Of a stretch of 64,000 nucleotides of DNA, positions 1-64,000 are shown in pieces (within the stretch, counting starts at the first letter, position 1; each line of letters starts with the position of its first letter). The DNA is from Tomocerus qinae (taxonomy: Eukaryota; Arthropoda; Collembola; Entomobryomorpha; Tomoceridae). The notes beneath the pieces were generated by a model, which saw nothing but the letters and a program-made list of their open reading frames with translations, searched no databases and was not told the origin of the DNA. A program made the translations under genes and the position numbers. The stretch lies in contig JAECZT010000019.1 in the NCBI GenBank assembly GCA_020055645.1, positions 80,161-144,160 on the forward strand, read 5' to 3'.

Positions 1-1259
1 TTGTCATTTATGGACAGTCCGTGTTATAGTATATAATACAGAAGTATTCACATTGTAAAATACTTCTATCTGACTATTATTCTTCTCGCAAAGGATGTTC
101 GAAATTTAAATGTTTATAGGCAAATTATAGAAAATTTTATATACTGTGTAAAAATCATAATTATATTTCTAATAATCGAAAGACTTCGTTTATATAATTT
201 ACAATAATATCTGTCTACCACAAAAGTATAATTAATGCGTAATGGCATTTCTTATTGTATTTTTTAAAATAGAATTTTTCAGGTTATTTGAAAAAAACAG
301 TTATTACCCGTTAAAACCGGAAATTTTAATCCTTTAAAATGTGATAATTTATTTACCAAGGTTTCGTGTTCACAATTCACTCTTGGTGGTAGTTCTTTGA
401 ATTAGTTAGTGCTTTCAAAGCGTAAAATTTAATTTTTAAAAGGCAATGCTACACTGATAAATACTATTAATTCTTTTCGCAGTAAAGATTCAAGTGTATT
501 AATTGTAAACCGAAATTGCGGATATAAATGAGAATACTTTAATCATTATTCAACGTAACCAGTAATATATTGTCGTTCGGTTCAGACCTTATGGTTCTTA
601 AACCAAGACCTTTTTTATAGCTTCTACTATTGTCATTTTTGAACAGTTCATATAATAGTATATAATACTGAAGTATTATTATTGTAAAACGCTTTTATCC
701 GACTCTATTATTCTTTTCGCAGAGGACGTTCCAAATTTAAATGTTTATAGGCAAATTAAAAACAGTTTTAGATACTCTGTAAAAATCATAATTATATTTC
801 TAATAATCGAAAGACTTCGTTTATATAATTTACAATAAAATCTATATACCATAAAAGTATAATTAATGCGCAATGGCATTTCTTATTGTATTTTTAAAAT
901 AGAATTTTTCAGGTTATTTGAAAAAAACAGTTATTACCCGTTAAAACCGGAAATTTTAATTCTTTAAAATATGAATAATTTATTTACCAAGGTTTCGTGT
1001 TCACAATTCACACTTGGTAGTAGTTCTTTGAATTAGTTAGTGCTTTCAAAGCGTCAAATTTTATTTTTAAAGGCAATGCTAAACTGATAATTACTATTAA
1101 TTCTTTTCGCAGCAAAGATTCAAGTTTATTAATTGTAAACCGAAATTGCAGATATAAATGAGAATACTTTAATCATTATTCAACGTAACCAGTATTATAT
1201 TGTCGTTCGGTTCTGACTTTATGATACTTAAACAAAGACGTTTTGCCTAGCTTCTACTA
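1..1259 (+). repeat. SatA monomers 1-2, duplicated copy of 4407-5667
   Basis: The first two monomers (subtype A then B) share rare variants with the pair at 4407-5667. Both A monomers carry CGCAAAGGATGTTCGAAATT and TTATAGAAAATTTTATATAC. Both B monomers carry CCGACTCTATTATTC. The offset is about 4406 bp, or seven monomers. This is an earlier and less regular register than the six-monomer HOR that starts at 5036, and it indicates block duplication rather than independent divergence of single monomers. Confidence 0.75.
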
Positions 1260-4200
1260 TTGTCATTTATGGACAGTCCGTGTTATAGTATATAATACAG
1301 AAGTATTCACATTGTAAAATACTTCTATCTGACTATTATTCTTTTCGCAGAGGACGTTTCAAATTTAAATGTTTATAGGCAAATTATAAAAAATTTTATA
1401 TACTGTATAAAAATCATAATTATATTTCTAATAATCGAAAGACTTCGTTTATATAATTTACAATAAAATCTATATACCATAAAAGTATAATTAATGCGCA
1501 ATGGCATTTCTTATTGTATTTTTTAAAATAGAATTTTTCAGGTTATTTGAAAAAACAGCTATTACCCGTTAAAACCGGAAATTTTAATTCTTTAAAATAT
1601 GAATAATTTATTTACCAAGGTTTCGTGTTCACAATTCACACTTGGTAGTAGTTCTTTGAATTAGTTAGTGCTTTCAAAGCGTCAAATTTTATTTTTTAAA
1701 GGCAATGCTAAACTGATAATTACTATTAATTCTTTTCGCAGCAAAGATTCAAGTTTATTAATTGTAAACCGAAATTGCAGATATAAATGAGAATACTTTA
1801 ATCATTATTCAACGTAACCAGTATTATATTGTCGTTCGGTTCTGACTTTATGATACTTAAACAAAGACGTTTTGCCTAGCTTCTACTATTGTCATTTATG
1901 GACAGTCCGTGTTATAGTATATAATACAGAAGTATTCACATTGTAAAATACTTCTATCTGACTATTATTCTTTTCGCAGAGGACGTTTCAAATTTAAATG
2001 TTTATAGGCAAATTATAAAAAATTTTATATACTGTATAAAAATCATAATTATATTTCTAATAATCGAAAGACTTCGTTTATATAATTTACAATAAAATCT
2101 ATATACCATAAAAGTATAATTAATGCGCAATGGCATTTCTTATTGTATTTTTTAAAATAGAATTTTTCAGGTTATTTGAAAAAACAGCTATTACCCGTTA
2201 AAACCGGAAATTTTAATTCTTTAAAATATGAATAATTTATTTACCAAGGTTTCGTGTTCACAATTCACTCTTGCTGGTAATTCTTTGAATTAGTTAGTGC
2301 TTTCAAAACGTAAAATTTAATTTTTAAAAGGCAATGCTACACTGATAATTACTATTAATTCTTTTCGCAGCAAAGATTCAAGTTTATTAATTGTAAACCG
2401 AAATTGCAGATATAAATGAGAATACTTTAATCATTATTCAACGTAACCAGTATTATATTGTCGTTCGGTTCTGACTTTATGATACTTAAACAAAGACGTT
2501 TTTCCTGGCTTCTACTATTGTCATTTATGGACAGTCCGTGTTATAGTATATAATACAGAAGTATTCACATTGTAAAATACTTCTATCTGACTATTATTCT
2601 TTTCGCAGAGGACGTTCCAAATTTAAATGTTAATAAGCAAATTATTAAAAATTTTATATACTGCGTAAAAATCATAATTATATTTCTAATAATCGAAAGA
2701 CTTCGTTTATATAATTTACAATAATATCTGTCTACCACAAAAGTATAATTAATGCGTAATGGCATTTCTTATTGTATTTTTTAAAATATAATTTTTCAGG
2801 TTATTTGAAAAAAACAGTTATTACCCGTTAAAACCGGAAATTTTAATTCTTTAAAATATGAATAATTTATTTACCAAGGTTTCGTGTTCACAATTCATAT
2901 TTGGTGGTAGTTCTTTGAATTAGTTAGTGCTTTCAAAGCGTAAAATTTAATTTTTAAAAGGCAATGCTACACTGATAAATACTATTAATTCTTATCGCAG
3001 TAAAGATTCAAGTGTATTAATTGTAAACCGAAATTGCAGATATAAATGAGAATGCTTTAATCATTATTCAACGTAACCAGTAATATATTGTCGTTCGGTT
3101 CTGACTTTATGATACTTAAACAAAGACGTTTTTCCTGGCTTCTACTATTGTCATTTATGGACAGTCCGTGTTATAGTATATAATACAGAAGTATTCACAT
3201 TGTAAAATACTTCTATCTGACTATTATTCTTTTCGCAGAGGACGTTCCAAATTTAAATGTTTATAGGCAAATTATAAAAATTTTATATACTGCGTAAAAA
3301 TCATAATTATATTTCTAATAATCGAAAGACTTCGTTTATATAATTTACAATAATATCTGTCTACCACAAAAGTAGAATTAATGCGTAATGGCATTTCTTA
3401 TTGTATTTTTTAAAATAGAATTTTTCAGGTTATTTGAAAAAAACAGTTATTACCCGTTAAAACCGGAAATTTTAATTCTTTAAAATGTGAATAATTTATT
3501 TACCAAGGTTTCGTAATCACAATTCATATTTGGTGGTAGTTCTTTGAATTAGTTAGTGCTTTCAAAGCGTAAAATTTAATTTTTAAAGGCAATGCTACAC
3601 TGATAAATACTATTAATTCTTTTCGCAGTAAAGATTCAAGTGTATTAATTGTAAACCGAAATTGCAGATATAAATGAGAATACTTTAATCATTATTCAAC
3701 GTAACCAGTAATATATTGTCGTTCGGTTCAGACCTTATAGTTCTTAAACAAAGACCTTTTTTATAGCTTCTACTATTGTCATTTTTGAACAGTTCATATA
3801 ATAGTATATAATACTGAAGTATTATTATTGTAAAACGCTTTTATCTGACTCTGTTATTCTTTTCGCAGAGGACGTTCCAAATTTAAATGTTTATAGGCAA
3901 ATTAAAAACAGTTTTAGATACTCTGTAAAAATCATAATTATATTTCTAATAATCGAAAGACTTCGTTTATATAATTTACAATAAAATCTGTCTACCATAA
4001 AAGTATAATTAATTCGTAATGGCATTTCCTATTGTATTTTTTAAAATAGAATTTTTCAGGTTATTTGAAAAACAGCTATTACCCGTTAAAACCGGAAATT
4101 TTAATTCTTTAAAAATATAAATAATTTATTTACCAAGGTTTCGTGTTCACAATCCACACTTGGTGGTAGTTCTTTGAATTAGTTAGTGCTTTCAAAGCGT

Positions 4201-5035
4201 AAAATATAATTTTTAAAAGGCAACGCTACACAGATAAATACTATTAATTCTTTTCGCAGTAAAGATTCAAGTGTATTAATTGTAAACCGAAATTGCAGAA
4301 ATAAATGAGAATGCTTTAATCATTATTCAACGTAACCAGTAATATATTGTCGTTCGGTTCTGACTTTATGATACTTAAACAAAGACGTTTTTCCTGGCTT
4401 CTACTATTGTCATTTATGGACAGTCCGTGTTATAGTATATAATACAGAAGTATTCACATTGTAAAATACTTCTATCTGACTATTATTCTTTTCGCAAAGG
4501 ATGTTCGAAATTTAAATGTTTATAGGCAAATTATAGAAAATTTTATATACTGTGTAAAAATCATAATTATATTTCTAATAATCGAAAGACTTCGTTTATA
4601 TAATTTACAATAATATCTGTCTACCACAAAAGTATAATTAATGCGTAATGGCATTTCTTATTGTATTTTTTAAAATAGAATTTTTCAGGTTATTTGAAAA
4701 AAACAGTAATTACCCGTTAAAACCGGAAATTTTAATCCTTTAAAATGTGATAATTTATTTACCAAGGTTTCGTGTTCACAATTCACTCTTGGTGGTAGTT
4801 CTTTGAATTAGTTAGTGCTTTCAAAGCGTAAAATTTAATTTTTAAAAGGCAATGCTACACTGATAAATACTATTAATTCTTTTCGCAGTAAAGATTCAAG
4901 TGTATTAATTGTAAACCGAAATTGCGGATATAAATGAGAATACTTTAATCATTATTCAACGTAACCAGTAATATATTGTCGTTCGGTTCAGACCTTATGG
5001 TTCTTAAACCAAGACCTTTTTTATAGCTTCTACTA

Positions 5036-8000
5036 TTGTCATTTTTGAACAGTTCATATAATAGTATATAATACTGAAGTATTATTATTGTAAAACGCTT
5101 TTATCCGACTCTATTATTCTTTTCGCAGAGGACGTTCCAAATTTAAATGTTTATAGGCAAATTAAAAACAGTTTTAGATACTCTGTAAAAATCATAATTA
5201 TATTTCTAATAATCGAAAGACTTCGTTTATATAATTTACAATAAAATCTATATACCATAAAAGTATAATTAATGCGCAATGGCATTTCTTATTGTATTTT
5301 TTAAAATAGAATTTTTCAGGTTATTTGAAAAAAACAGTTATTACCCGTTAAAACCGGAAATTTTAATTCTTTAAAATATGAATAATTTATTTACCAAGGT
5401 TTCGTGTTCACAATTCACACTTGGTAGTAGTTCTTTGAATTAGTTAGTGCTTTCAAAGCGTCAAATTTTATTTTTTAAAGGCAATGCTAAACTGATAATT
5501 ACTATTAATTCTTTTCGCAGCAAAGATTCAAGTTTATTAATTGTAAACCGAAATTGCAGATATAAATGAGAATACTTTAATCATTATTCAACGTAACCAG
5601 TATTATATTGTCGTTCGGTTCTGACTTTATGATACTTAAACAAAGACGTTTTGCCTAGCTTCTACTATTGTCATTTATGGACAGTCCGTGTTATAGTATA
5701 TAATACAGAAGTATTCACATTGTAAAATACTTCTATCTGACTATTATTCTTTTCGCAGAGGACGTTTCAAATTTAAATGTTTATAGGCAAATTATAAAAA
5801 ATTTTATATACTGTATAAAAATCATAATTATATTTCTAATAATCGAAAGACTTCGTTTATATAATTTACAATAAAATCTATATACCATAAAAGTATAATT
5901 AATGCGCAATGGCATTTCTTATTGTATTTTTTAAAATAGAATTTTTCAGGTTATTTGAAAAAACAGCTATTACCCGTTAAAACCGGAAATTTTAATTCTT
6001 TAAAATATGAATAATTTATTTACCAAGGTTTCGTGTTCACAATTCACTCTTGCTGGTAATTCTTTGAATTAGTTAGTGCTTTCAAAACGTAAAATTTAAT
6101 TTTTAAAAGGCAATGCTACACTGATAATTACTATTAATTCTTTTCGCAGCAAAGATTCAAGTTTATTAATTGTAAACCGAAATTGCAGATATAAATGAGA
6201 ATACTTTAATCATTATTCAACGTAACCAGTATTATATTGTCGTTCGGTTCTGACTTTATGATACTTAAACAAAGACGTTTTGCCTAGCTTCTATTATTGT
6301 CATTTATGGACAGTCCGTGTTATAGTATATAATACAGAAGTATTCACAGTGTAAAATACTTCTATCTGACTATTATTCTTTTCGCAGAGGACGTTTCAAA
6401 TTTAAATATTTATAGGCAACTTAAAAACAGTTTTAGATACTCTGTAAAAATCATAATTATGTTTCTAATATTTGAAAGACTTCGTTTATATAATTTACAC
6501 TAAAATCTATATACCATAAAAGTATAATTAATGTGCAATGGCATTTCTTATTGTATTTTTTAAAATAGAATTTTTCAGGTTATTTGAAAAAAACATGAAT
6601 TACCCGTTAAAACCGGAAATTTTAATTCTTTAAAATATGAATAATTTATTTACCAAGGTTTCGTGTTCACAATTCACTCTTGGTGGTAGTTCTTTGAATT
6701 AGTTAGTGATTTCAAAGCGTAAAATTTGATTTTTTAAAGGCAATGCTACACTGATAATTACTATTAATTCTTTTCGCAGCAAAGATTCAAGTGTATTAAT
6801 TGTAAACCGAAATTGCAGATATAAATGAGAATACTTTAATCATTATTCAACGTAACCAGTATTATATTGTCGTTCGGTTCTGACTTTATGATACTTAAAC
6901 AAAGACGTTTTTCCTGGCTTCTACTATTGTCATTTATGGACAGTCCGTGTTATAGTATATAATACAGAAGTATTCACATTGTAAAATACTTCTATCTGAC
7001 TATTATTCTTTTCGTAGAGGGTGTTCCAAATTTAAATGTTTATAGGCAAATTAAAAACAGTTTTAGGTACTCTGTAAAAATCATAATTATATTTCTAATA
7101 ATCGAAAGACTTCGTTTATATAATTTACAATAATATCTGTCTACCACAAAAGTAGAATTAATGCGTAATGGCATTTCTTATTGTATTTTTTAAAATAGAA
7201 TTTTTCAGGTTATTTGAAAAAAACAGTTATTACCCATTAAAACCGGAAATTTTAATTCTTTAAAATGTGAATAATTTATTTACCAAGGTTTCATGTTCAC
7301 AATTCACTCTTGGTGGTAGTTCTTTGAATTAGTTAGTGCTTTCAAAGCGTAAAATTTAATTTTTAAAAGGCAATGCTACACTGATAAATACTATTAATTC
7401 TTTTCGCAGTAAAGATTTAAGTGTATTAATTGTAAACCGAAATTGCAGATATAAATGAGAATACTTTAATCATTATTCAACGTAACCATTAATATATTGT
7501 CGTTCGGTTCAGACCTTAGGGTTCTTAAACAAAGACCTTTTTTATAGCTTCTACTATTGTCATTTTTGAACAGTTCATATAATAGTATATAATACTGAAG
7601 TATTATTATTGTAAAACGCTTTTATCTGACTCTATTATTCTTTTCGCAGGGGACGTTCCAAATTTAAATGTTTATAGGCAAATTAAAAACAGTTTTAGAT
7701 ACTCTGTAAAAATCATAATTATATTTCTAATAATCGAAAGACTTCGTTTATATAATTTACAATAATATCTGTGTACCACAAAAGTATAATTAATGCGTAA
7801 TGGCAATTCTTATTGTATTTTTTAAAATAGAATTTTTTCAGGTTATTTGAAAAAACAGTTATTACCCGTTAAAACCGGAAATTTTAATTCTTTAAAATAT
7901 GAATAATTTATTTACCAAGGTTTCGTGTTCACAATTCACTCTTGGTGGTAGTTCTTTGAATTAGTTAGTGCTTTCAAAGCGTAAACTTTAATTTTTAAAA

Positions 8001-8817
8001 GGCAATGCTACACTGATAAATACTATTAATTCTTTTCGCAGTAAAGATTCAAGTGTATTAATTGTAAACCGAAATTGCAGATATAAATGAGAATACTTTA
8101 ATCATTATTCAACGTAACCAGTAATATATTGTCGTTCGGTTCAGACCTTATTGTTCTTAAACAAAGACCTTTTTTATAGCTTCTACTATTGTCATTTTTG
8201 AACAGTTCATATAATAGTATATAATACTGAAGTATTATTATTGTAAAACGCTTTTATCCGACTCTATTATTCTTTTCGCAGAGGACGTTCCAAATTAAAA
8301 TGTTTATAGGCAAATTAAAAACGGTTTTAGATACTCTGTAAAAATCATAATTATATTTCTAATAATCGAAAGACTTCGTTTATATAATTTACAATAAAAT
8401 CTATATACCATAAAAGTATAATTAATGCGCAATGGCATTTCTTATTGTATTTTTTAAAATAGAATTTTTCAGATCATTTGAAAAAACAGCTATTACCCGT
8501 TAAAACCGGAAATTTTAATTCTTTAAAATATGAATAATTTATTTACCAAGGTTTCGTGTTCACAATTCACACTTGGTGGTAGTTCTTTGAATTAGTTAGT
8601 GCTTTCAAAGCGTAAAATTTAATTTTTAAAGGCAATGCTAAACTGATAATTACTATTAATTCTTTTCGCAGTAAAGATTCAAGTGTATTAATTGTAAACC
8701 GAAATTGCAGATATAAATGAAAATACTTTAATCATTATTCAACGTAACCAGTAATATATTGTCGTTCGGTTCAGACCTTATGGTTCTTAAACCAAGACCT
8801 TTTTATAGCTTCTACTA
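5036..8817 (+). repeat. SatA higher-order repeat copy 1 (six monomers)
   Basis: Six monomers in the subtype order B-A-A-A-B-B, 3782 bp. Diagnostic variants recur at the same places in the next copy: CTTGCTGGTAATTC in monomer 2, CACAGTGTAAAATAC and AAAACATGAATTACCCG in monomer 3, CGTAGAGGGTGTTCC in monomer 4, GTGTACCACAAAAG in monomer 5 and CCAAATTAAAATG with ACGGTTTTAG in monomer 6. Confidence 0.85.
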
Positions 8818-11800
8818 TTGTCATTTTTGAACAGTTCATATAATGGTATATAATACTGAAGTATTATTATTGTAAAACGCTTTTATCCGACTCTATTATT
8901 CTTTTCGCAGAGGACGTTCCAAATTTAAATGTTTATAGGCAAATTAAAAACAGTTTTAGATACTCTGTAAAAATCATAATTATATTTCTAATAATCGAAA
9001 GACTTCGTTTATATAATTTACAATAAAATCTATATACCATAAAAGTATAATTAATGCGCAATGGCATTTCTTATTGTATTTTTTAAAATAGAATTTTTCA
9101 GGTTATTTGAAAAAAACAGTTATTACCCGTTAAAACCGGAAATTTTAATTCTTTAAAATATGAATAATTTATTTACCAAGGTTTCGTGTTCACAATTCAC
9201 ACTTGGTAGTAGTTCTTTGAATTAGTTAGTGCTTTCAAAGCGTCAAATTTTATTTTTAAAGGCAATGCTAAACTGATAATTACTATTAATTCTTTTCGCA
9301 GCAAAGATTCAAGTTTATTAATTGTAAACCGAAATTGCAGATATAAATGAGAATACTTTAATCATTATTCAACGTAACCAGTATTATATTGTCGTTCGGT
9401 TCTGACTTTATGATACTTAAACAAAGACGTTTTGCCTAGCTTCTACTATTGTCATTTATGGACAGTCCGTGTTATAGTATATAATACAGAAGTATTCACA
9501 TTGTAAAATACTTCTATCTGACTATTATTCTTTTCGCAGAGGACGTTTCAAATTTAAATGTTTATAGGCAAATTATAAAAAATTTTATATACTGTATAAA
9601 AATCATAATTATATTTCTAATAATCGAAAGACTTCGTTTATATAATTTACAATAAAATCTATATACCATAAAAGTATAATTAATGCGCAATGGCATTTCT
9701 TATTGTATTTTTTAAAATAGAATTTTTCAGGTTATTTGAAAAAACAGCTATTACCCGTTAAAACCGGAAATTTTAATTCTTTAAAATATGAATAATTTAT
9801 TTACCAAGGTTTCGTGTTCACAATTCACTCTTGCTGGTAATTCTTTGAATTAGTTAGTGCTTTCAAAACGTAAAATTTAATTTTTTAAAAGGCAATGCTA
9901 CACTGATAATTACTATTAATTCTTTTCGCAGCAAAGATTCAAGTTTATTAATTGTAAACCGAAATTGCAGATATAAATGAGAATACTTTAATCATTATTC
10001 AACGTAACCAGTATTATATTGTCGTTCGGTTCTGACTTTATGATACTTAAACAAAGACGTTTTGCCTAGCTTCTATTATTGTCATTTATGGACAGTCCGT
10101 GTTATAGTATATAATACAGAAGTATTCACAGTGTAAAATACTTCTATCTGACTATTATTCTTTTCGCAGAGGACGTTTCAAATTTAAATATTTATAGGCA
10201 ACTTAAAAACAGTTTTAGATACTCTGTAAAAATCATAATTATGTTTCTAATATTTGAAAGACTTCGTTTATATAATTTACACTAAAATCTATATACCATA
10301 AAAGTATAATTAATGTGCAATGGCATTTCTTATTGTATTTTTTAAAATAGAATTTTTCAGGTTATTTGAAAAAAACATGAATTACCCGTTAAAACCGGAA
10401 ATTTTAATTCTTTAAAATATGAATAATTTATTTACCAAGGTTTCGTGTTCACAATTCACTCTTGGTGGTAGTTCTTTGAATTAGTTAGTGATTTCAAAGC
10501 GTAAAATTTAATTTTTTAAAGGCAATGCTACACTGATAATTACTATTAATTCTTTTCGCAGCAAAGATTCAAGTGTATTAATTGTAAACCGAAATTGCAG
10601 ATATAAATGAGAATACTTTAATCATTATTCAACGTAACCAGTATTATATTGTCGTTCGGTTCTGACTTTATGATACTTAAACAAAGACGTTTTTCCTGGC
10701 TTCTACTATTGTCATTTATGGACAGTCCGTGTTATAGTATATAATACAGAAGTATTCACATTGTAAAATACTTCTATCTGACTATTATTCTTTTCGTAGA
10801 GGGTGTTCCAAATTTAAATGTTTATAGGCAAATTAAAAACAGTTTTAGGTACTCTGTAAAAATCATAATTATATTTCTAATAATCGAAAAGACTTCGTTT
10901 ATATAATTTACAATAATATCTGTCTACCACAAAAGTAGAATTAATGCGTAATGGCATTTCTTATTGTATTTTTTAAAATAGAATTTTTCAGGTTATTTGA
11001 AAAAAACAGTTATTACCCATTAAAACCGGAAATTTTAATTCTTTAAAATGTGAATAATTTATTTACCAAGGTTTCATGTTCACAATTCACTCTTGGTGGT
11101 AGTTCTTTGAATTAGTTAGTGCTTTCAAAGCGTAAAATTTAATTTTTAAAAGGCAATGCTACACTGATAAATACTATTAATTCTTTTCGCAGTAAAGATT
11201 TAAGTGTATTAATTGTAAACCGAAATTGCAGATATAAATGAGAATACTTTAATCATTATTCAACGTAACCATTAATATATTGTCGTTCGGTTCAGACCTT
11301 AGGGTTCTTAAACAAAGACCTTTTTTATAGCTTCTACTATTGTCATTTTTGAACAGTTCATATAATAGTATATAATACTGAAGTATTATTATTGTAAAAC
11401 GCTTTTATCTGACTCTATTATTCTTTTCGCAGGGGACGTTCCAAATTTAAATGTTTATAGGCAAATTAAAAACAGTTTTAGATACTCTGTAAAAATCATA
11501 ATTATATTTCTAATAATCGAAAGACTTCGTTTATATAATTTACAATAATATCTGTGTACCACAAAAGTATAATTAATGCGTAATGGCAATTCTTATTGTA
11601 TTTTTTAAAATAGAATTTTTCAGGTTATTTGAAAAAAAACAGTTATTACCCGTTAAAACCGGAAATTTTAATTCTTTAAAATATGAATAATTTATTTACC
11701 AAGGTTTCGTGTTCACAATTCACTCTTGGTGGTAGTTCTTTGAATTAGTTAGTGCTTTCAAAGCGTAAACTTTAATTTTTAAAAGGCAATGCTACACTGA

Positions 11801-12603
11801 TAAATACTATTAATTCTTTTCGCAGTAAAGATTCAAGTGTATTAATTGTAAACCGAAATTGCAGATATAAATGAGAATACTTTAATCATTATTCAACGTA
11901 ACCAGTAATATATTGTCGTTCGGTTCAGACCTTATTGTTCTTAAACAAAGACCTTTTTTATAGCTTCTACTATTGTCATTTTTGAACAGTTCATATAATA
12001 GTATATAATACTGAAGTATTATTATTGTAAAACGCTTTTATCCGACTCTATTATTCTTTTCGCAGAGGACGTTCCAAATTAAAATGTTTATAGGCAAATT
12101 AAAAACGGTTTTAGATACTCTGTAAAAATCATAATTATATTTCTAATAATCGAAAGACTTCGTTTATATAATTTACAATAAAATCTATATACCATAAAAG
12201 TATAATTAATGCGCAATGGCATTTCTTATTGTATTTTTTAAAATAGAATTTTTCAGATCATTTGAAAAAACAGCTATTACCCGTTAAAACCGGAAATTTT
12301 AATTCTTTAAAATATGAATAATTTATTTACCAAGGTTTCGTGTTCACAATTCACACTTGGTGGTAGTTCTTTGAATTAGTTAGTGCTTTCAAAGCGTAAA
12401 ATTTAATTTTTTAAAGGCAATGCTAAACTGATAATTACTATTAATTCTTTTCGCAGTAAAGATTCAAGTGTATTAATTGTAAACCGAAATTGCAGATATA
12501 AATGAAAATACTTTAATCATTATTCAACGTAACCAGTAATATATTGTCGTTCGGTTCAGACCTTATGGTTCTTAAACCAAGACCTTTTTTATAGCTTCTA
12601 CTA
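8818..12603 (+). repeat. SatA higher-order repeat copy 2 (six monomers)
   Basis: Near-identical repeat of 5036-8817, 3786 bp, with the same subtype order B-A-A-A-B-B and the same diagnostic variants in each monomer. Differences seen are mainly one-base changes in A or T runs. High similarity between HOR copies compared with neighbouring monomers is the usual signature of recent unequal exchange. Confidence 0.85.
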
Positions 12604-15600
12604 TTGTCATTTTTGAACAGTTCATATAATGGTATATAATACTGAAGTATTATTATTGTAAAACGCTTTTATCCGACTCTATTATTCTTTTCGCAGAGGA
12701 CGTTCCAAATTTAAATGTTTATAGGCAAATTAAAAACAGTTTTAGATACTCTGTAAAAATCATAATTATATTTCTAATAATCGAAAGACTTCGTTTATAT
12801 AATTTACAATAAAATCTATATACCATAAAAGTATAATTAATGCGCAATGGCATTTCTTATTGTATTTTTTAAAATAGAATTTTTCAGGTTATTTGAAAAA
12901 AACAGTTATTACCCGTTAAAACCGGAAATTTTAATTCTTTAAAATATGAATAATTTATTTACCAAGGTTTCGTGTTCACAATTCACACTTGGTAGTAGTT
13001 TTTTGAATTAGTTAGTGCTTTCAAAGCGTCAAATTTTATTTTTTAAAGGCAATGCTAAACTGATTCAAGCAGCAACGCAGCAAAGATTCAAGTTTATTAA
13101 TTGTAAACCGAAATTGCAGATAAAATGAGAATACTTTAATCATTATTCAACGTAACCAGTATTATATTGTCGTTCGGTTCTGACTTTATGATACTTAAAC
13201 AAAGACGTTTTGCCTAGCTTCTACTATTGTCATTTATGGACAGTCCGTGTTATAGTATATAATACAGAAGTATTCACATTGTAAAATACTTCTATCTGAC
13301 TATTATTCTTTTCGCAGAGGACGTTTCAAATTTAAATGTTTATAGGCAAATTATAAAAAATTTTATATACTGTATAAAAATCATAATTATATTTCTAATA
13401 ATCGAAAGACTTCGTTTATATAATTTACAATAAAATCTATATACCATAAAAGTATAATTAATGCGCAATGGCATTTCTTATTGTATTTTTTAAAATAGAA
13501 TTTTTCAGGTTATTTGAAAAAACAGCTATTACCCGTTAAAACCGGAAATTTTAATTCTTTAAAATATGAATAATTTATTTACCAAGGTTTTGTGTTCACA
13601 ATTCACTCTTGGTGGTAGTTCTTTGAATTAGTTAGTGCTTTCAAAACGTAAAATTTAATTTTTAAAAGGCAATGCTACACTGATAATTACCATTAATTCT
13701 TTTCGCAGCAAAGATTCAAGTTTATTAATTGTAAACCGAAATTGCAGATATAAATGAGAATACTTTAATCATTATTCAACGTAACCAGTATTATATTGTC
13801 GTTCGGTTCTGACTTTATGATACTTAAACAAAGACGTTTTGCCTAGCTTCTATTATTGTCATTTATGGACAGTCCGTGTTATAGTATATAATACAGAAGT
13901 ATTCACATTGTAAAATACTTCTATCTGACTATTATTCTTTTCGCAGAGGACGTTTCAAATTTAAATATTTATAGGCAACTTAAAAACAGTTTTAGATACT
14001 CTGTAAAAATCATAATTATGTTTCTAATATTTGAAAGACTTCGTTTATATAATTTACACTAAAATCTATATACCATAAAAGTATAATTAATGTGCAATGG
14101 CATTTCTTATTGTATTTTTTAAAATAGAATTTTTCAGGTTATTTGAAAAAAACAGTAATTACCCGTTAAAACCGGAAATTTTAATTCTTTAAAATATGAA
14201 TAATTTATTTACCAAGGTTTCGTGTTCACAATTCACTCTTGGTGGTAGTTCTTTGAATTAGTTAGTGATTTCAAAGCGTAAAATTTAATTTTTAAAAGGC
14301 AATGCTACACTGATAATTACTATTAATTCTTTTCGCAGCAAAGATTCAAGTGTATTAATTGTAAACCGAAATTGCAGATATAAATGAGAATACTTTAATC
14401 ATTATTCAACGTAACCAGTATTATATTGTCGTTCGGTTCTGACTTTATGATACTTAAACAAAGACGTTTTTCCTGGCTTCTACTATTGTCATTTATGGAC
14501 AGTCCGTGTTATAGTATATAATACAGAAGTATTCACATTGTAAAGTACTTCTATCTGACTATTATTCTTTTCGTATAGGGTGTTCCAAATTTAAATGTTT
14601 ATAGGCAAATTAAAAACAGTTTTAGGTACTCTGTAAAAATCATAATTATATTTCTAATAATCGAAAGACTTCGTTTATATAATTTACAATAAAATCTGTC
14701 TACCATAAAAGTATAATTAATGCGTAATGGCATTTCTTATTGTATTTTTTAAAATAGAATTTTTCAGGTTATTTGAAAAAAACAGCTATTACCCGTTAAA
14801 ACCGGAAATTTTAATTCTTTAAAATATGAATAATTTATTTACCAAGGTTTAGTGTTCACAATTCACACTTGGTGGTAGTTCTTTGAATTAGTTAGTGCTT
14901 TCAAAGCGTAAACTTTAATTTTTTAAAGGCAATGCTAAACTGATAATTACTATTAATTCTTTTCGCAGCAAAGATTCAAGTTTATTAATTGTAAACCGAA
15001 ATTGCAGATATAAATGAGAATACTTTAATCATTATTCAACGTAACCAGTATTATATTGTCGTTCGGTTCTGACTTAATGATACTTAAACAAAGACGTTTT
15101 GCCTAGCTTCTACTATTGTCATTTATGGACAGTCCGTGTTATAGTATATAATACGGAAGTATTCACATTGTAAAATACTTCTATCTGACTATTATTTTTT
15201 TCGCAAAGGACGTTTCAAATTTAAATGTTTATAGGCAAATGATAGAAAATTTTATATACTGTGTAAAAATCATAATTATATTTCTAATAATCGAAAGACT
15301 TCGTTTATATAATTTACAATAATATCTGTCTACCACAAAAGTAGAATTAATGCGTAATGGCATTTCTTATTGTATTTTTTAAAATAGAATTTTTCAGGTT
15401 ATTTGAAAAAAACAGTTATTACCCATTAAAACCGGAAATTTTAATTCTTTAAAATGTGAATAATTTATTTACCAAGGTTTCATGTTCACAATTCACTCTT
15501 GGTGGTAGTTCTTTGAATTAGTTAGTGCTTTCAAAGCGTAAAATTTAATTTTTAAAAGGCAATGCTACACTGATAAATACTATTAATTCTTTTCGCAGTA

Positions 15601-16998
15601 AAGATTTAAGTGTATTAATTGTAAACCGAAATTGCAGATATAAATGAGAATACTTTAATCATTATTCAACGTAACCATTAATATATTGTCGTTCGGTTCA
15701 GACCTTATGGTTCTTAAACAAAGACCTTTTTTATAGCTTCTACTATTGTCATTTTTGAACAGTTCATATAATAGTATATAATACTGAAGTATTATTATTG
15801 TAAAACGCTTTTATCTGACTCTATTATTCTTTTCGCAGGGGACGTTCCAAATTTAAATGTTTATAGGCAAATTAAAAACAGTTTTAGATACTCTGTAAAA
15901 ATCATAATTATATTTCTAATAATCGAAAGACTTCGTTTATATAATTTACAATAATATCTGTGTACCACAAAAGTATAATTAATGCGTAATGGCAATTCTT
16001 ATTGTATTTTTTAAAATAGAATTTTTCAGGTTATTTGAAAAAACAGTTATTACCCGTTAAAACCGGAAATTTTAATTCTTTAAAATATGAATAATTTATT
16101 TACCAAGGTTTCGTGTTCACAATTCACTCTTGGTGGTAGTTCTTTGAATTAGTTAGTGCTTTCAAAGCGTAAACTTTAATTTTTAAAAGGCAATGCTACA
16201 CTGATAAATACTATTAATTCTTTTCGCAGTAAAGATTCAAGTGTATTAATTGTAAACCGAAATTGCAGATATAAATGAGAATACTTTAATCATTATTCAA
16301 CGTAACCAGTAATATATTGTCGTTCGGTTCAGACCTTATTGTTCTTAAACAAAGACCTTTTTTATAGCTTCTACTATTGTCATTTTTGAACAGTTCATAT
16401 AATAGTATATAATACTGAAGTATTATTATTGTAAAACGCTTTTATCCGACTCTATTATTCTTTTCGCAGAGGACGTTCCAAATTAAAATGTTTATAGGCA
16501 AATTAAAAACGGTTTTAGATACTCTGTAAAAATCATAATTATATTTCTAATAATCGAAAGACTTCGTTTATATAATTTACAATAAAATCTATATACCATA
16601 AAAGTATAATTAATGCGCAATGGCATTTCTTATTGTATTTTTTAAAATAGAATTTTTCAGATCATTTGAAAAAACAGCTATTACCCGTTAAAACCGGAAA
16701 TTTTAATTCTTTAAAATATGAATAATTTATTTACCAAGGTTTCGTGTTCACAATTCACACTTGGTGGTAGTTCTTTGAATTAGTTAGTGCTTTCAAAGCG
16801 TAAAATTTAATTTTTTAAAGGCAATGCTAAACTGATAATTACTATTAATTCTTTTCGCAGTAAAGATTCAAGTGTATTAATTGTAAACCGAAATTGCAGA
16901 TATAAATGAAAATACTTTAATCATTATTCAACGTAACCAGTAATATATTGTCGTTCGGTTCAGACCTTATGGTTCTTAAACAAAGACCTTTTTTATAG
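12604..16998 (+). repeat. SatA higher-order repeat copy 3, with one extra monomer
   Basis: Monomer order is B-A-A-A-A-B-B, seven monomers rather than six. The monomer at 14486 has the first-part variant GGGTGTTCC of the fourth monomer of copies 1 and 2. The monomer at 15116 has the later variants of that same monomer (AAAGTAGAATTAATGCG, TTACCCATTAAAACC, GTTTCATGTTCAC). One monomer therefore seems to have been inserted at this point by unequal exchange. The last monomer is interrupted at 16998 by the hAT element. Confidence 0.75.
16991..16998. other. Left 8-bp target-site duplication of the hAT element
   Basis: TTTTATAG directly precedes the CAGGG terminus and is repeated exactly after the right terminus at 17667-17674. 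In uninterrupted SatA monomers the sequence occurs once (CCTTTTTTATAGCTTCTAC), so the empty site is known from sister monomers. Confidence 0.95.
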
Positions 16999-17012
16999 CA
17001 GGGCTTGAAAAA
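16999..17012 (+). repeat. hAT left terminal inverted repeat
   Basis: CAGGGCTTGAAAAA, matching the reverse complement of 17653-17666 with one mismatch at position 7. Confidence 0.93.
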
Positions 17013-17036
17013 CCCAAAAACCCGGGTTTTTGGGTT
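17011..17036. repeat. Perfect 26-bp palindrome, hAT left subterminal region
   Basis: The arm AACCCAAAAACCC is followed directly by its exact reverse complement, centred on CCCGGG. It lies 12 bp inside the left end and begins a run of GGGTTTTT repeats that extends to about 17107. Confidence 0.9.
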
Positions 17037-17626
17037 ATTGGGTTTTTGGTTGGGTTTTTGGGTAGCAAAATTAGCAAAAACCCGGGTTTTTGGGTTTTTG
17101 GGTTTTTGTTATGAAATGGAGTAACTTGAAAACCCAAGGATTAGAGCAGAATACAAGAACTGTAGTTTAAAATATCCGTTATTCCATTCCCTTAATCAAC
17201 GAATCAATGTAATAGCCAAATGATATTTATTTGTTTATCAATTTGTTTATTGTTTACATAATTTGTTTATCTCAATATTTTAGAAATAAATGGAATATTT
17301 TTAATATTATAGTTTGAAGTTCGTCTATATTAAGTCGCCTCCATACCTAATAACTACTAAAACTTGCAAACCAAATATTTGATCAATATACTTTTGAGTT
17401 TACCGTCAAATTAATACTAATCGAATCAACAAATTCATTTACATTGTAATAAAAGTCTTCTTCCAGATCGCCCACAGAGAAGAAAAATAAATATTATTTT
17501 AAGTTTGAATATGGAACAATAATGCTAGAAGTCCAGTGAACCACAGTAGATGGCGGATGCTACAGCAAAAACCCAAAAACCCCAAAAACCCAAAAACCCA
17601 GCAAAAACCCAAAAAGGCGGCTTTTT

Positions 17627-17648
17627 GGGTTTTTCCTAGGAAAAACCC
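17627..17648. repeat. Perfect 22-bp palindrome, hAT right subterminal region
   Basis: The arm GGGTTTTTCCT is followed directly by its exact reverse complement, centred on CCTAGG. It lies 18 bp inside the right end and mirrors the placement, though not the central sequence, of the palindrome at the left end. Confidence 0.9.
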
Positions 17649-17652
17649 TGCC

Positions 17653-17666
17653 TTTTTCATGCCCTG
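17653..17666 (-). repeat. hAT right terminal inverted repeat
   Basis: TTTTTCATGCCCTG, the reverse complement of CAGGGCATGAAAAA. It pairs with 16999-17012 at 13 of 14 positions. Confidence 0.93.
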
Positions 17667-17674
17667 TTTTATAG
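17667..17674. other. Right 8-bp target-site duplication of the hAT element
   Basis: TTTTATAG, identical to 16991-16998. It is followed at once by CTTCTACTATTGTC, the normal SatA continuation. Confidence 0.95.
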
Positions 17675-18296
17675 CTTCTACTATTGTCATTTTTGAACAG
17701 TTCATATAATAGTATATAATACTGAAGTATTATTATTGTAAAACGCTTTTATCTGACTCTATTATTCATTTCGCAGAGGACGTTCCAAATTAAAATGTTT
17801 ATAGGCAAATTAAAAACAGTTTTAGATACTCTGTAAAAATCATAATTATATTTCTAATAATCGAAAGACTTCGTTTATATAATTTACAATAAAATCTATC
17901 TACCGTAAAAGTATAATTAATGCGTAATGGCATTTCTTATTGTATTTTTTAAAATGGAATTTTTCAGGTTATTTGAAAAAAACAGTTATTACCCGTTAAA
18001 ACCGGAAATTTTAATTCTTTAAAATATGAATAATTTATTTACCAAGGTTTCGTGTTCACAATTCACTCTTGGTGGTAGTTCTTTGAATTAGTTAGTGCTT
18101 TCAAAACGTAAAATTTAATTTTTAAAAGGCAATGCTACACTGATAATTACTATTAATTCTTTTCGCAGCAAAGATTCAAGTGTATTAATTGTAAACCGAA
18201 ATTGCAGATATAAATGAGAATACTTTAATCATTATTCAACGTAACCAGTATTATATTGTCGTTCGGTTCTGACTTTATGATACTTAAACAAAAACG
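17675..18296 (+). repeat. SatA array, last monomer up to the SatB junction
   Basis: The end of the interrupted monomer is followed by a final subtype-B monomer from 17684. It runs in register through ATTGTCGTTCGGTTCTGACT and ACTTAAACAAA and then stops at about 18296, roughly 17 bp short of a full unit. It carries private variants (TTCATTTCGCAG, CTATCTACCGTAAAAG), as expected of an edge monomer that exchanges less often with the rest. Confidence 0.9.
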
Positions 18297-19452
18297 CTAC
18301 TCGAAATCTTTCGAGGCTACTCGAATTCTTTCGATGCCACTCGTATTTTTTCAAAGTTACTCGTATTCTTTCGAGTCTACTCGAGTTGTTTCGAGGGCAC
18401 CCGAATCCTTCCAAGGCTACCTGAGTTCTTTCGAAATTACACGAATTTTTTCGAGACTGCTAGAATTCTTTCAGGGCTACTCGAATCTTTTCGAAGCTAT
18501 TCGAATTTATTCAAAGCTATTTAAATTGTCTCAAGAGTTTTCGAATTCCATCGAGGCAACTCGGATTCTTTCAAACAACAAAGAACTGTTTGGTGGCTAC
18601 TTGAAATCGTTCAAGGCTATTTTAATTATTTCGAAGCTACTAGAATTCTTTTGAGTCTACTTGAATTCGATCTACGACAACTGAAATGTTTCGTGGTGTC
18701 TCGAAGCCTGTTTAGGCTACTGGAATTCTTTCGAGGTTACTCGAATTCTTTCGAGGTTATTCGAATTCTTTCGAGGTTATTCGAATTGTTTCGAGGCTTC
18801 TCGAATCCTTTTAAGGCTACTCGAATTCTTTCGAGGCAACCTGAATTCGTTCGAGGTTACTCGAATTCTTTCGAGGTTACTCGAATTCTTTCGAGGTTAC
18901 TCGAATTCTTTCGAGGTTATTCGAATTGTTTCGAGGCTACTCGAATCCTTTTAAGGCTACTCGAATTCTTTCGAGGCTACTCGAATTCCTTCGAAGCATT
19001 TCGAATTCTTTCGAGGCTACTCGAATCCTTTCGAAGCAACTTGAATTATTTTAAAGCTATTCGATTTCTTTCAAAGATATTCGAAGTGTCTTAAGGGTAC
19101 TCGAATTCCTTAGTGGCTACTCGGATACTTTTAAGCTACAAAGAACTTTTTCGAAGCTACCCGAATTCTTTTGAGGTTACTCGAATTCTTTCGAGGTTAT
19201 TCGAATTGTTTCGAGGCTACTCGAATCCTTTCAAGGCTACTCGAATTCTTTCGAGGCTACCTGAATTCGTTCGAGGTTACTCGAATTCTTTCGAGGCTAC
19301 TCGAATCCTTTCAAGGCTACTCGAATTCTTTCGAGGCTACCTGAATTCGTTCGAGGTTACTCGAATTCTTTCGAGGTTATTCGAATTGTTTCGAGGCTAC
19401 TCGAATCATTTTAAGGCTACTCGAATTCTTTCGAGGCTACCTGAATTCGTTC
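18297..19452 (+). repeat. SatB partial higher-order repeat at the left edge
   Basis: This 1.16-kb stretch precedes the first GAGGCCCGATTTCTTTCG marker at 19453. Its blocks, including CTTGAATTCGATCTACGACA at about 18660 and GGATACTTTTAAGCTACAAA at about 19123, match those just before the markers at 25850 and 33483. It is the end of a HOR copy whose left part was lost at the SatA junction. Confidence 0.7.
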
Positions 19453-22400
19453 GAGGCCCGATTTCTTTCGATGCTACTCGAATTTTTTCGAGGTTACTTG
19501 AAATCCTTCGAGGCTACTCAAATTCTTCCGAGGCTACTGGAATTCTTTCGATGCTACGCGAATTCTTTTGAGGCTACTCGATTTCATTTGATGCTATTTG
19601 AAATCTTGCGAGGCAACTCGAATTTTTTCGAGCCTACTCGAATTCTTTCGAGGCTACTCGAACTATTTCGAAGCTACTCGAATTCTTTCGAGACTACTCA
19701 AACTCTTCCGAGGCTACTCAAACTCTTCCGAGGCTACTCGAATTCTTGCGAGGCTACTAGAATTCTTTGGGGCTCCTCGAATCTTTTCGAAGCTATTCGT
19801 ATTTTTTCAAAGCTGTTTAAATTGTCTCGAAGGTACTCGAATTCCTTCGAGGAAACTCGGATTCTTTCAAACAACAAAGAATTGTTTCGTGGCTACTTGA
19901 ATTCTTTTGAGTCTACTCTAATTCGTTCTACGGCAACTGAATTATTTCGTGGGGTCTCGAAAATCTTTTTAGGCTACTGGAATTTTTTCTTGGCTACTCG
20001 AATTCTTTCGAAGCATTTCGGATTCTTTCGAGGCTACTCGAATCCTTTCGAAGCTACTTGAATTATTTTAAAGCTATTCGATTTCTTTAAAAGATATTCG
20101 AAGTGTCTTAAGGGTACTCGAATTCCTTAGCGGCTACTCGGATACTTTCAAGCTACAAAGAATTTTTTCGAAGCTACGCGAATTCTTTTGAGGTTACTCG
20201 AATTCTTTCGAGGTTACTCGAATTCTTTCGAGGTTACTCGAATTCTTTCGAGGTTACTCGAATTCTTTCGAGGTTACTCGAATTCTTTCGAGGTTACTCG
20301 AATTCTTTCGAGGTTACTCGAATTCTTTCGAGGTTACTCGAATTCTTTCGAGGTGACTCGAATTGTTTCGAGGCTACTCGAATTCTTTCGAAGCTACTCG
20401 AATTCTAGCGAGGCTACTCGAATTCTTTCATGGCTATTCGAATTACTTCAAAGCTATTCGAAGTGTCTTGACAGTACTCCAATTTCTTGGAAGCAACTCG
20501 GATCCTTTCAAGCTACCTAGAATATTTTCGTGGCTACCCGAATTCTTTTGAGGCTACCTTAGTTCGTTCGAGGCTACCCGAGTAATTTCTATGTTACTCG
20601 AATTTTTTCGAGGCTACTCGAAATCTTTCGAGGCTACTCGAAATCTTTCGAGGCTACTCGAAATCTTTCGAGGCTACTCGAAATGTTTCGAGGCTACTCG
20701 AAATGTTTCGAGGCTACTCGAAATGTTTCGAGGCTACTCGAAATCTTTCGAGGCTACTCGAAATCTTTCGAAGCAAGTCGAATTCTTTCGAAGCCACTCG
20801 AATTTTTTCAAAGTTACTCGTATTCTTTCGAGGCTACTCGAATTCTTTCGAGGCTACTCGAATTCTTTCGTGGCTACCCGAATTCTTTTGAGGCTACCTT
20901 AGTTCGTTCGAGGCTACCCGAGTAATTTCTATGTTACTCGAATTTTTTCGAGGCTACTCGAAATCTTTCGAGGCTACTCGAAATCTTTCGAGGATACTCG
21001 AAATCTTTCGAGGCTACTCGAAATGTTTCGAGGCTACTCGAAATGTTTCGAGGCTACTCGAAAACTTTCGAGGCTACTCGAAATCTTTCGAAGCAAGTCG
21101 AATTCTTTCGACGCCACTCGAATTTTTTCAAAGTTAATCGTATTCTTTCGAGGCTACTCGAATTCTTTCGAGGCAACTCCAATTCTTTCGACGCTACTCG
21201 AAGTCTTTCCGAGGCTACTCGAGTTGTTTCGAGGCTACCCGATTCCTTCCAAGGCTACCTGAATTCTTTCGAAATTACTCGAATTCTTTCGAGACTGCTA
21301 AAATTCTTTCAAGTCTACTCGAATCTTATCGAAGCTATTCGAATTTATTCAAAGCTATTTAAATTGTCTCGAGAGTTTTCGAATTCCTTCGAGGCAACTC
21401 GGATTCTTTCAAACAACAAAGAACTGTTTGCTGGCTACTTGAAATCGTTCAAGGCTATTGGAATTATTTCGAAGCTACTAGAATTCTTTTGAGTCTACTT
21501 GAATTCGATCTACGACAACTGAAATGTTTCGTGGTGTCTCGAAGCCTGTTTAGGCTACTGGAATTCTTTCGAGGCTACTCGAATTCTTTCGAGGCTACTT
21601 GAATTCCTTCGAAGCATTTCGAATTCTTTCGAGGCTACTCGAATCCTTTCGAAGCTACTTGAATTATTTTAAAGCTATTCGATTTCTTTCAAAGATATTC
21701 GAAGTGTCTTAAGGGTACTCGAATTCCTTAGTGGCTACTCGGATAGTTTCAAGCTACAAAGAATTTTTTCGAAGCTACCCGAATTCTTTTGAGGTTACTC
21801 GAATTCTTCCGAGGTTACTCGAATTCTTTCGAATTTACTCGAATTCTTTCGAGGTTACTCGAATTCTTTCGAGGTTACTCGAATTCTTTCGAGGTTACTC
21901 GAATTCTTTCGAGGTTACTCGAATTCTTTCGAGGTTACTCGAATTCTTTCGAGGTGACTCGAATTGTTTCGAGGCTACTCGAATCCTTTCGAGGCTACTC
22001 GAATCCTTTCAAGGCTACTCGAATTCTTTCGAGGCTACTCGAATTCTTTCGAGGCTACTCGAATTCTTTCGAAGCTACTCGAATTCTAGCGAGGCTACTC
22101 GAATTCCTTCATGGCTATTCGAATTACTTCAAAGCTATTCGAAGTGTCTTGACAGTACTCCAATTTCTTGGAAGCAACTCGGATCCTTTCAAGCTACCTA
22201 GAATATTTTCGCGGCTACCCGAATTCTTTTGAGGCTACCTTAGTTCGTTCGAGGCTACCCGAGTAATTTCTATGTTACTCGAATTTTTTCGAGGCTACTC
22301 GAAATCTTTCGAGAATACTCGAAATCTTTCGAGGCTACTCGAAATCTTTCGAAGCAAGTCGAATTCTTTCGACGCCACTCGAATTTTTTCAAAGTTACTC

Positions 22401-25400
22401 GTATTCTTTCGAGGCTACTCGAATTCTTTCGAGGCTACTCGAATTCTTTCGAGGCTACTCGAATTCTTTCGAGGCTACTCGAATTCTTTCGAGGCTACTC
22501 GAATTCTTTCGAGGCTACTCGAATTCTTTCGAAGGCTACTCGAATTCTTTCGAGGCTACTCGAATTCTTTCGAGGCTACTCGAATTCTTTCGAGGCAACT
22601 CCAATTCTTTCGACGCTACTCGAAGTCTTTCGAGGCTACTCGAGTTGTTTCGAGGCTACCCGAATCCTTCCAAGGCTACCTCAATTCTTTCGAAATTACT
22701 CGAATTCTTTCGAGACTGCTAGAATTCTTTCAAGTCTACTCGAATCTTATCGAAGCTATTCGAATTTATTCAAAGCTATTTAAATTGTCTCGAGAGTTTT
22801 CGAATTTCTTCGAGGCAACTCGGATTCTTTCAAACAACAAAGAACTGTTTGCTGGCTACTTGAAATCGTTCAAGGCTATTGGAATTATTTCGAAGCTACT
22901 AGAATTCTTTTGAGTCTACTTGAATTCGATCTACGACAACTGAAATGTTTCGTGGTGTCTCGAAGCCTGTTTAGGCTACTGGATTTCTTTCGAGGCTACT
23001 CGAATTCTTTCGAGCTACTCGAATTCCTTCGAAGCATTTCGAATTCTTTCGAGGCTACTCGAAATGTTTCGAGGCTACTCGAAATGTTTCGAGGCTACTC
23101 GAAATCTTTCGAGGCTACTCGAAATCTTTCGAAGCAAGTCGAATTCTTTCGAAGCCACTCGAATTTTTTCAAAGTTACTCGTATTCTTTCGAGGCTACTC
23201 GAATTCTTTCGAGGCTACTCGAATTCTTTCGTGGCTACCCGAATTCTTTTGAGGCTACCTTAGTTCGTTCGAGGCTACCCGAGTAATTTCTATGTTACTC
23301 GAATTTTTTCGAGGCTACTCGAAATCTTTCGAGGCTACTCGAAATCTTTCGAGGCTACTCGAAATCTTTCGAGGATACTCGAAATCTTTCGAGGCTACTC
23401 GAAATGTTTCGAGGCTACTCGAAATGTTTCGAGGCTACTCGAAATGTTTCGAGGCTACTCGAAAACTTTCGAGGCTACTCGAAAACTTTCGAGGCTACTC
23501 GAAATCTTTCGAAGCAAGTCGAATTCTTTCGACGCCACTCGAATTTTTTCAAAGTTACTCGTATTCTTTCGAGGCTACTCGAATTCTTTCGAGGCAAATC
23601 CAATTCTTTCGACGCTACTCGAAGTCTTTCGAGGCTACTCGAGTTGTTTCGAGGCTACCCGAATCCTTCCAAGGCTACCTGAATTCTTTCGAAATTACTC
23701 GAATTCTTTCGAGACTGCTAAAATTCTTTCAAGTCTACTCGAATCTTATCGAAGCTATTCGAATTTATTCAAAGCTATTTAAATTGTCTCGAGAGTTTTC
23801 GAATTCCTTCGAGGCAACTCGGATTCTTTCAAACAACAAAGAACTGTTTGCTGGCTACTTGAAATCGTTCAAGGCTATTGGAATTATTTCGAAGCTACTA
23901 GAATTCTTTTGAGTCTACTTGAATTCGATCTACGACAACTGAAATGTTTCGTGGTGTCTCGAAGCCTGTTTAGGCTACTGGAATTCTTTCGAGGCTACTC
24001 GAATTCTTTCGAGGATACTCGAATTCCTTCGAAGCATTTCGAATTCTTTCGAGGCTACTCGAATCCTTTCGAAGCTACTTGAATTATTTTAAAGCTATTC
24101 GATTTCTTTCAAAGATATTCGAAGTGTCTTAAGGGTACTCGAATTCCTTAGTGGCTACTCGGATACTTTCAAGCTACAAAGAATTTTTTCGAAGCTACCC
24201 GAATTCTTTTGAGGTTACTCGAATTCTTTCGAGGTTACTCGAATTCTTTCGAATTTACTCGAATTCTTTCGAGGTTACTCGAATTCTTTCGAGGTTACTC
24301 GAATTCTTTCGAGGTTACTCGAATTCTTTCGAGGTTACTCGAATTCTTTCGAGGTTACTCGAATTCTTTCGAGGTGACTCAAATTGTTTCGAGGCTACTC
24401 GAATCCTTTCGAGGCTACTCGACACCTTTCAAGGCTACTCGAATTCTTTCGAGGCTACTCGAATTCTTTCGAGGCTACTCGAATTCTTTCGAAGCTACTC
24501 GAATTCTAGCGAGGCTACTCGAATTCCTTCATGGCTATTCGAATTACTTCAAAGCTATTCGAAGTGTCTTGACAGTACTCCAATTTCTTGGAAGCAACTC
24601 GGATCCTTTCAAGCTACCTAGAATATTTTCGCGGCTACCCGAATTCTTTTGAGGCTACCTTAGTTCGTTCGAGGCTACCCGAGTAATTTCTATGTTACTC
24701 GAATTTTTCAGAGGCTACTCAAAATCTTTCGAGGCTACTCGAAATCTTTCGAGGCTACTCGAAATCTTTCGAGGCTACTCGAATTCTTTCGAGGCTACTC
24801 GAATTCTTTCGAGGCTACTCGAATTCTTTCGAGGCTACTCGAATTCTTTCGAGGCTACTCGAATTCTTTCGAGCTACTCGAATTCTTTTGAGGCTACTCG
24901 AATTCTTTCGAGGCTACTCGAATTCTTTGGAGGCTACTCGAATTCTTTCGAGGCAACTCCAATTCTTTCGACGCTACTCGAAGTCTTTCGAGGCTACTCG
25001 AGTTGTTTCGAGGCTACCCGAATCCTTCCAAGGCTACCTCAATTCTTTCGAAATTACTCGAATTCTTTCGAGACTGCTAGAATTCTTTCAAGTCTACTCG
25101 AATCTTATCGAAGCTATTCGAATTTATTCAAAGCTATTTAAATTGTCTCGAGAGTTTTCGAATTCCTTCGAGGCAACTCGGATTCTTTCAAACAACAAAG
25201 AACTGTTTGCTGGCTACTTGAAATCGTTCAAGGCTATTGGAATTATTTCGAAGCTACTAGAGTTCTTTTGAGTCTACTTGAATTCGATCTACGACAACTG
25301 AAATGTTTCGTGGTGTCTCGAAGCCTGTTTAGGCTACTGGATTTCTTTCGTGGCTACTCGAATTCTTTCGAGGCTACTCGAATTCCTTCGAAGCATTTCG

Positions 25401-27106
25401 AATTCTTTCGAGGCTACTCGAATCCTTTCGAAGCTACTTGAATTATTTTAAAGCTATTCGATTTCTTTCAAAGATATTCGAAGTGTCTTAAGGGTACTCG
25501 AATTCTTTAGTGGCTACTCGGATACTTTTAAGCTACAAAGAACTTTTTCGAAGCTACCCGAATTCTTTTGAGGTTACTCGAATTCTTTCGAGGTTATTCG
25601 AATTGTTTCGAGGCTACTCGAATCCTTTCAAGGCTACTCGAATTCTTTCGAGGCTACCTGAATTCGTTCGAGGTTACTCGAATTCTTTCGAGGCTACTCG
25701 AATCCTTTCAAGGCTACTCGAATTCTTTCGAGGCTACCTGAATTCGTTCGAGGTTACTCGAATTCTTTCGAGGTTATTCGAATTGTTTCGAGGCCACTCG
25801 AATCCTTTTAAGGCTACTCGAATTCTTTCGAGGCTACCTGAATTCGTTCGAGGCCCGATTTCTTTCGATGCTACTCGAATTTTTTCGAGGTTACTTGAAA
25901 TCCTTCGAGGCTACTCAAATTCTTCCGAGGCTACTGGAATTCTTTCGATGCTACGCGAATTCTTTTGAGGCTACTCGATTTCATTTGATGCTATTCGAAA
26001 TCTTGCGAGGCAACTCGAATTTTTTCGAGCCTACTCGAATTCTTTCGAGGCTACTCGAACTATTTCGAAGCTACTCGAATTCTTTCGAGACTACTCAAAC
26101 TCTTCCGAGGCTACTCGAATTCTTGCGAGGCTACTAGAATTCTTTGGGGCTCCTCGAATCTTTTCGAAGCTATTCGTATTTTTTCAAAGCTGTTTAAATT
26201 GTCTCGAAGGTACTCGAATTTCTTCGAGGAAACTCGGATTCTTTCAAACAACAAAGAATTGTTTCGTGGCTACTTGAATTCTTTTGAGTCTACTCTAATT
26301 CGTTCTACGGCAACTGAATTATTTCGTGGGGTCTCGAAAATCTTTTTAGGCTACTGGAATTCTTTCGAGGCTACTCGAATTCTTTCGAAGCATTTCGGAT
26401 TCTTTCGAGGCTACTCGAATCCTTTCGAAGCTACTTGAATTATTTTAAAGCTATTCGATTTCTTTAAAAGATATTCGAAGTGTCTTAAGGGTGCTCGAAT
26501 TCCTTAGCGGCTACTCGGATACTTTCAAGCTACAAAGAATTTTTTCGAAGCTACCCGATTTCTTTTGAGGTTACTCGAATTCTTTCGAGGTTACTCGAAT
26601 TCTTTCGAGGTTACTCGAATTCTTTCGAGGTTACTCGAATTCTTTCGAGGTGACTCGAATTGTTTCGAGGCTACTCGAATCCTTTCGAGGCTACTCGAAT
26701 CCTTTCGAGGCTACTCGAATCCTTTCGAGGCTACTCGAATCCTTTCAAGGCTACTCGAATTCTTTCGAGGCTACTCGAATTCTAGCGAGGCTACTCGAAT
26801 TCCTTCATGGCTATTCGAATTACTTCAAAGCTATTCGAAGTGTCTTGACAGTACTCCAATTTCTTGGAAGCAACTCGGATCCTTCCAAGCTACCTAGAAT
26901 ATTTTCGTGGCTACCCGAATTCTTTTGAGGTTACTCGAATTCTTTCGAGGTTATTCGAATTGTTTCGAGGCTACTCGAATTCTTTCGAGGCTCCCTGAAT
27001 TCGTTCGAGGTTACTCGAATTCTTTCGAGGCTACTCGAATCCTTTCGAGGCTACTCGAATCCTTTCAAGGCTACTCGAATTCTTTCGAGGCTACCTGAAT
27101 TCGTTC
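19453..27106 (+). repeat. SatB higher-order repeat copy 1, about 7.65 kb
   Basis: Bounded by successive in-register occurrences of the rare variant GAGGCCCGATTTCTTTCG at 19453 and 27107. The marker occurs once more inside, at 25850. Long stretches match copy 2 at offsets of 7631-7654 bp. The copy also contains an internal duplication of about 2.42 kb (blocks near 21731-22232 recur near 24151-24652). No non-satellite insert is present; the position where copies 3 and 4 carry one is intact at 22731-22740 (CAAGTCTACT). Confidence 0.85.
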
Positions 27107-30100
27107 GAGGCCCGATTTCTTTCGATGCTACTCGAATTTTTTCGAGGTTACTTGAAATCCTTCGAGGCTACTCAAATTCTTCCGAGGCTACTGGAATTCT
27201 TTCGATGCTACGCGAATTCTTTTGAGGCTACTCGATTTCATTTGATGCTATTTGAAATCTTGCGAGGCAACTCGAATTTTTTCGAGCCTACTCGAATTCT
27301 TTCGAGGCTACTCGAACTATTTCGAAGCTACTCGAATTCTTTCGAGACTACTCAAACTCTTCCGAGGCTACTCAAACTCTTCCGAGGCTACTCGAATTCT
27401 TGCGAGGCTACTAGAATTCTTTGGGGCTCCTCGAATCTTTTCGAAGCTATTCGTATTTTTTCAAAGCTGTTTAAATTGTCTCGAAGGTACTCGAATTCCT
27501 TCGAGGAAACTCGGATTCTTTCAAACAACAAAGAATTGTTTCGTGGCTACTTGAATTCTTTTGAGTCTACTCTAATTCGTTCTACGGCAACTGAATTATT
27601 TCGTGGGGTCTCGAAAATCTTTTTAGGCTACTGGAATTTTTTCTTGGCTACTCGAATTCTTTCGAAGCATTTCGGATTCTTTCGAGGCTACTCGAATCCT
27701 TTCGAAGCTACTTGAATTATTTTAAAGCTATTCGATTTCTTTAAAAGATATTCGAAGTGTCTTAAGGGTACTCGAATTCCTTAGCGGCTACTCGGATACT
27801 TTCAAGCTACAAAGAATTTTTTCGAAGCTACGCGAATTCTTTTGAGGTTACTCGAATTCTTTCGAGGTTACTCGAATTCTTTCGAGGTTACTCGAATTCT
27901 TTCGAGGTTACTCGAATTCTTTCGAGGTTACTCGAATTCTTTCGAGGTTACTCGAATTCTTTCGAGGTTACTCGAATTCTTTCGAGGTTACTCGAATTCT
28001 TTCGAGGTGACTCGAATTGTTTCGAGGCTACTCGAATTCTTTCGAAGCTACTCGAATTCTAGCGAGGCTACTCGAATTCTTTCATAACTATTCGAATTAC
28101 TTCAAAGCTATTCGAAGTGTCTTGACAGTACTCCAATTTCTTGGAAGCAACTCGGATCCTTTCAAGCTACCTAGAATATTTTCGTGGCTACCCGAATTCT
28201 TTTGAGGCTACCTTAGTTCGTTCGAGGCTACCCGAGTAATTTCTATGTTACTCGAATTTTTTCGAGGCTACTCGAAATCTTTCGAGGCTACTCGAAATCT
28301 TTCGAGGCTACTCGAAATCTTTCGAGGCTACTCGAAATGTTTCGAGGCTACTCGAAATGTTTCGAGGCTACTCGAAATGTTTCGAGGCTACTCGAAATCT
28401 TTCGAGGCTACTCGAAATCTTTCGAAGCAAGTCGAATTCTTTCGAAGCCACTCGAATTTTTTCAAAGTTACTCGTATTCTTTCGAGGCTACTCGAATTCT
28501 TTCGAGGCTACTCGAATTCTTTCGTGGCTACCCGAATTCTTTTGAGGCTACCTTAGTTCGTTCGAGGCTACCCGAGTAATTTCTATGTTACTCGAATTTT
28601 TTCGAGGCTACTCGAAATCTTTCGAGGCTACTCGAAATCTTTCGAGGATACTCGAAATCTTTCGAGGCTACTCGAAATGTTTCGAGGCTACTCGAAATGT
28701 TTCGAGGCTACTCGAAAACTTTCGAGGCTACTCGAAATCTTTCGAAGCAAGTCGAATTCTTTCGACGCCACTCGAATTTTTTCAAAGTTAATCGTATTCT
28801 TTCGAGGCTACTCGAATTCTTTCGAGGCAACTCCAATTCTTTCGACGCTACTCGAAGTCTTTCGAGGCTACTCGAGTTGTTTCGAGGCTACCCGATTCCT
28901 TCCAAGGCTACCTGAATTCTTTCGAAATTACTCGAATTCTTTCGAGACTGCTAAAATTCTTTCAAGTCTACTCGAATCTTATCGAAGCTATTCGAATTTA
29001 TTCAAAGCTATTTAAATTGTCTCGAGAGTTTTCGAATTCCTTCGAGGCAACTCGGATTCTTTCAAACAACAAAGAACTGTTTGCTGGCTACTTGAAATCG
29101 TTCAAGGCTATTGGAATTATTTCGAAGCTACTAGAATTCTTTTGAGTCTACTTGAATTCGATCTACGACAACTGAAATGTTTCGTGGTGTCTCGAAGCCT
29201 GTTTAGGCTACTGGAATTCTTTCGAGGCTACTCGAATTCTTTCGAGGCTACTTGAATTCCTTCGAAGCATTTCGAATTCTTTCGAGGCTACTCGAATCCT
29301 TTCGAAGCTACTTGAATTATTTTAAAGCTATTCGATTTCTTTCAAAGATATTCGAAGTGTCTTAAGGGTACTCGAATTCCTTAGTGGCTACTCGGATAGT
29401 TTCAAGCTACAAAGAATTTTTCGAAGCTACCCGAATTCTTTTGAGGTTACTCGAATTCTTCCGAGGTTACTCGAATTCTTTCGAATTTACTCGAATTCTT
29501 TCGAGGTTACTCGAATTCTTTCGAGGTTACTCGAATTCTTTCGAGGTTACTCGAATTCTTTCGAGGTTACTCGAATTCTTTCGAGGTGACTCGAATTGTT
29601 TCGAGGCTACTCGAATCCTTTCGAGGCTACTCGAATCCTTTCAAGGCTACTCGAATTCTTTCGAGGCTACTCGAATTCTTTCGAGGCTACTCGAATTCTT
29701 TCGAAGCTACTCGAATTCTAGCGAGGCTACTCGAATTCCTTCATGGCTATTCGAATTACTTCAAAGCTATTCGAAGTGTCTTGACAGTACTCCAATTTCT
29801 TGGAAGCAACTCGGATCCTTTCAAGCTACCTAGAATATTTTCGCGGCTACCCGAATTCTTTTGAGGCTACCTTAGTTCGTTCGAGGCTACCCGAGTAATT
29901 TCTATGTTACTCGAATTTTTTCGAGGCTACTCGAAATCTTTCGAGAATACTCGAAATCTTTCGAGGCTACTCGAAATCTTTCGAAGCAAGTCGAATTCTT
30001 TCGACGCCACTCGAATTTTTTCAAAGTTACTCGTATTCTTTCGAGGCTACTCGAATTCTTTCGAGGCTACTCGAATTCTTTCGAGGCTACTCGAATTCTT

Positions 30101-33100
30101 TCGAGGCTACTCGAATTCTTTCGAGGCTACTCGAATTCTTTCGAGGCTACTCGAATTCTTTCGAGGCTACTCGAATTCTTTCGAGGCTACTCGAATTCTT
30201 TCGAGGCTACTCGAATTCTTTCGAGGCAACTCCAATTCTTTCGACGCTACTCGAAGTCTTTCGAGGCTACTCGAGTTGTTTCGAGGCTACCCGAATCCTT
30301 CCAAGGCTACCTCAATTCTTTCGAAATTACTCGAATTCTTTCGAGACTGCTAGAATTCTTTCAAGTCTACTCGAATCTTATCGAAGCTATTCGAATTTAT
30401 TCAAAGCTATTTAAATTGTCTCGAGAGTTTTCGAATTTCTTCGAGGCAACTCGGATTCTTTCAAACAACAAAGAACTGTTTGCTGGCTACTTGAAATCGT
30501 TCAAGGCTATTGGAATTATTTCGAAGCTACTAGAATTCTTTTGAGTCTACTTGAATTCGATCTACGACAACTGAAATGTTTCGTGGTGTCTCGAAGCCTG
30601 TTTAGGCTACTGGATTTCTTTCGAGGCTACTCGAATTCTTTCGAGGCTACTCGAATTCCTTCGAAGCATTTCGAATTCTTTCGAGGCTACTCGAAATGTT
30701 TCGAGGCTACTCGAAATGTTTCGAGGCTACTCGAAATCTTTCGAGGCTACTCGAAATCTTTCGAAGCAAGTCGAATTCTTTCGAAGCCACTCGAATTTTT
30801 TCAAAGTTACTCGTATTCTTTCGAGGCTACTCGAATTCTTTCGAGGCTACTCGAATTCTTTCGTGGCTACCCGAATTCTTTTGAGGCTACCTTAGTTCGT
30901 TCGAGGCTACCCGAGTAATTTCTATGTTACTCGAATTTTTTCGAGGCTACTCGAAATCTTTCGAGGCTACTCGAAATCTTTCGAGGCTACTCGAAATCTT
31001 TCGAGGCTACTCGAAATCTTTCGAGGATACTCGAAATCTTTCGAGGCTACTCGAAATGTTTCGAGGCTACTCGAAATGTTTCGAGGCTACTCGAAAACTT
31101 TCGAGGCTACTCGAAAACTTTCGAGGCTACTCGAAATCTTTCGAAGCAAGTCGAATTCTTTCGACGCCACTCGAATTTTTTCAAAGTTACTCGTATTCTT
31201 TCGAGGCTACTCGAATTCTTTCGAGGCAAATCCAATTCTTTCGACGCTACTCGAAGTCTTTCGAGGCTACTCGAGTTGTTTCGAGGCTACCCGAATCCTT
31301 CCAAGGCTACCTGAATTCTTTCGAAATTACTCGAATTCTTTCGAGACTGCTAAAATTCTTTCAAGTCTACTCGAATCTTATCGAAGCTATTCGAATTTAT
31401 TCAAAGCTATTTAAATTGTCTCGAGAGTTTTCGAATTCCTTCGAGGCAACTCGGATTCTTTCAAACAACAAAGAACTGTTTGCTGGCTACTTGAAATCGT
31501 TCAAGGCTATTGGAATTATTTCGAAGCTACTAGAATTCTTTTGAGTCTACTTGAATTCGATCTACGACAACTGAAATGTTTCGTGGTGTCTCGAAGCCTG
31601 TTTAGGCTACTGGAATTCTTTCGAGGCTACTCGAATTCTTTCGAGGATACTCGAATTCCTTCGAAGCATTTCGAATTCTTTCGAGGCTACTCGAATCCTT
31701 TCGAAGCTACTTGAATTATTTTAAAGCTATTCGATTTCTTTCAAAGATATTCGAAGTGTCTTAAGGGTACTCGAATTCCTTAGTGGCTACTCGGATACTT
31801 TCAAGCTACAAAGAATTTTTTCGAAGCTACCCGAATTCTTTTGAGGTTACTCGAATTCTTTCGAGGTTACTCGAATTCTTTCGAATTTACTCGAATTCTT
31901 TCGAGGTTACTCGAATTCTTTCGAGGTTACTCGAATTCTTTCGAGGTTACTCGAATTCTTTCGAGGTTACTCGAATTCTTTCGAGGTTACTCGAATTCTT
32001 TCGAGGTGACTCAAATTGTTTCGAGGCTACTCGAATCCTTTCGAGGCTACTCGAATCCTTTCAAGGCTACTCGAATTCTTTCGAGGCTACTCGAATTCTT
32101 TCGAGGCTACTCGAATTCTTTCGAAGCTACTCGAATTCTAGCGAGGCTACTCGAATTCCTTCATGGCTATTCGAATTACTTCAAAGCTATTCGAAGTGTC
32201 TTGACAGTACTCCAATTTCTTGGAAGCAACTCGGATCCTTTCAAGCTACCTAGAATATTTTCGCGGCTACCCGAATTCTTTTGAGGCTACCTTAGTTCGT
32301 TCGAGGCTACCCGAGTAATTTCTATGTTACTCGAATTTTTTCGAGGCTACTCAAAATCTTTCGAGGCTACTCGAAATCTTTCGAGGCTACTCGAAATCTT
32401 TCGAGGCTACTCGAATTCTTTCGAGGCTACTCGAATTCTTTCGAGGCTACTCGAATTCTTTCGAGGCTACTCGAATTCTTTCGAGGCTACTCGAATTCTT
32501 TCGAGGCTACTCGAATTCTTTTGAGGCTACTCGAATTCTTTCGAGGCTACTCGAATTCTTTGGAGGCTACTCGAATTCTTTCGAGGCAACTCCAATTCTT
32601 TCGACGCTACTCGAAGTCTTTCGAGGCTACTCGAGTTGTTTCGAGGCTACCCGAATCCTTCCAAGGCTACCTCAATTCTTTCGAAATTACTCGAATTCTT
32701 TCGAGACTGCTAGAATTCTTTCAAGTCTACTCGAATCTTATCGAAGCTATTCGAATTTATTCAAAGCTATTTAAATTGTCTCGAGAGTTTTCGAATTCCT
32801 TCGAGGCAACTCGGATTCTTTCAAACAACAAAGAACTGTTTGCTGGCTACTTGAAATCGTTCAAGGCTATTGGAATTATTTCGAAGCTACTAGAGTTCTT
32901 TTGAGTCTACTTGAATTCGATCTACGACAACTGAAATGTTTCGTGGTGTCTCGAAGCCTGTTTAGGCTACTGGATTTCTTTCGTGGCTACTCGAATTCTT
33001 TCGAGGCTACTCGAATTCCTTCGAAGCATTTCGAATTCTTTCGAGGCTACTCGAATCCTTTCGAAGCTACTTGAATTATTTTAAAGCTATTCGATTTCTT

Positions 33101-34856
33101 TCAAAGATATTCGAAGTGTCTTAAGGGTACTCGAATTCTTTAGTGGCTACTCGGATACTTTTAAGCTACAAAGAACTTTTTCGAAGCTACCCGAATTCTT
33201 TTGAGGTTACTCGAATTCTTTCGAGGTTATTCGAATTGTTTCGAGGCTACTCGAATCCTTTCAAGGCTACTCGAATTCTTTCGAGGCTACCTGAATTCGT
33301 TCGAGGTTACTCGAATTCTTTCGAGGCTACTCGAATCCTTTCAAGGCTACTCGAATTCTTTCGAGGCTACCTGAATTCGTTCGAGGTTACTCGAATTCTT
33401 TCGAGGTTATTCGAATTGTTTCGAGGCCACTCGAATCCTTTTAAGGCTACTCGAATTCTTTCGAGGCTACCTGAATTCGTTCGAGGCCCGATTTCTTTCG
33501 ATGCTACTCGAATTTTTTCGAGGTTACTTGAAATCCTTCGAGGCTACTCAAATTCTTCCGAGGCTACTGGAATTCTTTCGATGCTACGCGAATTCTTTTG
33601 AGGCTACTCGATTTCATTTGATGCTATTTGAAATCTTGCGAGGCAACTCGAATTTTTTCGAGCCTACTCGAATTCTTTCGAGGCTACTCGAACTATTTCG
33701 AAGCTACTCGAATTCTTTCGAGACTACTCAAACTCTTCCGAGGCTACTCGAATTCTTGCGAGGCTACTAGAATTCTTTGGGGCTCCTCGAATCTTTTCGA
33801 AGCTATTCGTATTTTTCAAAGCTGTTTAAATTGTCTCGAAGGTACTCGAATTTCTTCGAGGAAACTCGGATTCTTTCAAACAACAAAGAATTGTTTCGTG
33901 GCTACTTGAATTCTTTTGAGTCTACTCTAATTCGTTCTACGGCAACTGAATTATTTCGTGGGGTCTCGAAAATCTTTTTAGGCTACTGGAATTCTTTCGA
34001 GGCTACTCGAATTCTTTCGAAGCATTTCGGATTCTTTCGAGGCTACTCGAATCCTTTCAAGCTACTTGAATTATTTTAAAGCTATTCGATTTCTTTAAAA
34101 GATATTCGAAGTGTCTTAAGGGTGCTCGAATTCCTTAGCGGCTACTCGGATACTTTCAAGCTACAAAGAATTTTTTCGAAGCTACCCGAATTCTTTTGAG
34201 GTTACTCGAATTCTTTCGAGGTTACTCGAATTCTTTCGAGGTTACTCGAATTCTTTCGAGGTTACTCGAATTCTTTCGAGGTGACTCGAATTGTTTCGAG
34301 GCTACTCGAATCCTTTCGAGGCTACTCGAATCCTTTCGAGGCTACTCGAATCCTTTCGAGGCTACTCGAATCCTTTCAAGGCTACTCGAATTCTTTCGAG
34401 GCTACTCGAATTCTAGCGAGGCTACTCGAATTCCTTCATGGCTATTCGAATTACTTCAAAGCTATTCGAAGTGTCTTGACAGTACTCCAATTTCTTGGAA
34501 GCAACTCGGATCCTTCCAAGCTACCTAGAATATTTTCGTGGCTACCCGAATTCTTTTGAGGTTACTCGAATTCTTTCGAGGTTATTCGAATTGTTTCGAG
34601 GCTACTCGAATTCTTTCGAGGCTCCTGAATTCGTTCGAGGTTACTCGAATTCTTTCGAGGCTACTCGAATCCTTTCGAGGCTACTCGAATCCTTTCAAGG
34701 CTACTCGAATTCTTTCGAGGCTACCTGAATTCGTTCGAGGTTACTCGAATTCTTTCGAGGTTACTCGAATTCTTTCGAGGTTATTCGAATTGTTTCGAGG
34801 CTACTCGAATCCTTTTAAGGCTACTCGAATTCTTTCGAGGCTACCTGAATTCGTTC
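27107..34856 (+). repeat. SatB higher-order repeat copy 2, about 7.75 kb
   Basis: Tandem repeat of copy 1, bounded by the marker at 27107 and 34857, with the internal marker at 33483. Most differences are gains or losses of whole 20-bp units, so offsets drift between 7631 and 7654 bp. It also has a longer end segment (34.6-34.85 kb) with extra units that copy 1 lacks. Confidence 0.85.
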
Positions 34857-37800
34857 GAGGCCCGATTTCTTTCGATGCTACTCGAATTTTTTCGAGGTTA
34901 CTTGAAATCCTTCGAGGCTACTCAAATTCTTCCGAGGCTACTGGAATTCTTTCGATGCTACGCGAATTCTTTTGAGGCTACTCGATTTCATTTGATGCTA
35001 TTTGAAATCTTGCGAGGCAACTCGAATTTTTTCGAGCCTACTCGAATTCTTTCGAGGCTACTCGAACTATTTCGAAGCTACTCGAATTCTTTCGAGACTA
35101 CTCAAACTCTTCCGAGGCTACTCGAATTCTTGCGAGGCTACTAGAAATCTTTGGGGCTCCTCGAATCTTTTCGAAGCTATTCGTATTTTTTCAAAGCTGT
35201 TTAAATTGTCTCGAAGGTACTCGAATTCCTTCGAGGAAACTCGGATTCTTTCAAACAACAAAGAATTGTTTCGTGGCTACTTGAATTCTTTTGAGTCTAC
35301 TCTAATTCGTTCTACGGCAACTGACTTATTTCGTGGGGTCTCGAAAATCTTTTTAGGCTACTGGAATTCTTTCGAGGCTACTCGAATTCTTTCGAAGCAT
35401 TTCGGATTCTTTCGAGGCTACTCGAATCCTTTCGAAGCTACTTGAATTATTTTAAAGCTATTCGATTTCTTTAAAAGATATTCGAAGTGTCTTAAGGGTA
35501 CTCGAATTCCTTACCGGCTACTCGGATACTTTCAAGCTACAAAAGAATTTTTTCGAAGCTACCCGAATTCTTTTGAGGTTACTCGAATTCTTTCGAGGTT
35601 ACTCGAATTCTTTCGAGGTTACTCGAATTCTTTCGAGGTTACTCGAATTCTTTCGAGGTTACTCGAATTCTTTCGAGGTTACTCGAATTCTTTCGAGGTT
35701 ACTCGAATTCTTTCGAGGTTACTCGAATTCTTTCGAGGTGACTCGAATTGTTTCGAGGCTACTCGAATCCTTTCAAGGCTACTCGAATTCTTTCGAGGCT
35801 ACTCGAATTCTTTCGAGGCTACTCGAATTCTAGCGAGGCTACTCGAATTCCTTCATGGCTATTCGAATTACTTCAAAGCTATTCGAAGTGTCTTGACAGT
35901 ACTCCAATTTCTTGGAAGCAACTCGGATCCTTCCAAGCTACCTAGAATATTTTCGTGGCTACCCGAATTCTTTTGAGGCTACCTTAGTTCGTTCGAGGCT
36001 ACCCGAGTAATTTCTATGTTACTCGAATTTTTTCGAGGCTACTCAAAATCTTTCGAGGCTACTCAAAATCTTTCGAGGCTACTCAAAATCTTTCGAGGCT
36101 ACTCGAAATCTTTCGAGGCTACTCGAAATCTTTCGAGGCTACTCGAAATTTTTCGAGGCTACTCGAAATCTTTCGAAGCAAGTCGAATTCTTTCGACGCC
36201 ACTCGAATTTTTTCAGTTACTCGTATTCTTTTGAGGCTACTCGAATTCTTTCGAGGCTACTCGAATTCTTTCGAGGCTACTCGAGTTCTTTCGAGGCTAC
36301 TCGAATTCCTTCGAGGCAACTCCAATTCCTTCGACGCTTCTCGAAGTCTTTCGAGGCTACTCGAGTTGTTTCGAGGCTACCCGAATCCTTCCAAGGCTAC
36401 CTGAATTCTTTCGAAATTACTCGAATTCTTTCGAGACTGCTAGAATTCTTTCAAGTCTACTCGAATCTTATCGAAGCTATTCGAATTTATTCAAAGCTAT
36501 TTAAATTGTCTCGAGAGATTTCGAATTCCTTCGAGGCAACTCGAAATCTTTCGAGGCTGCTCGAAATCTTTCGAGGCTACTCGAAATCTTTCAAGGCTAC
36601 TCGAAATCTTTCGAGGCTACTCGAAATGTTTCGAGGCTACTCGAAAATCTTTCGAAGCAAGTCGAATTCTTTCGACGCCACTCGAATTTTTTCAAAGTTA
36701 CTCGTATTCTTTCGAGGCTACTCGAATTCTTTCGAGGCTACTCGAATTCTTTCGAGGCAACTCCAATTCTTTCGACGCTACTCGAAGTCTTTCGAGGCTA
36801 CTCGAGTTGTTTCAAGGCTACCCGAATCCTTCCAAGGCTACCTGAATTCTTTCGAAATTACTCCAATTCTTTCGACGCTACTCGAATTCTTTCGAGGCTA
36901 CTCGAATTCCTTCGAAGCATTTCGAATTCTTTCGAGGCTACTCGAGTCCTTTCGAAGCTACTTGAATTATTTTAAAGCTATTCGATTTCTTTCAAAGATA
37001 TTCGAAGTGTCTTAAGGGTACTCGAATTCCTTAGTGGCTACTCGGATACTTTTAAGCTACAAAGAACTTTTTCGAAGCTACCCGAATTCTTTTGAGGTTA
37101 CTCGAATTCTTTCGAGGTTATTTGAATTGTTTCGAGGCTACTCGAATCCTTTCAAGGCTACTCGAATTCTTTCGAGGCTACCTGAATTCGTTCGAGGTTA
37201 CTCGAATTCTTTCGAGGAGCTACTCGAATCCTTTCAAGGCTACTCGAATTCTTTCGAGGCTACCTGAATTCGTTCGAGGTTACTCGAATTCTTTCGAGGT
37301 TACTCGAATTCTTTCGAGGTTATTCGAATTGTTTCGGGCTACTCCAATCCTTTTAAGGCTACTCGAATTCTTTCGAGGCTACCTGAATTCGTTCGAGGCC
37401 CGATTTCTTTCGATGCTACTCGAATTTTTCGAGGTTACTTGAAATCCTTCGAGGCTACTCAAATTCTTCCGAGGCTACTGGAATTCTTTCGATGCTACGC
37501 GAATTCTTTTGAGGCTACTCGATTTCATTTGATGCTATTTGAAATCTTGCGAGGCAACTCGAATTTTTTCGAGCCTACTCGAATTCTTTCGAGGCTACTC
37601 GAACTATTTCGAAGCTACTCGAATTCTTTCGAGACTACTCAAACTCTTCCGAGGCTACTCAAATTCTTGCGAGGCTACTAGAATTCTTTGGGGCTCCTCG
37701 AATCTTTTCGAAGCTATTCGTATTTTTTCAAAGCTGTTTAAATTGTCTCGAAGGTACTCGAATTCCTTCGAGGAAACTCGGATTCTTTCAAACAACAAAG

Positions 37801-38854
37801 AATTGTTTCGTGGCTACTTGAATTCTTTTGAGTCTACTCTAATTCGTTCTACGGCAACTGAATTATTTCGTGGGGTCTTGAAAATCTTTTTAGGCTACTG
37901 GAATTCTTTCGAGGCTACTCGAATTCTTTCGAAGCATTTCGGATTCTTTCGAGGCTACTCGAATCCTTTCGAAGCTACTTGAATTATTTTAAAGCTATTC
38001 GATTTCTTTAAAAGATATTCGAAGTGTCTTAAGGGTACTCGAATTCCTTAGCGGCCACTCGGATACTTTCAAGCTACAAAGAATTTTTTCGAAGCTACCC
38101 GAATTCTTTTGAGGTTACTCGAATTCTTTCGAGGTGACTCGAATTGTTTCGAGGCTACTCGAATCCTTTCGAGGCTACTCGAATCCTTTCAAAGGCTACC
38201 CGAATCCTTTCGAGGCTACTCGAATTCTTTCGAGGCTACTCGAATTCTTTCGAGGCTACTCGAATTCTAGCGAGGCTACTCGAATTCCTTCATGGCTATT
38301 CGAATTACTTCAAAGCTATTCGAAGTGTCTTGACAGTACTCCAATTTCTTGGAAGCAACTCGGATCCTTTCAAGCTACCTAGAATATTTTCGTGGCTACC
38401 CGAATTCTTTTGAGGCTACCTTGGTTCGTTCGAGGCTACCCGAGTAATTTCTATGTTACTCGAATTTTTCGAAGGCTACTCGAAATCTTTCGAGGCTACT
38501 CGAAATCTTTCAAGGCTACTCGAAATCTTTCGAGGCTACTCGAAATGTTTCGAGGCTACTCGAAATCTTTCGAGGCTACTCGAAATCTTTCGAAGCAAGT
38601 CGAATTCTTTCGACGCCACTCGAATTTTTTCAAAGTTACTCGTATTCTTTCGAGGCTTCTCGAATTCTTTCGAGGCTACTCGAATTCTTTCGAGGCTACT
38701 CGAATTCTTTCGAGGCAACTCCAATTCTTTCGACGCTACTCGAAGTCTTTCGAGGCTACTCGAGTTGTTTCGAGGCTACCCGAATCCTTCCAAGGCTACC
38801 TGAATTCTTTCGAAATTACTCGAATTCTTTCGAGACTGCTAGAATTCTTTCAAG

Positions 38855-39310
38855 TTGTAAAGTGTATAGGAGTGTTTCTTCTTTGTGCCTTACTTGGACT
38901 TGGATTTGTGCTGAAGCCTACTGTTAAGGTACGTTGTTGCACTCTCCTTAGTCCTGTCTCACTATTCCCCATTAGGCCTATCTAACTTATATTCTAGATT
39001 CTAAATTATATGTATTTTATTGAATTGGAATTTTGTTTCGAAATTTATTTTAAATAATATTATTGGTTTTTCTGTTTTAAACGTACTGGTATTCCTAATT
39101 ATCATTTCTTTTGCCGCATTAGAGTTAGTCATAATTATTATTGAAATTTTAGACGAAGGCTTACCTAGTGAAGTTCGTGTCTAATTCTAAGTTAGTAATT
39201 ATCATTCATATGCTCATGCCTCTACCTCATCTACATAATATTCAGCCAAGTAGTGGCGATAGTTAGACTGCATTTATTTCATCTTTCTGACAGTTTTGCT
39301 ATCATTACAA
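38855..39310. other. Non-satellite insert in SatB, copy 1 (456 bp)
   Basis: AT-rich unique DNA interrupts a 20-bp array. The uninterrupted site (TTTCAAGTCTACTCG, for example at 22728-22742) is split after CAAG, and the array resumes with TCTACTCG at 39313. The insert begins TTGTAA and ends TTACAA, a 6-bp inverted repeat. The following AG, at most AAG, could be a 2- to 3-bp duplication of the flank. Those features would fit a small unclassified DNA transposon but are too short to be decisive. The alternative is a captured genic fragment, because the left part reads as a signal-peptide-like exon with a donor-like site. Nothing resembling the SatB unit is seen inside. Confidence 0.85.
38857..39266 (+). 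pseudogene. Possible captured two-exon fragment encoding a secreted-type leader
   Basis: From 38857 the frame reads VKCIGVFLLCALLGLGFVLK followed by PTVK: a lysine, a long hydrophobic core and a polar tail, which resembles a signal peptide. The first codon is GTA where a start would be expected, so no initiator is present. The frame reaches AAG at 38926-38928, directly followed by GTACGT, a good donor-like sequence. An acceptor-like TTGAAATTTTAG ends at 39152, giving a 224-bp putative intron. The next exon would run in frame for 37 codons to a TAG at 39264-39266. That second peptide has no recognisable motif. Splicing is inferred from sequence only, the family is not recognised, and chance is a real alternative. 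Confidence 0.25.
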
Positions 39311-39700
39311 AGTCTACTCGAATCTTATCGAAGCTATTCGAATTTATTCAAAGCTATTTAAATTGTCTCGAGAGTTTTCGAATTCCTTCGAGGCAACTCG
39401 GATTCTTTCAAACAACAAAGAACTGTTTGCTGGCTACTTGAAATCGTTCAAGGCTATTGGAATTATTTCGAAGCTACTAGAATTCTTTCGAGGCTACTCG
39501 AATTCTTTCGAGGCTACTCGAATTCTTTCGAGGCTACTCGAATTCTTTCGAGGCTACTCGAATCCTTTCGAAGCTACTTGAATTATTTTAAAGCTATTCG
39601 ATTTCTTTCAAAGATATTCGAAGTGTCTCAAGGGTACTCGAATTCCTTAGTGGCTACTCGGATACTTTTAAGCTACAAAGAACTTTTTCGAAGCTACCCG

Positions 39701-39940
39701 AATTCTTTCGAGGTTACTCGAATTCTTTCGAGGTTACTCGAATTCTTTCGAGGTTACTCGAATTCTTTCGAGGTTACTCGAATTCTTTCGAGGTTACTCG
39801 AATTCTTTCGAGGTTACTCGAATTCTTTCGAGGTTACTCGAATTCTTTCGAGGTTACTCGAATTCTTTCGAGGTTACTCGAATTCTTTCGAGGTTACTCG
39901 AATTCTTTCGAGGTTACTCGAATTCTTTCGAGGTTACTCG
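39701..39940 (+). repeat. Homogeneous run of 12 identical 20-bp units (SatB)
   Basis: Twelve consecutive exact copies of AATTCTTTCGAGGTTACTCG. Shorter runs of this GGTTAC subtype occur in copies 1 and 2, for example seven exact copies at 20201-20340. The run is repeated at 47578-47817. Confidence 0.95.
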
Positions 39941-42900
39941 AATTCTTTCGAGGTGACTCGAATTGTTTCGAGGCTACTCGAATCCTTTCGAGGCTACTCG
40001 AATCCTTTCAAGGCTACTCGAATTCTTTCGAGGCTACTCGAATTCTTTCGAGGCTACTCGAATTCTAGCGAGGCTACTCGAATTCCTTCATGGCTATTCG
40101 AATTACTTCAAAGCTATTCGAAGTGTCTTGACAGTACTCCAATTTCTTGGAAGCAACTCGGATCCTTCCAAGCTACCTAGAATATTTTCGTGGCTACCCG
40201 AATTCTTTTGAGGCTACCTTAGTTCGTTCGAGGCTACCCGAGTAATTTCTATGTTACTCGAATTTTTTCGAGGCTACTCAAAATCTTTCGAGGCTACTCG
40301 AAATCTTTCGAGGCTACTCGAAATTTTTCGAGGCTACTCGAAATCTTTCGAAGCAAGTCGAATTCTTTCGACGCCACTCGAATTTTTTCAGTTACTCGTA
40401 TTCTTTTGAGGCTACTCGAATTCTTTCGAGGCTACTCGAATTTTTTCGAGGCTACTCGAGTTCTTTCGAGGCTACTCGAATTCCTTCGAGGCAACTCCAA
40501 TTCCTTCGACGCTTCTCGAAGTCTTTCGAGGCTACTCGAGTTGTTTCGAGGCTACCCGAATCCTTCCAAGGCTACCTGAATTCTTTCGAAATTACTCGAA
40601 TTCTTTCGAGACTGCTAGAATTCTTTCAAGTCTACTCGAATCTTATCGAAGCTATTCGAATTTATTCAAAGCTATTTAAATTGTCTCGAGAGATTTCGAA
40701 TTCCTTCGAGGCAACTCGAAATCTTTCGAGGCTACTCGAAATCTTTCGAGGCTACTCGAAATCTTTCAAGGCTACTCGAAATCTTTCGAGGCTACTCGAA
40801 ATGTTTCGAGGCTACTCGAAATGTTTCGAGGCTACTCGAAATCTTTCGAAGCAAGTCGAATTCTTTCGACGCCACTCGAATTTTTTCAAAGTTACTCGTA
40901 TTCTTTCGAGGCTACTCGAATTCTTTCGAGGCTACTCGAATTCTTTCGAGGCAACTCCAATTCTTTCGACGCTACTCGAAGTCTTTCGAGGCTACTCGAG
41001 TTGTTTCAAGGCTACCCGAATCCTTCCAAGGCTACCTGAATTCTTTCGAAATTACTCCAATTCTTTCGACGCTACTCGAATTCTTTCGAGGCTACTCGAA
41101 TTCCTTCGAAGCATTTCGAATTCTTTCAAGGCTACTCGAGTCCTTTCGAAGCTACTTGAATTATTTTAAAGCTATTAGATTTCTTTCAAAGATATTCGAA
41201 GTGTCTTAAGGGTACTCGAATTCCTTAGTGGCTACTCGGATACTTTTAAGTTACAAAGAACTTTTTCGAAGCTACCCGAATTCTTTTGAGGTTACTCGAA
41301 TTCTTTCGAGGTTATTCGAATTGTTTCGATGCTACTCGAATCCTTTCAAGGCTACTCGAATTCTTTCGAGGCTACCTGAATTCGTTCGAGGCCCGATTTC
41401 TTTCGATGCTACTCGAATTTTTTCGAGGTTACTTGAAATCCTTCGAGGCTACTCAAATTCTTCCGAGGCTACTGGAATTCTTTCGATGCTACGCGAATTC
41501 TTTTGAGGCTACTCGATTTCATTTGATGCTATTTGAAATCTTGCGAGGCAACTCGAATTTTTTCGAGCCTACTCGAATTCTTTCGAGGCTACTCGAACTA
41601 TTTCGAAGCTACTCGAATTCTTTCGAGACTACTCAAACTCTTCCGAGGCTACTCAAATTCTTGCGAGGCTACTAGAATTCTTTGGGGCTCCTCGAATCTT
41701 TTCGAAGCTATTCGTATTTTTTCAAAGCTGTTTAAATTGTCTCGAAGGTACTCGAATTCCTTCGAGGAAACTCGGATTCTTTCAAACAACAAAGAATTGT
41801 TTCGTGGCTACTTGAATTCTTTTGAGTCTACTCTAATTCGTTCTACGGCAACTGAATTATTTCGTGGGGTCTCGAAAATCTTTTTAGGCTACTGGAATTC
41901 TTTCGAGGCTACTCGAATTCTTTCGAAGCATTTCGGATTCTTTCGAGGCTACTCGAATCCTTTCGAAGCTACTTGAATTATTTTAAAGCTATTCGATTTC
42001 TTTAAAAGATATTCGAAGTGTCTTAAGGGTGCTCGAATTCCTTAGCGGCTACTCGGATACTTTCAAGCTACAAAGAATTTTTTCGAAGCTACCCGAATTC
42101 TTTTGAGGTTACTCGAATTCTTTCGAGGTTACTCGAATTCTTTCGAGGTTACTCGAATTCTTTCGAGGTTACTCGAATTCTTTCGAGGTGACTCGAATTG
42201 TTTCGAGGCTACTCGAATCCTTTCGAGGCTACTCGAATCCTTTCGAGGCTACTCGAATCCTTTCGAGGCTACTCGAATCCTTTCAAGGCTACTCGAATTC
42301 TTTCGAGGCTACTCGAATTCTAGCGAGGCTACTCGAATTCCTTCATGGCTATTCGAATTACTTCAAAGCTATTCGAAGTGTCTTGACAGTACTCCAATTT
42401 CTTGGAAGCAACTCGGATCCTTCCAAGCTACCTAGAATATTTTCGTGGCTACCCGAATTCTTTTGAGGTTACTCGAATTCTTTCGAGGTTATTCGAATTG
42501 TTTCGAGGCTACTCGAATTCTTTCGAGGCTCCCTGAATTCGTTCGAGGTTACTCGAATTCTTTCGAGGCTACTCGAATCCTTTCGAGGCTACTCGAATCC
42601 TTTCAAGGCTACTCGAATTCTTTCGAGGCTACCTGAATTCGTTCGAGGTTGCTCGAATTCTTTCGAGGTTACTCGAATTCTTTCGAGGTTATTCGAATTG
42701 TTTCGAGGCTACTCGAATCCTTTTAAGGCTACTCGAATTCTTTCGAGGCTACCTGAATTCGTTCGAGGCCCGATTTCTTTCGATGCTACTCGAATTTTTT
42801 CGAGGTTACTTGAAATCCTTCGAGGCTACTCAAATTCTTCCGAGGCTACTGGAATTCTTTCGATGCTACGCGAATTCTTTTGAGGCTACTCGATTTCATT

Positions 42901-45900
42901 TGATGCTATTTGAAATCTTGCGAGGCAACTCGAATTTTTTCGAGCCTACTCGAATTCTTTCGAGGCTACTCGAACTATTTCGAAGCTACTCGAATTCTTT
43001 CGAGACTACTCAAACTCTTCCGAGGCTACTCGAATTCTTGCGAGGCTACTAGAAATCTTTGGGGCTCCTCGAATCTTTTCGATGCTATTCGTATTTTTTC
43101 AAAGCTGTTTAAATTGTCTCGAAGGTACTCGAATTCCTTCGAGGAAACTCGGATTCTTTCAAACAACAAAGAATTGTTTCGTGGCTACTTGAATTCTTTT
43201 GAGTCTACTCTAATTCGTTCTACGGCAACTGACTTATTTCGTGGGGTCTCGAAAATCTTTTTAGGCTACTGGAATTCTTTCGAGGCTACTCGAATTCTTT
43301 CGAAGCATTTCGGATTCTTTCGAGGCTACTCGAATCCTTTCGAAGCTACTTGAATTATTTTAAAGCTATTCGATTTCTTTAAAAGATATTCGAAGTGTCT
43401 TAAGGGTACTCGAATTCCTTACCGGCTACTCGGATACTTTCAAGCTACAAAGAATTTTTTCGAAGCTACCCGAATTCTTTTGAGGTTACTCGAATTCTTT
43501 CGAGGTTACTCGAATTCTTTCGAGGTTACTCGAATTCTTTCGAGGTTACTCGAATTCTTTCGAGGTTACTCGAATTCTTTCGAGGTTACTCGAATTCTTT
43601 CGAGGTTACTCGAATTCTTTCGAGGTTACTCGAATTCTTTCGAGGTTACTCGAATTCTTTCGAGGTGACTCGAATTGTTTCGAGGCTACTCGAATCCTTT
43701 CAAGGCTACTCGAATTCTTTCGAGGCTACTCGAATTCTTTCGAGGCTACTCGAATTCTAGCGAGGCTACTCGAATTCCTTCATGGCTATTCGAATTACTT
43801 CAAAGCTATTCGAAGTGTCTTGACAGTACTCCAATTTCTTGGAAGCAACTCGGATCCTTCCAAGCTACCTAGAATATTTTCGTGGCTACCCGAATTCTTT
43901 TGAGGCTACCTTAGTTCGTTCGAGGCTACCCGAGTAATTTCTATGTTACTCGAATTTTTTCGAGGCTACTCAAAATCTTTCGAGGCTACTCAAAATCTTT
44001 CGAGGCTACTCGAAATCTTTCGAGGCTACTCGAAATTTTTCGAGGCTACTCGAAATCTTTCGAAGCAAGTCGAATTCTTTCGACGCCACTCGAATTTTTT
44101 CAGTTACTCGTATTCTTTTGAGGCTACTCGAATTCTTTCGAGGCTACTCGAATTCTTTCGAGGCTACTCGAGTTCTTTCGAGGCTACTCGAATTCCTTCG
44201 AGGCAACTCCAATTCCTTCGACGCTTCTCGAAGTCTTTCGAGGCTACTCGAGTTGTTTCGAGGCTACCCGAATCCTTCCAAGGCTACCTGAATTCTTTCG
44301 AAATTACTCGAATTCTTTCGAGACTGCTAGAATTCTTTCAAGTCTACTCGAATCTTATCGAAGCTATTCGAATTTATTCAAAGCTATTTAAATTGTCTCG
44401 AGAGATTTCGAATTCCTTCGAGGCAACTCGAAATCTTTCGAGGCTGCTCGAAATCTTTCGAGGCTACTCGAAATCTTTCAAGGCTACTCGAAATCTTTCG
44501 AGGCTACTCGAAATGTTTCGAGGCTACTCGAAATCTTTCGAAGCAAGTCGAATTCTTTCGACGCCACTCGAATTTTTTCAAAGTTACTCGTATTCTTTCG
44601 AGGCTACTCGAATTCTTTCGAGGCTACTCGAATTCTTTCGAGGCAACTCCAATTCTTTCGACGCTACTCGAAGTCTTTCGAGGCTACTCGAGTTGTTTCA
44701 AGGCTACCCGAATCCTTCCAAGGCTACCTGAATTCTTTCGAAATTACTCCAATTCTTTCGACGCTACTCGAATTCTTTCGAGGCTACTCGAATTCCTTCG
44801 AAGCATTTCGAATTCTTTCGAGGCTACTCGAGTCCTTTCAAAGCTACTTGAATTATTTTAAAGCTATTCGATTTCTTTCAAAGATATTCGAAGTGTCTTA
44901 AGGGTACTCGAATTCCTTAGTGGCTACTCGGATACTTTTAAGCTACAAAGAACTTTTTCGAAGCTACCCGAATTCTTTTGAGGTTACTCGAATTCTTTCG
45001 AGGTTATTTGAATTGTTTCGAGGCTACTCGAATCCTTTCAAGGCTACTCGAATTCTTTCGAGGCTACCTGAATTCGTTCGAGGTTACTCGAATTCTTTCG
45101 AGGCTACTCGAATCCTTTCAAGGCTACTCGAATTCTTTCGAGGCTACCTGAATTCGTTCGAGGTTACTCGAATTCTTTCGAGGTTACTCGAATTCTTTCG
45201 AGGTTATTCGAATTGTTTCGGGCTACTCCAATCCTTTTAAGGCTACTCGAATTCTTTCGAGGCTACCTGAATTCGTTCGAGGCCCGATTTCTTTCGATGC
45301 TACTCGAATTTTTTCGAGGTTACTTGAAATCCTTCGAGGCTACTCAAATTCTTCCGAGGCTACTGGAATTCTTTCGATGCTACGCGAATTCTTTTGAGGC
45401 TACTCGATTTCATTTGATGCTATTTGAAATCTTGCGAGGCAACTCGAATTTTTTCGAGCAATTCTTTCGAGGCTACTCGAACTATTTCGAAGCTACTCGA
45501 ATTCTTTCGAGACTACTCAAACTCTTCCGAGGCTACTCAAATTCTTGCGAGGCTACTAGAATTCTTTGGGGCTCCTCGAATCTTTTCGAAGCTATTCGTA
45601 TTTTTTCAAAGCTGTTTAAATTGTCTCGAAGGTACTCTAATTCCTTCGAGGAAACTCGGATTCTTTCAAACAACAAAGAATTGTTTCGTGGCTACTTGAA
45701 TTCTTTTGAGTCTACTCTAATTCGTTCTACGGCAACTGAATTATTTCGTGGGGTCTTGAAAATCTTTTTAGGCTACTGGAATTCTTTCGAGGCTACTCGA
45801 ATTCTTTCGAAGCATTTCGGATTCTTTCGAGGCTACTCGAATCCTTTCGAAGCTACTTGAATTATTTTAAAGCTATTCGATTTCTTTAAAAGATATTCGA

Positions 45901-46731
45901 AGTGTCTTAAGGGTACTCGAATTCCTTAGCGGCCACTCGGATACTTTCAAGCTACAAAGAATTTTTTCGAAGCTACCCGAATTCTTTTGAGGTTACTCGA
46001 ATTCTTTCGAGGTGACTCGAATTGTTTCGAGGCTACTCGAATCCTTTCGAGGCTACTCGAATCCTTTCAAGGCTACCCGAATTCTTTCGAGGCTACTCGA
46101 ATTCTTTCGAGGCTACTCGAATTCTTTCGAGGCTACTCGAATTCTAGCGAGGCTACTCGAATTCCTTCATGGCTATTCGAATTACTTCAAAGCTATTCGA
46201 AGTGTCTTGACAGTACTCCAATTTCTTGGAAGCAACTCGGATCCTTTCAAGCTACCTAGAATATTTTCGTGGCTACCCGAATTCTTTTGAGGCTACCTTG
46301 GTTCGTTCGAGGCTACCCGAGTAATTTCTATGTTACTCGAATTTTTTCGAGGCTACTCGAAATCTTTCGAGGCTACTCGAAATCTTTCAAGGCTACTCGA
46401 AATCTTTCGAGGCTACTCGAAATGTTTCGAGGCTACTCGAAATCTTTCGAGGCTACTCGAAATCTTTCGAAGCAAGTCGAATTCTTTCGACGCCACTCGA
46501 ATTTTTTCAAAGTTACTCGTATTCTTTCGAGGCTTCTCGAATTCTTTCGAGGCTACTCGAATTCTTTCGAGGCTACTCGAATTCTTTCGAGGCAACTCCA
46601 ATTCTTTCGACGCTACTCGAAGTCTTTCGAGGCTACTCGAGTTGTTTCGAGGCTACCCGAATCCTTCCAAGGCTACCTGAATTCTTTCGAAATTACTCGA
46701 ATTCTTTCGAGACTGCTAGAATTCTTTCAAG

Positions 46732-47187
46732 TTGTAAAGTGTATAGGAGTGTTTCTTCTTTGTGCCTTACTTGGACTTGGATTTGTGCTGAAGCCTACTG
46801 TTAAGGTACGTTGTTGCACTCTCCTTAGTCCTGTCTCACTATTCCCCATTAGGCCTATCTAACTTATATTCTAGATTCTAAATTATATGTATTTTATTGA
46901 ATTGGATTTTTGTTTCGAAATTTATTTTAAATAATATTATTGGTTTTTCTGTTTTAAACGTACTGGTATTCCTAATTATCATTTCTTTTGCCGCATTAGA
47001 GTTAGTCATAATTATTATTGAAATTTTAGACGAAGGCTTACCTAGTGAAGTTCGTGTCTAATTCTAAGTTAGTAATTATCATTCATATGCTCATGCCTCT
47101 ACCTCATCTACATAATATTCAGCCAAGTAGTGGCGATAGTTAGACTGCATTTATTTCATCTTTCTGACAGTTTTGCTATCATTACAA
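46732..47187. other. Non-satellite insert in SatB, copy 2 (456 bp)
   Basis: Matches 38855-39310 base for base by eye, except A at 39030 against T at 46907. It sits at the same position in the 20-bp array with the same flanks, so it was copied as part of the HOR rather than inserted twice. The offset is exactly 7877 bp for all internal landmarks checked. Confidence 0.87.
46734..47143 (+). pseudogene. Second copy of the possible captured two-exon fragment
   Basis: Same reading as at 38857-39266, shifted by 7877 bp. The hydrophobic leader frame starts with GTA at 46734, the GTACGT donor-like site begins at 46806, the acceptor-like AG is at 47028-47029 and the TAG stop is at 47141-47143. The single base that differs from the first copy (46907) falls in the putative intron, so the reading frame gives no test of selection. 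Confidence 0.22.
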
Positions 47188-47577
47188 AGTCTACTCGAAT
47201 CTTATCGAAGCTATTCGAATTTATTCAAAGCTATTTAAATTGTCTCGAGAGTTTTCGAATTCCTTCGAGGCAACTCGGATTCTTTCAAACAACAAAGAAC
47301 TGTTTGCTGGCTACTTGAAATCGTTCAAGGCTATTGGAATTATTTCGAAGCTACTAGAATTCTTTCGAGGCTACTCGAATTCTTTCGAGGCTACTCGAAT
47401 TCTTTCGAGGCTACTCGAATTCTTTCGAGGCTACTCGAATCCTTTCGAAGCTACTTGAATTATTTTAAAGCTATTCGATTTCTTTCAAAGATATTCGAAG
47501 TGTCTCAAGGGTACTCGAATTCCTTAGTGGCTACTCGGATACTTTTAAGCTACAAAGAACTTTTTCGAAGCTACCCG

Positions 47578-47817
47578 AATTCTTTCGAGGTTACTCGAAT
47601 TCTTTCGAGGTTACTCGAATTCTTTCGAGGTTACTCGAATTCTTTCGAGGTTACTCGAATTCTTTCGAGGTTACTCGAATTCTTTCGAGGTTACTCGAAT
47701 TCTTTCGAGGTTACTCGAATTCTTTCGAGGTTACTCGAATTCTTTCGAGGTTACTCGAATTCTTTCGAGGTTACTCGAATTCTTTCGAGGTTACTCGAAT
47801 TCTTTCGAGGTTACTCG
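47578..47817 (+). repeat. Homogeneous run of 12 identical 20-bp units, second copy
   Basis: Exact counterpart of 39701-39940 at offset 7877. It shows that the whole segment, including the copy number of the 12-unit run, was duplicated without later slippage. Confidence 0.93.
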
Positions 47818-50033
47818 AATTCTTTCGAGGTGACTCGAATTGTTTCGAGGCTACTCGAATCCTTTCGAGGCTACTCGAATCCTTTCAAGGCTACTCGAAT
47901 TCTTTCGAGGCTACTCGAATTCTTTCGAGGCTACTCGAATTCTAGCGAGGCTACTCGAATTCCTTCATGGCTATTCGAATTACTTCAAAGCTATTCGAAG
48001 TGTCTTGACAGTACTCCAATTTCTTGGAAGCAACTCGGATCCTTCCAAGCTACCTAGAATATTTTCGTGGCTACCCGAATTCTTTTGAGGCTACCTTAGT
48101 TCGTTCGAGGCTACCCGAGTAATTTCTATGTTACTCGAATTTTTTCGAGGCTACTCAAAATCTTTCGAGGCTACTCGAAATCTTTCGAGGCTACTCGAAA
48201 TTTTTCGAGGCTACTCGAAATCTTTCGAAGCAAGTCGAATTCTTTCGACGCCACTCGAATTTTTTCAGTTACTCGTATTCTTTTGAGGCTACTCGAATTC
48301 TTTCGAGGCTACTCGAATTTTTTCGAGGCTACTCGAGTTCTTTCGAGGCTACTCGAATTCCTTCGAGGCAACTCCAATTCCTTCGACGCTTCTCGAAGTC
48401 TTTCGAGGCTACTCGAAATGTTTCGAGGCTACTCGAAATGTTTCGAGGCTACTCGAAATGTTTCGAGGCTACTCGAAAACTTTCGAGGCTACTCGAAAAC
48501 TTTCGAGGCTACTCGAAATCTTTCGAAGCAAGTCGAATTCTTTCGACGCCACTCGAATTTTTTCAAAGTTACTCGTATTCTTTCGAGGCTACTCGAATTC
48601 TTTCGAGGCTACTCGAATTCTTTCGAGGCAACTCCAATTCTTTCGACGCTACTCGAAGTCTTTCGAGGCTACTCGAGTTGTTTCAAGGCTACCCGAATCC
48701 TTCCAAGGCTACCTGAATTCTTTCGAAATTACTCCAATTCTTTCGACGCTACTCGAATTCTTTCGAGGCTACTCGAATTCCTTCGAAGCATTTCGAATTC
48801 TTTCAAGGCTACTCGAGTCCTTTCGAAGCTACTTGAATTATTTTAAAGCTATTCGATTTCTTTCAAAGATATTCGAAGTGTCTTAAGGGTACTCGAATTC
48901 CTTAGTGGCTACTCGGATACTTTTAAGCTACAAAGAACTTTTTCGAAGCTACCCGAATTCTTTTGAGGTTACTCGAATTCTTTCGAGGTTATTCGAATTG
49001 TTTCGAGGCTACTCGAATCCTTTCAAGGCTACTCGAATTCTTTCGAGGCTACCTGAATTCCTTCGAGGCCCGATTTCTTTCGATGCTACTCGAATTTTTT
49101 CGAGGTTACTTGAAATCCTTCGAGGCTACTCAAATTCTTCCGAGGCTACTGGAATTCTTTCGATGCTACGCGAATTCTTTTGAGGCTACTCGATTTCATT
49201 TGATGCTATTTGAAATCTTGCGAGGCAACTCGAATTTTTTCGAGCCTACTCGAATTCTTTCGAGGCTACTCGAACTATTTCGAAGCTACTCGAATTCTTT
49301 CGAGACTACTCAAACTCTTCCGAGGCTACTAGAATTCTTTGGGGCTCCTCGAATCTTTTCGAAGCTATTCGTATTTTTTCAAAGCTGTTTAAATTGTCTC
49401 GAAGGTACTCGAATTCCTTCGAGGAAACTCGGATTCTTTCAAACAACAAAGAATTGTTTCGTGGCTACTAGAATTCTTTTGAGTCTACTCTAATTCGTTC
49501 TACGGCAACTGAATCCTTTCGAGGCTACCTGAATTCGAATATATTCGAGTGCATTCAAATAAATTCGAGTGCCTTCGAATGGATTCGAGTGCATTCGAAT
49601 AAATTCGAGAGCTATCGAATAAATTCCAGAGCTATCGAATAGGTTCGAGTGACTTCGAATATATTTGAGTGCCTCCGAATAGATTCAAGTGGCTTCGATT
49701 AAATTCGAGTGACTTTTAATAAATTCGGTTGCGTTCGAAAAAATTCGAGTGCCATCAAATAAATTCGAGTTCCTTCGAATAAATTCGAGTGGTTCCGATG
49801 AAATTCGAGTGATTTTCAATAAATTCGGATGCGTTTGAAAAAATTCGAGTGCCTTCGAATAAATTCGAGTGCCTTCGAATAAATTCGAGTGCCTTCGAAT
49901 AAATTCGAGTGCCCTCGAATAGATTCGATTGCCCTCGAATAGATTCGATTGCTCTCGAATAGATTCGAGTGCCTTCGAATAAATTCGAGTACCTTCGAAT
50001 AAATTCGAGTGCCTTCGAATAGATTCGATTGCC

Positions 50034-50153
50034 CTCGAATAGATTCGATTGCCCTCGAATAGATTCGATTGCCTTAGAATAGATTCGATTGCCCTCGAAT
50101 AGATTCGATTGCCCTCGAATAGATTCGATTGCCCTCGAATAGATTCGATTGCT
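50034..50153 (-). repeat. Run of the GATTCGATTGCCCTCGAATA subtype in SatC
   Basis: Six 20-bp units of a distinct subtype, five identical and one with CCTTAG in place of CCCTCG. A similar run lies at about 50701-50840. In this subtype TTCGAG is replaced by TTCGAT, but both TCGA tetramers keep their 10-bp spacing. Confidence 0.8.
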
Positions 50154-51299
50154 CTCGAATAGATTCGAGTGCCTTCGAATAAATTCGAGTACCTTCGAAA
50201 AATTCGAGTGCTTTCGAATAAATTCGAGTGCCTTCGAATAAATTCGAGTGCCTTCGAATAAATTCGAGTGCCTTCGAATAAATTCGAGTGCCTTCGAATA
50301 AATTCGAGTGCCTTCGAATAAATTCGAGTGCCTTCGAATAAATTCGATCGCTTTCGAACAAATTCGAGTGCTTTCGAATAAATTCCAGTGCATTCGAATA
50401 AATTCGAGTGTCTTTGAATAAATTCGAGAGCTATCGAATAGATTCGAGTGACTTCGAATATATTTGAGTTCCTTCGAATAGATTCAAGTGGCTTCGAATA
50501 AACTCGAGTGCCTTCGAATATATTCGAGTGCCATCAAATAAATTCGAGTGCCTTCGAATGGATTCGAGTGCCATCAAATAAATTCGAGTGCCTTCGAATG
50601 GATTCGAGTGCCTTCGAATGGATTCGAGTGCCTTCGAATGGATTCGAGTGCCTTCGAATGGATTCGAGTGCTTTGGAATAGATTGTTGTGCCTTCGAATA
50701 GATTCGATTGCCCTCGAATAGATTCGATTGCCCTCGAATAGATTCGATTGCCCTCGAATAGATTCGATTGCCCTCGAATAGATTCGATTGCCCTCGAATA
50801 GATTCGACTGCCCTCGAATAGATTCGATTGCCCTCGAATAGATTCGAGTGCCTTCGAATAAACTCGAGTGCCTTCGAATGTATTCGAGCACCTTCCAATA
50901 AATTCGACTGCCTTCGAATAAATTCGTGTGTAACAGAATTAATTCGTGTGCTTTTGAAAATATTCGACCCATTTCGAATAAATTTGGGTACCTTCGAAAA
51001 AATTTGAGTGCCATCGAATAAATTCGAAAGCTATCGAATAGATTCGAGTGCCTTCGATTAAATTCGAGTATCTTCGATTAAATTCGAGAAACTTTTAATA
51101 AATTCGGCTGCGTTCGAAAAAATTCCAGTGCAATCGAAGACATGCGAGTTTCTTCGCATAAATTTGAGTGGCTTCGAATAAACTCGAGTGCCTTCGAATA
51201 TATTCGAGTGCCATCAAATAAATTCAGGTGCCTTCGAATGGATTCGAGTGCTTTAGAATAGATTGTTGTGCCTTCGAATAGATTCGATTGCCCTCGAAT

Positions 51300-52330
51300 A
51301 AATGCGAGTGTCTTCTAATAAATTCGAGTGACTTCGAATATATTTGAGTTCCTTCGAATAGATTCAAGTGGCTTCGAATAAACTCGAGTGCCTTCGAATA
51401 AATTCGAGTGCCTTCGTATAAATTCGAGTGCCTTCGAATAGATTCGAGCGCCTTCGAATAGATTCGAGTGCCTTCGAATAAATTCGAGTGGCTTCGAATA
51501 AACTCGACTGCCTTCGAATAAATTTGAGTGGATTCGAATAAACTCGACTGCCTTCGAATAAATTTGAGTGGCTTCGAATAAACTCCACTGCCTTCCAATA
51601 AATTTGAGTGGCTTCGAATAAACTCGACTGCCTTCGAATAAATTTGAGTGCCCTCGAACAAATGCTAGTTTCTTCGAATAAATTTGAGTGGTTTCGAATA
51701 AATTCGAGACCCTTCGAATAAATTACAGTACCTTCGAATAGATTCGAGTGCTTTAGAATAAATTAGTGTGCCTTCGAATAGATTCTAGTGCCTTCGAATA
51801 AATTCGAGTCCCTTCGAATAAATTCCATAGCATTCGAATAAATTCGAATGATTTCGAATGTATTCGAGTAACTTCCAATAAATTCGACTGCATTTAAATT
51901 CGGCTGCGTTCGAAAAAATTAAAATGCAATGGAAGAAATCCGAGTTTCTTCGATAGATTGTTGTGCCTTCGAATAGATTCGATTGCCCTCGTATAGATTC
52001 GAGAGCCTTCGAATAAACTCGAGTGCCTTCGAATAAATTCGAGTGCCGTCAAATAGATTCGAGTTCCTTCGAATAGATTCGAGTGGCTTCGATGAAATTC
52101 GAGTGATTTTTAATAAATTCGGTTGCGTTTGAAAAAATTCGAGTGCATTCTAATAAATTCGAGTGCCTTCGAATAAATTCGAGAGCTATCGAATAGATTC
52201 GAGTGACTTCGAATATATTTGAGTGCCTTCGAATAGATTCAAGTGGCTTCGATTAAATTCGAGTGACTTTTAATAAATTCGGTTGCGTTCGAAAAAATTC
52301 GAGTACATTCCAATAAATTCGACTGCCTTC
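51300..52330 (-). repeat. SatC block duplicated at about 57115-58145
   Basis: Distinctive variants recur 5814 bp downstream: GCCCTCGAACAAATGCTAGT at about 51650 and 57464, the shortened unit CGACTGCATTTAAATTCGGC at about 51890 and 57703, and GTGCCGTCAAATAGATTCGA at 52045 and 57859. The two blocks differ by a few unit insertions and substitutions. Exact edges are uncertain. Confidence 0.7.
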
Positions 52331-55300
52331 GTATAAATTCTAGTGCAATCAAAGAAATGCGAGTTTCATCGAATAAATTTGAGTGGCTTCGAATAAACTC
52401 GAGTGCCTTCGAATGTATTCGAGCACCTTCCAATAAATTCGACTGCCTTCGAATAAATTCGTGTGTCACCGAATTAATTCGAGTGCTTTTGAAAATATTC
52501 GACCCCTTTCGAATAAATTCGGGTACCTTCGAATAAATTTGAGTGCCATCGAATAAATTCGAAAGCTATCGAATAAATTCGAGTGCCTTCAAATAAATTC
52601 GAGTATCTTCGATTAACTTCGATGGACTTTTAATAAATTCGGCTGCGTTCGAAAAAATTCCAGTGAAATCGAAGAAATGCGAGTTTTTTCGTATAAATTT
52701 GAGTGGCTTCGAATAAACTCGAGTGCCGTCGAATATATTCGAGTGCCATCAAATAAATTCGGGTGCCTTCGAATAGATTCGAGTGATTTAGAATAAGTTC
52801 GAGTGCTTTCGAATCAATTCGAGTGCTTTCGAATAAATTCGAGTGCTTTTGAATAAATTCGAGTGCCTTCGAATAAATTCGAGTGCCTTCCAATAAATTC
52901 GAGTGCCTTCGAATAAATTCGAGTGCCTTGGAATAAATTCGAGTGCTTTCGAATAAATTCGAGTGCTTTCGAATAAATTCGAGTGCATTCGAATAAATTC
53001 GAGTGCCTTCGAATAAATTCGAGTGCCTTCCAATAAATTCGAGTGCCTTCGAATAAATTCGAGTGCCTTGGAATAAATTCGAGTGCTTTCGAATAAATTC
53101 GAGTGCTTTCGAATAAATTCGAGTGCATTCGAATAAATTCGAGTGCCTTCGAATAAATTCGAGAGTTATCGAATAGATTCGAGAGTTATCGAATAGATTC
53201 GAGAGTTATCGAATAGATTCGAGTGACTTCGAATATATTTGAGTGCCTTCGAATAGATTCAAGTGGCTTCGATTAAATTCGAGTGATTTTTAATAAATTC
53301 GGTTGCGTTCGAAAAAATTCGAGTACATTCCAATAAATTCGACTGCCTTTGTATAAATTCTAGTGTAATCAAATAAATACGAGTTTCTTCGAATAAATTT
53401 GAGTGGCTTCGAATAAATTCGAGTGCCTTCGAATAAATTCGAGTGCCTTCGAATAACTTCGAGGGCCTTCGAATAAATTCGAGTGCCTTCGAATGTATTC
53501 GAGCACCTTCCAATAAAATCGACTGCCTTCGAATAAATTCGTGTGTCACCGAATTAATTCGAGTGCTTTTGAAAATATTGGACCCCTTTCAAATAAATTC
53601 GGGTACCTTCGAATAACTTTCAGTGCCTTCGAATAAACTCGGATACCTTCGAATAAAATGGCGTGCCTTCGAACAAATGCGAGTGCCATCGAATAAATTC
53701 GAAAGCTATCGAATAAATTCGAGTGCCTTCGATTAAATTCGAGGGACTTTTCATAAATTCGGCTGCATTCGAAAAAATTCCAGTGCAATCGAAGAAATGC
53801 GAGTTTCTTAGAATAAATTTGAGTTGCTTCGAATAAACTTGAGTTCCTTCGATTAAATTCGAGTATCTTCGATTAAATTCGAGGGACTTTTAATAAATTC
53901 GGCTGCATTCGAAAAAATTCCAGTGCAATCGAAGAAATGCGAGTTTCTTCGAATAAATTTGAGTTGCTTCGAATAAACTCGAGTGCCTTCGAATATATTC
54001 GAGTGCCATCAAATAAATTCGGGTGCCTTCGAATGGATTCGAGTGCTTTAGAATAGATTGTTGTGCCTTCGAATAGATTCGATTGCCCTCGAATAAATTC
54101 GAGTGGCTTCGAATAAACTCGACTGCCTTCGAATAAATTTGAGTGGCTTCGAATAAACTCGACTGCCTTCGAATAAATTTGAGTGGCTTCGAATAAACTC
54201 GACTGCCTTCGAATAAATTTGAGTGGCTTCGAATAAACTCGTCTGCTTTCGAATAAATTTGAGTGGTTTCGAATAAATTCGAGACCCTTCGAATAAATTA
54301 CAGTACCTTCGAATAGATTCGAGTGCTTTAGAATAAATTAATGTGCCTTCGAATAGATTCTAGTGCTTTCGAATAAATTCGAGTGCCTTCGAATAAATTC
54401 TATAGCCTTCGAATAAATTCGAGTGATTTCGAATGTATTCGAGTGCTTTCGAATAAATTCCAGTGCCTTTGAATAAATTCGAGTGCCTTCCAATAAATTC
54501 GAGTGCCTTCGAATAAATTCGAGTGCCTTGGAATAAATTCGAGTGCTTTCGAATAAATTCGAGTGCTTTCGAATAAATTCGAGTGCTTTCGAATAAATTC
54601 GAGTGCTTTCGAATAAATTCGAGTGCATTCGAATAAATTCGAGTGCATTCGAATAAATTCGAGAGCTATCGAATAGATTCGAGTGACTTCGAATATATTC
54701 GACTGCCTTCGTATAAATTCTAGTGTAATCAAAGAAATACGAGTTTCTTCGAATAAATTTGAGTGGCTTCGAATAAATTCGAGTGGCTTCGAATAAATTC
54801 GAGTGCCTTCGAATAACTTCGAGTGCCTTCGAATAAATTCGAGTGCCTTCGAATGTATTCGAGCACCTTCCAATAAATTCGACTGCCTTCGAATAAATTC
54901 GTGTGTCACCGAATTAATTCGAGTGCTTTTGAAAATATTGGACCCCTTTCAAATAAATTCGGGTACCTTCGAATAACTTTCAGTGCCTTCGAATAAACTC
55001 GGATACCTTCGAATAAATTGGCGTGCCTTTGAACAAATGCGAGTGCCATCGAATAAATTCGAAAGCTATCGAATAAATTCGAGTGCCTTCGATTAAATTC
55101 GAGTATCTTCGATTAAATTCGAGGGACTTTTAATAAATTCGGCTGCATTCGAAAAAATTCCAGTGCAATCGAAGAAATGCGAGTTTCTTCGAATAAATTT
55201 GAGTTGCTTCGAATAAACTCGAGTGCCTTCGAATATATTCAAGTGCCATCAAATAAATTCGGGTGCCTTCGAATGGATTCGAGTACTTTAGAATAGATTG

Positions 55301-55776
55301 TTGTGCCTTCGAATAGATTCGATTGCCCTCGAATGGATTCGAGTGCCTTCGAATAGATTCGATTGCCCTCGAATGGATTCGAGTGCCTTCGAATAGATTC
55401 GATTGCCCTCGAATAGATTCGAGTGCCTTCGAATATATTCGAGTGCCATCAAATAAATTCGGGTGCCTTCGAATAGATTCGAGTGCTTTAGAATAAGTTC
55501 GAGTGCTTTCGAATAAATTCGAGTGCTTTCGAATAAATTCGAGTGCATTTGAATAAATTTGAGTGCCTTCGAGTAAATTCGAGAGCTATCGAATAGATTC
55601 GAGTGACTTCGAATATATTTGAGTGCCTTCGAATAGATTCAAGTGGCTTCGATTAAATTCGAGTGACTTTTAATAAATTCGGTTGCGTTCGAAAAAATTC
55701 AAGTACATTCTAATAAATTCGACTGCCTTCGTATAAAATGTAGTGTAATCAAGCAAATGCGAGTTTCTTCGAATAA

Positions 55777-56609
55777 ATTTGAGTGGCTTCGAATAAACTC
55801 GAGTGCCTTCGAATAAATTCGAGTGCCATCAAATAGATTCGGGTTCCTTCGAATAAATTCGAGTGGTTCCGATGAAATTCGAGTGATTTTTAATAAATTG
55901 GGATGCGTTTGAAAAAATTCGAGTGCATTCTAATAAATTCGAGTGCCTTCGAATAAATTCGAGTGCCTTTGAATAAATTCGAGTGCCTTCGAATAAATTC
56001 GAGTGCCTTCGAATAAATTCGAGTGCCTTCGAATATTTTCGAGTGCCTTCGAATAAATTCGAGTGCCTTCGAATAAATTCGAGTGCCTTCGAATAAATTC
56101 GATTGCCTTCGAATGTATTCGAGCACCTTCCAATAAATTCGACTGCCTTCGAATAAATTCGTGTGTCACCGAATTAATTCGAGTGCTTTTGAAAATATTC
56201 GACCTCTTTCGAATAAATTCGGGTACCTTCGAATAACTTTCAGTGCCTTCGAATAAACTCGGATACCTTCGAATAAATTGGCGTGCCTTCGAACAAATGC
56301 GAGTGCCTTTAATAAATTCGAATTCCTACAAGTATATTTCAGTGGCATCGAATAAATTCGAGTGCACAAGAATATAATTGGGTGCCTTGAAAAAAATTCG
56401 AGTGCCCTCGAATAAATTCGAGTGCCTTCGAAAGTATTAGAGCACCTTCCAATAAATTCGACTGCCTTCGAATAAATTCGAGTTTCACCAAATTAATTCA
56501 TGTGCTTTTGAAAATATTAGACTCCTTTCGAATCAATTCGGGTACACTCGAATAAATTCGAGTGGTTCCGATGAAATTCGAGTGATTTTTAATAAATTGG
56601 GATGCGTTT
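55777..56609 (-). repeat. SatC block repeated at the right edge of the window (copy 1)
   Basis: About 830 bp that match 63168-64000 at offset 7391 bp, including GGTTCCGATGAAATTCGAGT, TGGGATGCGTTTGAAAAAAT, CCTACAAGTATATTTCAGTG and CACAAGAATATAATTGGGTG. The match runs to the last base of the window, so the true length is unknown. Confidence 0.8.
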
Positions 56610-57856
56610 GAAAAAATTCGAGTGCATTCTAATAAATTCGAGTGCCTTCGAATAAATTCGAGTGCCTTCGAATAAAATCGAGTGCCTTCGAATATTTTCG
56701 AGTGCCTTCGAATAAATTCGAGTGCCTTCGAATAAATTTGAGTGCCTTCGAATGTATTCGAGCACCTTCCAATAAATTCGACTGCCTTCGAATAAATTCG
56801 TGTGTCACCGAATTAATTCGAGTGCTTTTGAAAATATTCGACCTCTTTCGAATAAATTCGAGTGCCTTCGAATGTATTCGAGCACCTTCCAATAAATTCG
56901 ACTGCCTTCGAATAAATTCGAGTGCCTTTGATTAAATTCGAGTATCTTCGATTAAATTCGAGGGACTTTTAATAAATTCGGCTGCGTTCGAAAAAATTTC
57001 AGTGCAATCGAAGAAATGCGAGTTTTTTCGAATAAATTTGAGTGGCTTCGAATAAACTCGAGTGCCGTCGAATATATTCGAGTGCCATCAAATAAATTCG
57101 GGTTTCTTCGATTGGATTCGAGTGCTTTAAAATAGATTGTTGTGCCTTCGAATAGATTCGATTGCCCTCGAATAAATGCGAGTGTCTTCTAATAAATTCG
57201 AGTGTCTTCGAATAAATTCGAGTGCCTACGAATAAATTCGAGTGCCTTTGAATAAATTCGAGTGCCTTCGAATAAATTCGAGTGCCTTCGAATAGATTCG
57301 AGCGCCTTCGAATAGATTCGAGTGCCTTCGAATAAATTCGAGTGGCTTCGAATAAACTCGACTGCCTTCGAATAAATTTGAGTGGATTCGAATAAACTCC
57401 ACTGCCTTCGAATAAATTTGAGTGGCTTCGAATAAACTCGACTGCCTTCGAATAAATTTGAGTGCCCTCGAACAAATGCTAGTTTCTTCGAATAAATTTG
57501 AGTGGTTTCGAATAAATTCGAGACCCTTCGAATAAATTACAGTACCTTCGAATAGATTCGAGTGCTTTAGAATAAATTAGTGTGCCTTCGAATAGATTCT
57601 AGTGCCTTCGAATAAATTCGATTCCCTTCGAATAAATTCCATAGCATTCGAAATAATTCGAGTGATTTCGAATGTATTCGAGTAACTTCCAATAAATTCG
57701 ACTGCATTTAAATTCGGCTGCGTTCGAAAAAATTAAAGTGCGATCGAAGAAATCCGAGTTTCTTCGATAGATTGTTGTGCCTTCGAATAGATTCGATTGC
57801 CCTCGTATAGATTCGAGAGCCTTCGAATAAACTCGAGTGCCTTCGAATAAATTCGA

Positions 57857-60173
57857 GTGCCGTCAAATAGATTCGAGTTCCTTCGAATAGATTCGAGTGG
57901 CTTCGATGAAATTCGAGTGATTTTTAATAAATTCGGTTGCGTTTGAAAAAATTCGAGTGCATTCTAATAAATTCGAGTGCCTTCGAATAAATTCGAGAGC
58001 TATCGAATAGATTCGAGTGACTTCGAATATATTTGAGTGCCTTCGAATAGATTCAAGTTGCTTCGATTAAATTCGAGTGACTTTTAATAAATTCGGTTGC
58101 GTTCGAAAAATTCGAGTACATTCCAATAAATTCGACTGCCTTCGTATAAATTCTAGTGCAATCAGAGAAATGCGAGTTTCTTCGAATAAATTTGAGTGGC
58201 TTCGAATAAACTCGAGTGCCTTCGAATAAATTCGAGTGACTTCGAATATCTTCGAGTGCCTTCGAATAAATTCGAGTGCCTTCGAATAAATTCGAATGCC
58301 TTCGAATGTATTCGAGCACCTTCCAATAAATTCGACTGCCTTCGAATAAATTCGTGTGTCACCGAATTAATTCGAGTGCTTTTGAAAATATTCGACCCCT
58401 TTCGAATAAATTCGGGTACTTTCGAATAAATTTGAGTGCCATCGAATAAATTCGAAAGCTATCGAATAAATTCGAGTGCCTTCAAATAAATTCGAGTATC
58501 TTCGATTAAATTCGATGGTCTTTTAATAAATTCGGCTGCGTTCGAAAAATTCCAGTGAAATCGAAGAAATGCGAGTTTTTCGAATAAATTTGAGTGGCTT
58601 CGAATAAACTCGAGTGCCGTCGAATATATTCGAGTGCCATCAAATAAATTCGGGTGCCTTCGAATAGATTCGAGTGATTTAGAATAAGTTCGAGTGCTTT
58701 CGAATAAATTCGAGTGCTTTCGAATAAATTCGAGTGCTTTCGAATAAATTCGAGTGCCTTCGAATAAATTCGAGTGCCTTCGAATAAATTCGAGTGCCTT
58801 GGAATAAATTCGAGTGCCTTGGAATAAATTCGAGTGCTTTCGAATAAAATCGAGTGCTTTCGAATAAATTCGAGTGTATTCGAATAAATTCGAGTGCCTT
58901 CGAATAAATTCGAGAGTTATCGAATAGATTCGAGAGTTATCGAATAGATTCGAGTGACTTCGAATATATTTGAGTGCCTTCGAATAGATTCAAGTTGCTT
59001 CGATTAAATTCGAGTGACTTTTAATAAATTCGGTTGCGTTCGAAAAAATTCGAGTACATTCCAATAAATTCGACTGCCTTCGTATAAATTCTAGTGTAAT
59101 CAAAGAAATACGAGTTTCTTCGAATAAATTTGAGTGGCTTCGAATAAACTCGAGTGCCTTCGAATAAATTCGAGTGACTTCGAATATCTTCGAGTGCCTT
59201 CGAATAAATTCGAGTGCCTTCGAATAAATTCGAATGCCTTCGAATGTATTCGAGCACCTTCCAATAAATTCGAGTGCTTTCGAATAAATTCGAGTGCTTT
59301 CGAATAAATTCGAGTGCATTCGAATAATTTCGAGTGCCTTCGAATAAATTCGAGAGTTATCGAATAGATTCGAGAGTTATCGAATAGATTCGAGTGACTT
59401 CGAATATATTTGAGTGCCTTCGAATAGATTCAAGTGGCTTCGATTAAATTCGAGTGACTTTTAATAAATTCGGTTGCGTTCGAAAAAATTCGAGTACATT
59501 CCAATAAATTCGACTGCCTTTGTATAAATTCTAGTGTAATCAAAGAAATACGAGATTCTTCGAATAAATTTGAGTGGCTTCGAATAAATTCGAGTGCCTT
59601 CGAATAAATTCGAGTGCCTTCGAATAAATTCGAGTGCCTTCGAATAACTTCGAGGGCCTTCGAATAAATTCGAGTGCCTTCGAATGTATTCGAGCACCTT
59701 CCAATAAAATCGACTGCCTTCGAATAAATTCGTGTGTCACCGAATTAATTCGAGTGCTTTTGAAAATATTGGACCCCTTTCAAATAAATTCGGGTACCTT
59801 CGAATAACTTCCAGTGCCTTCGAATAAACTCGGATACCTTCGAATAAAATGGAGTGCCTTCGAACACATGCGAGTGCCATCGAATAAATTCGAAAGCTAT
59901 CGAATAAATTCGAGTGCCTTCGATTAAATTCGAGTATCTTCGATTAAATTCGAGGGACTTTTAATAAATTCCGCTGCATTCGAAAAAATTCCAGTGCAAT
60001 CGAAGAAATGCGAGTTTCTTCGAATAAATTTGAGTTGCTTCGAATAAACTCGAGTGCCTTCGAATATATTCGAGTGCCATCAAATAAATTCGAGTGCCTT
60101 CGAATGGATTCGAGTGCTTTAGAAAAGATTGTTGTGCCTTCGAATAAACTCGAGTGCCTTCGAATAAATTCAA
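57857..60173 (-). repeat. SatC tandem block of about 2.32 kb, copy 1
   Basis: Starts at GTGCCGTCAAATAGATTCGA and is followed directly by a near-identical copy at 60174. Shared landmarks at offsets of 2317-2320 bp include the ATCTTCGAGTGCCTTCGAAT block, the pair GAGAGTTATCGAATAGATTC, and TTAATAAATTCCGCTGCATT near 59962 and 62282. Confidence 0.8.
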
Positions 60174-62459
60174 GTGCCGTCAAATAGATTCGAGTTCCTT
60201 CGAATAGATTCGAGTGGCTTCGATGAAATTCGAGTGATTTTTAATAAATTCGGTTGCGTTTGAAAAAATTCGAGTGCATTCTAATAAATTCGAGTGCCTT
60301 CGAATAAATTCGAGAGCTATCGAATAGATTCGAGTGACTTCGAATATATTTGAGTGCCTTCGAATAGATTCAAGTTGCTTCGATTAAATTCGAGTGACTT
60401 TTAATAAATTCGGTTGCGTTCGAAAAAATTCGAGTACATTCCAATAAATTCGACTGCCTTCGTATAAATTCTAGTGCAATCAAAGAAATGCGAGTTTCTT
60501 CGAATAAATTTGAGTGGCTTCGAATAAACTCGAGTGCCTTCGAATAAATTCGAGTGACTTCGAATATCTTCGAGTGCCTTCGAATAAATTCGAGTGCCTT
60601 CGAATAAATTCGAATGCCTTCGAATGTATTCGAGCACCTTCCAATAAATTCGACTGCCTTCGAATAAATTCGTGTGTCACCGAATTAATTCGAGTGCTTT
60701 TGAAAATATTCGACCCCTTTCGAATAAATTCGGGTACCTTCGAATAAATTTGAGTGCCATCGAATAAATTCGAAAGCTATCGAATAAATTCGAGTGCCTT
60801 CAAATAAATTCGAGTATCTTCGATTAAATTCGATGGTCTTTTAATAAATTCGGCTGCGTTCGAAAAAATTCCAGTGAAATCGAAGAAATGCGAGTTTTTT
60901 CGAATAAATTTGAGTGGCTTCGAATAAACTCGAGTGCCGTCGAATATATTCGAGTGCCATCAAATAAATTCGGGTGCCTTCGAATAGATTCGAGTGATTT
61001 AGAATAAGTTCGAGTGCTTTCGAATAAATTCGAGTGCTTTCGAATAAATTCGAGTGCTTTCGAATAAATTCGAGTGCCTTCGAATAAATTCGAGTGCCTT
61101 CGAATAAATTCGAGTGCCTTGGAATAAATTCGAGTGCCTTGGAATAAATTCGAGTGCTTTCGAATAAAATCGAGTGCTTTCGAATAAATTCGAGTGTATT
61201 CGAATAAATTCGAGTGCCTTCGAATAAATTCGAGAGTTATCGAATAGATTCGAGAGTTATCGAATAGATTCGAGTGACTTCGAATATATTTGAGTGCCTT
61301 CGAATAGATTCAAGTGTCTTCGATTAAATTCGAGTGACTTTTAATAAATTCGGTTGCGTTCGAAAAAATTCGAGTACATTCCAATAAATTCGACTGCCTT
61401 CGTATAAATTCTAGTGTAATCAAAGAAATACGAGTTTCTTCGAATAAATTTGAGTGGCTTCGAATAAATTCGAGTGCCTTCCAATAAATTCGAGTGCTTT
61501 CGAATAAATTCGAGTGCCTTCGAATAAATTCGAGTGCCTTCCAATAAATTCGAGTGCCTTCGAATAAATTCGAGTGCCTTGGAATAAATTCGAGTGCTTT
61601 CGAATAAATTCGAGTGCTTTCGAATAAATTCGAGTGCATTCGAATAATTTCGAGTGCCTTCGAATAAATTCGAGAGTTATCGAATAGATTCGAGAGTTAT
61701 CGAATAGATTCGAGTGACTTCGAATATATTTGAGTGCCTTCGAATAGATTCAAGTGGCTTCGATTAAATTCGAGTGACTTTTAATAAATTCGGTTGCGTT
61801 CGAAAAAATTCGAGTACATTCCAATAAATTCGACTGCCTTTGTATAAATTCTAGTGTAATCAAAGAAATACGAGATTCTTCGAATAAATTTGAGTGGCTT
61901 CGAATAAATTCGAGTGCCTTCGAATAAATTCGAGTGCCTTCGAATAAATTCGAGTGCCTTCGAATAACTTCGAGGGCCTTCGAATAAATTCGAGTGCCTT
62001 CGAATGCATTCGAGCACCTTCCAATAAAATCGACTGCCTTCGAATAAATTCGTGTGTCACCGAATTGATTCGAGTGCTTTTGAAAATATTGGACCCCTTT
62101 CAAATAAATTCGGGTACCTTCGAATAACTTCCAGTGCCTTCGAATAAACTCGGATACCTTCGAATAAAATGGAGTGCCTTCGAACACATGCGAGTGCCAT
62201 CGAATAAATTCGAAAGCTATCGAATAAATTCGAGTGCCTTCGATTAAATTCGAGTATCTTCGATTAAATTCGAGGGACTTTTAATAAATTCCGCTGCATT
62301 CGAAAAAATTCCAGTGCAATCGAAGAAATGCGAGTTTCTTCGAATAAATTTGAGTTGCTTCGAATAAACTCGAGTGCCTTCGAATATATTCGAGTGCCAT
62401 CAAATAAATTCGAGTGCCTTCGAATGGATTCGAGTGCTTTAGAATAGATTGTTGTGCCT
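60174..62459 (-). repeat. SatC tandem block of about 2.3 kb, copy 2
   Basis: Second copy of 57857-60173. Similarity fades at about 62460, where copy 1 continues with GTGCCTTCGAATAAACTCGA and this copy continues with a GATTCGATTGCCCTCGAATA stretch. One internal segment, around 61461-61640, has gained units compared with copy 1. Confidence 0.78.
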
Positions 62460-63167
62460 TCGAATAGATTCGATTGCCCTCGAATAGATTCGAGTGCCTT
62501 CGAATAGATTCGATTGCCCTCGAATAGATTCGAGTGCCTTCGAATAAATTCGAGTGCCTTCGAATAAATTCCAGTGCCTTCGAATAAATTCGAGTGACTT
62601 CGAATAAATTCCAGTGCCTTCGAATAAATTCGTGTGTCTCCGAATAAATTCGAGTGCTTTTGAAAATATTCGACCCCTTTCGAATAAATTCGGGTACCTT
62701 CGAATAACTTTCAGTGCCTTCGAATAAACTCGGATACCTTCGAATAAATTGGCGCGCCTTCGAACAAATGCGTGTGCCTTTGAATAAATTCGAATTCCTA
62801 CAAGTATATTTCAGTGGCATCGAATAAATTCGAGTGCACAAGAATATAATTGGGTGCCTTCGAAAAAATTCGAGTGCATTCGAATAAATTCGAGTGCTTT
62901 CGAATAAATTGGAGTGCTTTCGAATAAATTCGAGTGCCTTCGAATAAATGCGACTGCCTTCTAATAAATTCGAGTATCTTCGAATAAATTCGAGTGCCTT
63001 CGAATAAATTCGAGTGCCTTCGAATAAATTCGAGTGCCTTCGAATAAATTCGAGTGCCTTCGAATAAATTCGAGTGCCTTCGAATAAATTCGAGTGCCTT
63101 CGAATAGTTTCGAGTGCCTTCGAATAAATACGAGTGGCTTCGAATAAACTCGACTACCTTCGAATAA

Positions 63168-64000
63168 ATTTGAGTGGCTTCGAATAAACTCGAGTGCCTT
63201 CGAATAAATTCGAGTGCCATCAAATAGATTCGGGTTCCTTCGAATAAATTCGAGTGGTTCCGATGAAATTCGAGTGATTTTTAATAAATTGGGATGCGTT
63301 TGAAAAAATTCGAGTGCATTCTAATAAATTCGAGTGCCTTCGAATAAATTCGAGTGCCTTTGAATAAATTCGAGTGCCTTCGAATAAATTCGAGTGCCTT
63401 CGAATAAATTCGAGTGCCTTCGAATATTTTCGAGTGCCTTCGAATAAATTCGAGTGCCTTCGAATAAATTCGAGTGCCTTCGAATAAATTCGATTGCCTT
63501 CGAATGTATTCGAGCACCTTCCAATAAATTCGACTGCCTTCGAATAAATTCGTGTGTCACCGAATTAATTCGAGTGCTTTTGAAAATATTCGACCTCTTT
63601 CGAATAAATTCGGGTACCTTCGAATAACTTTCAGTGCCTTCGAATAAACTCGGATACCTTCGAATAAATTGGCGTGCCTTCGAACAAATGCGAGTGCCTT
63701 TATTAAATTCGAATTCCTACAAGTATATTTCAGTGGCATCGAATAAATTCGAGTGCACAAGAATATAATTGGGTGCCTTGAAAAAAATTCGAGTGCCTTC
63801 GAATAAATTCGAGTGCCTTCGAAAGTATTAGAGCACCTTCCAATAAATTCGACTGCCTTCGAATAAATTCGAGTTTCACCAAATTAATTCATGTGCTTTT
63901 GAAAATATTAGACTCCTTTCGAATCAATTCGGGTACACTCGAATAAATTCGAGTGGTTCCGATGAAATTCGAGTGATTTTTAATAAATTGGGATGCGTTT
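63168..64000 (-). repeat. SatC block repeated at the right edge of the window (copy 2)
   Basis: Counterpart of 55777-56609. It suggests that SatC also has a long HOR of about 7.4 kb, with only the beginning of the next copy visible. One difference seen is TTTATTAAATTC here against TTTAATAAATTC in copy 1. Confidence 0.78.

What the first reader, a model, noticed from the sequence alone, without database searches (positions are those of the whole stretch)
18297..64000. Two adjacent 20-bp satellites are one family in opposite orientations
The SatB unit GGCTACTCGAATTCTTTCGA and the reverse complement of the SatC unit, AGGCACTCGAATTTATTCGA, agree at about 15 of 20 positions with no gap. The cycles translated from opposite strands also line up: LEFFRGYSNSFEATRILSRL against LEFIRRHSNLFEGTRIYSKA, 12 of 20 identical. 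The array thus switches strand and subfamily at about 49535. A large inverted arrangement of diverged subfamilies could mark an inversion breakpoint, a centromere core edge or a palindromic chromosome structure. Orientation and identity are seen; the shared origin is inferred.
Basis: partly seen in the sequence, partly recalled or inferred. Interest (0 to 1): 0.75.

Follow-up and report, generated by a model that had tools for sequence, protein, structure and literature searches.

The report
Two related palindromic-core satellite arrays abutting
Two neighbouring blocks of 20-letter repeated DNA share a short mirror-symmetric core every 10 letters and look like one family; they probably run in opposite directions, but direction is weakly defined because each unit already resembles its own mirror copy, and no strong large palindrome is formed.

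Summary
The arrays are real: B (18297 to about 49534) and C (from there to the window end), both of period 20, each in one orientation at 1-kb scale. B matches reverse-complemented C at 15 of 20 positions, direct C at 12. But each unit is two palindromic YTCGAR cores 10 bp apart plus two 4-bp linkers, so C matches its own reverse complement at 14 of 20 and B at 12. With cores kept and linkers permuted, 15 of 20 is reached in 27%; other tests give P 0.057 to 0.24. Kinship is well supported; opposite orientation is favoured (18 versus 0 unit pairs within two mismatches) but not proven. The junction is abrupt and out of register, and B with C pairs about a fifth as strongly as B with inverted B. 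Inversion breakpoint, centromere edge and palindromic chromosome have no positive support beyond this weak pairing. The genome itself could not be searched.

The parts
1..18296 (+). Satellite A, about 630-bp unit, AT-rich (about 26% GC); neighbour of the 20-bp arrays, no relation to them detected
   Evidence: 28 copies of a 300-nt reference stretch with start-to-start spacing 620-633, and 1308 over the insert; autocorrelation peak at 630; GC; longest exact match to B or C in either orientation 12-13 nt
18297..49534 (+). Satellite B, 20-bp unit GGCTACTCGAATTCTTTCGA = cores CTCGAA and TTCGAG with linkers TTCT and GCTA; irregular higher-order duplications, strongest lags about 7.6-7.9 kb
   Evidence: TRF 1562.7 copies; profile; blocks 98-99% identical at lags 7632, 7654, 7877, from a search that keeps only stretches of at least 95%; 1286 complete monomers of 1563, 146 distinct
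49535..64000 (-). Satellite C, 20-bp unit TTCGAATAAATTCGAGTGCC = cores TTCGAA and TTCGAG with linkers TAAA and TGCC; put on the minus strand because its reverse complement matches B best; runs to the window end
   Evidence: TRF 722.9 copies; profile; blocks 96-98% identical at lags 2320, 5814, 7391 (same threshold); 710 complete monomers of 725, 213 distinct
49518..49549 (.). B/C junction TTCGAGGCTACCTGAATTCGAATATATTCGAG; B's CCTGAATTCG, normally followed by TTCGAG, here runs into C
   Evidence: sequence; TCGA positions change from 9 to 5 modulo 10; CCTGAATTCG occurs 26 times, 25 followed by TTCGAG and 1, here, by AATATA; the string GAATTCGAATATATTCGAG occurs once
38852..39309 (.). About 460-bp non-satellite insert inside B
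   Evidence: alignment to one copy without it (18402-18580); copy at +7877 identical at 463 of 464 positions compared; low B score in this window
46729..47186 (.). Second copy of the same insert, carried by a higher-order duplication
   Evidence: block 38177-40600 v 46054-48477, lag 7877, 98.7%

Best explanation
B and C are two subfamilies of one short-period satellite family whose shared element is a palindromic core YTCGAR repeated every 10 bp, with two different 4-bp linkers making the period 20. They diverged mainly in the linkers, were each amplified separately from a small set of monomers by segmental (higher-order) duplication, and now meet at one join that probably arose by out-of-register recombination at a TTCG match. 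Because the core class reads the same on both strands, array orientation is a weak property; the linkers favour opposite orientation (my estimate about 85% if they are homologous). The likely role is that of ordinary non-coding heterochromatin, perhaps pericentromeric. Shown: arrays, cores, similarity beyond composition, duplicated blocks, abrupt out-of-register junction. Inferred: common descent rather than convergence, the recombination event, heterochromatin.
For: Period 20 in both arrays. TCGA spacing is 10 most often in both. Whole-unit shuffles reach 15/20 in 5 of 40,000, whole-column permutations reach the profile match in 0 of 20,000. Near-identical units: 18 of 31,098 distinct monomer pairs lie within 2 mismatches inverted, 0 direct. 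Self-dyads B 12/20, C 14/20. Separate amplification: duplicated blocks with different lags in B and C. Junction out of register with no rise of the C models on the B side. Two array ORFs searched, one per satellite, gave no protein at E <= 0.001.
Against: With cores held fixed, similarity and orientation are not beyond chance (P 0.057 to 0.27), so convergence on the same core is not excluded: 19 bacterial contig stretches carry short 10-bp repeats with this core. The longest exact inverted match, 19 nt, is no longer than in three simulated pairs of arrays with independent columns (19-27). Within arrays the cores are only slightly more conserved than the linkers (P 0.155 for B, 0.068 for C). 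Register jumps are not rare inside B either: 64 of 1788 close TCGA spacings, and 10 of 980 in C. No genome-wide intermediates could be sought.
Confidence: 0.72

Rival explanations
1. True inversion: an ancestral single-orientation 20-bp array had one side inverted, after which the two sides diverged into B and C; the point at 49535 is the old inversion breakpoint.
For: Inverted match 15/20 v 12/20 direct; 66 v 0 shared 12-mers; of the 25 longest inverted pairs shown (of 152), 24 join B to C and one lies within C; B+C folds 15.7 kcal/mol below B plus flipped C, standard error 1.0.
Against: Orientation difference P 0.057 to 0.19 under linker permutation. The junction is out of core register, although exchange between palindromic cores would keep it; this is only moderate evidence, as register jumps also occur inside B. 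The two sides have different duplicated blocks. Separate amplification in opposite orientation explains the same facts.
Confidence: 0.15
2. Convergence: two unrelated satellites that share only a palindromic core, kept by a dimeric DNA-binding protein or by DNA structure.
For: Beyond the cores the linkers match at 4 of 8 positions; a best match of 4 or more arises in 48% of linker shuffles. Ten-bp repeats with the same core are found in bacterial contigs.
Against: Same period, same two-core layout and physical contact of the arrays; monomers one mismatch apart over 20 bp. Cores not clearly more conserved than linkers within arrays.
Confidence: 0.1
3. Assembly artefact at 49535 joining two arrays that do not touch in the genome.
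For: Long tandem arrays are often misassembled (general knowledge); the junction is abrupt and its sequence occurs once in the window.
Confidence: 0.1

Closest known systems
Tribolium madens major and minor satellites TmSat1/TmSat2 (PMC13081366; abstract, section 7 part 1, section 10 part 1 and passages read)
   Same: Two related satellites derived from one ancestral unit (about 110 bp there) lying side by side, with short (<10 bp) inverted repeats inside the units and changes of orientation in the region.
   Different: [quoted passage not shown] Here neither satellite switches at 1-kb scale, the inverted arms are 70-74% complementary, the unit is 20 bp, and only one junction is available, so conservation of the junction cannot be judged.
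Human satellites HSat2 and HSat3 (PMC4022460; four passages read)
   Same: Two related families from a short ancestral repeat in large heterochromatic regions; [quoted passage not shown]
   Different: Pentameric ancestor (CATTC strand in that paper), which is not palindromic; here a 10-bp-spaced palindromic core.
Short dyad-symmetry centromeric DNA (Kasinathan and Henikoff model as described in PMC9070824; passages read)
   Same: Dense short dyads: YTCGAR 54 per kb in B, 56 in C, 0.11 in A.
   Different: No evidence of centromere position or CENP-A here; the same paper reports that dyads are not a common feature of D. melanogaster centromeres (the Y centromere excepted).

Membership tests
Satellite DNA | Long head-to-tail array of one unit | tested here: met
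   TRF 1562.7 and 722.9 copies of period 20
Satellite DNA | No conserved protein encoded | tested here: inconclusive
   2 of 8 array ORFs of at least 250 aa searched, one per satellite: no protein at E <= 0.001; the other 6 not searched
One satellite family (B and C) | Unit similarity beyond whole-unit shuffles | tested here: met
   5 of 40,000 shuffles; 0 of 20,000 column permutations
One satellite family (B and C) | Similarity beyond the shared palindromic core | tested here: inconclusive
   P 0.088 to 0.27 for match strength with cores fixed
One satellite family (B and C) | Intermediate units elsewhere in the genome | not tested
   The genome search did not complete; inside the window 18 v 0 pairs within 2 mismatches
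Macro-dyad satellite (Tribolium type) | Inverted subarrays of the same satellite | tested here: not met
   One orientation in 31 of 31 and 15 of 15 windows; reversed runs of at most 31 bp
Macro-dyad satellite (Tribolium type) | Arms that pair about as strongly as an inverted copy of one satellite | tested here: not met
   Fold gain B+C -21.2 v -95.1 kcal/mol for B with reversed B, 300-nt arms, 60 samples each; the weaker gain is real, 15.7 below the flipped control
Centromeric or pericentromeric satellite | Location at the centromere or CENP-A association | not testable with these tools
   No chromosome map, organism name or chromatin data

The most novel reading that the evidence does not exclude
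A satellite family built on a palindromic core placed about once per helical turn, so that strand polarity is nearly lost and subfamilies can be flipped freely; opposite-strand subfamilies then make a diverged macro-dyad, an arrangement that the authors of PMC13081366 say has been documented only in Tribolium (passage read). The once-per-turn cores could be a ladder of sites for one dimeric chromatin protein.
Probability: 0.1. Interest if true: 0.6.

Novelty: new member of a known kind. Interest (0 to 1): 0.3.

Why it matters
It is a clear example of how a palindromic core can make satellites look like inverted copies of each other, and it gives a control (permute linkers, keep cores) that should be run before any claim of strand-switched satellites. 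If the genome held many B/C junctions of both polarities, this family would test whether strand polarity matters at all for such arrays.

Tried and rejected
Coding repeat: eight stop-to-stop frames of at least 250 aa in the window lie on B plus (6) and C minus (2). This follows from consensi that lack stops on those strands; two of the eight were searched and found no relative. Rejected.

Relation of A to B or C: longest exact matches are 12-13 nt in either orientation, and a model scan of A gave best 20-mers of 11.6-14.2 bits, where B and C windows average 20 or more; no shuffled control was run for A. Not pursued.

Relatives elsewhere: a B dimer, a C dimer, a 30-nt string of A and the generic six-core pattern gave 0 matches in viral contigs. 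The generic pattern in genome contigs gave 19 stretches; I looked at about 140-200 bases of each and read them as short, unrelated bacterial repeats. Both tools note that records of the window's own genome may be left out. No Rfam match at gathering thresholds. Six strings of the units were in 0 papers of the held library; in general searches I judged listings by title and abstract start and saw no matching satellite. The organism stays unknown; that it is a eukaryote is inferred.

Minority-variant test at mismatched columns: variants toward the other satellite exceed the same-substitution control at 6 of 10 columns for the inverted alignment (1 clearly and 1 marginally of 5 in B, 4 of 5 in C) and at 10 of 16 for the direct one. 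It does not favour either orientation.

CpG decay as a clock: C-to-T at CpG columns is no higher than at other C columns; no use.
Full report
What is there. The window is made of three tandem arrays. A: units of about 630 bp to about 18296 (28 copies of a 300-nt reference stretch). B: 20-bp units from 18297. C: 20-bp units from about 49535 to the end. Consensus units re-derived by wrap-around alignment are GGCTACTCGAATTCTTTCGA (B; 203 inserted and 215 deleted positions over the array) and TTCGAATAAATTCGAGTGCC (C; 3 and 19).

Kinship. Against whole shuffles of C, a match of 15 or more in either orientation and any phase occurs in 5 of 40,000 (1.25e-4). With position profiles, expected identity is 0.617 inverted and 0.516 direct, and 0 of 20,000 whole-column permutations reach 0.617. 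So the units are more alike than composition allows.

Why that is not enough for orientation. Written from a core, B is TTCGAG-GCTA-CTCGAA-TTCT, C is TTCGAG-TGCC-TTCGAA-TAAA and the reverse complement of C is TTCGAA-GGCA-CTCGAA-TTTA. The cores YTCGAR are palindromic as a class and 10 bp apart, so they match on either strand. C matches its own reverse complement at 14 of 20 positions and B its own at 12 of 20. Only eight linker positions and the core edges speak about orientation. Keeping cores and permuting linkers: 15 of 20 or better in 27%, and an orientation difference of 3 or more in 15-18% (20,000 shuffles of each of two kinds); profile match P 0.13, orientation difference P 0.085 (20,000), or 0.24 and 0.19 when linkers are permuted only within themselves; gapped match P 0.108, difference P 0.112 (250); shared 12-mers P 0.095, difference P 0.057 (1,500); B positions better fitted by C, P 0.20 (300); amino-acid match P 0.196 (5,000). 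These tests share the same data and are not independent.

What favours opposite orientation. Shared 12-mers are 66 inverted and 0 direct (59 and 0 on complete C monomers). Among 146 by 213 distinct complete monomers (31,098 pairs), 18 pairs are within two mismatches inverted and 0 direct; the nearest are one mismatch apart, for example AGCCACTCGAATTTTTTCAA in B (4 copies) and the reverse complement of TTTGAAAAAATTCGAGTGCC in C (1 copy). Linker-permutation P for these is 0.19 (minimum), 0.105 (mean nearest), 0.085 (orientation difference) and 0.088 (pairs within four) (400). Incomplete monomers were left out: 277 of 1563 in B, 15 of 725 in C. If B and C are homologous, opposite orientation is in my judgement about 85% likely; that is an estimate, not a computed value.

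What does not favour it. Minority variants at mismatched columns exceed their control at 6 of 10 columns inverted and 10 of 16 direct. The longest exact inverted match, 19 nt, is no longer than in three simulated pairs of arrays with independent columns (19, 21, 27); the longest direct match, 11 nt, is shorter than simulated (16-17), so real arrays share less in the direct sense than independent columns would give.

No strong macro-palindrome. Each array keeps one orientation at 1-kb scale: 31 of 31 windows of B and 15 of 15 of C (the window 17501-18500, mostly A, is not counted). The 25 longest of 152 inverted pairs are 70-74% complementary; 24 join B and C, one lies in C. Folding 300-nt pieces as DNA, 60 samples each: B and C joined gain 21.2 kcal/mol over apart, B joined to reversed B gains 95.1; mean energies are B+C -117.7, B with flipped C -102.0, B+B -99.0, C+C -105.7, B+reversed B -189.4, C+reversed C -214.9. 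So a weak complementarity between B and C is real (15.7 kcal/mol below the flipped control, standard error 1.0), but it is small beside a true inverted array. A first run with 8 samples gave -115.2 and -107.3 for B+C and flipped. The real junction with 300-nt arms folds at -108.6 against -41.2 and -54.5 for the arms alone, with 500-nt arms -201.3 against -69.0 and -107.4. Single pieces of B and C fold about twice as stably as mononucleotide shuffles (8 samples each), in line with local dyads.

The junction. In the stretch 49301-49800 TCGA positions are at residue 9 modulo 10 up to 49519 and at residue 5 from 49535. Exchange between two palindromic cores would keep the register, so the join probably used an out-of-register match; B's CCTGAATTCG is followed by TTCGAG in 25 of 26 places and by C sequence at the junction. 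This is moderate evidence only: 64 of 1788 close TCGA spacings in B and 10 of 980 in C are also off register. In 100-bp scans the B score falls to 18.1 and 12.5 in the last two B windows, without a rise of either C model, and C scores 27.0 in the next one. The 14-nt palindrome TCGAATATATTCGA at the junction is not special: it occurs at 12 places, 11 of them further inside C.

Amplification. B contains blocks 98-99% identical at lags of 7632, 7654 and 7877, C blocks 96-98% identical at 2320, 5814 and 7391, in a search limited to stretches of at least 95%. So each array has been homogenised by its own segmental duplications. Cores are slightly more conserved than linkers inside each array, not significantly (B P 0.155, C P 0.068).

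Comparison. The nearest described case that I read is Tribolium madens, where two related satellites form macro-dyads with conserved inversion sites (PMC13081366; abstract, two section parts and passages). Its defining features, inverted subarrays of one satellite and strongly pairing arms, were tested here and not met in this window. HSat2/HSat3 (PMC4022460, passages) are a looser parallel. Dense short dyads fit the non-B-DNA idea of centromeres described in PMC9070824 (passages), but nothing here shows a centromere.

Limits. The window shows one junction only and ends inside C.

Noticed in passing
16999-17666: A 668-bp hAT-like miniature element in one satellite A unit: the first 14 bases CAGGGCTTGAAAAA match the reversed end CAGGGCATGAAAAA at 13 (over 40 bases only 16 match), flanked by an 8-bp duplication TTTTATAG, with AAAAACCC/GGGTTTTT runs inside. 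The hAT label rests on recalled features (8-bp duplication, CAGGG ends).
   Followed up: partly
38852-39309 and 46729-47186: A 458-bp non-satellite insert in B, present twice at a lag of 7877 and identical at 463 of 464 positions compared, so it was copied recently with a higher-order duplication.
   Followed up: partly
1-18296: Satellite A seems to have at least two subtypes: in repeat families D1 and D3 copies of one 300-bp stretch are either 90-100% or 61-75% alike.
   Followed up: no
1-64000: CpG is over-represented (observed/expected 1.42 in A, 1.77 in B, 2.26 in C), and C-to-T change at CpG columns of B and C is not raised: no sign of methylation decay.
   Followed up: partly
L001-L019: Nineteen bacterial contig stretches hold short 10-bp tandem repeats with the same YTCGAR core, apparently independent.
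   Followed up: partly
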